64,000 nt of DNA from NCBI GenBank assembly GCA_963920705.1, contig OY987239.1, forward strand, positions 8,434,504 to 8,498,503, in the 5' to 3' direction. Source of the DNA: Odiellus spinosus (lineage: Eukaryota > Arthropoda > Arachnida > Opiliones > Phalangiidae). Shown here in pieces: positions 1 to 64,000 of the stretch (its first letter is position 1; each line of letters starts with the position of its first letter). Below the pieces are notes generated by a model. It had not been told where the DNA came from. It saw only the letters and a list, made by a program, of their open reading frames with translations, and did no database searches. Made by a program: the position numbers and the translations under genes.

Positions 1-754
1 TTTGTCCATCTAATTGTAATATTTGGAAGTAGTCTTCCCTTTTCAATTTCCGTTGTGATATACTGTTAATGGAAATGGATAAATTATTGCATAGAGGATA
101 GTACTTCTATCTGGTCCCATTTTCATTGTAACGGGGATATTTTGAGGAATTGAATAAGATATAAGGCTGTCCATCAACCCGAAAAATGTAAAAATTTACG
201 ACGTTGCTTCAATGCCATGAGTTTGACATACTCAACTGAAGCTATAGCTTGATGCTTAAAAGTCGAATGCTTAGTGTTGTGTTTTCTAGTCATAAGTGCA
301 GGCTTAACTAAAATCTCCAGTGTTTGGATTTTTTTTTCCCCCGAGTAAAATTAACAAATTAAAAATTTGTTTTTTCTGAACCATAAAATTCCTCTCGTTG
401 AAGTTAAATTAATATTTGGTACAATTTTTAAGTGTGTGACTTAGGCTTAAATTGGGTATTTTTTACAAATTTTATCATTCAGTTTTTGTCATCACGCACG
501 ATATTAATCCTTATTCCGTGAGCAACCAATTTTTGGGATTGAAACAGCTTAAAATTCCTTATTTTCTAAATCTGTGTTGTGTAGAAGAGATAGAGTATTC
601 CGTACCTTTTAGATCTATTAATTGAAATATGTATTTAGTTTAAAATATAAATACAAAATGTTATATTAAAAACGACTTAAATAGTAGTATAGATGAAATT
701 GAGCCTCCCGATGAAATAGTAATTTGGAGTCTTATTTTTGCCATTCCAAATTAG
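1..754. other. AT-rich non-coding sequence left of zinc-finger exon A
   Basis: No coding exon is recognisable here. The sequence is AT-rich and probably intronic to a gene whose 5' exons lie left of the window, because the exons that follow have 3' splice sites but no plausible start codons. The last 30 bases contain the TTATTTTTGC block and AAATTAG acceptor shared by the neighbouring exons. Confidence 0.5.
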
Positions 755-1350
755 GTAATAAAGCTGAACCGGAATTTTATGCGTGCCACCATTGCAGTTA
801 TACCACTAAAGTTAAAGTCAATTACGAGTCTCACTCTAGGCTTCATAATGGAATGTGCGACCAGTGCGATTTCGTCTCATCCAATCAAACGGATGTAAGC
901 ACTCATAGAGTTAAAGCTCATTCTCGCAACAGGCAATTTAAATGCGACCAATGCGATGACGTGTATTCTCGTCCGGCTGAGCTAGCCAAACACCTTTTAA
1001 TGCATATGCAGGAACAAAAATACAAATGCGAGTTATGCGATTACGCGACTAAATGGTACCCCGCTCTTCAACGTCATCTCAAGAAACATTCTGACAAGAC
1101 GTTTTATCCGTGTGACAAATGTGAATACACCACACACAATCGTGATTTTTTGGCGAAACATAAACTAGAACACGATGGAGGAAGGAAATATAAATGCAAC
1201 GAATGTGCTTTCGTCACGAAGTGGCCTACCTCTTTGCATCACCATCAACGAAATCGCCACCCAAAGACTTCATTGAAATGCCAACATTGCGAGCATGTAT
1301 CAATAAGTAGACTAGATTTTAGAAAACATGCATTTTCGCATAGTACGTGA
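755..1350 (+). CDS. Alternative terminal exon A, seven C2H2 zinc fingers
   Basis: This is a terminal coding exon, not a stand-alone gene. It starts just after the acceptor CCAAATTAG, its first two bases complete a codon (phase 1), and it ends at TGA 1348-1350. The roughly 198-residue segment carries seven C2H2 fingers with C-x2-C and H-x3/4-H spacing, beginning CHHC, CDQC, CDQC, CELC, CDKC, CNEC and CQHC. Fingers 4 and 6 have a conserved TKW after the second Cys half. Such arrays usually bind DNA in the nucleus. The linkers are mostly not TGEKP. Just past the stop, 1352-1380 reads as a finger remnant (KCDLWESG), so the exon was probably once longer. An AATAAA lies at 1446-1451. The 5' partner is outside the window. 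Confidence 0.8.
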
Positions 1351-1922
1351 ACCCCAAATGTGATTTATGGGAATCTGGTTTTATAATTGACTAGGCGAAG
1401 GTTCCTCTCTGGGTTTGATTCATATTTTTATACACCATTATTTTGAATAAACTTCATATTTTATCACAAAACAATAGAATTTCAGTCATTTCTTGGGCAA
1501 CAAACGTAATTCAAAGTTTTGAAAATTGATATTCTTGAATATAGCTTCAATATTAATAATTAGGTACAATCTACATCAACAACAACGAAATTAAGTCTCA
1601 GACAAATCATTTAACTACTTAATTAGGAATTAAAAGTAGGCTATACTTTTAAATTTCCTTTTAATTTAAATAATTCTTAATGCATAATTCCATAATTACG
1701 TCTCTAATTAGTTGCGATGGTCCTAAAATTTAACAACTCTAATTTTGTAACAAATGGTAAAAAACAATATTTTACTGTCAATAATTTTTTATGGTGGCTG
1801 TCTTCCATTTTCATTTTTCCCAAAAATAAATTATTTTTTTAAAATAATCACATTCTTTTTTTTTTTATAATATTATCTTAATTTAAGAATAATTGGTGGT
1901 TTATTTTTGCTGTCCAAATTAG
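1351..1922. other. Spacer between exons A and B
   Basis: AT-rich sequence with no exon seen. It holds the presumed 3' UTR of exon A. Its last 30 bases are the conserved acceptor block (GGTTTATTTTTGCTGTC then AAATTAG) in front of exon B. Confidence 0.5.
1446..1451 (+). promoter_or_regulatory. Candidate polyadenylation signal for exon A
   Basis: A canonical AATAAA lies about 95 bases after the stop of exon A. This is suitable spacing for the end of a transcript that uses this exon as its last. Confidence 0.4.
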
Positions 1923-2383
1923 GTAAAAGCAAACCTGAACCGGAAACGTACTCCTGCCAAAAATGCAGTTACACCAGTAAAGTTAAAGCGCATTTTGCCT
2001 CGCATTCTAGGCTCCATATCGGAGAATGCGACCAATGTGGTTTCGCGTCCACAAACTCAAGAGAAATGGCCGCGCATAAAAACAAAAATCATCCTCTCAA
2101 CAAAAAGTTTAAATGCGAACAGTGCGGTGAAGTGTACACTACAACGGCTGCATTGGCCAAACACCTTATAAAACATTTAGATGAAACCAAGTACGAATGT
2201 GACCTATGCGAATATGAAACCAAATTGGCCTGCAATTTGAAACGACATAGACGCAAACATGACAAGCTTGGGAATCACTACAAATGTGATTATTGCGTGT
2301 TTAAAACCAAATGGTACACGACTTTGCAGCGTCATCGCGCCTCACACCACGAATTATCTATCTTAAGGGATGAGAAACAATAG
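1923..2383 (+). CDS. Alternative terminal exon B, five C2H2 zinc fingers
   Basis: Terminal coding exon entered in phase 1 after the acceptor TCCAAATTAG and ending at TAG 2381-2383. It gives about 153 residues. The opening (GKSKPEPETYSCQKCSYTSK) is clearly paralogous to exon A. Five fingers follow, beginning CQKC, CDQC, CEQC, CDLC and CDYC; the last ends with HRASHH. The TKWYTTLQRH motif of the last finger matches finger 4 of exon A (TKWYPALQRH). It lacks the last two fingers of exon A. A start codon is unlikely, because the open frame upstream of the acceptor is intron-like and pyrimidine-rich. Probable nuclear DNA-binding C-terminus of an off-window gene. Confidence 0.8.
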
Positions 2384-3255
2384 CTCTGCATAACATGGAA
2401 AATAGAGTTGGCGCATTTCGGAGCTTGAGAACAAATGATTTTCAATCTTAGTCTCATTGAGACCTCCATATGGCAAATGGAGTAACAACATGATTTTATG
2501 CCAGTCTTCTATGAACCTTGAACATTTTAAACATCATCAGCTAATACACTAATTATTCTCCAAGCAACTGAATTTTAGAAATGGAAACATTATGAAGTTT
2601 TTCAATGCAGTTGGTCGTTTCTAGAATTGCTACTAAAAGTTACTTGTAGCGTTTAGATGATCGGCACTATTGTTGAATGCGGGATATCAGCTTAAAAAAT
2701 ATTTCAAAGTTAATTAGCAAGGGCTGAAGGTGCAACCCTTATGCATGTGTTAAAATCTCGGGGGCACTTTATTTTTTCCAGTGATCGTTTCACGCTTTTG
2801 ACTTGATATCCCAGATTTTTCACAATCATACGATCCATTAAGCATTATGGAGTGTAATAGCGAATTCCACTAGGCTGCTCTCTGAGTTTTCTGAATTTTG
2901 CTGAAAACCAAATTCCTTGAGCAGTAAAATGTAAATTTAACAAATCCTTTTTTTTTTTTTATGGCAACAGAAAATCTGAGTTATTTCTCTTTTACTAGAG
3001 CACCAAGTGGAATTCGTTATATCTAAAATTGGTTAATTTTCTTTCAAATAATTGACAGTTTAACTGTTTTATTTCTGTGTAATCAAAGTTCTACAAAATA
3101 TATTTTTCAATCTTTAAAAGAAATTAAATTTTTGGAAAATCCTGTTTAGTGTCGATGTTATTTTCTTGGCATTCCGTGCATATATTTGGTTGATTGATTA
3201 TCAGAAGGGTCCTTTAAAAATAGTAATCGTGGTTTATTTTTGCTGTTCAAATTAG
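2384..3255. other. Spacer between exons B and C
   Basis: No coding exon or transposon ends recognised. The end of the stretch repeats the acceptor block of exon B almost exactly (GGTTTATTTTTGCTGTTCAA then ATTAG). Confidence 0.5.
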
Positions 3256-3989
3256 GTCAGGATGCCGGAATGGATTTTTTTGGCTGCCATCTTTGCATTT
3301 ACAACACTAACGACAAAATGGAGTTTGAGGCTCACATGAGGCTCCATATCGGAGTGTGTGATCAATGCGATTTCGCATCTCCCAATCCGAAAGAACTGGC
3401 CACCCACCGATTTAATAAACACAATGTGGTCAAACGATACAAATGCGATCAATGTGACTACTTGGCCAAACATCCAACTGAGTTGAATACGCATAGCTTA
3501 GTTCACGCGAATGATCGTCCCTTTAGATGTGATTTGTGCGACTACTCCTCCAAATGGCAGTCATCGTTAATGCGACATAAACAAATGCACGCCTGTGGAG
3601 GTTTTAAATGTGAATTATGCGGCTTCTCCGCCGCCACGCAGAACAATTTGAAGAAACACGAATTAATCCACGCTCGTGGACGCGTCTTTCAGTGCGATTT
3701 GTGCCAGGCTTCTTTTAAACACAGACATCGTTTGTTTAAACATCGTCAAACACATACCGGCGAAAAGCCGTTCAAATGCGACGAGTGCGAGTACGCCACT
3801 TCCAAGAAAGGCAATTTAATAGTTCACAAACGAACACACACTGGGGAACGACCCTATTCCTGTGAATTTTGCGGCTACTCCTTCAAGGTGCGGTCTGATT
3901 TAACTCGCCATGTTAAAAGAATGCATGTGCTAGAAAGAATTAAAGTTGGGGAGCCAAACAAGCTTCGAATGCTTTTACCAAAATTATAG
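3256..3989 (+). CDS. Alternative terminal exon C, eight C2H2 zinc fingers
   Basis: Terminal coding exon entered in phase 1 after TTCAAATTAG, ending at TAG 3987-3989, about 244 residues. Eight fingers begin CHLC, CDQC, CDQC, CDLC, CELC, CDLC, CDEC and CEFC. Fingers 6 to 8 are joined by classical linkers (TGEKPF, TGERPY), and the last finger ends HVKRMH. The first four fingers follow the pattern of exons A and B, and the second half closely matches exon D. The intact finger geometry suggests a working DNA-binding domain. AATAAA at 4045-4050 and 4261-4266 could end the transcript. Confidence 0.85.
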
Positions 3990-4044
3990 CGGATTTCTTT
4001 GGCTTTAGAGTAGTACTATACTACTGTTCATAGGAGTCGGCACC

Positions 4045-4050
4045 AATAAA
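4045..4050 (+). promoter_or_regulatory. Candidate polyadenylation signal for exon C
   Basis: AATAAA lies 56 bases after the stop of exon C. A second AATAAA lies at 4261-4266. Either could define the 3' end of a transcript ending in exon C. Confidence 0.4.
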
Positions 4051-4421
4051 CATATTGCATTCAACCGTATCAGGTTTCGCTACATTGATCACTCCTTTTG
4101 AACATAAGTATTTCTGTATGTAAAAATTCAGCAAGGTTTTTGATTTTCAATATTTAAAATAAGTTTAAAATATAATATATAGGTACATATCTGTAAACTT
4201 TTGATTTAATTCATGTTGTGAATTTAAAGATATTGTAAATTTATTTTTAACAATGTGATAAATAAAACAATTTCAAACTAGTTTTGTGAAATACATTGTA
4301 AACAAGCGTATGCAGTATTTTATATTTAAAAATTATAAGTAATTGAATTTTTTATCATATTTTTTGTCATAGGTAAAGATAAAAATTGAGTAATAATTCT
4401 GATTTTTGATGTTTAAATTAG

Positions 4422-5182
4422 GTTCTAACACAATGAACAAGACTGAGTTGTTCATCTGTCTCGTTTGCGCATTCTCTACAATTGACAAAGATGATTTTGA
4501 TGCCCATACTAGACTCCATACTGGCGTCTGCGACAAATGCGATTTCGCATCATCAGATTTTCAAGAACTCTCCACTCACCGAATTAAGCATCATCCAGAT
4601 GCTAAACCATTTCTCAAAAAACAAAAGGTTGATAAGAAGCTAAAATGTGATAAGTGCGATCACGTGGCTAGATACCCATCGGACCTTACTGCTCACCGTT
4701 TAGTACACAGTGATGTTCATCTCTTGAAATGTGATACGTGCAAATACACAACAAGATGGCCGTCAGCATTAATGCGACACAAACAATTGCATTCCGTCGA
4801 ACGTAATTATAAATGCCATGTATGTGATTTCGCTGCAAAGACCAAGAATAATTTGTCAAAACACCTTGTGAAGCATAATGATGATCGGCCTTTTAAATGC
4901 CATTTGTGCGAGTTTTCGTTTAAACACAAGCACGCTTTGGTGTATCATGTTCAAAATCATTTGGGCTTGAAACCTTTTAAATGCCACGAGTGCGACTACG
5001 CGTCGATGAAAAAGAGTAATCTTATCTTTCATATTCGAACTCATACGGGTGAAAGACCATATAAATGCGAAGAGTGCGAGTCTTCGTTTAAAGTGAGTTC
5101 GGATTTAACTAGGCATGTCAAAAGAATGCATAAATTTAAAGTTGGTAAAAATGTACAAACAAGTTTAGAAAATAATTTGTGA
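4422..5182 (+). CDS. Alternative terminal exon D, eight C2H2 zinc fingers
   Basis: Terminal coding exon entered in phase 1 after GTTTAAATTAG, ending at TGA 5180-5182, about 253 residues. Eight fingers begin CLVC, CDKC, CDKC, CDTC, CHVC, CHLC, CHEC and CEEC. The last two are joined by TGERPY, and the final finger (SSDLTRHVKRMH) is nearly the same as in exon C. Exons C and D are therefore a recent duplicate pair. A lysine-rich insert of about eight residues lies between fingers 2 and 3. The acceptor block here (GATTTTTGATG) is more diverged than in A-C. Confidence 0.85.
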
Positions 5183-5534
5183 CATTTTTTTTCATTAATA
5201 ATCTGATACGAATGTGATATACCGATAAAAGTGTAAAGTTTCTGCGTTGGGCTCTAAATTAAAACGGTTTTTTCCTTATACATGTTTAATCATTGCTTGG
5301 GCCCTATTTTCCAACTTAAATAAGTTCTAAACTACCATTTGTCTTTAAATTGTAAAGTTGTGAAGATAGGCCTTAGATGCTTCTAAAAAACTTATTTTTT
5401 AAAGACATCAAGATATTTAAAAGATGTTCCACAAGCTTTCCAAATCTCAAGTTATGTATTATCTATATAATATAAAAATTTAACTTTTTGTTTGGTTATT
5501 AATTGATACTTTGTTTATGCTATATTCAAATCAG
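5183..5534. other. Spacer between exons D and E
   Basis: AT-rich, with no exon seen. It presumably holds the 3' UTR of exon D and the acceptor region of exon E (ATTCAAATCAG). Confidence 0.5.
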
Positions 5535-5923
5535 GTAAAGTATGTGTGGAATACTTCTGCCACGTTTGCAGTTTTACCATAACGGGTCACGGTAGACTTC
5601 ACGCTGTATTGTTCGAACAGACTGTTACCAATTATCTGTTTGTTGCAAAGCAGTTCACAATTTATCAACGTAAAATCACGAAATCAGATATATCATTAAT
5701 TTCGCACCAGAGAGTTCACTATGATGAATACCCTTTCAAAAGAAAACCATGCGATTTTGCTACAAAATGGACAGTAGCCTTTCAGCGTCACCCACATACC
5801 CATGAAAAATGTGAGTCCAGTATAACGCCCTTTTTAGGCACAAACAACGTATCAAGTGAAATGAAAAGTAAAAGTGAGATTAACGTAATTCTGAAACTAC
5901 TAAATCACGTTTTACCGTCATAA
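5535..5923 (+). pseudogene. Decayed zinc-finger terminal exon E
   Basis: The acceptor (TTCAAATCAG) and phase-1 entry match exons A-D, and 129 codons are open to a TAA at 5921-5923. Only scraps of fingers remain. An opening CHVC is followed by a shortened loop (GHGRLH). A middle part has lost the Cys pair but keeps SHQRVH. A later part reads KPCDFATKWTVAFQRHPHTH with one Cys missing. After the stop, 5950-6040 still encodes finger remnants (CEQCEHSLAPNSLLHL) in another frame. I read this as a dying member of the array. A truncated functional exon cannot be ruled out. Confidence 0.6.
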
Positions 5924-6788
5924 ACGTCACGATTTTTGAACGTCAGTTAGAATGCGAACAATGCGAGCATTCTCTAGCACCAAACAGCCTTCTCCATTTA
6001 AATGTGATTTATGAGACCGCCATTAATCTTAAAGTTAATCTGATCAATCCTAGTCTTTTGCATGGGGGGTTTGAAACAGTTGCGATGCACATATCTGCAA
6101 CTTCGCTTATAAGTCAGAACTACCCTTATGTCTGTTATCATAAATTAATGCTGGCGTGTACATAAATCTGGCTATTATTTTATCATCAGCAAAAATGAAC
6201 ATTGTCTTTACTGCCATTGTATTCCGTTTGTTATTTTACAATTCCTTTAAACGTAGCATTTAATATGAATCATAATTAATTATATAAAAATGCGTTTTGG
6301 TTTGTTCAACTTGCTAGTTTATTGCAATCGTCATAACAAATGTGTAACGTTTCAAATGATGTCATTGCCTTTGGGACAATAGTCTGTCACCAAATCCAGA
6401 ACATAATTTTACGAGTGGCATGATTCAATACATAGAGATAATATGACTTTGCTACAATATTGTCCATGCTGTCACGGATTAAGTATGCAAATGAAAAATG
6501 ATTCTCGCTTTAGAATAACCATCTGATATCAAAATTTAGAACGTTCGACACTTGATATTTATCACTGGAAACCATGCAGATGTTCGTTAATAACAAAGGT
6601 GTAAGGTGGTAAGTGTTTTCAATATGTGTGTTCACATACAAATAAGCCGCATTCGCAGTGAAGACTTCGAAACCATTTTAAATTGGTTTTTAAGGTCAAA
6701 ATAGAACATTTTAGGGATTTGAACATTTGTAACGGATTTAAAATGGTTACAAAGACTAGTGTGAATGTAGCTGTAGTAAATCAAAGAT
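5924..6788. other. Intergenic sequence with finger remnants near its left end
   Basis: Apart from the decayed finger remnant at 5950-6040, I see no exon or structured repeat. This is the probable boundary between the left zinc-finger gene and the gene starting at 7587. Confidence 0.4.
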
Positions 6789-7163
6789 CCTTTTCGCCCA
6801 CCCTTTATCTCAATCCTCGTCACCCGCCCTTTATCTCGATCCTTTTCGCCCGCCTGTCATCTAGATCCTCGTCACCCGCCCTTCATCTCGATCCTCGTCA
6901 CTCGCCCTTCATCTCGATTCTTTTCGCTCGCCCTTTATCTCGATCCTCGTCACCCGCCCTTCATCTCGATCCTCGTCACCCGCCCTTTAGCTCGATCCTT
7001 TTCGCCCGCCCTTTATCTCGATCCTCGTCATCCGCCCTTTACCTTGATCCTTTTGGCCCGCCCTTCATCTAGATCCTCGTCACCAGCTCTTTATCTCTAT
7101 CCTCGTCACCCGCCCTTTATCTCGATCCTTGTCACCCACCCTTTATCTCGATCCTTTTCGATC
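6789..7163. repeat. 26-bp minisatellite (CTCGTCACCCGCCC type)
   Basis: About 14 imperfect copies of a 26-base unit alternate between a TCCTCGTCACCCGCCC form and a TCCTTTTCGCCCGCCC form, each followed by TTTATCTCGA. The array is pyrimidine-rich on this strand and far richer in GC than its surroundings. Long Ser/Pro/Arg-rich open frames through it are products of the repeat, not genes. It lies about 420 bases upstream of the start of the coiled-coil gene. Confidence 0.9.
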
Positions 7164-7586
7164 GAAAACTATATTTCGAATGATTACAGATTAGGGCTCC
7201 AGTGGCCAGAGCGGCTCCTGCCCAGGCACCACCTTTAAGAGTGGTATATAACTGCACAATTTTTATGGAAGGTCCCTCGGGTGACGCAGAGATCACCATA
7301 CTTTGGTGCAACGCAATTCCCTGTGAACTCCTACTCGTTCTTTTTCCATTCCACAGCCGCTCCCGCTAGATTCCCAGGTAAAGTACCCCGCGACTCCTGT
7401 CGTACAACTACCACAGCCATTCTGCCAAGACTCTGAACTCACTCAGTGAGTTCTGAAGAAAACTGATTGGTGCCAGCCTCAGCCTGCCAGGGAAATGGAC
7501 GCTCTTTCTATTACAACGAGGAGGAAAGCATAAAGGAATTGTTTCGTTTAATATTTGTTTTAACTCTGAAGTTAAATGTTATAAAT
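7164..7586. promoter_or_regulatory. Putative promoter and 5' UTR of the coiled-coil gene
   Basis: This is a GC-richer stretch between the minisatellite and the first ATG. It contains TATATAA at 7245-7251 and an insect initiator-like TCAGT at 7443-7447, within ACTCAGTGAGTT. The assignment is an inference from position and motif; the two motifs are too far apart to act as a single core promoter. Confidence 0.3.
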
Positions 7587-10500
7587 ATGAGTGAATCTAT
7601 TAATGTCGAAGAATGTTCTTCGACAGGAAAAAGAAAATCTGGGTTATCGTAAGTAGGATCGTTACCGTTTTGTTCTTCAAATCTATGTTAAGCCTAGGCA
7701 ATTTGAAATACTTTCTATTCATTGTTCAGGATTAGTTAGAAAATAGCCAAACAACGGTGAATAAATACATTATGTTAACCACCATAGCAGTAAAATTTAA
7801 GGTTTGCTAACTCTTCTTGCTATGTAATGCATTGGAAGAGAGACTGTTTTAGTAGTCAACTGTTAGGGCTGAGTTGTTGCTACTCTCCTAGCTGCAAGAG
7901 GTGGGACTCTTGCCATTACTGTGTATGGGATGTCACTGTTTTTGAGAGTTCAAAACTGTTTTTGAAGTGATTTTGGGATTTCAATAATAATATCATAGAG
8001 TAGAGCATGTTCAGATTTTGGATTTTAGCTAAATTGTACGGCAAGCGTATGACTCTCAGCTTGTGGCACTGGCTTCAAACCCTTCTACATTTAGTTTGTG
8101 AGCTCTCTCGTTCTGTCAGAGAGATTTCCCACAATTCCATAAGTTTCGTCATTCCATAAAAACATGTTACTGGTGGGATTGATAAGGAAATGAAGAAGCT
8201 ATGATAGTTAATTTAAACTCAACAGCTTTGTAAGAATCGAGGATGATAGTAAAGAAAGTAACTTTAAATTGTTTATAATTGATTAATTTATCCTTTAGTA
8301 ATCCTTCAAAACGTCGTAAAAGTAGTTCCGACACTGAAGAAGATGACTGTCAGGTAGTTCAAAAGGTTAGTGATTGATATTTTTAATTATAAAATCCCAA
8401 CTGATCAATTGGAATTTGAAAAAAATTTTGTTTTTAGGAAATTGTATGTTCGTGCGGCCTAAAAGATGTTATTGCTAAGAAAGAGGCTCAAATCAAAGAA
8501 CTAACTCGTCAGTTGGACAAAGAAAAATCCAAGGTAAGAGTAATATGATTCAATTGAAATGACAAAAAGCAGTTCATAATTGGTTAATTTCATCTAAGCT
8601 AAGCCTTGGCCTAACATTAAATTTTTTATCATAATAACACAAAGCCTTAGATTTATCACGCTTGAGTAAACACAAGCACATTAAAGCATAATATTTATGA
8701 AGAAATCGCCTCTTCTCCGAGAGTTGGAGAATATAATAAGTGTAACACGTAGGTTACCCTTATTCCCTCCTTTTTCTCGCAGGTGACAACATCACAATAG
8801 GGCTGGAAACCCTATTTCATTATTCATGAATAAAAATAAAATATTCACTATTCCCTAGTAAAAGTAGTAAAGCGAGGTTCAACATACCTCTTGAGTAAAC
8901 AATTCATGGGGATAATGGGAAGTTTTTACGTGCTGCCGAATTAAGGATGACAAAATTATAGGGAGGGAACCAGCTGGGGGAAATAGCTTTAACAGCGCAA
9001 GAGGACCTTGGTCTGAGACTTACCGATGCGTAGGTTAAGCTGAGGGATCAGACACTCTTGAATTCGCTGTACACCTGAGTTCACTGAGTTCAGCTTTGAC
9101 AGTTCATTGAGTTAAGACTGCATAAGACATCCGAAAGACTTTCCCAAGACATCTTAAGGCTAACTTTTGTTTGTAAGGGTTGTTCGTTACCCTTGAGACG
9201 AACTTCCCCTCCTTCTTGGTGGCGCCTATTTAGTCGCACATAAAATTCACCAGAAACATCTGAAATGTCCGCTTGTCATCGATATAGTAGTTGAATGACT
9301 TGTTAATGGCTAGCAAGCATTAAAGCAAATTTTTTGATTAATATTTCAGTATGAAGAGTACATTACAACTGCTACGAAAAAACAATTGAAAAACAATTTA
9401 ACAATACTGAAGCAAAAAGATGAGATCGATAAACTCCTCAAAGACAATGAGGAACTCATGACGCTTGTCAAAGAACTCACGGTATGTTCAATCATTTTCT
9501 TCAGCAATATTAAATTAGATTTTAGTTTAGACAGTTCTTAAATTTATTTTCTTGGATAGAAATAATATTAATAGATCTCATTTAAATAATCTTCTATCAT
9601 AAATGGTGGCATTTGTTCCAAAAATCACAATAAAAAAAGAACACGTCGTTACAAAGTCAAGGTTATTAGAACTGACAATAAGAAATATTCCCATTAAAAA
9701 CTAAAAAGAATGTCTTTCTCGTTCCAACCTGTTTCTTTTAAATGGAATTAATGAACTATACTGGGGTAAAAATTTATTTTTATTGGAACTCGAGGTCCCT
9801 TGATGAATGATCTATGTTTGGTGTGAATTTGGTTAAAGACCGAGGCGAGAGAAAATTATTCTCATGCGCGAATTTCCGCCCCCCTTCTCAACATCTAGGC
9901 CGATTGACCACCCCTGGAGCGCGTGCACGGTCACTCTTTTGTAAGGTTCGAAAGAGGTTCCCCTATCATCGTAGTGGTGACCACTTTCACTGATTTTCTT
10001 ATATATTTATGCACTTGTAGTCAGCGAAGACCTGCAGCAGTACCGCTATAAAATATTGACAGCGTTTGTGAAAGTCGGTTATTTTATAATTGTCCCCTGA
10101 TAAGCAAAACAAGTGCATTTTTGGAAAAGAATAGAAAAAAAAAGAAAAAGTTTGGAAAATCCGACCCAACAGCGGTACTGCTGCAGGTGTTCGCTGTTTA
10201 CAAACGCATAAATATGTATGAAAATCAAAGAAAGTGGACACCACTACGATGATAGGGGAACCTCCTTCGAACCTAACAAAAGAGTGACCGTACACGCGCT
10301 CCAGGGGTGGTCACTCGGCTCTGATGTTGAGAAGGGGGGGCTGAAATTTTCTCTCGCCTCGGTCTTTAAGCAGAGGACGCGATATACAATTTGAGTGTTG
10401 ATCTTTTACTGGGATAGATGCTGCGGCATCAGATAAGTGGAAACTGTTTCATTATATTGAAAAAAAGTGGAAATGATGTCTTGCATATGCAAAAACAGCC

Positions 10501-11006
10501 TAGGGAATGTTTTTAAGTTTCTTGTGATTAAATTCCCGATATCATTTTGACAATATCAGGTTGTTTGTCTGCTGCAACTCCACACATAAATTTTGACTTT
10601 AAGAACTCTGTTCTCCTCGAAAAATAATATTTCACCTGGGGTGACTGCCTTTCCGGTTCGGAAATAAACGAAAACTTAATTTTAGCCTGAAATTTAGTGT
10701 CGTTTTTTTTTTTTAGAAACGCTTAATTTTAGGTTGATATGGACTAGTTTGTCAATATTTGCCTTATTTGTTTTCAGGACAAGAATAATACATTAAATGG
10801 TAAAATAGCGGCACTAGAATTACGACCGGAAGCTGAACGTCTAGCTAAAAGAGCAATTGAAGCTGAACGTCGCGAGCAATCTGATAGTAGTGATGACGAT
10901 GATCCCAGAAATAAAAAAAAAGAAACTCAACCCGAAATCTCTCCAAACACTGACATCCTCAGGCCGCAACTATTACATAAACTAGCCAACAATTCTAATC
11001 AGACAA
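7587..11006 (+). CDS. Constitutive 5' exons of a coiled-coil gene with alternative C-termini
   Basis: Five coding exons join with matching phases: 7587-7648, 8299-8365, 8438-8533, 9350-9481 and 10778-11006, with GT-AG boundaries throughout. The ATG at 7587 opens MSESINVEECSSTGKRKSGL, followed by a basic/acidic stretch (KRRKSSSDTEEDD, a possible nuclear localisation signal), a short CSCG motif, and about 110 residues rich in K, E, L and Q with heptad-like spacing (IKELTRQLDKEKSK, DEIDKLLKDNEELMTLVKEL), so probably a dimerising coiled coil. The fifth exon ends in a Ser/Asp-rich segment (SDSSDDDD). The last exon ends with one base of a codon (phase 1), the phase needed by every downstream candidate exon. 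I do not recognise the N-terminal family; it is not a BTB domain. The role is probably a nuclear dimerising scaffold that carries different DNA-binding ends. Confidence 0.75.
9837..10365. mobile_element. TTAA-flanked long inverted-repeat element in intron 4
   Basis: The ends AGACCGAGGCGAGAG and CTCTCGCCTCGGTCT are exact inverted repeats flanked by TTAA (9833-9836 and 10366-10369). The element is nearly a complete palindrome of about 530 bases: the inner halves (for example GCAGCAGTACCGCT against AGCGGTACTGCTGC) also pair. It lies between the fourth and fifth coding exons of the coiled-coil gene. TTAA duplication points to the piggyBac or Kolobok type of non-autonomous element. Open frames inside it are shadows of the palindrome. 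Confidence 0.85.
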
Positions 11007-11129
11007 GTATGTAATTTTTACTCTTATTTGTTGGTCCTCATTACGTTTCTTTGGTCACTCTCGTACCTTGTTTAATCTGTAGGCCTTATAAACTTAGATT
11101 CCAGCGACAATTGTTCGCATAAATTAAGA

Positions 11130-11565
11130 GGTCTTGGGGAAGTCTTTCATTACGTCAAGAAGTCTTAAGAGGTCTTGGAGAAATCTTTCATTATGTCAAG
11201 AAGTCTTAAGAGGTCTTGGGGAAGGCTTTTATTACGTCAAGAAGTCTTAAGAGGTCTTGGGGAAGTCTTTCATTATGTCAAGAAGTTTTTGCGAAGTCTT
11301 AAAGACTTCCCCACCCTTACCAAAAAAAGTTGGTCTTAAGAGGTCTTGGGGAAGTTTTTCGGGTGTCTTATATAGTCTTAAGAGGTCTTGGGGAAGTCTT
11401 CATTATGTCAAGAAGTCTTGTAGAAGTCTTAAAGACTTCCCCAAGACTTTTGTAGTGTTCTTCAGGACCTCTTCAGATCGGACTAACTTTTTTCCGTAAG
11501 GGCAAGACTTTTGTAGAGTTCTTGAGGATCTCTTCAGATCACTCTTTTTTTCGGAAAGGGTTCAA
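11130..11565. repeat. Tandem and dispersed GTCTTGGGGAAGTC repeat cluster
   Basis: Roughly 40-base units containing TCTTAAGAGGTCTTGGGGAA and CATTATGTCAAGAAG are repeated in tandem in 11130-11310. They continue into a copy with terminal inverted repeats CCCTTACC...AAAAAAGTT and AACTTTTTTCCGTAAGGG (about 11314-11502), then into a further half copy. Other copies of the same family occur at 24369, 25744 and 35173, with partial ones at 9117 and 17246. Probably a short MITE-like element in which internal units expanded. Confidence 0.75.
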
Positions 11566-12321
11566 AGTCCATCAGATATGGTATTAAAATACCAAGAAGG
11601 TATGGGATTGAAATAAACACATTGCTCCATAAAAATTATCTTTTGTTGAAGTCTATAACAAATATGGTAGAACTATCAATAGATTACCATGGATATAAAT
11701 GGTCAGGCAGCTTGCTGACAATCTATAAGTCTAGTCTTAGAGTTACCACTGTGTCCAAGGCATGGGTTGTAACACGGGAGAGATTTTAGAAGGACGACGA
11801 AGTCACATATACAATAGTACATGTGGTTTAGTGAGAGGTGATGATCATGATGTCTACCATCACGATGGTTCTCTCTTGTCAGGAGGTTCCAACTTGAAGT
11901 CCACAGTACTGTTCATGATGAACTATCTTGACAACTTGATGTTTAGCAGGCAACTGATAATCTTCTGCTGATTGCTAACCTTTCATACCAGTAGTAGGCG
12001 AGATAAAAATCTGGCTTAATGATAAAGAGAGGCCTACTGATTTTTATGCCTCTATAGAAGCTAGGTCTTTTTATTGAACCCATGGGGTTAAACAGATTAG
12101 AATCTGTTGCAATTACTCTGCGTTTCTTAACTATACCTCAGTGGAAATGTGCATTTTCATCAACGCATTATCGAATTACAAAATGTAAGCGATTGTAGAA
12201 AATGAAACACAAAATACTCTAAGCAACCAAATTGCACTTTTTACTGAAGAAATCTCAGTAATATTTAGTATTATATTCTTACTAGAGATTCTGAGAGATC
12301 ATATCTTTTTCTTTGGTTCAG

Positions 12322-12702
12322 ATTTGTTGCAAGCAGTAACGGTTAAAACTGAAGTTCTTGATTCGACGGAAGAGAACATTTTACCAAGTGATTTCATGGA
12401 ATTTGATGGTAACAACGATAGTGAGCCCGAAGTGACAACTGTTAAAGCTGGAAATATGAAACTACGTCCTCGTGGCGTACGCGTTTGCGTTAAAGAGGAA
12501 CCATTATCCGATGAAGATGATGAAGCTACCGACTCGTCGCAAGACCCGCATCCTAAGAATAAGAAGTCCGCACCTGTTCCTAGTGTTGCCAAAGAGACTC
12601 GCGTCACAAAAGAGACTAGTATTCAAGGAGATTCATCGAAATCTGTACCATCAGCCTCCGTAGCTTCAGGAAGTTCCACAGCAGCGACATCTGCTGGAAA
12701 TG
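12322..12702 (+). CDS. Phase-1 cassette exon of the coiled-coil gene, acidic Ser-rich
   Basis: An internal exon bounded by GGTTCAG and GTGAGC. Its first two bases complete a codon and it ends with one base, so it is a symmetric 1-1 exon that can be included or skipped without breaking the frame. It encodes about 126 residues: NLLQAVTVKTEVLDSTEENI, an LPSDFMEFDG motif, an acidic run (EEPLSDEDDEATDSS) and a Ser/Ala/Thr tail. VKTE and VKEEP resemble SUMO-acceptor sites (hydrophobic-K-x-E); that is inference. The exon at 24890 is a shorter paralogue. No folded domain is recognised. Confidence 0.75.
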
Positions 12703-14403
12703 GTGAGCTATTCCTTTTTTTATTCTAATCAAAGCGTGAGCTTATGAAGTAATAAGATAGACATATTTTATTCCAAGGGAAATTAAGTTACGCATGCACA
12801 CTAATCTCAACAGTGAGAGATATAGCACAAAAACTGAATATCTTAAGCGTCGATTAGCCTATAGGACTGTTAACTACTGTCCATGGCTCTCTGAGAAGGT
12901 ATAATAATGCGTATAGTTCTAAGATGGACATAATATTAACCTATAATTTGTATTTTATCCCATAATAGCTATATATATTTTTGGAAAGGTTGTTAATTTA
13001 CGCTTATAAAGTACAGAAAACAATCCCAAATCTGTTATTTATTCAAATCGATCGAACGCTGTTGGTTTTAAGGTAAACCTACTGAGCGAAGTGACATCTC
13101 TTCGGTTACTCACAACTTGATCATTTTGGATGTAAATATCCTATAATTTTAGCTTTTATATCTATAATACTTAATATCTTATAGATAAAGAGGAGTAACC
13201 AAACCTGTCGCCCTCTAACTTCAAACAGAGGTTATAAAGCCTTGAGTGTGGCTGCTATGCGGAAAGAATAGGTTGATGTGCTTGTCGTTTTTAGTTATTA
13301 CTTTAGCCTCTGCTTGCTGTTAGAGCTTTCGTATGAATGCCAGGTTTTGTATCTCCTCTCCAATAGTTAGCAGATCTCTGTCTGGAAAAAAATCTGTGCC
13401 CTAGTTACAAATTCCCAAGCGTATCTGCCGTAAGTCATGAAGTAGCATGATTTATGAGCACTTGATGAAAAATGATTGCATTATTCTAGAATAACTTCTA
13501 ACAGATTTTAAAGATTAAAAAAAATATCACACAAGATGTGCCACACTGAAAAAGTTGAAGAATGTTCTAGGACTCTGCGCGCGCACACACACATGGTAAT
13601 ATTAGTTACTACTTCTGTAATGTGGAGAACCGTTGGCTCATGTATGAAGGTCTCTTAATCTTTCTTATAATGTCAGGGTTCTTAACGAATGTCTAGGGAA
13701 TTTAATAATAGCCCAAAACTTGGTCAAGTTGAAAATAAAGATATCAGCTCTCTTAACTGAAAAATAGCGTCAAACAATGCGAACGAATGAAACCAGTTGA
13801 AATATCTTAGTTAATTTTGTTTGTGCTCGTCAATGGCCAAGGATGCTATGATCTAGGATTTTTAACAATTAACATCTATATCTTAATAGAAACAACTGAA
13901 TAATAATGCCTAGCGTTCATAAGCGTCCTCTAATGGCGAACAACTATCGAAGCCACATGTTTGGTTAGTTAATACCTATCTCTAAGTAGCTAGGTAACAA
14001 TGCTATCTGGGAGAGGTATTTCTGTCTTGTATGATATCAGCTTTGACATAAACTTGCACGCTGATGCTGATATTTCTCTCATCTGGAATAGAATTTTTCT
14101 ATATATTCCAAATATAGATCGGTTGTAAACCCTGAAATTAGATGACCTACTTGGCTAACCCCTGAACTTGTTTATAGTATTTGTCATTATGTTGAAAATA
14201 TCTTTCTGTGATCTCTCTGATTTTAAAACAATATATCATTTATGACCTTTGTCTTTAGTTTAAGTCTATGTATGGATTTAACCGCACATAAGAATAGGCA
14301 GCAGACAAAGCTCAAAATTGTTCTGGCCTAACCTAGTGGCCAAAATTAGAAAACTGGATTTTGAGGGTGGTATGTTTGCTGGATCAAATTTATTGTAAAA
14401 GGA
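12703..14403. other. Intron sequence of the coiled-coil gene, first part
   Basis: No exon with a credible acceptor, open frame and recognisable product was found. The sequence is AT-rich with a short CA-type run near 13580. Confidence 0.4.
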
Positions 14404-14712
14404 TCACAGATTAATCAACCTCACAGGGATAATTCACTCTGGTACGATTTTCTATACTAGTAGTTGAAGATGTTTGTTTCCAACGTGGATGCCAGGCATT
14501 TTATCCAGCCCCTCAATTTTATCCCCTTACCGATACAAATCCGGAAGTAATCCATGAGAGCATCGTCTGCTTTAGTTTTTTCCCCTTCAATATTTCACCC
14601 CGTGTATCGGTAGCTAGAAACCTCCGGTGACAATTTTTGTCACCAGGGTGCGATTCGAACAATCATTTTACCAGAGTGAATTATCCCTGTGAGGTTGATT
14701 AATCCATGATCA
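14404..14712. mobile_element. Inverted-repeat element, about 300 bp
   Basis: Left end GATTAATCAACCTCACAGGG and right end CCCTGTGAGGTTGATTAATC are exact inverted repeats. The pairing runs on inward for about 40 bases in total (ATAATTCACTCTGGTA against TACCAGAGTGAATTAT). GATCACA lies directly outside the left end and two to three bases outside the right end, a possible 7-bp target duplication with a blurred boundary. No coding capacity. Confidence 0.75.
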
Positions 14713-15737
14713 CAGTGTGCAATCAAAAGCTAGACTCTTTGATAATTCCTGGAATTTCACTTGAATTCTAGATAAGGATCATACTTATCTAGCTCTTTGA
14801 GTTTAAACATTATTTTTCAAACGGCCTCAGCTTACGGAATAACCAGCTACCATTTATTTACTGATAAAAAGTCTTAATCACTCTTTGGATGTGACAACCC
14901 CTTTCCTCTCTTGCTTGAAGCTGTCTGTCATAGAAGTTTGATCCAATAAGAGGGTAATAATGAAGGGGCTGACAACTAGAGCGCTGGACTGACTAGTTTA
15001 ACTTTCTTTTTGATCGTCTGTTGTCTATCCTTAGGCACTATAAATTCATGGTCTTTGGTAGACCTAACCTTTTCCAGGTAGAACTCCTGGGAGTCTAAAA
15101 CGTATGCTTATCTAATCTCGTGCTTTAAGTACGATCCTTTTATAATAACCTAACTTCGAGTCATCAGTCAAACGCACATTGAAAATTAAACAAAAAGTGT
15201 AGTTTCAAATAACATCGGCAATGTTGGGCAAAAAAACACAACCAATGACAAAGATACATCAATATCAGGGTAATTTTTTTAGGTAGCCATTGAAGTTTAA
15301 TATCCATTTAATGTTAATATACATTTATTGTTAATCTAACTTCTTATCACACTTGATCATCTTGAAATGGAAAAATTAACCGGAATAATAAATCCAAAGA
15401 ATATAGGGCTAACAATTTTGTGCGTGTGACTATTAGTTCGTACCATCTATGCAATTTATTTATCTGCAGTCGCAAAACTTTCGGAGGCCTTTTTAACTGT
15501 AGATATCTAAACAGACAATTCCATTGTTGGATTTAGTTTCATAGAGAAGCTTGGTGTAAAGTGTAAACATGAATGCTTAGTTACATTATGGAAAACAAAA
15601 ACTGCAAAAAATAAAATGCAATACGAAGAACCTGTTAAAAAGAAGATCTACGAAGAATCTTATGGAATTATTATAAAATAGGAGAATTCATTTCCAATTT
15701 CCATGTATAGGCGCCATAAAATAGTCATCTGTATATC
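14713..15737. other. Intron sequence without recognised features
   Basis: AT-rich, with no exon, repeat end or RNA gene seen. Confidence 0.4.
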
Positions 15738-15741
15738 TTAA

Positions 15742-16475
15742 AGGGTAAATGAAAACTGCTATATCACTTACGTATTTCTGAATCTACGTTATCGAAAACC
15801 TAAGAAAAATATCAATTCTTATTTTTAAGCATCTCCTAAATAAAGGTTTTAAAGATCGGACTTAGTTGTCTGCTACAAAAAAGCATGGAGCCCCGTGTTT
15901 GAATTTCCGAGGTGGGTATCGAACCAATAGGCGCTCTCGCGAAATCCCGCTTGCTCGTGTATAGTATAGTTTATATTACCGTAGCCTCCTAGAAGCGCGA
16001 GCGCCGCCGCCGAAGCGCGTGATATGGGACTTTAAATTGAATAAAGGCGCGTGAGTTTGATTTAGGTTTAGCATTTTTAAGAGTATATAATTTTTTGCTG
16101 TGCTTAAGTGGGCGTTTCGACTTAAATAAATTTATTTAGATGAATTAATGTTTTTTTAAATAAAGGAAAACACAATTTCGAGCAGTTATTTCGCTATCAA
16201 AGGTATTTAGCCTGATTATATATATGATTTATATGGTTTCTCTGGGGTCACGTTATTTAAACGGCCCCTATTGGTCGGATACCCACCTCGGAAATTCATA
16301 CACAGGGGCTCCATGCTTTTTTGTAGCAGACAACTGTGTCCGATCTTTAAAACCTTTTCTATCATATTTAGGAGATGCTTAAAAATAAGAGTTGATATTA
16401 TTCTTAGGTTTTCGATAACTTAGATTCAGAAAAACCTAAAATCAAGAAAGTGATATAGCAGTTTTCATTTACTCT
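15742..16475. mobile_element. TTAA-flanked element with about 200-bp inverted repeats
   Basis: The ends AGGGTAAATGAAAACTGC and GCAGTTTTCATTTACTCT are inverted, with TTAA on each side (15738-15741, 16476-16479). The arms stay similar for about 200 bases, including GGAGCCCC and GGTGGGTATC against their complements. The unpaired centre has a GC-rich core near 15990-16025 (GCGCGAGCGCCGCCGCCG). No transposase frame is present, so it is non-autonomous, of piggyBac- or Kolobok-like TTAA type. Confidence 0.85.
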
Positions 16476-16688
16476 TTAAACTAGGAATATAATACTCGTG
16501 CCTCTGGAACAGAAAATTGTATTCCACAACACGAGCTGCGCGATTCATCTACGGCTGACTCTGCCGAGCCAAAATCGACGGACATAGTAGGTAGCGCCAT
16601 CATATGATAGGCGTAAGAAGCTCAAAATATATAATCAAATATATAATTTGTAATAAAATTAGTCTGCTAAATAGTATTTCAAATTAAA

Positions 16689-16766
16689 ATGGGGAGATAT
16701 TGCTGTTTCGATAATTGTCGTAGCGATTTTAGCAGCCAGGAGAATTTAACTTTTCATCCAGTTTAA
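16689..16766 (+). pseudogene. Possible THAP-domain fragment (25 aa)
   Basis: ATG 16689 opens a 25-codon frame, MGRYCCFDNCRSDFSSQENL then TFHPV, ended by TAA at 16764-16766. The C-x4-C spacing and the following FHP resemble the first third of a THAP zinc-binding domain, which normally runs to about 90 residues. The rest is missing. An AG at 16674 would enter the frame in the phase used by the other alternative exons, which may be chance. Most likely a relic of a THAP gene or P-type transposase. Confidence 0.3.
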
Positions 16767-16924
16767 AAACATGGACGAAAATAGTAATATAGTTTCTCAA
16801 TTTCTCCGTTAGGTGGCAGTCTATAGCTATGTCACGCACATTTCAGTATGCCGTTCATGCAACACTTGCTTTCTTCTCCAGAGGTCCCCTTTCATACTCC
16901 TAGCTTTAAATACCCGCATGAACA

Positions 16925-17205
16925 TGTCTTTATATCTAAGCTTTATAAAGTTATTTTATCTTGAATACCTGTAAACACGCCTTCATATGTAATCTTGTCA
17001 TTTTATCTTGTATACTCGTGCAAATGCTCCTTTACATATAACCTTTATTAAGTCATTTTTATCTTGGACACTTGCAAAATCGCGCCTTTATATCTAATAT
17101 TTTGACATTTTATCTTGGATACCCGTGTGAACGCGCCTTTATATCTAATATTTTGTCATTTTTATCTTGGATACCCGTGTGAACGCGCCTTTATATCTAA
17201 TCAAT
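16925..17205. repeat. Tandem repeat, unit about 55-65 bp
   Basis: About five imperfect tandem copies of a unit containing TTTATATCTAATATTTTGTC and CTTGGATACCCGTGTGAACG. The last two copies are nearly identical and the earlier ones more diverged. Confidence 0.75.
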
Positions 17206-17614
17206 CTATAAGAAAATTTTAAATATCTTCGAAAATACAAGGTGGTTCAAATAAAGACTTCCCCAAGACATTAATAGTGTTCTTTAGGACCTCTTCAGAT
17301 GAGACTAACTTTTTTCAGTAAGGGGTAGTCTTTCAAATAAGATGGAATTATTGTTGTGGTGATGTCTTCCTTCAACTTAAAAACAGTGTTCGTTAAAATG
17401 TTGTTTTGAAAGTTCTAGTTGCTAGTGTAAAATCACATATATTTGAGCTACAAAATACCCCAATTATGAGCTATATTAACACCCCTTTTGGTTTAAGTCT
17501 ATATCTGGATAATTTTAAATCCTAATGAGTGCGTGCCCCAAATAAACTCGATTAATGTCGGATTTTAAATGGCCAATGGTGTAATTCGCATTTTATTTTT
17601 GCTATCTTACGCAG

Positions 17615-18051
17615 GAAATGCAACGCCTGCGGCTTACACCTGTCGAAAACGGACCCATAGCTGTATCAGGGTAGATAACTTCGGTCCGCATAGTAAAAAT
17701 AAGCCCTGCCAGTCTGAAGTGTGTGATTTTGTGTCCTCAGATTTGAACATTCTTGTGGCCCACCAAGTTAAAAAACACGGCGCTAAACCGTTTAAATGTT
17801 ACGCGTGCGATCACACAACTTCATACCATTGGGTTTTAATCCAACATGAGGAAAAACATTTGGAAGACCTACCTTGTAAATGCGATCATTGCGGAATTGG
17901 TTACGAAACCCAATACCGCTTATACAATCATATACGTAGGATGCATACGCGAGGGCACGAATGTCATGAATGCGGTTTTAAAACAGAGTATGCGCGTAAT
18001 TTAAAAGCTCATATGCGGAAACATCGCCGTTATCAATGCGATAGTGATTAG
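17615..18051 (+). CDS. Alternative terminal exon F, Cys/His leader plus four C2H2 fingers
   Basis: Terminal exon after the acceptor TATCTTACGCAG, entered in phase 1 so that the G left by exon 11006 or 12702 completes GGA. It ends at TAG 18049-18051 and gives about 145 residues. A leader of the form C-x3-RTHSCIRVDNFGPHSKNK is shared with exons G and H but is not a standard finger. An irregular finger follows (C-x4-CDFVSS...HQVKKH), then CYAC, CDHC and CHEC fingers. The pre-acceptor sequence (TAATTCGCATTTTATTTTTG) is conserved in G and H. The product is probably a DNA-binding isoform of the coiled-coil gene. Confidence 0.8.
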
Positions 18052-18470
18052 TTTATGATAAAATATGGTTCACGATACCTATGAACTATGACTACTCAAT
18101 AAGCTATTTTTAGTTTTTTCTTTTTAAGTAAGGTCCTAATTGTTACCTATTTTGCCCTTTGATATTTGTTTTAATTTCTCTTGCTCGTGGGTTATCTCTT
18201 AATTGAGGCTTTAAACCTCAATTATTATCCTTTTTAAATTTTTTCTTCCATCATTTTTGAATATTTAAACCAATTTTGGCGTCGTTTAAATGCTGTATCG
18301 TTCAGCATTGTTATTTTTCTCAATCCGCGAGTGATATCTAGCTAGGTTTTTATTTTTTAGTAGTTTTCTGCTTCTTGAACTAATTAATTTGCGTTACTAA
18401 AGCGCATTGAACTTGGATTCGTTATGACCGAAGATGTAATTCGCCTTTTATTTTTGCTTGTCTTACGCAG
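18052..18470. other. Spacer between exons F and G
   Basis: AT-rich presumed 3' UTR of exon F and acceptor region of exon G. The last 40 bases match the conserved pre-acceptor block. No exon seen. Confidence 0.5.
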
Positions 18471-18928
18471 GAAATGCGCCTTTGAAGACTTATTCCTGCT
18501 CAAAACGGACTCATAGCTGTATCAGGCTAGATAACTTTGGCCCGCATAATAAAAACCGGCCTTGCTTGCCCGAATTGTGCGATTTTGTGTCCTCCGATTT
18601 GAACGTGTTCATATCCCACCAAATTAAGAAACACGGGGCCAAACCCTTCAAATGTTACGCGTGTGATTTCATCACAGCTTATCACTCTGTTTTGATTCAA
18701 CACGAGGAGAAACATATGGACTTCATGCCTTACAAATGCGAGAAATGCAAAACCAGTTACAAAACTGAGCACAATTTAACGAGTCACATGCGTAGATTTC
18801 ATAGTCAAGTTTATAAGTGTGATGAATGCAATTATAAAACTGATTACGAGCGTTGCTATAAAGCTCATAAGCGTAATCACGACTTGAGGCGGCTTAGGCA
18901 AAGTGACAGCGATTCGAGTGATTATTGA
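18471..18928 (+). CDS. Alternative terminal exon G, Cys/His leader plus four C2H2 fingers
   Basis: Near twin of exon F. The acceptor is TGTCTTACGCAG, entry is phase 1 (GGA AAT), and the stop is TGA 18926-18928, about 152 residues. The leader RTHSCIRLDNFGPHNKNRPC is followed by C-x4-CDFVSSDLNVF...HQIKKH and fingers CYAC, CEKC and CDEC. The tail is Ser/Asp-rich (SDSDSSDY). The fourth finger has DYERCYKAHKRNH, an extra Cys in the helix. Differences from F are concentrated in the helices of the last two fingers, which suggests a different DNA target. Confidence 0.8.
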
Positions 18929-19594
18929 AATGCGTTGTGCGCGGCGTGTCTTCTAATTAAAGTGGTATGAATATTGATGGGAAAATGAAGCTTTAGAACG
19001 ACTTACTTCAATTAATTTTTAGATACTTATATAGGAAGACCTATATGACCGTATTTGTACGTTTTAAGATTGAGTGTGGTCTAATGTGTCCGATCTCTTC
19101 CAAATGAAGTCAGTAATGGTGGATTCTGTTTTGAAATGTTTTAATCAAATTCACAAATTGATAGAAGATTAAAACCATTAGAAGGTCACAGTAGTGTTCA
19201 AGTTTTTAAGCATGAGTGTAGAACTTTCTAAGCAAAGGGAGCCTGTCATATTCAAATGCTTCTGCTCTGGGAGATGACAAATTTTAAATTCAAAAATTGT
19301 GACATTGAATATTTTTGATGAATTCTACGCCTAATTTTTACAGCAATGAATTTATGAAGAGTTAATTAACTCTAAACTATCATATTTATGGTCATAATTT
19401 AAAAGAATTATCACTTGTAACAATCAATTGTGATGTAATTAAATTTTTTAGACAAAGGAATACATATTTTATTATTTTTACGGGGTTTAAAACAATTGAG
19501 TCTCTGTAACCGCAAATATCTAGCTCAATTTGTGGGTTTTCATAATGTGACCTTTGATGTAATTTGCATTTTTATTTTTACTATCTTTACGCAG
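18929..19594. other. Spacer between exons G and H
   Basis: No exon seen. AT-rich, ending in the pre-acceptor block of exon H (GATGTAATTTGCATTTTTAT). Confidence 0.5.
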
Positions 19595-20136
19595 GACTAT
19601 CTTATGCGACGTCCTCTGGTAAATTCGCCTGTCAAATGAGGACTCATTCCTGCGTGAAGGTCGATAACTTTGGTCGTCATAGTAAAAATAACCCTTGCAC
19701 ACGTCAACGGTGCGGTTACATGGCCCCGAGTTTAAACCTCCTGGTAGCGCACCAAGTTAGAAAACATACAGATAAACCTTTTAAATGTTTTGATTGCGAT
19801 CACGCGACCGATTATCACGCTGGTTTAGTTCTTCATGAATTGACTCACATTGAAGAACGCGAGTTTAAATGCGATAAATGTACGCGTGGTTTCATGACCA
19901 AGTACAATTTGACTATGCATATGCAAAAACACGGCGCTGATATGCCTCACAAATGTGATAAATGCGATTTAGGTTACGAAACACGGGCCGGCTTATATCT
20001 GCATACTCAACGATATCATAGGCTACTTTTCGAGTGCGACGAATGTGATTATAAATCTAGACGCAATCGCGCGTTAATTGCCCACAAAATAAGACACGAT
20101 CGGTTTCGGCAGTATCAAACTGAGGACACTGATTAA
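19595..20136 (+). CDS. Alternative terminal exon H, Cys/His leader plus five C2H2 fingers
   Basis: Third member of the F-G-H set. The acceptor is ATCTTTACGCAG, entry is phase 1 (GGA CTA), and the stop is TAA 20134-20136, about 180 residues. The leader RTHSCVKVDNFGRHSKNNPC is conserved. The irregular finger is C-x4-CGYMAPSLNLLVAHQVRKH. Fingers CFDC, CDKC, CDKC and CDEC follow, one more than in F and G. It is the most diverged of the three. Expected to supply a DNA-binding C-terminus to the coiled-coil gene. Confidence 0.8.
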
Positions 20137-21476
20137 AGTTGTGTTGATATTCGACGTGCCTTAGGAAAAAGATTGAAACTTTAACTTGCCATCTAAGTCT
20201 ATTTTAAAATGCACATAGTCCAAGTAATTAACTTTAATCCTAATTAAAATTAATTTTAGGGTTATCATTAAATACAATAACAAAAAGTAACAAAATGACA
20301 GGATTATTACCAGTCTTCGATAAAGTTATTTTTAATCGAGTTGGAATTAAAATATGTGTAAGAACTATATCAAAATTCACCGGTTTCACGGTAATTTACT
20401 CTTAGTTATCAAAGGCCTGAACTAGATTCGCTAAGCCTAAATTCGTTGAGAAGAAATTTTAAAACTGAAAATTCGCTAGAAAATTGAGCTGCTGATGCGA
20501 AAGAAATATCGTAAAAAAATGGATTATGAAACCATTTAACTCTAAAGCAAACGATATTTCTAATAAACAACTCATTTGGTTTAAAGAGGAACTTTCATTG
20601 GCTTCAGGCATCGAGTTCTTTTGATATAAATCTGAAATTTCTTCGAGGCTAAATTCACAGCTTTGTTAATTAACTGCTAATTGGTCATTTTGATAATGTT
20701 TATAGGTATATTTTAAAGTCTAAATCGATGAAAGATAACTTGCTTTCCAGAGTCAAGTATTGCGTTAATAAAGGTACTAATGTTCTGTAAATATGCTGAT
20801 TTTTAAGGCAAAATCAAATTTTAATCCTATAGTTGACTATTTCCCAATTGAAATGTCTAGGAAATTCACAATGACATTGTCGTTTAGAAAATTTTGCTGT
20901 ACATTTTTTAGGTTCGCAACTTCATTTTTTTATTTACTCCATTTTCTATTTATCGTGATTGTTTTACTATAAATTTGACATGAATTTTGATATTTTATTC
21001 AAGAATTGATTACTCGCATTGTGTACAGGTTTTGCGGTTAAAGGGGCCTTAGGGTTTTTATATTATATTTGAAAATAACTCTTGTAACATATTTTAACAG
21101 TCGTTAACTGGTGTTTTCTTAGTTATATTTACCATAAAAGTGCCTTTTGAATTGTTGTTATACATGCATCATTTTTGTACTTGATTAAATTGCGGAGAAA
21201 TAAAACTAGCAATAATTTGCTAAATTTCAAAAATTTAACCAGTTCCCAATCTTGGAGAAATACAACGAAAGTTTCTCATAATCTGCGTAGTACTGGTTTT
21301 GTTATTTGAGGTATAGAAAAGTTTGCAATGCCTACAATAGTCGGCATTGCAATAGTAATATGTAGGGATGGCTTTTTTTCCCCTCTTCAAGTTAAAGAAA
21401 AATGTTTTTTTAACAAAGTAAGTTAATCTAAACTATATATCAAACAAATAAATTGTCTTTTAGACTGAGATATCGC
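20137..21476. other. Intronic or 3' UTR sequence after exon H
   Basis: AT-rich, with no exon recognised. AATAAA occurs near 21199 and could serve exon H, but it is over 1 kb from the stop. Confidence 0.4.
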
Positions 21477-21480
21477 TTAA

Positions 21481-22292
21481 AGGAAGACTATTAGCTGAAA
21501 ATTTCACACCGAAATTAATTTTTACCCTGATCCCTTGTAATTAAATATAACCTCGTGAATTTTATCACAATTTTTAAAAAATTATTTCGGCGCGCATTCA
21601 TTTTTTAAAACTTCGTTAGGCTTAGCTATGGGACCGGATTTTTAAACTGTTGCCAAGAGGCCAATTAGAGCGCTTCTAAGAGTGTCTAAGAATAGTAAGC
21701 AACGGTTAAGCCAGGTTTAACATTGCCTATCACTACGCGCTAGCTATTACACCATTGCTTACTAGCCTAAACCATAGCGTCCTCGATCACGCGCTTCGGC
21801 GGCGCTCGCGCTAATTTTCAAATCACGTGAAAAATACAACTTCGAATTACGCGGGAGATTCAGCAAAGGCTTACTCAATTTCTCCGCCTTAAAATTACCC
21901 ACGTTTAAAAATAAAAAGAATGTCAACGAACTAACAGGTTACACATTATGAAATTGATCTCAAAATTAAGGGACACGGCTAGTCTTCGTAAAGATCAGGT
22001 AAAACATAATATTGATTGTCGCTAAAATGACTTAACCCTAATCTTCGATGAAACGCTCGACTAGACTACATAACAATTATGTAAAGGCTCGTGAGAGTGG
22101 CCGTGTTTTTCACGTCTGCTGATTGGCTTCTTGGCAACAGTGCGAAATTCAAACACATGTTTACGATATAAAACTTTAAAAAATCTTTTCTTATAGAATT
22201 TCTTCGCCAAAAATTATGAAAAAAATTAGGGGGGCATAGTTTTTCATGAGGAATCAGATAAAAAATACTTCATTTCAGCTAATAGTATCCCT
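21481..22292. mobile_element. TTAA-flanked inverted-repeat element, about 810 bp
   Basis: Left end AGGAAGACTATTAGCTGAAA and right end TTTCAGCTAATAGTATCCCT are inverted repeats with TTAA on both sides (21477-21480, 22293-22296). An inner pair (GCCAAGAGGCCAATTAGAG against GATTGGCTTCTTGGC) continues the symmetry. A GC-rich core at about 21785-21815 (TCACGCGCTTCGGCGGCGCT) matches, in the opposite orientation, the core of the element at 15742-16475. No transposase frame. Confidence 0.85.
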
Positions 22293-22296
22293 TTAA

Positions 22297-23176
22297 AGAG
22301 CAACTAATGTTATAGACTTGAAAATGCGTAAGATACTAAAATATTGCCACAGTTTGTTATATTCAGTTCAACGGGCTCCTTAAGCGTCCAGCTAAATGAT
22401 TGAGTCAAATAAGTTAAATCTTATTGGCCATGGTGATAAACTTGATAAATCAACTTTTTTTTGGTCGCGTGACAAAAATTTAAGAATGGTTTAATTTTAG
22501 GCTATTGATCGCGAATTCGCGACGCAGTTTGATTTTAATTGACATGGGGAGCCACTTGCTAGAGACACAACTATTTTCTACCATGGCCAACTTTCATCGG
22601 CTCCATGGTCGTCGCCTAGGAAGTACGCCAGCTTAGGTTCTGATCAAAGGTGGCAAATGTTTAGTCAGTTTTAGGTCACTTTTTTCACAAATTTTTAGTG
22701 CCTTAATGAGTATCAGCCGTGAAATAATTTACAGATATTTAGGTTGAAAAGAAACTAGTTTCGTAAACATGCAGTGTATTATTTTAGGAAATTTCTAAAT
22801 TTAAACCTTACTGAAGTGAAGTTTTATTTTATAAAGTAAGGGAGACCATATTATTTCTTGATAGAAGAGGTAGTGTTTGACCATAGTCTTTATTGATACA
22901 ATAAAGGACAAGTTGTTTAAAAGAACCAAAAACTGTTCTGTATAAGCCATTTCGACGATAACTCTCAGTACTGACGAAATATTTCAGAGATAGAGATATG
23001 CCCAAACTGAGCTCAAGTATTGATAAACAGTATGGATTTTTTTTATTCATTTGGTGCTATTAGGTTAGACCTTCACAATTAGCGCAAATCTGGAACAAGC
23101 AATCATAATGAAAAAATTTTAGTAGTAGACAAGGTGTTCTTTTCTGTTCTAATTGATATCCTTTGAATTTCTTTAG
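22297..23176. other. Intron sequence upstream of cassette exon 23177
   Basis: No exon or repeat ends found until the acceptor TTTCTTTAG at 23176. Confidence 0.4.
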
Positions 23177-23734
23177 ATTTCAACCAAGGCACTAAAATTT
23201 CTACGGGAGCAGTAACTACCAGTGAAGCGGAAAGTGACATTGAAGTCATCGTCTCCCCTCAAAACAACTATCCAAACGCGACATGTTTGACAAGTACATC
23301 GCATTCTACAACATCTTTCACCAAAGCTTTCACTAAAGAAATTAGAGATTCAGCCTTAACTAAATTGGAGAGTGACTTTGAGACCATCATTCCATCACAA
23401 TTAACTTTAACCAATCCTACCCCTAGTGAATATATCGTACCCTTCTTCGAAAGTATTATACCCTCTGATTTTCCAAAATTGGAAGATGGCATTAATATGT
23501 GTGGACAATTACGGGTTAATTCCTATTCAAGCGCGGCAAGTACCTCGCGAAATCCAGAATCTTCTGCCAAAGATACTATAATGAATACAGTTTTGCCAAA
23601 TTTGGAAAGTAGTGTCAGACTATCGCAAGGTAACTTTAACGCGAGAAACTCTTGTTCAACCGCATTTTGTGCTTCAAGTTCCTCTACATCTGCAGTGACT
23701 TTGGCTGAAGAAACACCCTCTTTCGGTACTAGTG
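23177..23734 (+). CDS. Phase-1 cassette exon, Ser/Thr-rich
   Basis: A symmetric 1-1 internal exon between TTTCTTTAG and GTAAGC, about 185 codons with no stop. The product is rich in Ser and Thr (TSTSHSTTSFTKAFTK, SAASTSRNPESSAK) and carries a repeated short motif of the type ESDFETIIPSQ and ESIIPSDFPKLE, related to LPSDFMEFD in exon 12322 and ILPNDCLEV in exon 24890. No folded domain is recognised. Its phase allows splicing from 11006 or 12702 and onward to 24890, 26478 or other terminal exons. It probably encodes a flexible linker in the transposase-type isoform. Confidence 0.65.
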
Positions 23735-24368
23735 GTAAGCTATTTCAATTCATTTAAGTTAATTTTTAGACAAGTAATAAAGGAAGCAGCTCAATAGACT
23801 CTTTTTAAACGATTCGGTCTATTTATGAGTAAAATATTATCAAAACTCACCAAAGGTTTCAAGACTATTTACAATTAATTAACGAAGTCACAAACTAAAT
23901 TCTTTTGAAGAAAGTTTCTGATGCCATTGACATATTGTGAACCTTAGCTCTATAGTCTGCACTGTTTCTAAGAAACATCTCATTTGTTTCATGCGTCATT
24001 TTAAAGATAATCCCATTACCATAAGCCTTAAACTGTTACATTATTAACTGAGAATTGCTACGGAGACTTTGGTGATAGTTTTATGTTTTAAAGAGAGAAT
24101 TCAACCGAACAACAAGTTATTTTTTTTACAAACGGATATTTAACTCGAAATTAATTTAAAACTTATCTTAACAATGAACTACATGATATACAAGCAAGCC
24201 AGTTGTTGATAATGGTTCTTTCTTAAATACCGACTTTTTTGGACAAGAAACAGGATCTTAATTCGTGAATCTTTTTGCCTGACTGATATCTATCATGGCA
24301 TTTTTCGCCCGCTTCAGTTGACTCATTAGGTGTTAGATTTGGCGCTCGAAAGATTTTAGGTTGTGTTG

Positions 24369-24556
24369 CCTTACGGAAAAAAGTTAGTTTGATCTGAAGA
24401 GGTCTTCTAGAACGCTACAAAAGTCTTGGGGAAGTCTTTAAGACCTCCCCAAGACTTCTTGACGTAATGGAAGACTTCCCCAAGACCTCTTAAGACTACA
24501 TAAGACACCCAAAAGACTTCCCCAAGACCTCTTAAGACTAACCTTTTTTGGTAAGG
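24369..24556. mobile_element. Short inverted-repeat element (CCTTACC family)
   Basis: Left end CCTTACGGAAAAAAGTTAG and right end CTAACCTTTTTTGGTAAGG are near-exact inverted repeats. The body holds the GTCTTGGGGAAGTC and AAGACCTCTTAAGACTA units seen in tandem at 11130. About 190 bases, no coding capacity. Confidence 0.8.
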
Positions 24557-24889
24557 GTTAGAAATTATTTTGGTGGTGTTTTACTGCAACAGATTTTCTG
24601 ATGGCAAAAAATCATGAATATGTATCACACCACAAAAATGCATGCATAAGCAACATATGTTCGCTAGCAAAATCACCTAATTCTAATGTAAAAACAGCCT
24701 GGGATTAAGATTAAGTTCGCGAGCTTGGTGAAAGATCAGTTTGGCATAGCCCAAGTCAGATTGCATGTCTACTATAATTTCAAACGCATCAAATGTTTAC
24801 AATGATTATCTTCAAGGCTCTAAAATCATGAACAGCTTGGTTATGTAAATGTGTGTTTTTCTTTGTCTTGAACGCAAATTTTATTTCAG

Positions 24890-25024
24890 AATTATTCCAA
24901 GGGGTGAATGTCAAAGTAGAAAACCATGATTCAACGTTGCAATATAACATTTTACCAAATGATTGTTTAGAAGTACAAATCAGTACTCCTGAGGATGCCA
25001 TTGCAGGCACGTCTACGCAAAATG
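24890..25024 (+). CDS. Phase-1 cassette exon, short paralogue of exon 12322
   Basis: A symmetric 1-1 exon between TTATTTCAG and GTAAGT encoding about 44 codons. The product starts ELFQGVNVKVENHDSTLQYN, followed by ILPNDCLEV. Side by side with exon 12322 (LLQAVTVKTEVLDSTEENI, LPSDFMEFD), the two share position and residues over some 30 positions, so they arose by exon duplication. The V-K-V-E and V-K-T-E stretches are again SUMO-site-like. It lies directly upstream of the transposase-type terminal exon. Confidence 0.65.
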
Positions 25025-26477
25025 GTAAGTCAATATTTATTATTTTGTGTAATGTAATTTTGATAAGTATGACTGTAGAATTATTCTAAAGAAAATGATC
25101 AAAATCTGCTCTTTCTCTGCCCTGACAGTTATTTTGCAAATATTAAATTAACTAAACCCTGCTTAGTTTGTGTTGGTTCATCTGTTTTATCTCTCCAGCC
25201 ATACTTGTTATTACTTTGTTTTATTATCCTAGCCAATTATGTTAGGCTTGAAAATTGGGCGTGTTTCGTTCTACTACACGATGGTGATTAAAAATTGTGT
25301 ATCTATCTATTACGGTACATTAATTTAAACATCCTAAACAATCCTAGGTGTCAGATGATAAAGAAGTTTGCTTTAGTAGATCTAAACTCTGATTGCCTTA
25401 CAAAATCAATAATTTTATGAGGTCTCCAAGTGTCCGTAAAGGTTTCTCGAAAAGATCTTGAAGAGCTTGTTTTGTCTGCCTCCATTTGTTTGTCAGAACC
25501 TTGGGTTCTTTACTTGGTGGGAGTTTAATTACCACTCCTAGGTTTATTAATCCTATCCGTCACGTACTATGGTGACTGGAGTCAAGATCAGTAGAGATAT
25601 TTGCAATTCAGGTAAGAATGAATAAACCGCTACGTTCGTCAAATGTAGTAAATGAGGAAAACCCTATTTTTCTATATTTCTTACATAATTTTTGCTTTTA
25701 AGGCCCCTTTACTCTAAAAATATACACATGGAAATTAAACAATCCTTACCGAAAAAAGTTAGTCTGATCTGAAGAGGTCCTCAAGAACAATACAAAAGTC
25801 TCGGGGAAGTCTTTAAGACTTCCACAAGACTTCTTGACATAATGAAGACTTCCCCAAGACCTCTTAAGACTACATAAGGCACCCGAAAGACTTCCCTAAA
25901 ACATCTTTAGACGTCTGGAAAACCTTTTTAAATGGCAACTTTGTGAAAAAACTTGTTATACAAATTAAATAAAAGCGTTTATAATTGAAGTAACTTTTAG
26001 TTCTAAAATTTTGAATGTTTTTTTAAATAGTATGATAAAACTAAATATAATGGATATTCAATCGAAAAAATGGTGACAACCTCCGTTTAACTTCAGCTAA
26101 TAATACTTCTTAAAAGGAGTGTAAGGCAGAGATTTGTGGTGGATGACCAAAATATCTCTGCTGCAATTTGATCTTTATAACGCTATTAAAACTAACACTA
26201 AGAACGTTAGGAAACAAACCGTTGCATTTGGTTTTACTCACATTCATGATATTGAAGAAATTATTCTTTTTATCACGCTGAAATCATTCAGATAGTCATG
26301 AATGATTAAATTATGTTAAAGTTTCTAAAAAATGTGTAAAATTTCACTACATTTTTAATAGTTTGAAAAATTTTAAAATATAATCCCTTGACCTTAGACA
26401 AAAAGGGTTATGGCTAGTCTTTTTAAATTCTAATGTTATAAGGTTATTGCCCAATTGCAGTATTGAAACTTTTTTAG
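25025..26477. other. Intron upstream of the transposase-type exon
   Basis: Contains another copy of the CCTTACC inverted-repeat family at about 25744-25925, whose right end is decayed. Otherwise AT-rich with no exon. It ends with GAAACTTTTTTAG, the acceptor of the next exon. Confidence 0.5.
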
Positions 26478-27712
26478 ATGATCCAGTTAATGAAGTCGCT
26501 AAGAAAATCAAAGGAAGGCACAAAGTATGGAGCAATAGCGCAGAGATGAAAAAAGCTATGGAAGATGTTCAACAAAATAGAAAAAGTATAAGAGCCGCTG
26601 CTAAAGAATATAACATTCCCTTAGCGACTCTGCACAACAAACTCACTGGAAAATCAAACCTAGTTAATAAGCCTGGACGAGTTCCGTTGTTGTCTGCCCA
26701 AGAAGAATCTGACTTGGTCAAATGGGCTGTAAAAATGAATCGAATTGGATATAGGCAGATCAAATATCAAATCATCAATGAAGCGAAAAATATAGTAATG
26801 AAAGAGGGGCGAAATAATCGACCATTCAAAGAAGGTGAAACGCCGGGGATACAATGGTGGAATAGTTTCATCAAACGAAATCCTCAAGCAATGTTAAAAA
26901 TTCCAGCATCAGTAGACTTGTCTGGAGTAATAACATGTCCTCCGAGCATCGTGGAAAATTTGTTTAAGGAATACCGTGACTTTTTGAAACTTCATAACAT
27001 GCTTCTAGGATGTGGGGAACAAATTTGGAGCTTGCACGAATTTGTCTTTCCTCTTTATCCAAAATCAGGGGAAATTGAATCGCTGCCAAAAAATGTGCTT
27101 CGTATAACAGGCGACCAAAAGTCCCAAATTATTGTTCTGTGCGCAATTTCAGCTAGTGGAAATGTTCTCCCTCCTTACCAAGTGCACAGCTCTTCGCGTT
27201 CCATATATAATCCACTAGAAAATGGAGTTGAAGGGTCACGATATGCAATTTCTAAATCAGGTTGGATGACAAGTGAGATATTCCACAGTTTTTTAACCGA
27301 TCATCTCATGCCATCTCTTCCAAAAACCAGACCCATAGTTTTGTTAGTAGATGGCTACACTAGTCATATTGATATTGAAATAAGCCACTTTTGCGAACAA
27401 AACCAAATTGAACTCTTTTGCTTGCCCCATTATGCGTGTCACGCTTTAGAACCATTAAACGTATGCATTCTTAAATCAATGAAATCCAATTGGATAAAAG
27501 CAATTCAAGAATTTCAAACTAAAAATCCTTGCGAAACTGTTGACCAAAAAAACTTTTCTACAGTATTTAAAAAGTGTTTCGAACTATCCATGTCCGCGAA
27601 GATAATTGTAAATGGTTTTCGGTCCAGTGGGATTTATCCGTGCATCGACGAAACAAATCTTATACCCTCTGAGTTGGTTGAAGCGGAAAATCAAATCTAT
27701 CCTAAAGTTTGA
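26478..27712 (+). CDS. Alternative terminal exon encoding a domesticated pogo-type transposase
   Basis: Entered in phase 1 after AACTTTTTTAG (G + AT gives Asp) and ending at TGA 27710-27712, 411 residues without a break. Domain order matches the Tc1/mariner pogo-Tigger group: an N-terminal psq-type HTH (about residues 20-60, AMEDVQQNRKSIRAAAKEYN), a CENP-B-type HTH (about 75-135, ending TPGIQWWNSFIKRNP) and a DDE region. The catalytic set is broken: the usual DET position reads LHEF, the second site is kept (LLVDGYTSH), and the third reads EPLNV instead of PLD. Two of three acids are therefore missing, so cleavage activity is unlikely, while an intact frame suggests selection for DNA binding. 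Paired terminal repeats were not found. It could instead be a separate pogo relic gene; the acceptor and phase favour fusion. Confidence 0.75.
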
Positions 27713-28804
27713 GAAAAGACAGGGAACATGTCATTACATCACCTTATAAAAAAACAAAAGACAGTCTGGATAAACGTGGAGTGATGGTCAATCGAGTACT
27801 TTTAGCTGCATAAAAAAATGTAAAAAAAAAAAAGTAAAGGGAGAAGTGAGTCTTCGTACGGTTACGCCAGATGGCGCCAGGGACTCTATACCAGCTCCCG
27901 CTTGAGAGAAAACTCAACTGTCGAGAAAGAAGGTAGAACAACGAGAAGAGGGAAAATCTGCCCTTTTTTAGGAGCGACGACGAGGGGAGTAAACCCTCTG
28001 AAAGCTACGTTCCTTCCCCAACTACCTCTGTATTTCGAGGCATCTCTTTATAACGTGGAGTGATACGTCATCACTCCACGTAAAAAGATTGGAAGCAAAG
28101 TGAAATTAAAATAAATGAATTGCAAGAGCTGGTTTCCAAGTTCAAAGCTAGTTGCAACTTTTATTTTTTCCATGCTACTATCTACATAGCCAAAGTGTAC
28201 GATTAACGTTAAATTTCCAATAATTAGAATCCATGGTAACGATATTTGAAAACTTTATTAAAGAAAGAAACGCATGGAGATGAAGGAGCGAGGTTTTATT
28301 GTTAAAAAACTTTAAATTTCTGAAAAATACCACAAATCCTTAGAAATAACCTAAAATCAGTATTAAAGTAATTTCAGAATTAAGGCTGAGAAATGTAGAT
28401 TTTTAAATAAATTAAATAATTTGAGCAAAGCTCACTTTTTTTCTTTTTTTTTTTAATCTTAATTTACTAATTCAAGAACACTATTTTCTCATGATATTTA
28501 ATTTGTAACAAAACAGTTATAATTACTAGCAGAAAAAATTATTTTAAATAGTTTGTCTTCTAAATAGTATTAGGGAATTTATAGTATAGAGATATGTAAC
28601 AATGTTCGACATCAACACTACCAGATGTCCATCTCTAACGCTAACAGATGGCTCTATGGTTTACACTAACAAAATAAAACAACTTTACACGAGACGAACA
28701 AGATGTCGTATTTAAATCATTATTGTCGTTTTGTAAATAACTCGGTAAAAATAATTGAAGCAAATTAAGATGATAAATTATTGTAATTTCAATTTTTTTT
28801 TAAG
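27713..28804. other. 3' UTR and spacer after the transposase exon
   Basis: AATAAA at 28110-28115 is a candidate poly(A) signal. A 12-bp-arm hairpin (ACGTGGAGTGAT, loop, ATCACTCCACGT) lies at 28053-28081, and a third copy of the arm is at 27774-27785. The end is pyrimidine-rich (TTTTTTTTTAAG), a good acceptor for the next exon. Confidence 0.5.
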
Positions 28805-29031
28805 ACAATATGAATACTGAAACTCGGCAAGAACGCAAATTGCGACTCAATCGTGAAAGACAGCAAAGATGGAAAGCACGACAGAGTCAAGAAACTTTGA
28901 AGCGTATAAATCAACAAAATGCGGAGACGAAACGCCTACGACGGCAATATGAATTGCCTGAAAATGCTCAGGCTCGAAGAGCGCAACAAGCTCAACAGAG
29001 GCGCTTATCTAGGCTAAAACAACCTGCTTAA
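28805..29031 (+). CDS. Candidate terminal exon with STPR-like Arg/Gln-rich repeats
   Basis: A short open frame of about 75 codons ending at TAA 29029-29031. After the acceptor TTTTTTTTTAAG the entry is again phase 1 (G + AC AAT ATG). ATG 28810 could alternatively start a 73-residue protein. The sequence (ERKLRLNRERQQRWKARQSQ and so on) shows two to three degenerate repeats of roughly 23 residues, each rich in Arg and Gln with a RxNxE or QxAE centre. It resembles the STPR helical DNA-binding repeat known from silkworm FMBP-1 and from other arthropod proteins. It is shorter than typical STPR arrays. Whether it joins the coiled-coil gene or is a small gene of its own cannot be decided here. Confidence 0.5.
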
Positions 29032-29167
29032 GAACACGAAGTCATTAAAGAAATATTAAATTTATAAAACAAAGAATTTTGCATTATTTATAAAAATAAG
29101 AATATAAGAATTGCAGTACAGAAGAGAATTGTGTTTTGATTTGTATACCATTAGGACATAAAAATAT

Positions 29168-29490
29168 GGGGTTGCCACAGGTCCGGGAAAACGGAGAAAA
29201 GTCAGGGAATTTGAAAATGAACCAAAAAAGTCAGGGAATTTTAAGATATTCTAAAAAAGTCAGGAAGTTAAAGATCTTTCAAGAAGCCAGGAAATTACAA
29301 TTATTATCTGCAGAAATGATTTGATATGTTAGTTGCATAGATTAGAATAAAAATACTCGTGCAAAAAGTTTGGCAAAATGCAATTATATAAAAAATAAAA
29401 TAAAAATAATTGGGTAGTATTAGCTGAAACGGTCAGGGAAAAACCTGGAAAAGTCAGGGAATTTGAATCAAAAAAACTGTGACAACCCTG
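29168..29490. mobile_element. Inverted-repeat element with GTCAGGGAATTT body
   Basis: The ends GGGTTGCCACAG and CTGTGACAACCC are near-exact inverted repeats. The body has several AAAAGTCAGGGAATT units. A related copy is at 35356-35600. No coding capacity; a MITE-like element. Confidence 0.65.
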
Positions 29491-29791
29491 AAAAAACTAA
29501 TTAAACAAAAACGAGTTTGTATCAAACCCGTAAAGGGGACAGAAATTACAAATTAATAGCTATAGAAGTTGCAGTGTAATTATTTTTGAATTATAGTTAA
29601 TGGTTTAAGTTGTCTACTTTATGGATTTTCTGATGTTTTCAAAATTTTGTGAATAGCATGAAACCCTATCTGATCATTACCATGGAGGCTGTGAGACTGC
29701 AGCTAATTAATATCGTTGAGTGTTTTCATAAATTAAGTGATTACGGCTTGACTAACCTTCGGTTTTTGGTTGTTTTTACTCTATCAATTAG

Positions 29792-30264
29792 AAAAAGCAT
29801 CAAGAGACGATATATTGATTTTCAAATGCGATTTGTGCGAGTACGTCAGTACCAGCAGCAGAGGTTTGAAGCGACACAAATGTCGTTCCGTTGATCAATT
29901 GATCAAGTGCAAGTTTTGCGATTACACCAGTACTCTAGCATCTGCCGTGAAAATTCACCAGGGAAATCATACGGGTGAACAGCCACATAAATGCGACCAA
30001 TGTGATTATGTTTCTGCACATCGCGGTCATCTTAAAAACCATATGCAGCGTCACAATAATGACTCGTCGTTACGATGCCGTTTGTGTGATTATGTTGCCA
30101 CTAGGTCCTGTTACTTAAAAGTTCACTTAAGAAAGCATACTGGTGAAAGGCCCTATAAATGTGATCAGTGTGAATATACTAGTGCTCACAATAACTGCTT
30201 GAAACTGCACAAACAGCGTCATTTTGATGAAGTGTCGTTTAACCTTCAATTGGGTCGTCTGTGA
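29792..30264 (+). CDS. Alternative terminal exon I, five C2H2 fingers, truncated tail
   Basis: The acceptor CTATCAATTAG, preceded by TTGTTTTTACT, gives phase-1 entry (G + AA) and the stop is TGA 30262-30264, about 157 residues. The fingers begin CDLC, CKFC, CDQC, CRLC and CDQC. The first ends RHKC, so its second His is replaced, a C2HC-like or lost finger. Linkers TGEQPH and TGERPY are classical. Past the stop, and past a second TGA in the same frame, 30301-30480 still encodes a finger-like tail, so the exon has been shortened by mutation. It may end the coiled-coil gene or another one. The shared phase and acceptor style tie it to the arrays. Confidence 0.7.
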
Positions 30265-30300
30265 ATTCATCAAATTTTCCGTAAAAAAAAAATTTGAACA

Positions 30301-30480
30301 TCTTTTGAAGTGCTCGGATTTTATCGTGAGCTTAGTTGTAATGCAAAAGGTGGTTTAATGCAGCATCTGCAGGTTCACACGGATGGACAGTCATGTAAAT
30401 GTGATCATTGTGACTACAGATTCTTTAGTATGGATTCATTGCGTCGCCATCAAAGGTTTCACGAGTTAAAGCATTGTTAA
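30301..30480 (+). pseudogene. Decayed zinc-finger tail of exon I
   Basis: In the same frame as exon I but separated by two TGA codons (30262, 30295). Codons here give a damaged finger (first Cys pair lost, then GGLMQHLQVHTDGQ) and one intact finger (CDHCDYRFFSMDSLRRHQRFH) before TAA at 30478-30480. This is a former 3' extension of the coding exon. Confidence 0.65.
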
Positions 30481-30655
30481 AATTGACGTCAATGTGACTA
30501 CTTCCATTGACACTTAACATTAAATTTGGCTTAATTATTTTACCATAATTTGTAGTATAATGCTTGTTCAATTTTTCTTTCCTTAATTAAAACCGGAATT
30601 GACATGACTCGTACTTCAACAAGTCGTTAAAAATATTCGCCGGTTTATAGGAATT

Positions 30656-30988
30656 GACGAATTCTAAATTGAAGAGGAACTTGCAGGGGCAGCCTCCATT
30701 TGGGGTACACTCTACGCGCGGATCTCTTAAGAGATGTCAGCATTGTAGTTCCCATTCTGATCCTATTCTGATTGGCTACGCTATGACGAGAGACAAACTA
30801 GGCGATCGATAATTCCTCCCCTCGACGCGTTTCATATAGCAACGGGTGTAATGTGTGGTTAGGTACGAGAGCGAGAGATAGTGAGGAGCAGGCGCGCCAT
30901 CTATTGCGATAATTCATCATTATATTTGTACCACGAATGGCGTAGCCCCTAGAAGTTGGTTTATGAGTATGGAAATTTCGAATTCGTC
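30656..30988. mobile_element. GACGAATTC inverted-repeat element, copy 1
   Basis: Left end GACGAATTCTAAATTGAAG and right end AAATTTCGAATTCGTC form terminal inverted repeats. The body contains GGGGTACACTCTACGCG and CAGGCGCGCCATCTATTG. A second near-complete copy is at 53388-53732, and fragments lie at 50258-50318 and about 55396-55508. CpG-rich for this window, with no coding frame. Confidence 0.7.
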
Positions 30989-32204
30989 AATGGGGATCTT
31001 AATTTATCCAAAGTATCTACGAAAGTGTAAAAATGAGGACTTGGCAAACCTAGCTAAATTACGAAGAAAAGCCTTAAAAGATGGGATTCATGCTTGAAAA
31101 CAAAAGGTTTAACACAGGAATATGATCTTTACATTTTATTACAGGTAAGATTAATGATTTACATAATATTACAAGTTTTTATAAGGAGTATTTTCATATT
31201 TAAACCAGCTATACTGAAGGATGGTGGCAATAATCCTGCTTAACGGATTGGACCCCAAATTTTAATCTTTGATATAGAAACAAACACAAAGAGGATATAT
31301 TTTCACACAAAAGACAAAAATGCGCCTTGGAAAGATCATGAACGTAATCATACACTTCCATAACCGATAATCCAAGCACTGCTTTGAGAGAGACTCAAAT
31401 GACGTAAACATTTGAATGAAGCTAAGTAAACCAGCGAATCAACTTAAAACTAAAGACAAACTGGTCGAGTATCACGAAGTCAAAGCTTCATTACATCTAT
31501 AGTAAACTTATCCATTTTAATTGTAAATTGAGAATTTAATTTCAATAGGACTTCAATCTTCATTTTATTGTTTTCATTCAGAATAAAACTAAAACAGGGT
31601 GACCACTGAAAATTTGAAAATCCAATATAGGAAATTTCTTTGCGAAATATAGGAAAAAATAGGAAGAAGTGTAAAATATATGATAAATAGGAAAATAATT
31701 AAAAGTAGGAACCATGTTTATAATGGCATCGCAACTCTCGCCACCGGTTTAAACACGGTATTAATATGATCCAATTGCTTAAATAGTATGGAATTTTACA
31801 GACTATTTTAACTGGAAAATGTACAGTTAAGCTAAAATAATCTTATACAGCCACAGCTGACAGTATGATTTATTACTTTGCCCTTAACTAGAGATTTTGA
31901 GTAGAAATATAGGTGATTATAGGGATTGCCTTTAAAATATAGGAGAAAATAGGAAGGAGGTGAAAATATAGGAAATATAGGAAAAGTGGTCACGCTGCTA
32001 AAAAAAATAGATTTTAAAATAGTGAATGCTTCAAGTTATTTCATTAAAACAAGAATCCAACTTAACACGTAATTATCTTTTAGTTCAATTCAAATACTTT
32101 AAAATGGACCTAATCCTCTAACAAAAATTATTTGATTTGTACTGAGTACAATAGGCTACAATTCAATATTTCACTCGCAAAGTAGTTTTAAAAATAATCC
32201 ACGG
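30989..32204. other. Intergenic, with diffuse ATAGGAAA-type simple repeats
   Basis: No gene seen. 31600-31990 contains scattered TATAGGAAAAAATAGGAA stretches of a degenerate low-complexity repeat, similar to 59700-59990. Confidence 0.4.
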
Positions 32205-32325
32205 AGTTTGATAACTGGTTGTTAAGGAGCCTCCACCCTCCGGAAGTTGGGTAAATATAACTCAAGATTTTTCTGAGTTATACTACGAGCTCTCTCGTAA
32301 GGGTTTAAGTCATTGATAACTTTAA

Positions 32326-32972
32326 TGGGAGTTTTTTACAATAGCTACTGGAAGGCTTTTGCGGGGGAGGAAGGGTGGGAGGGGAGGAGAAAAAAGAGAC
32401 AAATTTTATGGTACAAAAATTTTTTGGGGCAAACCATTATTAACAAAGTTACAAGGGTTTTAACTTTTTGGGGGAGGGGGTAGGGGAAAGAAGGGAAAAT
32501 GTATGTTTTATACGTGTAACGCCAAAATTATATTTCGCAAACCATTATTACGAGAATTACACGCATTTTTCCTAACTAACCTAACCAAAACTAACCTAAC
32601 CTAACCAAAACTAACCTAACCTAACCTAACCTAACCTAACCAAAACTGACCAAAACTAACCTAACCTAACCAAAACAAGTTAAAATAAATAAAATCTTAA
32701 ATATTATTTGCTATTTTACAAAATAAATTTTTGTTTAATGGCTCGGGGATTCTTTTCTCCATGGAGAGGTCTCAGTATTCACTATAGAGCTTTTAGCACT
32801 AAGGTGCTAATTTGCTTAGGAATGTATACAATAATTGAAACGTGCATAACTTTTTAATTAATGGTTTGCGCTCAAAAATTTTTGCACCATAATTTTTTTC
32901 TCATTTTTCTCTTTCCAAATAATGCCATCTCACCTCCAAAATGTTTTCAGTAGCTATTCTACAATCTACCCA
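32326..32972. mobile_element. TGGG-ended inverted-repeat element carrying TTAGG-type repeats
   Basis: The ends are inverted (TGGGAGTTTTTTACAATAGC and, at the right, GTAGCTATTCTACAATC then TACCCA), and CTTTAA is duplicated on both sides (32320-32325, 32973-32978). A second inner pair (GCAAACCATTATTA against TTAATTAATGGTTTGC) continues the symmetry. The centre has the telomere-like array. It sits inside another repeat copy. Confidence 0.75.
32571..32676. repeat. Interstitial (CCTAA)n, the TTAGG insect telomere motif
   Basis: A run of CTAAC-CTAAC units, up to six in a row, alternating with CCAAAACTAAC variants. The reverse complement is (TTAGG)n, the common insect telomeric repeat. It lies inside a transposon-like element, so it is not by itself evidence of a chromosome end. 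Confidence 0.85.
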
Positions 32973-33195
32973 CTTTAATTTTTTGCTATAACCTTTTTCG
33001 GGACTTTTATTTGACTTGGACAAATATAAAATAAGTTAGTTAACTAAATAATAAATACAAATTAATGTGAGAGTTGCATAATCACTAACATATTTCAATG
33101 CTTTTTTTTGTCGTCTGCTATTCAAACTGTGAGAAAGCGTCTCTGTTACTATGGCGACGGAGGCGGAGCTTAAGGGTATTGTTTTTTCCTTTTTT

Positions 33196-33929
33196 TTTTT
33201 TTTACATGGACATTTAATTTCCTGGATGAGCTACACCCCCAAAACAGGCCGAGCTAGTGTAGCCCGCGCGGCCGGTTCTAAATTGGCCTGAAAAATTTGA
33301 CAAACGTTTTCGATATATTTTGGACAAGGTAAAATACGTAAGCCGATGTCTTCTGATACCTGCTGCTGAACGCAGCCTATGGGAGTAAGAGGAGTTACAG
33401 GTCTGTAACTCATAATTTCAATGCAGTAGTCCTTGAAATCACGTGCTTTTGGGTTTGTGTTCTAATTTTTTAAAGCCGGATCAGCTGACGAACTTTTTAG
33501 AGGTTTGTGATTTTTAATATATGTCTAATAATCTTTTATTGGTGTAATAAATATTTTTAGTATTTATCTTTTTAATACCTTTTTGTTGTTTTTTTTCTTC
33601 ACTTGTTTTTTTAGTCATTTGGCCAGCAAATCTTGGTATTACGCGATACTCTCTTTAGCCTTTGAAGACCTATTGCTCTCTGATTTTACTTCATAGATTT
33701 ATTTTTCTAATTTAAAAAAATAGAATAATTAGGCTCATTTTGTGGTACTATTCATGTTATCTATCAAATTAAAAGCTTTTAAATCATCCAGAACCTAATA
33801 ATAGTCTAAAATTAACCATTATAATGCAGAAAACCAATTCCATTTCGGGTTAGCAACCATAGTTTTATACCACCATTCAAAGCTTATACCTGTAATACAA
33901 GGACCCATATTTTTACAGCAAGGGGTAAA
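33196..33929. promoter_or_regulatory. Probable promoter and 5' UTR region of the V-ATPase C gene
   Basis: Lies upstream of the ATG at 33930. It contains TCACGTGC at 33439-33446, an E-box of the kind bound by MITF/TFEB-type factors, and a palindromic TCAGCTGA at 33481-33488. TTTTTACAG ending at 33918 looks like the acceptor of a short 5' UTR intron just before the start codon. Assignments are inferred from position and motif only. Confidence 0.35.
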
Positions 33930-36900
33930 ATGACGGAGTATTGGATTATATCAGCTCCTGGAGAGAAAACGTGTCAGCAAACTTTTGAAACTCTTAACAG
34001 CGTAATATCGAGGCAGAGCAACTTATCGGAGAACTTCAAATTTCATCTCCCTGATCTTAAAGTAAGTCAACCACAAACAGTTTTATTGTATAGCCATTTA
34101 TACTGAATATTTGAATAATTTTAATCAATAGGTGGGAACTTTAGATCAACTTGTAGGTCTTTCCGATGATTTAGGAAAGCTCGATGTTTATGTAGAGTCG
34201 TAAGTAATACTAAACCTTTACTTGGTTTACGGGTAATCCAATTTCATACAGAAATGTATCTTAGAGTTGCCCGTAAAATGACTTCCTATTTGGGCGATGT
34301 TTTGGAAGATCAACGCAGTAATTTGACAGAAAATTTAAAAGTTAATGGAGGTAAGACCTAAATCATTCTTCCCCTAAAATATTGACCCAATTCCTCCTAT
34401 ATTTTATCAAAGCCAGTGCACGCTGGAAAAAAATTGCAGACTAGTCTTTCCCGTTACTGTGGCAACTCTATGTATTACCATCTCTGACGTCGGGTTGACG
34501 CGTTAATGGGAGAGACTCGTCCGCAATCCTATGCTAGCTAAAGTCCCCTCCAGCTTCAAGAGCGTCCACTTTCTTAGATAAAATATAGGAGGTGTTGATT
34601 GACCCAATTTATACATTTAATTCTGCCAGCCGACTTGGGAACGTACTTGACACGTTTTCAATGGGATATGGCTAAATATCCCGTCAAACAATCACTCAAA
34701 AATTTGACAGAAATTATAAGCAAGGTTTGGCTCCATAATTAAAACTAATTTTTTAAATTATTTTCTAATTAACATATTGACATTAACCGTATAGCAAGTT
34801 TCCCAGATAGATAGCGATCTAAAAGCCAAAGCTTCAGCCTATAACTCTTTAAAAACAAATCTGCAATCACTCGAGAGAAAATCAACGTAGGTGTTTCCTA
34901 AACTAACAATTTAACTTTTTGGATGACGTAACTTTTTTAATAGTGGAAGTTTACTAGTCCGTAATTTGGCCGATTTGGTCAAGAAAGATCACTTTGTTAT
35001 CGGTTCGGAATATTTAACAACCCTATTGGTTGTTATCCCTAAATCGCAGTTCAAAGAGTGGTATCTCAACTACGAGAAGCTAACGGACATGGTAGTGCCT
35101 CGATCTAGTCAGTAAGTTATCATTATTACTTGGAATGGTCAATGTCACGTGCAATAGTTTCTATTCTGTAAACCCTTACCGAAAAAGGTTAGTCTGATCT
35201 GAAGAGGTCCTCAAGAACGCTACAAAAGTCTTGGGGAAGTCTTTAATAATTTCCCAATACTTCTTGACATAATGAAAGACTTCCCCAAGACCTCTTAAGA
35301 CTACATAAGACACCATAAATACTTCCCCAAGACCTCTTAAGACTATTTTTTTTTTTGGTCAGGGAAGTCAGGGAATTATAAAATTGTCCCAAAAAGCAGG
35401 GAATTCTAAAATTAGGCTAAAAGTCACGAGAAAAGTTAGGGAATTTTAAAACAGGGCCAGACATTGGGTCATTAAGGCAGTGAATTGTATTGAGAAAAGA
35501 TGTGAGGAAGAGCGAGGAATATTGTGTAGTCATTTGGTCAGGGAAAATGGTCAAAGATAGTCAGGCGATACCTGGAAAAGACACATTTCTGACAACCCTG
35601 TAAAAGCCAATGGTATTGGTAGCAGAGTGTGGTCAAATAGGTTTGACATTGGTAGCAGTGTGTGGTCGAAAAGGTTTGACTTTTGTAGCAGAGTGTGGTT
35701 GAATAGGTTTGCCATTGGTAGCAGGGAGAGGTTGAATAGGTTTGCCATTGGTAGCAGAGTGTAGTCGAATAGGTTTGACATTGGTAGCAGAGTGTGGTTG
35801 AATAGTTTAGAAATTGGTAGCAGAGTGTGGTCAAATAGTTTAGACATTGGTAGTAGAGTGTGGTCGAATCGATTTGCCATTTGTAGCAGAGTGTGGTTGA
35901 ATAGGTTTGACATTGGTGGCAGAGTGTGGTCGAATAGTTTAGACATTGGTAGTAGAGTGTGGTCGAATAGATTTGCCATTTGTAGCAGAGTGTGGTTGAA
36001 TAGGTTTGACATTTGTAGCAACGTGTGGTTGAATAGGTTTGACATTGGTGGCAGAGTGTGGTCGAATAGGTTTGACATTGGTAGTAGAGTGTGGTCGAAT
36101 AGATTTGCCATTTGTAGCAGAGTTGGTTGAATAGGTTTGACATTGATAGCAGAGTGTGGTTGAATAGGTTTGACATTGGTAGCAGAGTGTGGTTGAATAG
36201 TTTAGACATTGGTAGCAGAGTGTGGTCGAATAAGGTAGGCATTGGTAGCAGAGTGTGGTCTAATAGGTTTGACATTTGTAGCAGAGTGTGGTCGAATAAG
36301 GTAGGCATTAGTAGCAGAGTGTGGTTGAATAGTTTAGACGTTGGTAGCAGTGTGGTCGAATAAGGTAGGCATTTGTAGCAGAGTGTGGTCGAATAGTTTA
36401 GACATTGGTAGCAGAGTGTGGTCAAATATGGTAGGCATTGGTAGCACAGTTTGGTTGAATAATTTAGACATTTTTAGCAATAGACATCTGTAAGAGAGCG
36501 TAGCCGCCATTGGTAGACATCATGGTGTAATGAGTTAAACATTGGTTTAATATCAGAGAGGGTTCAAATATTGTTCGAAAAAGATATATAAGGTGGTAGT
36601 GTGTGATTAAATAGTTTCTTGTTGTTAGTTGCGAGAGTGATTGAACTTTTTTTTTCACCTAGGTTAATATATGAAGATAACGAACACGGTTTATTCACTG
36701 TAACTTTATTCCAAAAAGCCGTAGACTCGTATAAACACAACGCAAGAGAGAAAAAGTAATTTCTATTAATTTTGATATCAAAACGATGTATATTTATTCG
36801 TTAGTTACATTAATATTATACAGATTCATAGTTAGAGAGTTCGTTTACGATGAAACAGAATTAGCGCAAGGAAAGCATGAAATTGCCAAGCTAGAAAGTG

Positions 36901-38373
36901 ACAAGAAAAAGCAATACGTAAAAACCAAAATTTGCCACAAATTAAAATTTTCTCCTTCTTTGAATTAAAACTTTTTTCATTAGGGTCTTCTTATCCGATG
37001 GCTTAAAGTAAACTTCAGCGAGATCTTTGTGTCTTGGGTTCATGTCAAAGCTCTCAGGGTTTTTGTTGAATCAGTTTTAAGGTTAGTTCGCAGGTCAAAC
37101 TCTTAACTATGATTAATTTTAATAGAGTTTTTCACTTCGATTCGTTTTAGGTACGGATTACCCGTTAATTTCCAAGCTATGCTCTTGCACCCGAATAAGA
37201 AATCTACTAAGAAATTAAGAGAAGTTCTCAATGACCTCTATTGTCACCTTGACACCAGCATAGCGCAGGGACCTGTTGATGTAAGTTTTTTTAACATAAT
37301 AAGCTATAAAACACGAAGTATGGGTTTACGTTAGGAAAACAACTACGATTTGGCTGGCTTGTTTATAGTTGATTGTTTTTGATGTTCAAGGTCAAGGTGG
37401 ATACAGGGCATGTGTATACTTTAATCTAACTAGGCTTATCTAAAATGATTTGTTATTAAAGCAACTAGCGGCTCTAGAGTTTCTCCTAAATGCCCGCTTT
37501 TCTGCTACACAATTAATTTACCTTTACCAAAGATAAAAGGGAGGGATTTATAAGTGTATGTGGGTCCCATTGGCTCCTGTCTTTGGCAAGGCATATTTGG
37601 CGTGCATCAGGGAAGATATTTTCACAGGGGCACCTTCAGAGCTGCCAGTTAATGTCTAAATGGTCAAGCATGAAAAACCATGCACGTGTAGGAGTTTTTT
37701 AGTCAGAAATAACAATTTTGAGGCATTTAAAAGAGTAATTCCACATTTAAAATCACAGAAATTCAAATACAAATCGTTTTGTGAAAATCGGTAATCATGA
37801 CGCCGTAAATTACCGCGTAATTTACCAATTACAGTCATTTTAGAATTCTATCCCTAACTAAAACTTTCCCTCTTAGTTATCTTTTAGTTTCGGCAGACAA
37901 ACTGGTTACATGTAGCAAAAATTCACTTAAATCTTTCCATTTTCATTAAATCTGGCTACAATTCTGCCTATTTTGAAAACTGGTAACCATGAAACGGTAA
38001 ATTACTCTACCTAAATATAACTTTCCCTCTTAGTTATCTTTTAGTTTCGGCAGACAAACTGGTTACATGTAGCAAGAATTCACTTAAATCTTTACATTTT
38101 CATTAAATCTGGCTACAATTCGGCCTATTTTGAATCTATTCTTAGCAGACAAATTATGGTTAAACTGTAAAGTCTGCAAAGCCAAGGCTTAGCACTCTCA
38201 AGGGGCTCTATATATTTTTGTTATAATGAGGAAATTTTCGGTAGTACGAATAATTTTGAACGTGATATTCTTAGGACATTCCCGGGTTGAACATGGGTTC
38301 GTCAGAGTATTATCCGTACGTCTATTTCAAAATCACGTTAGACTTGACGGAATCTGTTGGACATCGAGTATAA
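33930..38373 (+). CDS. Vha44: V-type proton ATPase subunit C
   Basis: Eleven coding exons join with consistent phases: 33930-34061, 34132-34199, 34265-34350, 34630-34724, 34795-34886, 34944-35111, 36663-36755, 36824-36917, 36984-37081, 37151-37280 and 38275-38373, giving 384 residues, the usual length for this family. The start [19 protein letters not shown], the blocks [51 protein letters not shown] and [14 protein letters not shown], and the end [18 protein letters not shown] are diagnostic. Subunit C is a peripheral stalk part of the V1 sector and links V1 to V0. It acts on the cytoplasmic face of endosomes, lysosomes and the plasma membrane of pumping epithelia. Introns 3 and 6 hold transposons and a minisatellite. 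The gene is intact. Confidence 0.95.
34393..34597. mobile_element. CCTCCTATATTTTATC inverted-repeat element in Vha44 intron 3
   Basis: The ends CCTCCTATATTTTATC and GATAAAATATAGGAGG are exact inverted repeats. ATTGACCCAATT is directly repeated outside (34381-34392 and 34598-34609). It belongs to the same family as 39011-39303. Confidence 0.8.
35173..35360. mobile_element. CCTTACC-family element in Vha44 intron 6
   Basis: Starts CCCTTACCGAAAAAGGTTAG and carries the AAGTCTTGGGGAAGTC and GACCTCTTAAGACTA body of the family. The right end is worn and runs into a poly-T stretch. Confidence 0.7.
35356..35600. mobile_element. CAGGGAATT-type element in Vha44 intron 6
   Basis: Contains repeated GTCAGGGAATTNTAAAAT units and ends CTGACAACCCTG, like the right end of the element at 29168-29490. 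The left end is fused to the preceding repeat. Confidence 0.5.
35610..36480. repeat. 33-bp minisatellite in Vha44 intron 6
   Basis: About 26 copies of a 33-base unit of the type GGTAGCAGAGTGTGGT followed by TGAATAGGTTTGACATT. Because the unit is a multiple of three, long frames stay open on both strands (for example [11 protein letters not shown] repeats on the + strand). These are not genes: the array lies wholly in an intron, and the frames carry only repeat sequence. Confidence 0.95.
37850..38137. repeat. Direct duplication of about 120 bp in Vha44 intron 10
   Basis: Two direct copies (about 37858-37977 and 38022-38137) share TTAGTTTCGGCAGACAAACT, GGTTACATGTAGCAA and TCTGGCTACAATTC. It is a local tandem duplication with a 45-base spacer. 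No function seen. Confidence 0.8.
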
Positions 38374-39010
38374 TTAAATTACGGATATAATATAAATAAT
38401 ATAAAAATCACGATAGTTTTTAGTTCGTTTAAACAAACATTGTTGGGAATTGTGTGCGTTATATATTTGTCTTTAAAGAATTAAATAAAATGGTGTAAAA
38501 CATTTTGCCGCAAAGATGTTACGGTAAGATTTATTCCAGAAACTAATAAATTTAAACCAAAAAAGAACGAAAATCTGATAGGGATAAAAATAATGTACGT
38601 ATATTATAGCTGTAAAGAAAGAAACGATGTTAATTAGTTTAAGAGAAATTCTAAATGGTTAATTAAATGTTTGTTTTAATTGGAACTATTTAACGAGAGA
38701 GTTCTAACCACGTTATTTTCATTCCAAAATAAATTATTGATAAAGTTCTTTTTATAAAATATATATACATAAGAGTTGTATAACTGGTAGCTTGCATCGG
38801 AACTTGGAATTATTTCTCAATGTAATATTATATAGTAAGTAAATTAATAAATGCTCCAGTTTAATACCAAGGTATAAATTTTCAGAAACTTATGACGACA
38901 TTTTATTAGCCTCATTCAGACTTCGTGATTAGAGTTTAGTGCAAATATGGCAATTTTTGGTGTTTCTTTTACGATTTTCGCATTCAGTCCTTTAAATTAT
39001 TGGTTGTATC
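38374..39010. other. 3' UTR and downstream sequence of Vha44
   Basis: AT-rich, with AATAAA near 38484, about 110 bases after the stop, as the likely poly(A) signal. Nothing else recognised. Confidence 0.5.
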
Positions 39011-39303
39011 AACGCCTCCTATATTTTATCAAAGCCAGTGCAAGCACCTGAAGTAGGAAGGGACCTTCTCTTGTATAAGATTGTCATTTTTTTCTCGATA
39101 GGGGGCGGGATCATTCAGACATTTTTGCAGACACGCCTCTCGTTACTGTGGCATCTCGATGTAGATGTTACTACGTCGGGTTGCAGCGGTAACGGGAGAG
39201 ACGCGTCCGCAAAATCTTTGGTTACTCGCGCCGCTATAGTGGAAAATTGGCGAACTAAATTTACTCCTTTGTGCACTGGCTTTGATAAAATATAGGAGGC
39301 GTT
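39011..39303. mobile_element. AACGCCTCCTAT inverted-repeat element, about 290 bp
   Basis: The first 32 bases (beginning AACGCCTCCTATATTTTATC) and the last 32 are exact inverted repeats. GTTGTA is repeated one to two bases outside each end. The core includes TCTCGTTACTGTGGCA, also in the copy at 34393-34597. Frames inside it are not genes. Confidence 0.85.
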
Positions 39304-39578
39304 CGTTGTAGCTTACCAAGGCTAAACGTTTTTCAAGCCTAACTAACCAACGGCAAGGTTTGATAATAACCGATATGGCGCTATAGATAATGGGCACTAT
39401 TATCAGAGCAGATTCACCTAACCTTGATGGTTTGCAACAAGGAAACTATTAGTGCAGTCCAGGTGTAAAATGAGTAACTTTTAATATATTTGAATCCAGT
39501 CTTGCTAAGGGGGAAAGTATTTCATAACCTACATTCACACTAGCGTATCTCAATGTATTTTATTATAGTTTTATCTAG

Positions 39579-39713
39579 GTTGTTGAAGCCAAATTGGTTT
39601 GAAACTGGTTCCCGAAGCAGTTTAGAGAAATCGATTCAAGAAAAATGGTTTCCCATTCGCTCAACCGACAACGATACGTTAACGTTCGACTCCAAGGCTT
39701 GGTATGAACACAG
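39579..39713 (+). CDS. Unassigned coding exon, 45 codons
   Basis: Bounded by TTTTATCTAG and GTATAG. The reading frame is open with a symmetric 2-2 phase, giving LLKPNWFETGSRSSLEKSIQ then EKWFPIRSTDNDTLTFDSKA and WYEHR. It has the composition of a real conserved protein segment and good splice sites, but I do not recognise the family and find no flanking exon with matching phase. It lies between Vha44 and MTAP. It may be an exon of an unrecognised gene with long introns, or a gene fragment. Confidence 0.45.
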
Positions 39714-41538
39714 GTATAGAATCAATTAAATCCTTTCCTTAACAAGGCTGAATTAAAACACATTAGGGTCTCATTGATAGCACTCAAAAATCTTTTTTTT
39801 TATGTTTATATTTCATGTTTTTGCCAAGTCATGTAGGAATGGTCAAGATGCCGTTTTTGACGCTTTTATATTGTCATCTGTTAAGTTGCTAGTTTGTCCT
39901 TTGAATTTGTAGTTTTGTTTTCAAGTGGAAAGGATGAATACTTTTCAAGCTCCAAGTTTACGTATTTAAACAACAATTACCATTGGTTAAGTACTTAAAA
40001 TTGTAACCGCCAGATATTGCCACTAGGGGGCAAGCGAGAGAAACGGGGGATTTATGTTAACTCCATGAAAAGGTTAGTTGGAGTGTGGAGAAGAGAGGTT
40101 GAAAGAGATCCCTGGGCTTGTATTACAAGAAAAAGAAAATCAGGAACAGAATTGATCAAACGAAATAAAGTAAGTTTTTATTGAGAAGAATTCCACAGAT
40201 TTATATCCCCTTCATAAACGATTAAATAAATCCAGTTACAAAATCAATTTAATTTAGTTTGGATAATTATGAAATCTCAATCAACCTTATTTCTGAATTC
40301 AACTGTTTTGGCAAGCCTTAGAAAATACCAGCTACGTTTCAGGGCAAGAATGCAAGCCCCTCTTAAGTATGGGAAGACATCCCTTAGAACTAAAAATGAG
40401 GTATCTACTCCAAATTTTTAATTTTTGCTGGAAACCCAGATGAATACACGAAATGACGCGCCAGGTGATTTCACGCAGTCTTAACTGTCAAAACCTTATG
40501 TGCTAATTAGTGTGTATTCATCCACAAATTCCCGCCACAAACCCAAAAGTTCTCCCAAAAAAAGGCTAGGATACCAACCTTCTCCTATTTACTTCAGATT
40601 CAGATGAGGTGCTAAACTATTTTGAATCATATAGTACACAACGCAACATTTCTCTACAGAGTTAAGTTGTATATTATTTGATACTATGCCTTGACAAATG
40701 ACATCCAGAATCAGGTCCATAGACACATAAAATATTCTGAGAGTTTTATCGTTAGAATTTGATAATGAAAAGATCATATATTCTTCCTCATACATGAGGC
40801 TATAGAATCAATCAAATTGAAGCGTTCCCATTGATGAAGGATGCACGTGAAAATCAATAGGCGAAATTTTGCGAAGTATAGCAGTGTGAAATTGTTTTAT
40901 TCCTGAAGTAACGAGCATCTTTTCAAAGCACCTCCCTTCTGTCCCAACCTGAGTTAACGGACCTTAGTTGAGCGCACTCCCATTTCTAGGTCCTATTCAG
41001 GATCCAGGGGTGTCGCTAAGATCTTCAAATTGGGGGGCTAATCTGGGCAATTGGGGCTTTTAAGGGGGCTATTCAAGGGGGTTCTGGGGAAACACATGTA
41101 TTTTTTAAAAATTTTGGGGGGGTTAATTGGAAATTTGCCCCCCCCCCCTCTAAAAAAGGCCTAGCAACGCCCTTGTCAGGATCATTTGGAGCCCCCATCC
41201 TCGCAACGTCAAAACTGGTTTTCCCTTTCATTCCCTATTAGTTCTCAGTTATTATATCAGGGCTTGAATGCTAGTCTACCATTGAGGGCTCGCGCAAACC
41301 TAAAATTGGAGGCCTTAGTGCGAGTTTAATAATTTCTTACGACAATATTTAATATTTGCCAAAATTTTATTTAAGAAACAAATTTATAAAAATTATAACA
41401 AAATCAAAAAATGGGAATGATTAAATAAATCTTTGGATTGAATTCAAGTCTTTAAATTACATTAATTGATCATGAGGGAAACATTTTTCAGTCCGTTAGA
41501 AAAATTGACGTATTAGAAATAGCCTAAGTTGTAAATTA
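39714..41538. other. Intergenic between the orphan exon and MTAP
   Basis: No further exon found. 40990-41180 holds a worn repeat with GGGGTGTCGCTAAG at one side, CCTAGCAACGCCCTTG at the other, and G/C runs between, probably a transposon remnant. Confidence 0.4.
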
Positions 41539-43371
41539 TTATAACATGGTTGATAGCCTAACTTCATCCTTATTAGCTTGCACCGTTTCGTTCCAATCAC
41601 CGGCTGCGATTAATGGAATTGCTTTCTTAATGACTTCGGTAGCTTTGTGACTGTTATTTTTCATGCACTCTAAAACCTTTAGAGTACTAACCTAAAGTTT
41701 GTAATAACCAATTAATAATTGAGGGATGAAACACTTCATCAGCTTTTCGAGTGACGATTCAGATGAATACCGAAAATAATCTTAGGCCTAATGGGATTAG
41801 GCCTAAGATTATTGTAAGAAAGGTCATGAAAAAGATTTCAAAATGGCTCCTCATTAATATTAAAAGATTGATATCTACTTACGGCTTCTTCGCTTTCACG
41901 CCAACAGTCGTAATCAGTAGTTAAGGCAATAGCAGCGTAACATAAACCAGCTTCTTTAGCTAGAACTACCTGCGTCAATCAAACGATAAATGAATTCTAT
42001 CAATTCCATAAACAGGCTGTGTGTGCGATTATAAACTTATGTTCATAAATATATCATTACCTCTGGTACAGTGGTCATATTAATAAGATCTCCACCCCAG
42101 GCGCGAAACATATGACTCTCGGCTTTCGTAGAAAATCGTGGGCCTTCAATGGTCACCATTGTTCCTGATTTGTGAAATGGAAATCCTAATTCCGTCGCCA
42201 CATCAATTAGAATCTATGTAAATGAGATCAAGTTTGCAAAGTTCGAGAAATAAAACCTGTGTATGTTTGTATGAAAAGTACAATCATTTTATTTTAAATA
42301 CTAACTTGTCGGGTTCGTGCGCAAAATGGCGTATGCATGGGAATATGACAAACCCCATTTGGCGAATTAGGACTTCCATCGAAAAATGTACTGGCACGTT
42401 TAGTAGTTCTTAAAAATGGAGAAAAATAAGACAATATTACGTTAAAAATTATAATGAAAACATATCTTACAACGCTATAGACATATTTCTCTTTGGAGAA
42501 ATGTGAACCCAACCACCTCCGAGACCGGAATAATTTAGGGAAAAAGTTTTGCCGGCTTGTGTGTTAACTTCGGTTGTAAATAATGATATTCCATCACAGT
42601 AAATGTGATCACTGAACCCTTATCTGCCATTTTTTTCCTACTTTTCATACAAGGGGGTTTGAATTGGTTCATAATGGTGTTTCTCAACAGCGGAGTTACA
42701 TATCTCTAAAGCACAGTTGTAAGATCTATGAACGAAACGCACCTATCAATGAACTGGTCGATAAAAACCAAATCTCCAGGATGTTTATCTCTCAATGAAC
42801 CGCAAGCGGTAGTAACGACTAAATGGGTGCAACCAGCTTCTTTTAGAGCCCAAATATTAGCGCGATAGTTTACATTCGTAGGCATCAAGTCATGTTTACG
42901 ACCGTGTCTTTTAATGAAATGAAAATGAATAACATTTTTATTTTCAGTCTCCTTTTTTAAGTTTTTTACCTGGCGAGAAGTACGCAAGGTACACCCGATA
43001 TATTCCCCTCGATCAAGGCATCAGAAGGCTATAATAATTAATCAAATTATCAAGAACTTTCCAAGAAATATAATAGCGTTACGACATACACTTCCATAAG
43101 GCGTAGTTACAAATTTTTCGGTTTTATCTTGAAGAACATCAGGATTGTCGAGGCCGGAACCTCCAATAATTCCAATCTGTTAAAAAAATATTGCTTAACA
43201 CTTACAGTAATATACTTTTGATATCGCGAACGACTCCAGGTGGGGCATGGCTTCTACCATCCATTGATCACGTGGACTCCCGGGCGCGTACATGTTGTTC
43301 GTTCCAATTTACATTTTTACAATTTTCATATAATATTAATAATAAGATAACAATAAACTTACTTTAACCAT
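41539..43371 (-). CDS. Mtap: S-methyl-5'-thioadenosine phosphorylase (MTAP)
   Basis: Eight coding exons on the minus strand, listed 5' to 3': 43363-43371, 43090-43176, 42970-43028, 42743-42907, 42306-42408, 42061-42213, 41883-41969 and 41539-41691. Phases agree throughout, for 271 residues (human about 283). The first exon encodes only MVK. Family marks are [20 protein letters not shown] at the start, the phosphate-site [74 protein letters not shown] and TTDYDCW with the Asp pair for the adenine base. The enzyme cleaves methylthioadenosine from polyamine synthesis to adenine and methylthioribose-1-phosphate in the methionine salvage pathway; it is cytosolic. No broken residue seen. Confidence 0.95.
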
Positions 43372-45741
43372 AATTAAATTATCTTCTAATGCAGTCTATG
43401 CATACATTAGAATGAATCACCCCAATTTTACAACCGGCGAAGTAACGATGAAAAGACAGACCTATAGAGGTTTCAACACTGATAAAATGTTCATACTTCA
43501 ACTTCTTCAACTCGGATCGGTTCAGTTCACTTTGAAGGTCAAATTAAGCGGGAATTTTGTATGGTGCGTGGGATTTACACGCAATACAATGTCCATATTT
43601 TTAAATCGATTTATTTCTAGCCCTCCCTAGTCCAGTGACCTTTACCCTCTTCACCTCCTCCCTCCAAATCATTTAGCAGAAAAAAGGTTCCCGTGGAAAA
43701 ATGTTCAGTTGAGATTTAAAAGAAACAAAATATCGCGAAGTAAATCGCGGTTGTTTTTCTTAAACGTTAATCTCGAACTCTCGTCAATCTGAATTCTTCT
43801 AAGGACGTTAAGTTAAAAGTGAATAATTATATTTGAAGATTAGAAAGTAGTTTTGGAACTACTGGTGGCGAAACACCCTTTATTGGGAAATTAAATGCAC
43901 TCGGAATAACGAGCTGTTACGTTCCAGGAATCCAGTTCATTAAGAGGCGAATCAGACGATCAGGTAAAGAAATTTTATTAATCCATATGGAATTATATCA
44001 ATAAGTATATAATGTAAATGGACAAAATAAGTAATATTGTAATTCCAACAAGAGTCTTTGAAAATTTAAATTAAAACTTTGGAAATAGCGATGAATGTTA
44101 AGCCTTTGCCAAAATATTCCAAAAATATGCGGTTCCTCAATATAACTGTAATATTTTGTAGGAATCGCAGTCATTTCATATTTTAACAGGTTGAGAGAAC
44201 AGTGGATAATACATATACATGTATATGCCTAAATGTTCCCAACTTAGTTTAGAAAAATTATCAGCAAATTTTCTGGAGGTCACTTTACAAGTGACTGTTT
44301 TGGGTAAAACCGGATATGCTAGCTTTACTGCAAACGTCTAGTAGCCCTTCAACACTGGTAAAAGCTACCTTTAAAAATCTCTACCAAGTACCAACACTGT
44401 TATCTGGTATACCTTGGGATAGGATATTCGTCACTAAAAACTAGTCCGTCATCAAAACCTACTGCTAGCACAACCTCTGATCAGGCCTAAATTGAAATAA
44501 ATGTTGAGTCAAATTTGAGTATACGATTTTTATTTGCTATAGGACAAACGAGTGTTGATATTATAGCTGTTAATATTAATCAAGAAATAGACCAGAAAAA
44601 ATTCAGTTGGTTTTTTTTAGTACGAGAAGTGTATATTTATTTGGGCGATTTATGTAGGCGAGGTAAATATATATCCTTTTTTGATTTTGAAGTACTTGAG
44701 ATTTTTGAACACACAACTTTAACAGATAAAACGCCATTTATCTTTGATCAGTGAAAATATCGTTTTGTAACACTAGCTGGTATAAAGTAACACTAAAAAT
44801 TAGTTCGATTTGCTTCAACCATACTTAGGATAATAATGTCAATAGTGACATAGTCTAAAGATCTAAGATTATCAGCTAACAGTAGACAATTAAACTTAAA
44901 TTGAATCTAGGTTCGATGCCCATTGTATTTAATTTATATATGACCCATGTAGCATATAGGACAAGTCTTAAAGATTCCTTAATGTCCAGGTAATATCATG
45001 TACACTAATCTCAAAAGGGAACAAGAACTAAGTTTTTTTATAGCTGATAACTCATTTAAGTTTATTAATTGTACAAAATCATTGATACGGAGGTCGTTAC
45101 TCTCCCTAACGCGTGTTACCAAATATCTCATCAAAGCTCGTCATTTATTCACAGCATGCAAAACCTCGTTTTCAAATAGTTTAAAAAATGCATTAAATAT
45201 TTTTCAGGTAAACGAACGATGAAATAATGCTGAGTCATCCAGCAGCGACGTGAAACAGCCCGCGAGTGGGCCGACGCTGATGGTGCAAGCTCAAACGCTT
45301 CTAGCACTTTCCAAGGTTCAAGGATTGTGTTGATTCGCGTTTGTGAAATGTTCGCGTTGTGCGCGTTTATTTTTTTATCCGAATCGTGTGAAGTGTGAAC
45401 ATTCCTGACCTACACTTTATTTTGGATATAATAAACTCTAACAGCGTTCATCGTAGACCTTCAAACTGGTAAGTTTTTTTTAAATAACTGTAATTGTCCA
45501 CTTTGACCCCCGCAGTCCCTTAGTTTTTTTTTACCAGTACAATATAGACTAAATTAACAAATATCTTGAACAACAGAGATTAGGTAAAAACATTCCGTAG
45601 GCTTCCCTTTAATTAAACTTATGTACTGAAATACTTTGCTTGAATATAAATGGCGTTTTGTTCCGTCGAAGTTGGTTATGACATGGACTAACTATTAATA
45701 CACAGAAACGCTTCTTCTTAAAAATTTCGTATAGTCTGACA
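43372..45741. other. Intergenic upstream of MTAP
   Basis: The MTAP promoter and 5' UTR should lie just right of 43371. No exon with a recognisable product was found, and the open frames here are short and uncharacterised. Confidence 0.4.
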
Positions 45742-46023
45742 CAGGCTGGGAAATAAGGATTATTTTTAAAGTGGACTTGTGGCCAGTAGAGCCCAAGCAG
45801 TTTTATTAAAAAACTGGACATTGGGCAGTTACAATTTTCATGAGCTTGACAATCTGTCGCCATGACGTAGGACTATGACGTAGGCTAAGAAACAAAACAA
45901 AATTTTGGAATTAATTAACTGGCCACAAGGCCAGTAGACCCCCAAGCATTTAATTTTTAAACTGGCCCAGCTAATTTTTAAACTGGACTTTTGTCCAGTA
46001 AAACCGCCTTATTTCCCAGCCTG
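45742..46023. mobile_element. hAT-like MITE with 8-bp target duplication
   Basis: The ends CAGGCTGGGAAATAAGG and CCTTATTTCCCAGCCTG are exact inverted repeats, flanked by an exact 8-bp direct repeat GTCTGACA (45734-45741, 46024-46031). Length is 282 bases. CAG-ended repeats with 8-bp duplications are typical of hAT elements. Internal TGGCCAGTAGA units occur more than once. No transposase. Confidence 0.9.
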
Positions 46024-46744
46024 GTCTGACAGACTGACACCGACCATTTCACCCCGGTTTTGCGTTGTCTGCTATTTCTGTAATCAAGAAACTATAGAAG
46101 TTAAACTGAGAATTATTATGTACCCATTTACCCCATTATAGGGTGCTTTTTAGGAAAAGGGGCAAGTACTTTTGTATTACTAGCTGATTAACGGGATAAC
46201 CTGATTGGTTGATAGTATCAAAGACGACCAAAATCAACGCGGTGTTAATTCCTTCGTGCGAGTAGTTATAATTATTGTATAGATTAACTAATATCTAAAA
46301 ACGTAAGTAGCGAAAGAAACATACGCCTTAATTATCTCAATCTAGTTATTTTTCGTTAACCCTTGGCCACTAAGAGTCGTTATAATTTAAGTTTCCGGTG
46401 TGTTGTAAAATCTTGATCGATGTCGATGACTTTTCAAAACGTTTGCAAGAAACTCCCACAGTTCAAAGTTGGAACTATCTGCGATTTTAAAAGCCCCTTT
46501 AAAGTCGACTTCTTTTCATGCTTAGCAGACGACTTTGACCATAAAAAATTGTACAATCAAAGGATGGCTGTATGGATAAGGGAAGACGATTTTAATTTAA
46601 AGGGGCACATTTCAGAGCAGATAGAGTGTAACTTCTAGCCTTATTTTTATGCCTTCTACAACTTCAGGAACTGAATCAGATGTAGTTCAAAAGTAAAAAA
46701 AAAAACCGGCAAGCCTGTTACGGGTGAACGGGGGTCGATGCGTA
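46024..46744. other. Intergenic with one uncharacterised 72-codon frame
   Basis: A frame of 72 codons from ATG 46420 (MSMTFQNVCKKLPQFKVGTI...) to TAG 46636-46638 has no recognised homology and no splice support. It could be real but is left uncalled. Confidence 0.3.
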
Positions 46745-47030
46745 CTAAAACCAAGAGTCCATTCAGGTTCCATAAGAATATGGGAGGGCCGCGATTCAAT
46801 AACCATCCTCCCAAACTTTGTAGCAAAAGTTCGTCTGCTTCGAATTGATTTTTCAAGTAATAAAAATGGAGCCGACCGAAAAAAGATCTAAGCGTACAAA
46901 TGTTGCGAAAATTGCGGACGAACTTTTGTTACAAAGTTTGGGAGGATGGTACCAGAGGCTAAAGCTATGCTCCCATATTCTTATGGAACCTGAATGGATT
47001 CTTGCTAAAACTAAGAGAAGTGTTTCTGTG
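46745..47030. repeat. Snap-back inverted duplication next to the CAPSL 3' end
   Basis: Two arms pair imperfectly over about 100 bases: TCCATTCAGGTTCCATAAGA and CCTCCCAAACTTTGTAGCAA on the left against their complements on the right (near 46920-47000). The spacer is about 60 bases. Arms encode similar short peptides (DELLLQSLGGW) on opposite strands, a sign of inverted duplication of one short stretch, perhaps a transposon relic. Confidence 0.65.
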
Positions 47031-47100
47031 TATAGTTCATCCACGGCTACGAGGGAACGTTTTTGTTCCAATATACCAAAGCTATAATTTATTAAAAATT

Positions 47101-50024
<2,924 letters not shown>

Positions 50025-50257
50025 CTTGACCCCAAAATGACCTTGACTTTGTACTTTCAATAGAAATTAGGCTTTTTTTCCAATTATTTTTATGAATCTG
50101 AAATAAAATTTTAACATCGTCAAAACTTTGAATTTAGTGATAGAGTACAGTGATTGCCTCCATATCGGATAAGTTTAGTGCCAAGTTAGGTACCCTATAC
50201 GTCCCATCCCATAAAATAATCCAAATATTTTTATGTTGGCTAAATTAATTCATGGTA

Positions 50258-50318
50258 GACGAATTTGAAATTGAAGAGGAACTTGCAGGTGCAAGGCGTC
50301 ATTGGGGTACACTATGTA
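50258..50318. mobile_element. GACGAATT element fragment (left end only)
   Basis: Matches the left 60 bases of the element at 30656-30988 (GACGAATTTGAAATTGAAGA). At 50319 it switches abruptly to the AT-rich MITE family, a chimeric junction near CGCGTTATGCGTTCGG. Confidence 0.65.
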
Positions 50319-50690
50319 CGCGTTATGCGTTCGGATAAAAAAATTCAAAATTTATTTTCGTGAAAAATAACGAATAAAAAGATGATTTAAAATCTTAGTT
50401 TCGTTGTTTTATTTATATTCTTTGAATTAAAAGTCAATTTGAAATATTTTTCTCATATTTTAGACTAATTCTGGAAACGTGAATTTTCTTATCCATCGTT
50501 ATACGTTTGAATACGAGTAATTTGTAGGTAGATAAAGCGCCAAACGCTTATCTTCGGGTAAACCTTATACATTTAATAATTATACGAATATAGAAATTTC
50601 ATTGTTTAAGTTACAAACAATTTATCCGAAAATAAAAGTATCTGAAAATATACGAATAACGGAAGATAATATCAGATTCCGAGCTCTAGA
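50319..50690. mobile_element. AT-rich MITE, copy 2, left-truncated
   Basis: Matches the right two thirds of the copy at 54566-55123, ending GATTCCGAGCTCTAG. Truncated at the junction with the preceding fragment. Confidence 0.75.
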
Positions 50691-50915
50691 AAATTACATG
50701 CTTAAAATAACGCGCTACTATCTCTTTATCGATCAATTACTTATCATTGTCTACTCAAGTGAGATTGTTTTCCAGTTACCACCTAATATATATTGGGTTC
50801 CCTATGCCATCTATGTAATTCTCACGCTCGATATCTATAAATATATATAAAACATGGGACTACTATATTTCTACTCCGATTTGTAATGCTTAATGGTCAC
50901 GCACGTAATTTATAC

Positions 50916-51251
50916 CAGAAGCCGATGAAACCCTCCTTTGAAGTCTACTACTCTAATGTTCGATATAGCGCTCCTCTCTGTATGGGTAAAATTCCCAATT
51001 TTACGAGATCGGAGGGGTCCTACTTCATACCCCCTGTCTACGAAAAATTGGAAATTCTCTCTCTCCACAAACGACGACGTTTTTTGACGAACTCCAAGGC
51101 TGCTAGACATATTCGCTGGACGAACTCCCGCTCCTAAAATATCTACCGTTAGGAGGCGTACGAATCGCGATTTTTGAGACTAATCCATACAGAGAGGGGT
51201 AGACAAGACCCGGGAGTAATAGACTTCAAAGGAGGGTTTCATCGGCTTCTG
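50916..51251. mobile_element. CAGAAGCC MITE, copy 4
   Basis: Complete copy in the orientation of copy 1, with the 7-bp direct repeat TTTATAC on both sides (50909-50915, 51252-51258). Confidence 0.9.
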
Positions 51252-51310
51252 TTTATACATATATCCCGCCATTTTTAAAAGTTCTGAAACCTATCATCCA
51301 ATTTTTCTAA

Positions 51311-51733
51311 AGGTAGAATGCAACCTAACAATTGACCTTTCATTCTCCCTTTAAATATTCCTAATCACGAGTGAAAAAATTTACGAACAAATATTAAACT
51401 AGAAATAAATTTAAAACTTACCCGGAAAATAGGCTTAGCGCAATTCATGAAGATCCTGATTTCCTCGCGCATGAGGTCGAGCGACCAATCGAACGCGATT
51501 GTAAGTCTCGTGGAGATCTCGCGTGAACGAGGAGCCTTTGCTCATTAGTCGCTAGACCTTACACGGAGGCAATTCAGGATCTCCATGAATCCCGCTAAGC
51601 CTATTTTCCGGGTAAGTTTTAAATTTATTTCTAGTTTAATATTTGTATTGTAAACTTTTTATCGATGGATTAGGCCTATTTAAACGATAAGGAATCGATA
51701 AAAAATCACTCGTAATTAGGTTGCATTCTCCCT
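51311..51733. mobile_element. AGGGAGAATGCAACC TTAA-type element, copy 1
   Basis: The right end GGTTGCATTCTCCCT is followed by TTAA. The left end AGGTAGAATGCAACC is preceded by CTAA, a one-base decay. Long arms (TTTAAAACTTACCCGGAAAA against TTTTCCGGGTAAGTTTTAAA) fold back over most of the element. Copy 2 is at 60918-61352. Confidence 0.85.
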
Positions 51734-51904
51734 TTAACGATCTTTCTGAAAATGATACTCTAATTCCATTTGGAGTTCATTCCTATGAATTATGTTTTAA
51801 ATTGTTCATACTATTAAAACACTATATTCAAAATTGCCCGGTTTTAAGTAACTTCGTAAATAAAATGTCAAAAACAAAAATATTGTATTTGCAGGTATTT
51901 TTTA

Positions 51905-52220
51905 AGAATTAGTCTAAAATATAAGAAAAATATTTCAAATTTACTTTTAATTCGAAGAATATAAATAAAACAATGAAACTAAGATTTTAAATCATCTTTT
52001 TAGTCGTTATTTTTCACGAAAATAAATTTTGAATGTTTTTTATCCGAACGTATAACGCGGATAATATTCTAAGATAAGGCCATTTTTGGGTAAAAACGGA
52101 TATGGATTATGTTTTTTTTTTACTTTATCTTCGAACAAGTTAACTCGAATGAAAAATAAGACTATTTTTAATCAAACAGATAATATACATCAGAATTTAG
52201 TAGATAATTTCAAGCTCTAG
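51905..52220. mobile_element. AT-rich MITE, copy 3, partial and inverted
   Basis: Reverse orientation; shares AAAATAAATTTTGAATG and CGTATAACGCGGATAATATT with the family. It ends at AAGCTCTAG with a damaged terminus. Confidence 0.7.
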
Positions 52221-52305
52221 GTATTTTAATTGGGAATTTCTCTTTGAAACACCGTCCTATTCTTTTAATGTTAGAACATTACAAGTGCTTTTGAAGGCTG
52301 AAAAG

Positions 52306-52725
52306 TAAAAAACGTAATCCATATCCGTTTTTATCCAAAAATGGCCTTATCTTAGAATATTATCCGCGTTATACGTTCGGATAAAAAAATTCAAAATTTA
52401 TTTTCGTGAAAAACAACGAATAAAAAGATGATTTAAAATCTTAGTTTCGTCGTTTTATTTATATTCTTCGAATTAAAAGTCAATTTGAAATATTTTTCTT
52501 ATATTTTGGACTAATTCTGGAAACGTGAATTTTCTAATCCATCGTTATACGTTTGAAAACTAGTAATTTGTTCGTAGATAAAGCGTCAAACGCTTATCTT
52601 CGGGTAAACCTTATACGTTTAACAATTATACGAATATAGAAATTTCATTGTTTTAGTTCCAAACAATTTATCCGAAAATATACGAATAACAGAAGATAAT
52701 GGATATCCAATTCCGAGCTCTAGAA
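52306..52725. mobile_element. AT-rich MITE, copy 4, left-truncated
   Basis: Begins within the family sequence at AACGTAATCCATATCCG and ends with the normal terminus AATTCCGAGCTCTAG. Copies 3 and 4 face each other about 85 bases apart. Confidence 0.75.
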
Positions 52726-53387
52726 AATACTAGTCATATTTTAATTATGGGTGGCAGGGTCACTTTAAATACCATTGCTACGAATTCGCAAATTCTCTAA
52801 ACAAAACATGCATTTCTTACCTTTGAAGATCTATCCTTGTTCTAAGTGGATTATTATGTATTCGAGGAAATTTTACATAACTAGACCTAAATTACGTGAT
52901 ATTCAACAGCGTGTGGAATCTAGAATTTTTGATGTCATGTGACATTCTTATATGACTTAATTTTTTCGCGCGTGATTAAATGTATAGCTAATATTTCGAG
53001 GAAGGAGCCGGCTTTCGTAATGATCGGTGTTTGTAGTTTGCGAAAAACCAAGAACCCGGGTATTTTTCGTCCAAATGTTTTGACTCCTGTTGCGTTGGCA
53101 ACGGTCTACATTTTTTTCCGGAAACACGCGAACTTTGTCGCGCCTCGTCGAACGATTTTACCCACACAACCACGTGTGCTACAACTAACCTAACTCGGGG
53201 GAAATTAGCTGTATCTCGATTTTACTCGAAAGGTCTTACGGAAATTATCGTTTTTCGATACACGCGAAATAAGACACAATTCTTTCAGAACTTTAAGAAA
53301 GATAATGAAAATCGATTATATCGTTTAAAAGGAGGGTGTCAAGGATTTGTCAATTGGTAACTGAACAAAAAGGGTCATTTGCCGTAC
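52726..53387. other. Intergenic with a CpG-rich patch
   Basis: 52960-53200 is richer in CG dinucleotides than its surroundings (CGCGCGTGATT, TCGCGCCTCGTCGAACG). No exon recognised; possibly an old element. Confidence 0.35.
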
Positions 53388-53732
53388 CGAATTAGAAATT
53401 GAAGAGGAACTTGTATGGGCAACGCGCCATTGGGGTACACTCTTTACGCGCCGATCTGTTAAGAGGTGTCGCTATCTTAGTTTCCATTCTGACCCTATTC
53501 TGATTGGCTAAGCTATGACGAGAGAGACAAACTATTCGGTAACCCATTCCCTCGCGCTTCGAGACTCGACGCGTTTCCCATAGCAACGGGTGTAATACGT
53601 AGATAGGTACGAGAGCGAGAGATAGAGTGAGGCGCAGGCGCGCCATCTATTGTGATAATTCATCATTATATTTGGACCACAATGTCCGTAGCCCCGGGAA
53701 GTTGGTTTATGAGTATGAAAATTTCGAATTCG
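53388..53732. mobile_element. GACGAATTC inverted-repeat element, copy 2
   Basis: Near-complete second copy of the element at 30656-30988. Left CCGAATTAGAAATTGAAGAG, right GAAAATTTCGAATTCG; the outermost bases are changed. Confidence 0.7.
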
Positions 53733-53842
53733 AACAGGTGTAAATTGTAACTACGGGTTTACTTTGAGTCGAATTTGTCTGCTTGAAAAAAAAGACGTAA
53801 AGCCCATTCTTATTGGCTCTGCGTGAGAAGTCTACATACAGT

Positions 53843-54182
53843 CAGAAGCCGATGAAACCCTCCTTTGAAGTCTATTACTCCCGGGTCTTCTCTACCCCTC
53901 TTTGTATGGGCTAGTTTCAAAAAGCGTGATTCGTACGCCTCCTAACGGTAGATATTTTCGGAGCGGGAGTTCGTCGAGCGAATATCTCTAGCAACCTTGG
54001 AGTTCGTCAAAAAAAAAACGTCGTCGTTTGTGGAGAGAGAGAATTTCCAATATTCCCTAGGCAGGGGGTATGAAGTAGGACCCCTCCGATCTCGTAAAAT
54101 TGGGAATTTTACCCATACAGAGAGGAGCGCTATATGGAACATTAGAGTAGTAGACTTCAAAGGAGGGTTTCATCGGCTTCTG
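53843..54182. mobile_element. CAGAAGCC MITE, copy 5
   Basis: Complete copy with the 7-bp direct repeat ATACAGT on both sides (53836-53842, 54183-54189). Confidence 0.9.
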
Positions 54183-54565
54183 ATACAGTTTAAAGCTAAG
54201 AATGGTCTTGTACACTTTTGTTTTTATGAGCTTTTGGTGTTATCCTACTTTTTCGAACTTTTCTGAGATCGTTCACATGTTATTTAGTTAGAATTGTGCT
54301 TTTGAAGATAAGGTCTTTTCGCTTTTGGATTGGCCGCGTCGTTTATTGATTTGCAGCTAAATTCTCGAGAATCGTGATAGAATTTCGATTTTCATTTTTC
54401 TTTTATTGGTCGTCTCGCTCTTTTTGTTTCAATTGCCAATATCATTTGTGTAAACATACCCTTTTGTAAATTTTATCGAAGATAAGTTTATTTAGATTTA
54501 AAATTCAAACGCAAAAAATTAAAGCAACTGGCGGCAAAGGCAAAAGGGAGTGATTTATATGTGGG

Positions 54566-55123
54566 TAGAGCTCGGAATTCGTATAATTTTTATTCATTGG
54601 ATAAAATCTACTAAATTCTGTTGTATATTATCCGTTTGATTAAAAATAGTCTTATTTTTCATTCGAGTTAATTTATTCGAAGATAAAAGTAAAGAAACAT
54701 AATCCATATCCGTTTTTATCCAAAAATGGCCTTATCTTAGAATATTATCCGCGTTATACGTTCGGATAAAAAAAATTCAAAATATATTTTCGTGACAAAT
54801 AATGAATAAAAAGATGATTTAAAATCTTAGTTTCGTTGTTTTATTTATATTCTTCGAATTAAAAGTCAATTTGAAATATTTTTCTTACATTTTAGACTAA
54901 TTCTGGAAACGCGAATTTTCTTATCCATCGTTATACGTTTGAATACGAGTAATTTGTTCGTAGATAAAGCGTCAAACGCTTATCTTCGGGTAAACCTTAT
55001 ACGTTTAACAATTATACGAATATCCAATTTAAATTTTTTAGTTACAAAACAATTTATCCGAAAATTAAATATCTGAAAATATACGAATAACAGAAGATAA
55101 TGGATATCCGATTCCGATCTCTA
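54566..55123. mobile_element. AT-rich MITE, complete reference copy
   Basis: TAGAGCTCGGAATTCG at the left and ATTCCGATCTCTA at the right form short terminal inverted repeats; both ends are present. About 558 bases, strongly AT-rich, without coding capacity. Use this copy to align the four partial ones. Confidence 0.75.
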
Positions 55124-56184
55124 TCTAAAAGTTTGCACGGGCTCTTCGATTGTGATTATAAATCACATTTGCCATTTCCCCGTTTAAATTAGTTGATGAG
55201 TTACACGGAATGGGCGTGTTTCGTTGTTTCGTTTTAATTACTCTTTATCAGACTGTATATTTAAAACAGTGACCTCGAATGAACCTCGCCTACACATCAA
55301 GAAGAGTGAAATACTACACCTTTGGTCACGGACGAAAACCGTTGAGGAAGCTTCAAATTAATCTACAGCCACCCCATTAAATACAGAGATACAATCGATA
55401 GAGTGAGGCGCAGGCGCGCCATCTATTGCGATAATTCATTAAATTTGTACCACAAAGGCCTCAGCCCCTGGAAGTTGGTTTATGAGTATGAAAATTACGA
55501 ATTTGTCTAATATGTTCCTCCTTGTGACATCAAGGTAACTTCTCCCCCCATGAAACTGTTTCTTTTTTATGTTAAAAGATTGATTAGAAATAGCTAATTT
55601 CCTGTATAATATTGATAAAAAATTTCGATTTTCCTATTCACCATCCCTTCAAGACGTAATGATATGTGTTGGAAAAAGTCAGATGAAAAATTAAACTTTC
55701 TTTGAAAACCGTCTCTGGATTCAGAATGTAGGGGGCGTGGTGAAGAACATGCTTCTTTATGTTATGGAAATTCAAAGAAAACTATTATGTGGGTTCAACG
55801 ACCAGATGTATTAATATAAATTCGATCGAATTACGTAGGCATTGGTGAAAACCAGTCTTCAAAATAAACTTAATTTTTAAAGTAGTCCCGGGGACCAATG
55901 GCTCCTTTTGTCTCAAATAATTAAACTAGGATCAGTGACTTTATTTTTCATTATACTGGTCCCACTTTCAGTAGAGAGAATTAAGGGAGTGTAATGCTGG
56001 TTGTATTGAACCCAACATATAGAGGAAGACTAGGCTCACTAGAGGACACAGGAGAGAGAGGGGAACGGAGGTCTAGCACAAGCTCAAGGTCAGGGCTAGG
56101 GGAGGTGAGTCGGGGAGTAAGCGCCAGTTAAAGTAGACTACTACTAGGAGTGTATATAGTTCATAACGGGGTTGGATCGTTACT
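55124..56184. other. Intergenic, with one repeat fragment
   Basis: 55396-55508 matches the right end of the GACGAATTC element (GCAGGCGCGCCATCTATTGC). Otherwise no exon or structure is recognised. Confidence 0.4.
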
Positions 56185-57180
56185 TCCAATGTTCATATCT
56201 TCCAACGTCCAAAATCGTTGGAAGAAACGGACGGCCCGGCGTGCTCATTACTTCCAAGGGCTCCTCTCATTGGTTGATGAAAGGTTTTAGTAGGAAAACT
56301 CCATAGTTGGAACAGGGTATTAGCGTGGAAAAGTGTCATAGCGTGGAAAAGTGTCATAGCGTGGAAAAGTGTCATAGCGTGGAAAAGTGTCATAGCGTGG
56401 AAAAGTGTCATAGCGTGGAAAAGTGTCATAGCGTGGAAAAGTGTCATAGCGTGGAAAAGTGTCATAGCGTGGAAAAGTGTCATAGCGTGGAAAAGTGTCA
56501 TAGCGTGGAAAAATAGTGTCATAGCGTGGAAAAATAGTGTCATAGCGTGGAAAAATAGTGTCATAGCGTGGAAAAATAGTGTCATAGCGTGGAAAAGTGT
56601 CATAGCGTGGAAAAGTGTCATAGCGTGGAAAAGTGTCATAGCGTGGAAAAGTGTCATAGCGTGGAAAAGTGTCATAGCGTGGAAAAGTGTCATAGCGTGG
56701 AAAAGTGTCATAGCGTGGAAAAGTGTCATAGCGTGGAAAAGTGTCATAGCGTGGAAAAGTGTCATAGCGTGGAAAAGTGTCATAGCGTGGAAAAGTGTCA
56801 TAGCGTGGAAAAGTGTCATAGCGTGGAAAAGTGTCATAGCGTGGAAAAGTGTCAGAGCGTGGAAAAGTGTCAGAGCGTGGAAAAGTGTCAGAGCGTGGAA
56901 AGTATGGCACCCTCGCCCCCGTCGCCATAGCAACAGAGACGCTTTCTCTCAGTTTGAAAAGGTGGTCTGGAGGACCAACAGATTTTTAGCAGACGACAAA
57001 ATAGCATTGAAATAGGTTAGTGGTTATCCTTACACTCACATTAATTTGTATTTTCAGAGTTGTCTAAGTCAAATAAAGGTCCCGAAAAACGTTATAGCGA
57101 AAAAATTATCAATGGCTTAGATCCTAAGGATAGAGTGTAGAACTAACCCTATAACCAGAAGTATCTTATCAAGTTATTTT
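56185..57180. mobile_element. Repeat-family copy with 18-bp minisatellite, first locus
   Basis: The flanks match, inverted, the copy at 62398-63362. Outside the array are ATCGTTACTTCCAATG on one side and CAACAGAGACGCTTTCTCTC then ATAACCAGAAGTATCTTATC on the other. It is a mobile or segmentally duplicated unit. No coding frame outside the array. Confidence 0.7.
56319..56903. repeat. 18-bp minisatellite, about 32 units
   Basis: Unit GGAAAAGTGTCATAGCGT repeated about 32 times, nearly perfect. Four consecutive units (about 56508-56600) have a 3-base insertion (GGAAAAATAGTGTCATAG), and the last three units have CAGAGCGT instead of CATAGCGT. Because the unit is six codons, frames stay open on both strands (EKCHSV, FHAMTL, TFPRYD); these are not proteins. 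Confidence 0.95.
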
Positions 57181-58559
57181 GGTATTTTAAAATAAAATTA
57201 AATCAAACAAAATATTAATACTACACTAAAATTCAAGTTAACGAAAAATTTATAGAATTAAGGAATAACACCAGCCACTATTATTTTTAGCTTTTTCCAA
57301 CATTTTAAGCCGATTTTATTAATATAAGTTGTCAATTAAGCTTAATTACGGGCTAATTAAGTCTAATTGGATAGATTATTTATTTTAATCTTGTATTTGT
57401 GGCAAAAAACGATATTATGGACGTTTTCTATCCTAGAATAAGTCTTAATTCTATTGGAATTAAACAAAATTGTCAAAAAATTAAACTTAATTAAGGGTTT
57501 TATCGTATTTTGCAACTAAATATGGGCCATTTCGACACAAAATTATGTCACGAGTGTTTCTAGGCCCTCCCTGAACCTCAACTAAACTAAATCACGATTA
57601 AAATTAATCGTGATTAAAGTTAAATATCATCCTAAATTCTCGAAAAGATTTTTATCGGATTGCCCAGACCTTCAAACCCAGGAATACCTATTTTTCTTTC
57701 TAATTTAGCTTAATTTCGAGCCGTAATAAATTTAAAACCAAAATTGAAAAGCCTTAATTTGGCAGGTCGTACAAAAAGATACAAATGTTATCTCGGTTCT
57801 AAAATTTTTATTTGATCGAAGTTTTGTACGTTGATGAAATTAATATTTTCGGTTCTAATTAAGTGGCACGAAAACGAGTGATAAACGTTCTGATAGATTA
57901 AAAGACGACAAATTCACCCGTATTAGTCTCATTATAGCGCCACCAACCGCTAATTAGTTATACAATTAATTAGTTAAGCATAACCCCTTTTTTCAATATT
58001 GAAAAACGTCGAATGGTTTTCGAAATTATCCCTAAGCTTCTAATTAAGATATATATCAGTAAAAAATACTTTCCCTTGTCAACTAAAATGTGGGGAATTC
58101 AACTATGTCACTTTTAATATCCTCCGATAAGTCGTTAATTAGTTAAACGTTAATTATCAACTCCATAATGTCATTTTTCCCTTTTGAAAATGTTTTAAAT
58201 GATTTCCTGGTTCGACATTAATCGTCATTAAATCGGGATATAGTTATTCGGATCAGTTAAGGCTCTGGGAATCGAATGATGTTAGTCTCATTATCGTAGG
58301 ATATACGGTTAATTAGTTATTGAACAAAGTTCAGGGATTTAAGAAAATGTTTTCAAATAAAAAATGTTTAGGGCTTCATTTCGAGCTTAAAACCATTGCT
58401 AAATGTATTGATCACTTGTGCCCTAGTAGATTGAAACGTGAGGAAACCAAAAATGTGGGCCTTTACAACGAAATCTAAGTGATTAATTCGGTAATTTAGT
58501 TTAATTCCCCGAGAGTGTTTTTCTTTGTTTTTATGTTCGCGAATGGCTCTGTAATAGTA
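57181..58559. other. Intergenic, AT-rich
   Basis: No exon seen. There is a short palindrome (AATCACGATTAAAATTAATCGTGATT, in two parts) near 57590-57615. The region is otherwise featureless. Confidence 0.4.
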
Positions 58560-60913
58560 AGAAGCCTAGAGTGTGGTAGCTATCTCTCTCCGCTGGCGTC
58601 GCGTCAGTTACTGTTCGATCAAATTGAGTGAATAAAGATATGTTATGGGGGAGTGTACGTCAGAGGCAGCCCATTACCTCCCTTTCTCTCCAACACGCTT
58701 CGTTGCGTCTTTTCAGGCGAGCGAAAGAGAAGAGAGAATATTTTCCGAGGTCGTTTGTGCAAAAAACAAACTTCGTTTGCAGCGGGAAACATTGGAGAAA
58801 GAAGATCGAATTAGGTTCGAGCGCGTTGCAATCTACGCCTGATCTTTGACTCCCAAAGGAGATTTCCATTTTCTAAAATAGACGATAACATAAATTCTGA
58901 CTACGTCTCAACCTTGAAAAAATGGACCATATTCCGTATAAACGGGTTCTATTTAACGGCTCTTTTTGTTAATTTCAAGGTTGGAAAAAGTATAGAAAAT
59001 CCATTCCTACACTTTGGACCAGCCTTGAAAAAAGGGACCATCGTCAATACAAACGGGTGCTTTTTAACGGCTCTTTTATTCGTTTCCAAGATTATTTTAT
59101 AATAAGGCCTATTGAGAGGTGTTCGCCCTAAAACGTATATTACTATGCTTAACTTGGTAGTTTGAATTTAAAATGTCTTTTAATGTAATTAATAGAGATC
59201 GGGGTTTGGACAAAATAATCCACAACTATCAGTTAATCATAAAAAAATAATCGGAAAATTATTCGCGATTACATTGGATTTATCATAGACGTTTTTCGAA
59301 AAATTTTAAGTTATGAATAAAGATAAAATAATCAGAAATTTTCTTGTCCAAACGAAATTATTCATTTACGGATGACCCCTTCTTGTACATTAATAAACGT
59401 ATACTCAATGCTAAAATAAGCTTAATTTTATTTAAGCTTATTTTATCATTGAGCGCGAGAATTGATTTTGATTGAAAGAGAACATTTTATAAAGCTGCTG
59501 CGCTTTTAAAAAACCAATGATAAAATATTTTAGCATTGAGTATACGTTTATTAATGTACAAGAAGGGGTCATCCTTAAATGAATAATTTCGTAACTCTTT
59601 AACGGCGCCCCGTACGACAAAACGTCATAGAACATTTTCGTCTTAAAATGACCCATAGAACCCGCTAGAGCTCGGTCCTACCACCATTTTCGAAACACCC
59701 TGTATAGGACACAAAATTTGGTTTTATATGATAATATAAGACTAAAAATATAGGATTTTACTAAGCAATTTTCAACCAAAAAAACGAACTTTGAGTTACT
59801 TCTCACTAAAAAAACATGTAGTTTAATTTGTTATTATTGGTTTTTTGGGCAGTAAATTGTGCCGTTAAATAAAAAAGTATTATGAAAAATAGAACCCAAA
59901 TTATAGGATTTTATAGGACATTTTATGGAAATACAGGACAGGTTTAAAATTATAGGATTTTATAGGAATTATAGGACCACTGGGCTCCCTGGAATATGTA
60001 AATTTCGAATTCAATTAGTAGTTACCTATCTATAATTCATTTTAAAGTTATAATTTCCTGTTAAAATTAGTTAAATTTATATTTCAATTCTGTCAGTTGA
60101 AATTTAAAATCTGTAATAATGTTAGGTTTGAAACGATAACATCTTGGTATATAAGATATCATGGTTTTTCGTTTACATCAGTTTTGATAATCACCAGAAT
60201 CAATAAACCATTTCACTTTTTCTTTCCAGCATCGAATCCCAATTGAATATCATTATGTAAAACCCCGGATTAATTTGACATATCGTAAAATACAAAATGT
60301 ATATAAATAAAAAAATTTATTCTCCTTTTTCATGTCATTTAATTTTGGCTGAAGCAGGCAAATTAGCGACTAGCAGAAATAGGTTTTTAAATAGGGAAAA
60401 TGACTTGAATTATAAGAGAAGCTACCCTGATTGGTTCAGCCATCTGCAGGTTCCAATTTGTGGGTACAACTTACAAAGCTTTTTATTGGGCTTCTATATG
60501 GAAGTAACACATGAATTGAAAGATGGCCTGCTTATCTTGACGTAGAATGTAGTCCTTTTTTTCAGATTTTCGTATTGTTTCCTGGAGAAGGAAAATGCCG
60601 AAAGTCGTTATATAAGTAATATAACGGCTGCTTAGGGCGGCACCGCAGTGCAGTTGATTTATTCACCCTTCCTTCTGCTTTAAAGTAAAAAATTATTAAT
60701 TTTATCTAAATTTCTAATAATAAATTTCTATAGTATCATTTCTAATATCTTTAGGTACATTTTTGCTGAATCCACCGTTACACAAGCACTAAGACCGTTG
60801 AAACTAAATGGACCCCCCCCCCCCCCCCCCACTAAGGATGGTCGTATTTTATTATAAACTTTCTAGTAATAAGTGTAATACACCCGTCTTCAATTAGCCT
60901 CGGATGAATCTCA
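58560..60913. other. Intergenic with small repeats and an uncertain promoter-like patch
   Basis: 58570-58860 is less AT-rich and carries a 65-codon frame from ATG 58645 of unknown meaning. 58910-59100 contains a direct duplication (TTAACGGCTCTTTT twice). 59352-59592 is a long hairpin. 60813-60830 is a poly-C run of 18. No recognised gene. Confidence 0.4.
59352..59592. repeat. Long hairpin with about 65-bp arms
   Basis: Left arm ATGACCCCTTCTTGTACATT and onward pairs almost perfectly with the right arm (AATGTACAAGAAGGGGTCAT), with an interior of about 100 bases. It extends out to CGAAATTATTCATTTA against TAAATGAATAATTTCG. Probably an element with no clear target duplication. Confidence 0.75.
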
Positions 60914-60917
60914 TTAA

Positions 60918-61352
60918 AGGGAGAATGCAACCTAATTACAAGTGATTTTTTTTATCGATTCCTTATCGTTTAAATAGGCATAATCCACCGATAAAAAGTT
61001 TACAATACAAATATTAAACTAGAAATAAATTTAAAACTTACCCTGAAAATAGGCTTAGCGGGATTCGTGGAGATCCAGAATCGCGTCCGTGTAAGGTCTA
61101 GCGACCAATGAGCAAAGGCCCGTCGTTCACGCGAGATCTCCACGAGAATTACGTCGCGTGCGATTGGTCGCTAGACCTTACACACGAGGAAATCAGGAGC
61201 TCCATGAATCCCACTAAGCCTATTTTCAGGGTAAGTTTTAAATTTATTTCCAGTTTAATATTTGTTTGTAAATAGTTTCAGTGTTGGATTAGGCCTATTT
61301 AAACAATAAGGAATCGATAAAAAATGACTTGTTCTTAGGTTGCATTCTCCCT
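60918..61352. mobile_element. AGGGAGAATGCAACC TTAA-type element, copy 2
   Basis: The ends AGGGAGAATGCAACCTAA and TTAGGTTGCATTCTCCCT are inverted, with TTAA on both sides (60914-60917, 61353-61356). Long arms (TTTAAAACTTACCCTGAAAA against TTTTCAGGGTAAGTTTTAAA) fold back. It is the best-preserved copy. Confidence 0.9.
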
Positions 61353-61356
61353 TTAA

Positions 61357-62397
61357 GTATGGTGGCATTTTATTATAAACATTCTAGTATTAAGTGTGAT
61401 TTCAGCCTGCTTATTCTTTCAATGTTACAACATTATGATTTAGTTTTAGTTGAAAATTTTGTCTAAAAATTGAAAATTCTCAAATATGCATGATGATTCG
61501 GAAAAAAAATTAAAAAGCTGTTCCATTGTTAGTTCCGAGTTTCCCTTTAACCAAAAATATTTGCTTTAACGAACGGAGATAACAAAATCAGTTTCATTGG
61601 ATTGGATTTTGTTCATTCTTTCTTTGGACAGTGGATAAAAAAAGTTTCATTTGCAGGATAACTTTCAAAATAACCCCCAAATTCAAACATCCGGAGAAAT
61701 TAAACGATTAATTTAAAAAAATTTATTAAACTATTGAATTGTTAAAGGTCTCTTTACAACGAAAATAAGACTTTTCAATTTATTGGGATAATCCATTGTG
61801 GCAATATTTTTCTTTTTTCAAGGCAAGTTTAGAAAAACTATTTTTAAAGTTAATTTATAATTAAATAGCGATAATATTATTTTGAAATCTAGTATAATTA
61901 AAAATAAAAAGTGGGATCTTGTTATAAAATTGGTCACTAACCGTTCTACTTATACAACACGAGATGTGTAGCGGTTTATCAAAACCTATTTTTCAGTTTT
62001 TTCACCACACTAGTAGCAATTAAAACCAAACGGTTAATTTTAGGAAAAACTGATGTAAATTAATAGATCATACTTTTACGAGCTAAAATCTTTAACCTGT
62101 GGCTCAAATAAGTGAAACGAAAGCTGGAAATTGCAATGAAAGAAAATTGTTCTACACTCGAGCGTGAAAGCTGAAATATACGTGCATAAAGTTTAGGGTT
62201 TCTGATTTCAGGTTTAAAATTGTTGCTGTTGTAAGACTACAAATATGAACTTGAAGGTATAGTTTAATTTTCATTCTAAGACTAAGTCTGAGATGAGATT
62301 AAAAATCGTCAGATAGAAAGGAGAAACATGGTTTATATATTACAGATAATTGTAATTGAAACTGTATTTCAGCTTTATTAAATTGTAAAATTAGCTC
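61357..62397. other. Intergenic, AT-rich
   Basis: Nothing recognised beyond simple A/T-rich sequence. Confidence 0.4.
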
Positions 62398-63362
62398 ATG
62401 GAGTTTAATAACTGGTTGCTATGGTGTCTCCGGATAACGAGCGAGATTGGCCGAAAATTCGTTAACAACGAGATGTCAAACTCCTCGATGCTTGTTAAAT
62501 GTAAAGAAAAATTTAAGATTTGTAGCTTAATCAAGAGCAAAGGGTTTAGGATTTAATTAATTTAGGGGAGCTTGGTAAATAAAAATAACTTGATAAGATA
62601 CTTCTGGTTATAGGGTTAGTTCTACACTCTATCCTTAGGGTGTAATAAATAAGGATCTAAGCCATTGATAATTTTTTCGCTATAACGTTTTTCGGGACCT
62701 TTATTTGACTTAGACAACTCTCTGAAAATACGTTAGCTACCTAAATAATTAAATACAAATTAAAGTGAGTGTAAGGATAACCACTAACCTATTTCAATGC
62801 TATTTTGTCGTCTGCTAAAAATCTGTTGGTCCTCCAGAGTCCAGACCTCCACCTTTTCAAACTGAGAGAAAGCGTCTCTGTTACTATGGCGACGGGGGCG
62901 AGGGTGCCATATTTTCCACGCTATGACACTTTTCCACGCTATGACACTTTTCCACGCTATGACACTTTTCCACGCTATGACACTTTTCCACGCTCTGACA
63001 CTTTTCCACGCTCTGACACTTTTCCACGCTATGACACTTTTCCACGCTATGACACTTTTTTCCACGCTATGACACTTTTTTCCACGCTATGACACTTTTT
63101 TTCCACGCTATGACACTTTTTTTCCACGCTATGACACTTTTCCACGCTATGACACTTTTCCACGCTATGACACTTTTCCACGCTATGACACTTTTCCACG
63201 CTATGACACTTTTTCTAAGCCAATCAGACCAGAATCCTACTATCTAGAACCATTTTTCCTACTATTTTTTGGAAGAAACGAGTGTTGGAACAAACGAGCA
63301 TTGGGAGTAACGGTCATTGGATGTAACGAGCGTTGGATGAAATGAGCATTGGAAGTAACGAT
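62398..63362. mobile_element. Repeat-family copy with 18-bp minisatellite, second locus
   Basis: Opposite orientation to the copy at 56185-57180. Contains AGATACTTCTGGTTATAGGG, CGTTTTTCGGGACCTTTATT and AGAGAAAGCGTCTCTGTTAC, then the minisatellite, and ends with repeats of the type AACGAGCATTGG and GGAAGTAACGAT. Confidence 0.7.
62917..63212. repeat. 18-bp minisatellite, about 16 units, inverse of the first locus
   Basis: Unit ACGCTATGACACTTTTCC, the reverse complement of the array at 56319-56903. Two units have GCTCTGACAC, and units near 63055-63125 have extra T residues. Half as long as the first array. Confidence 0.95.
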
Positions 63363-63889
63363 AGTCACTCTTAATAACGTACAACTGGAGTCGAAATGGA
63401 TATATTAAACTGGTCCCGTCTAAATTTTTTATGAGTTGTTATAATTAATCAGTCCCAGGGACCAGGGACCCTCTGATTTTGTATTAAAAAAAGTGGTCCA
63501 GGTAATAAACAGGACAGGTCTTATTTCGCAGACTGGTGAAAAACGTAAAGAGCTCCGTACGGAAAGAAAAATAATAGCTTCGCAAGTTTCAACAATTATT
63601 AACGCAAAACCTGTAATTCTCAAAGGCTCGGAATTAATTAGTAAATTATCCGTACATACATAATTAAATGTGGTTAAAAAATCAGGAAGCTGGACCGTAA
63701 ACTAAAAACTTTAGGCAAGAATTTGTAACTCCCCTCGACTTTCTACCTATACACTTTAGTGCTTTTTAGACCCGACTTTTGGGGTAGTTATATCCTTTTT
63801 TATAACACATGCCAATTTTTTTCTTTGCCGGGGATTCTACAGCGCGTGATCAAGGAGGTTAGATCTAGACATAGGCTTTAATTAAAGGC
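63363..63889. promoter_or_regulatory. Region upstream of the last gene, presumed promoter
   Basis: No exon seen. By position it should hold the promoter and 5' UTR of the gene starting at 63890, but no core promoter motif was convincing. Confidence 0.3.
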
Positions 63890-63952
63890 ATGGCGGCTAA
63901 CAGATTAAGAAATAGTATTTTGGAAAAACCACTAAGTAAAGGAAAATCAGAG
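63890..63952 (+). CDS. TRAPPC5: First coding exon of a probable TRAPPC5 (partial)
   Basis: ATG 63890 opens MAANRLRNSILEKPLSKGKSE, 21 codons ending at the donor GAG|GTAAGC in phase 0. The pattern (basic N-terminus, S-I-L-E-K-P-L-S-K-G, then E before the expected VSLSAF) is that of trafficking protein particle complex subunit 5, a small BET3-family component of the TRAPP tether in ER-Golgi traffic. The rest lies beyond the window. Called from one short exon, so other identities remain possible. Confidence 0.5.
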
Positions 63953-64000
63953 GTAAGCCTAATTTCATATTAATTAATCAAAATAGAAATTTACGTTGGT

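Follow-up and report, generated by a model that had tools for sequence, protein, structure and literature searches.

A leucine-zipper head with a choice of phase-1 terminal exons, duplicated in tandem in Odiellus spinosus, appears to work like lola and mod(mdg4) without a BTB domain

The best-known multi-ended insect regulator genes have BTB heads; in mod(mdg4) the BTB head goes together with FLYWCH ends. The stretch of Odiellus spinosus DNA analyzed here (64,000 nucleotides, called the window) raises the question whether a head of another kind can be combined with a choice of unlike DNA-binding ends. A sequence-only reading had proposed such a dimerizing scaffold and regarded it as a new arrangement. 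In our analysis the non-BTB zipper head and the phase-matched menu of ends held up, but the splicing logic would be that of lola and mod(mdg4). We consider it likely, with a probability of roughly 70%, that two genes, A and B, are tandem paralogues in which a zipper head is spliced to one of several phase-1 ends.

Gene B extends from 7587 to 30264 and comprises five head exons, three phase 1-1 cassettes and six terminal open reading frames with phase-1 acceptors. The five 5' exons were verified at the following coordinates.

7587..7648, forward strand: gene B head exon 1; carries the start codon and a basic KRK; 62 nt, the length of candidate exon 1 in gene A
8299..8365, forward strand: gene B head exon 2; KRRK, acidic and Ser-rich; 67 nt, as gene A exon 2
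8438..8533, forward strand: gene B head exon 3; coiled coil; 96 nt, phase 0-0
9350..9481, forward strand: gene B head exon 4; coiled coil with the beginning of the leucine zipper; 132 nt, phase 0-0
10778..11006, forward strand: gene B head exon 5; remaining zipper and acidic tail; 229 nt, phase 1 at its end

Joining of these exons resulted in an open frame of 195 residues that ends in phase 1, and the coiled-coil N-terminus described earlier was found to contain a zipper of five heptads (IDKLLKD NEELMTL VKELTDK NNTLNGK IAALELR), whose score was matched by none of 5000 shuffles. A Pfam profile search did not reveal a BTB domain in the head of gene B or gene A. Likewise, no bZIP basic region was detected in the gene B head, where bZIP_2 covered profile positions 24-52 only (E 0.032, below the cut-off). 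Comparison of this head with the PDB gave five weak matches (best E 0.074), and no relative was found among GTDB contigs. The zipper score and the a and d residues that recur in the paralogue support the prediction that the gene B head dimerizes via its leucine zipper.

The strongest evidence for a non-BTB head with a menu of ends comes from gene A, since this tandem paralogue has the same head exons, cassette and menu. Gene A was found in the window's own genome and begins 14.6 kb upstream of the window. Its plan comprises five head exons, one phase 1-1 cassette of 315 nt and seven phase-1 C2H2 terminals, five of which lie inside the window.

755..1350, forward strand: gene A terminal U1; C2H2, phase-1 acceptor
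1923..2383, forward strand: gene A terminal U2; C2H2, phase-1 acceptor
3256..3989, forward strand: gene A terminal U3; C2H2, phase-1 acceptor
4422..5182, forward strand: gene A terminal U4; C2H2, phase-1 acceptor
5535..5923, forward strand: gene A terminal U5; phase-1 acceptor retained, C2H2 decayed and not matched by Pfam at E 0.01

The two terminals outside the window are located at L009 6480-7558 and L009 9142-9869 and are both in phase 1. The sequence-only reading had overlooked U1-U5 (755-5923) and the gene to which they belong. The head exons measure 62, 67, 87, 132 and 118 nt in gene A versus 62, 67, 96, 132 and 229 nt in gene B; three are hence of equal length (62, 67 and 132 nt), and the last head exon of gene A also ends in phase 1. 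Exon 4 is 48.8% identical between A and B over 43 residues, and over the 69 codons of exons 3-4 we obtained a pS of 0.71 and a pN of 0.30. The first four heptads of the gene A zipper carry I, N, V and N at the a positions and L at all four d positions, identical to gene B. Thus, the succession of head, cassette and menu is present in both genes and can be read as one duplicated architecture.

The cassettes and terminal exons of gene B are as follows.

12322..12702, forward strand: cassette C1; phase 1-1, carries VKTE and VKEE
23177..23734, forward strand: cassette C2; phase 1-1, codon score like that of non-coding ORFs, not matched by Pfam at E 0.01
24890..25024, forward strand: cassette C3; phase 1-1, shorter than its paralogue C1, codon score like that of non-coding ORFs
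17615..18051, forward strand: terminal exon T1; C2H2 fingers, phase-1 acceptor
18471..18928, forward strand: terminal exon T2; C2H2 fingers, 60% identical to its paralogue T1, phase-1 acceptor
19595..20136, forward strand: terminal exon T3; C2H2 fingers, paralogous to both T1 and T2, phase-1 acceptor
26478..27712, forward strand: terminal exon T4; pogo-transposase-derived, D186 to H and D327 to N (T4 numbering)
28805..29031, forward strand: terminal exon T5; opening part of a repeat rich in Arg, Gln and Glu, own ATG at 28810, phase-1 acceptor
29792..30264, forward strand: terminal exon T6; C2H2 fingers, phase-1 acceptor, finger remnants beyond the stop to about 30471

The length of all three cassettes is divisible by 3. 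Homology between C1 and C3 was detected over 27 aa (56%, E 6e-5); homology of C2 to C1 was not demonstrable (E 0.5). The C2H2 match exceeded the Pfam cut-off in T1, T2, T3, T6, U1-U4, V1 and V2, with U5 below. As judged from dN/dS values of 0.17 for T1-T2, 0.17 for U1-U2 and 0.10 for U3-U4 (dS 1.5-3.1), the C2H2 ends evolve under constraint.

The sequence-only reading had stated that every downstream acceptor restores phase 1. Splice sites were scored with a matrix trained on 10 introns of the neighboring V-ATPase C gene, and acceptors were tested from the upstream in-frame stop to the domain in the 11 terminal ORFs of the window (six of gene B and the five at 755-5923). All acceptor positions named were present, and phase 1 was the best or only choice in 10 of the 11 ORFs; the exception was the pogo ORF T4, in which phase-2 AGs at 26443 and 26398 outscored the phase-1 acceptor at 26478. 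In the cassettes, the top acceptor was in phase 1 in all three cases. The top donor was in phase 1 in C2 and in C3; in C1, a phase-0 GT at 12660 ranked just above the donor at 12703 (2.11 versus 1.58). The C3 acceptor and the C1 donor are weak sites (74.5 and 70.8 percentile). Since the C2H2 ends are paralogues, as are C1 and C3, the common phase is partly a matter of descent and does not represent 11 independent events. At the level of sequence, one junction phase common to several terminals, with T4 ambiguous, is a feature shared with genes of the lola and mod(mdg4) type.

Codon scores were compared with 172 null ORFs, of which 57 scored as high as T4, 61 as high as C2, 31 as high as C3 and 16 as high as T5, placing T4, C2 and C3 at non-coding level and T5 at a marginal one; the training set included U1-U4, a bias towards C2H2 exons. 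Within 700 bases past the stops, 1, 3, 5, 5, 6 and 2 poly(A) signals were counted for T1-T6 and 3, 0, 2 and 1 for U1-U4; with 2.1 expected per 700 bases, these counts do not discriminate.

In seven of the 11 terminals in the window, the domain is not preceded by an in-frame ATG, so that these would need an upstream exon. Such an ATG is present in T1, T5, U3 and U4, that of T1 (at 17569) sitting inside the pyrimidine tract and missing from T2 and T3. Independent starts for the ends were rejected on these grounds. The acceptors themselves are partly conserved: over the last 34 intron bases we counted 31 matches for T1-T2, 30 for T1-T3, 28 for T2-T3 and 31 for U2-U3. As a control, 171 pairs were formed from 10 V-ATPase C acceptors and 9 non-C2H2 gene B acceptors, and these had a mean of 21.8 and a maximum of 26 matches. 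The acceptors end in AAATTAG/GT in V1 and U1-U4 and in TTACGCAG/GA in T1-T3 (slash, splice junction), and the conserved acceptor is hardly shared by U4, U5 and T6. Genome-wide, 12 matches to the element were found with up to three mismatches, versus 3 for the reversed pattern. Two exact matches were U2 and U3, and a third match was U4. The other nine comprise seven on the minus strand and two on the plus strand, and the two plus-strand matches, which were inspected, had no C2H2 within the next 900 bases. Pairing of the element with a docking site was discarded, as the duplex energies of T1, T2, T3 and T6 in 12703-17500 were within the range of shuffled elements (10 for each).

Besides C2H2 fingers, the sequence-only reading had recognized a pogo-derived and an STPR-like end. 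The pogo assignment of T4 was confirmed by a match to DDE_1 (PF03184, E 1.2e-18, 67.7 bits versus a cut-off of 22), but two of the three presumed catalytic aspartates are lost. HTH_psq reached 19.8 bits versus a cut-off of 20.4, and 28.4 bits in the relative L003. The T4 frame is open for 410 codons, without an in-frame ATG before the DNA-binding domain. The substitutions D186H and D327N affect Asp residues on which four or more of five pogo relatives from the same genome agree (L002, L003, L006, L007 and L008, taken from 42 other matches, among which fragments were frequent). L004 and L005 were excluded since they had the same score as L003, and L006 and L007 look like copies of one another. 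Going by the family motif, positions 186 and 327 would be catalytic aspartates. T4 has probably lost its enzymatic activity while retaining the helix-turn-helix. In all five relatives the HTH is not preceded by an in-frame ATG, and in four of them the best-scoring AG in this region is in phase 1. L002 and L008 have phase-1 AGs (TTTAG/GT) 8.7 codons ahead of the motif, although higher-scoring AGs are present there as well. No relative of T4 was found in viral contigs, and no match to T4 in the PDB up to E 1. Terminal inverted repeats round T4 were rejected, because the best 12-mer (11/12) was equalled by 10 of 300 shuffles, and a single-sequence fold prediction was discarded (pLDDT 34.5).

Further paralogues of head exon 4, 35-42% identical, were located at nine or more other sites on contigs C1 and C45; five of nine such sites have a pogo relative of T4 at a distance of up to about 17 kb. 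Head and transposase may thus share a mobile history. The idea that the transposon carries the head was rejected; the head was absent from the 5 kb preceding the other long pogo copies on contigs C9, C1 and C169 (three of three), with one place on C45 having a head 2.2 kb upstream of a pogo copy on the same strand.

For T5 the term STPR-like proved inexact. T5 itself is too short and degenerate for a period, and the 27-residue unit is that of its relatives. T5-like repeat exons are found at two other, finger-bearing loci on another contig (L046 and L047), and L046 showed 112 identities at a spacing of 27 residues versus 27 at 23. As we read an excerpt of PMC4821344, STPR proteins (FMBP-1, ZNF821) are like L046 in their charged repeat, many units of L046 having Glu at position 4 and Arg at position 9, but the STPR tandem unit has 23 residues. 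At the DNA level, T5 and L046 are 82% identical over 217 bases, beginning 16 bases before the exon. The acceptor phase of the repeat exon is 0 in L046 and L047 and 1 in gene B, and dN/dS of T5 is about 0.5. No PDB match to T5 was found up to E 5, and a tblastn search of the gene A region found neither T4 nor T5.

It is quite possible, though we do not favor it, that the C2H2 menus are joined to the head and that T4 and T5 are separate genes or decaying intronic insertions. The ambiguous acceptor phase and non-coding codon score of T4, its internal Met 23, from which translation could retain most of the HTH, the ATG of T5 and the absence of both ends from the gene A region would fit this. It accounts poorly for a T4 frame that stayed open despite two lost aspartates and has no ATG before the domain, for the phase-1 AGs near the motif in L002 and L008, and for T5, which lies in copied DNA that includes the acceptor, now in phase 1 instead of 0, and has a dN/dS below 1. 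Joining to the head is accordingly graded: strongly suggested for the C2H2 ends, moderately for T5 and more weakly for T4, because of its two higher-scoring phase-2 acceptors.

A second set of alternatives concerns the joining itself. Trans-splicing as in mod(mdg4), with single ends or groups of them having their own promoters and possibly shared by both heads, seems unlikely. mod(mdg4) mRNAs are trans-spliced (excerpt of PMC12692577), those of lola partly (excerpt of PMC1947980), and the phase-1 acceptors of all A and B ends fit both heads; but all ends found lie behind a head and on its strand, an arrangement for which cis-splicing would suffice, and the acceptor sequences differ between A and B as given above. 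Very improbable is a row of independent small C2H2 genes with undetected 5' exons behind an unrelated coiled-coil gene, their phase being due to coincidence or descent. The paralogy of the C2H2 ends may reduce the common phase to a single event, yet the order of head, cassette and menu occurs with the same phases twice in tandem, and no other likely 3' end for the coiled-coil gene was recognized before V-ATPase C (ORFs of at least 70 codons, 5900-33900).

We therefore return to the reading of A and B as tandem zipper genes. The five-exon head with its phase-1 donor, with an optional or constitutive phase 1-1 cassette, would be spliced in cis to one mutually exclusive phase-1 terminal exon per transcript, and with each terminal exon would come a separate DNA-binding module and a separate 3' end. 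The predicted isoforms would be nuclear and DNA-binding; the head would make each of them dimeric, as homodimer or A-B heterodimer, and the chosen end would set the DNA site. Gene B would have acquired two foreign ends, the pogo transposase T4 and the repeat exon T5. The acceptor phase of T5 is unlike that of its relatives and fits the slot; we infer that T5 moved into gene B and not out of it.

Compared with known systems, A and B appear to work like lola and mod(mdg4) but without a BTB head. lola has a common N-terminus and at least 20 isoforms through choice of a C-terminal exon, mostly zinc fingers, and uses both cis- and trans-splicing (excerpt of PMC1947980); the claim that such genes have one class of C-terminus was overstated, as the same excerpt lists C2H2, C2HC and three finger-less ends. 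The likeness, one head and a choice of C-terminal exons that are mostly zinc fingers, is seen here at the level of DNA. Unlike the BTB head of lola, the A/B head is a leucine zipper without a Pfam family, duplicated in tandem with its menu, and two of the ends look foreign. In mod(mdg4), four common exons are combined with one out of many alternative 3' terminal exons, exclusively by trans-splicing and with exons also on the opposite strand (excerpt of PMC12692577), whereas the A/B ends were all found on the strand of the head. No non-BTB equivalent was recognized in the open-licence literature. For T4, the primate CSB-PGBD3 offers a parallel, an intronic transposase that is used as an alternative 3' terminal exon and continues the reading frame of the host exons (excerpt of PMC2268245). 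That case is a single piggyBac fusion without a menu, with RNA and protein shown, while T4 is a pogo element that may be in frame, having a phase-1 acceptor but also two higher-scoring phase-2 AGs. Among tetrapods, 106 host-transposase fusions from 94 events, arising by alternative splicing, were reported (Cosby et al. 2021; excerpt of PMC8616336); here, the transposase would be one item in a menu of unlike DNA-binding ends.

More tentatively, A and B may act as open-slot regulators, in which any DNA-binding exon with a phase-1 acceptor becomes a new isoform. The phase-1 junction behind the zipper dimer would be a landing place, the acceptor being either brought along or acquired, and gene B would have taken in the pogo and repeat exons while C2H2 ends multiply and decay. 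If the main reading is true, these zipper-headed tandem genes show that the same splicing design can arise on another dimerizer, and how a set of exchangeable last exons can serve to assemble gene regulators. T4 and T5 would then allow exon capture into a transcription-factor menu to be observed directly, and would also show by what route an exon of foreign origin attains the matching splice phase.

Every exon that the sequence-only reading had listed for gene B (7587-30264) was located: five head exons, cassettes C1-C3 and terminal exons T1-T6. Joined together, the head exons encode 195 residues and, as had been claimed, end in phase 1, and the cassettes are phase 1-1 in all three cases. Because acceptors might otherwise be picked to fit, the splice matrix was trained on a separate gene, the V-ATPase C gene (33930-38373), with 10 introns placed from the protein reading. 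The protein of this training gene gave 544.9 bits to solved subunit C chains and matched Pfam V-ATPase_C with E 3.3e-151. With this matrix, the head donors of gene B ranked at the 93.7-99.8 percentile among the GTs of the window and the head acceptors at 95.6-98.9 among its AGs. Terminal acceptors reached 88.0-99.4. For C1, C2 and C3 the percentiles were 95.5, 96.3 and 74.5 (acceptors) and 70.8, 94.7 and 99.4 (donors). The highest-scoring acceptor was in phase 1 in 3/3 cassettes, and so was the highest-scoring donor in C2 and C3, with a near tie in C1. The proposed phase-1 acceptors of the terminal exons stood in that all six gene B terminal ORFs continue from one, but that of T4 is not the best-scoring. 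Together with the five ORFs U1-U5, phase 1 was the best or sole acceptor in the open stretch before the domain in 10 of 11 terminal ORFs, T4 being the one exception.

U1-U5 are five further C2H2-type ORFs with phase-1 acceptors at 755-5923, absent from the sequence-only reading. They belong to gene A, a tandem paralogue that came to light in 80 kb of the same genome upstream of the window. The window maps to G000:C17:8434504-8498503 of that genome. A paralogue of the gene B head is present there (tblastn E 1.3e-5).

Exons of gene A, in coordinates of the upstream loci L010 and L009
L010 5360-5421, exon 1
L010 6767-6833, exon 2
L010 9007-9093, exon 3
L010 9161-9292, exon 4
L009 489-606, exon 5
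L009 671-985, cassette, phase 1-1
L009 6480-7558, terminal V1
L009 9142-9869, terminal V2
In the window, after V1 and V2, terminals U1-U5

Exon 1 is the least certain of these, since it was the sole candidate passing a filter that we had set ourselves (ATG, GTRAG donor, phase 2, basic pair). Exons 1, 2 and 4 are equally long in both genes (62, 67 and 132 nt), and the head phases (2, 0, 0, 0, 1) and the 1-1 cassette are identical. The 69 codons aligned in exons 3-4 encode 32 identical residues, with pS 0.71 (near saturation) and pN 0.30. Genes A and B are paralogues of common anatomy, with C2H2 ends under constraint. It is mainly because order and phase were kept through this deep duplication that we accept head, cassette and the menu of alternative 3' terminal exons as one gene.

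In the gene B head, residues 101-135 make up five heptads, in which the a positions are I, N, V, N and I and every d position is L. Their zipper score was reached by 0/5000 shuffles of residues 44-150, and gene A retains I, N, V, N at a, plus four L. No Pfam match to a BTB domain was obtained in either head. bZIP_2 matched below cut-off and in the zipper part only, so the head has a zipper but not the basic region of bZIP proteins. With its basic clusters KRK and KRRK and acidic serine tracts, the protein may be nuclear.

Among the C2H2 ends (T1-T3, T6, U1-U5, V1 and V2), T1-T3 are tandem copies with 60% identity between T1 and T2. dN/dS was 0.17 for T1-T2, 0.17 for U1-U2 and 0.10 for U3-U4; the saturated pairs T1-T3, T2-T3 and U1-U3 gave pN/pS of 0.39, 0.43 and 0.47. 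The nearest BLAST matches of T6 were two gene A ends, U4 and U3. Of the 16 contact residues predicted by rule in the four finger positions common to T1 and T2, 7 differ. U5 had no Pfam match at E 0.01 and finger-like remnants follow T6 to about 30471; here decay is visible. Over the 34 bases that close the preceding intron, pairs among T1-T3 match at 31, 30 and 28 positions and pairs among V1, U1, U2 and U3 at 26-31, compared with a mean of 21.8 and a maximum of 26 for 171 control acceptor pairs. Agreement was 21-27 for V2, 21-27 for U4 (27 with U3) and 20-25 for U5 and T6. The next 106 upstream bases revealed no excess in the pairs compared. TTATTTTTGCT has four exact plus-strand occurrences in the window, preceding U2, U3, T1 and T2. 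This short acceptor element is likely to be under selection, given how close to saturation the silent sites of these exons are. Intronic pairing partners for it were sought, with nothing above shuffled controls.

T4, the pogo-derived end, matched DDE_1 (E 1.2e-18) and, sub-threshold, HTH_psq. It has 42 matches elsewhere in the genome, many of them fragments, the best with 46-47% identity, and no match in the gene A region. Of five aligned relatives, four or more agree at 161 columns, and T4 retains 110 of these. The 51 lost columns include D186 and D327, which we take from the family motif to be two of the three catalytic Asp. The open frame of T4, at 442 codons, is shorter than those of the six longest relatives (787-885 codons), two of which are interrupted by a stop. 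All five pogo relatives read lack an in-frame ATG in the stretch from the upstream stop to the HTH, so the family seems dependent on a 5' exon. The highest-scoring AG before the HTH is in phase 1 in the relatives L002, L003, L006 and L007 and in phase 0 in L008; L002 and L008 also have a phase-1 TTTAG/GT, scoring 4.52 and 3.89, which precedes the motif by 8.7 codons. In T4, the phase-1 acceptor TTTTTTAG/AT scores below two phase-2 AGs and is a plausible candidate. The codon score of T4 is at non-coding level, as expected equally for a young transposon-derived exon and for a decaying one. The pogo family seen at L002-L008 and C45:824001-840000 is present in multiple copies, and its members have a long C-terminal extension as well as a Cys cluster.

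Paralogues of head exon 4 were found at nine other places on contigs C45 and C1 (E 0.003-0.035, 35-42% identity). The four that were read are each 132 nt long, follow a TAG acceptor and end at a GT donor, except for one with GC. By coordinates, pogo relatives lie within about 17 kb of five of the nine places, and close downstream on the same strand at one (C45:836721 and 834121). Because the places look like copies of one segment, this proximity is probably one event, not five. A copia-like end was also seen in two loci read among the exon-4 paralogue loci L052-L055.

T5, the repeat end, has no match in the gene A region and only two relatives in the genome at E 0.001, C8:15383312 (67%) and C8:15389421 (63%). 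These loci, L046 and L047, carry repeat ORFs of 261 and 203 codons (period 27 residues in L046), downstream of ORFs with finger-like motifs on the same strand. DNA identity with L046 is 82% over 217 bases, starting 16 bases before the exon, with an additional 46-base match in the intron; with L047 it is 77% over 217 bases. The piece was thus copied as DNA, acceptor included. The AGs before the repeat are in phase 0 in L046 and L047 and in phase 1 in T5, with two extra junction bases. As one event, this phase difference is only suggestive. Against its two relatives T5 shows dS of 0.37 and 0.49 and dN of 0.19 and 0.24. T5 has its own ATG and is thus possibly a separate small gene; L046 could alternatively begin at its own ATG.

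A separate finger array was seen at G000:C5:24279918-24367569 of the same genome (L043 whole, L044 7798-8487), containing numerous C2H2 ORFs, each some 170-245 codons long. The eight ORFs of L043 are spaced by 1.05-1.4 kb and start mid-finger, and by a crude pyrimidine count the leading AG is in phase 0 in four and in phase 1 in four. The array looks like another menu gene. Repeats and other genes were also observed; one palindromic, MITE-like repeat family lies within introns of both V-ATPase C and gene B.

Other features of the window
11133-11445, 17256, 24425-24526, 25847, 35230-35289, palindromic family with CTTGGGGAAGTC / GACTTCCCCAAG
35600-36470, about 30-base tandem repeat in a V-ATPase C intron, by eye
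41542-43179, 47588-49052, minus strand, methylthioadenosine phosphorylase exons and EF-hand exons, named calcyphosin-like by eye
47266-47591, 49430, 50922-51245, 53849-54176, several copies of an inverted-repeat element whose ends read CCGATGAAACCCTCCTTTGAAG
56327-56842 and 62918-63197, 18-base minisatellite GGAAAAGTGTCATAGCGT with 24 exact units and, roughly 6 kb away, 9 exact units of the reverse complement

The splicing logic resembles that of lola and mod(mdg4), as described in PMC1947980 and PMC12692577, but in contrast to these both the A and the B head lack BTB. In the part of the literature covered, no non-BTB menu gene was recognised. The arrangement of T4 resembles CSB-PGBD3 (PMC2268245) and tetrapod host-transposase fusions (as summarised in PMC8616336). 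Pogo elements, with the catalytic motif DDxD, were exapted repeatedly, according to PMC7325037. For the head-end isoforms we infer joining in RNA, exclusivity, dimerisation and DNA binding. Most likely, each gene would use a single promoter, from which head exons and cassette would be spliced to one end. The head would form a zipper dimer, and the chosen end would set the DNA sites.
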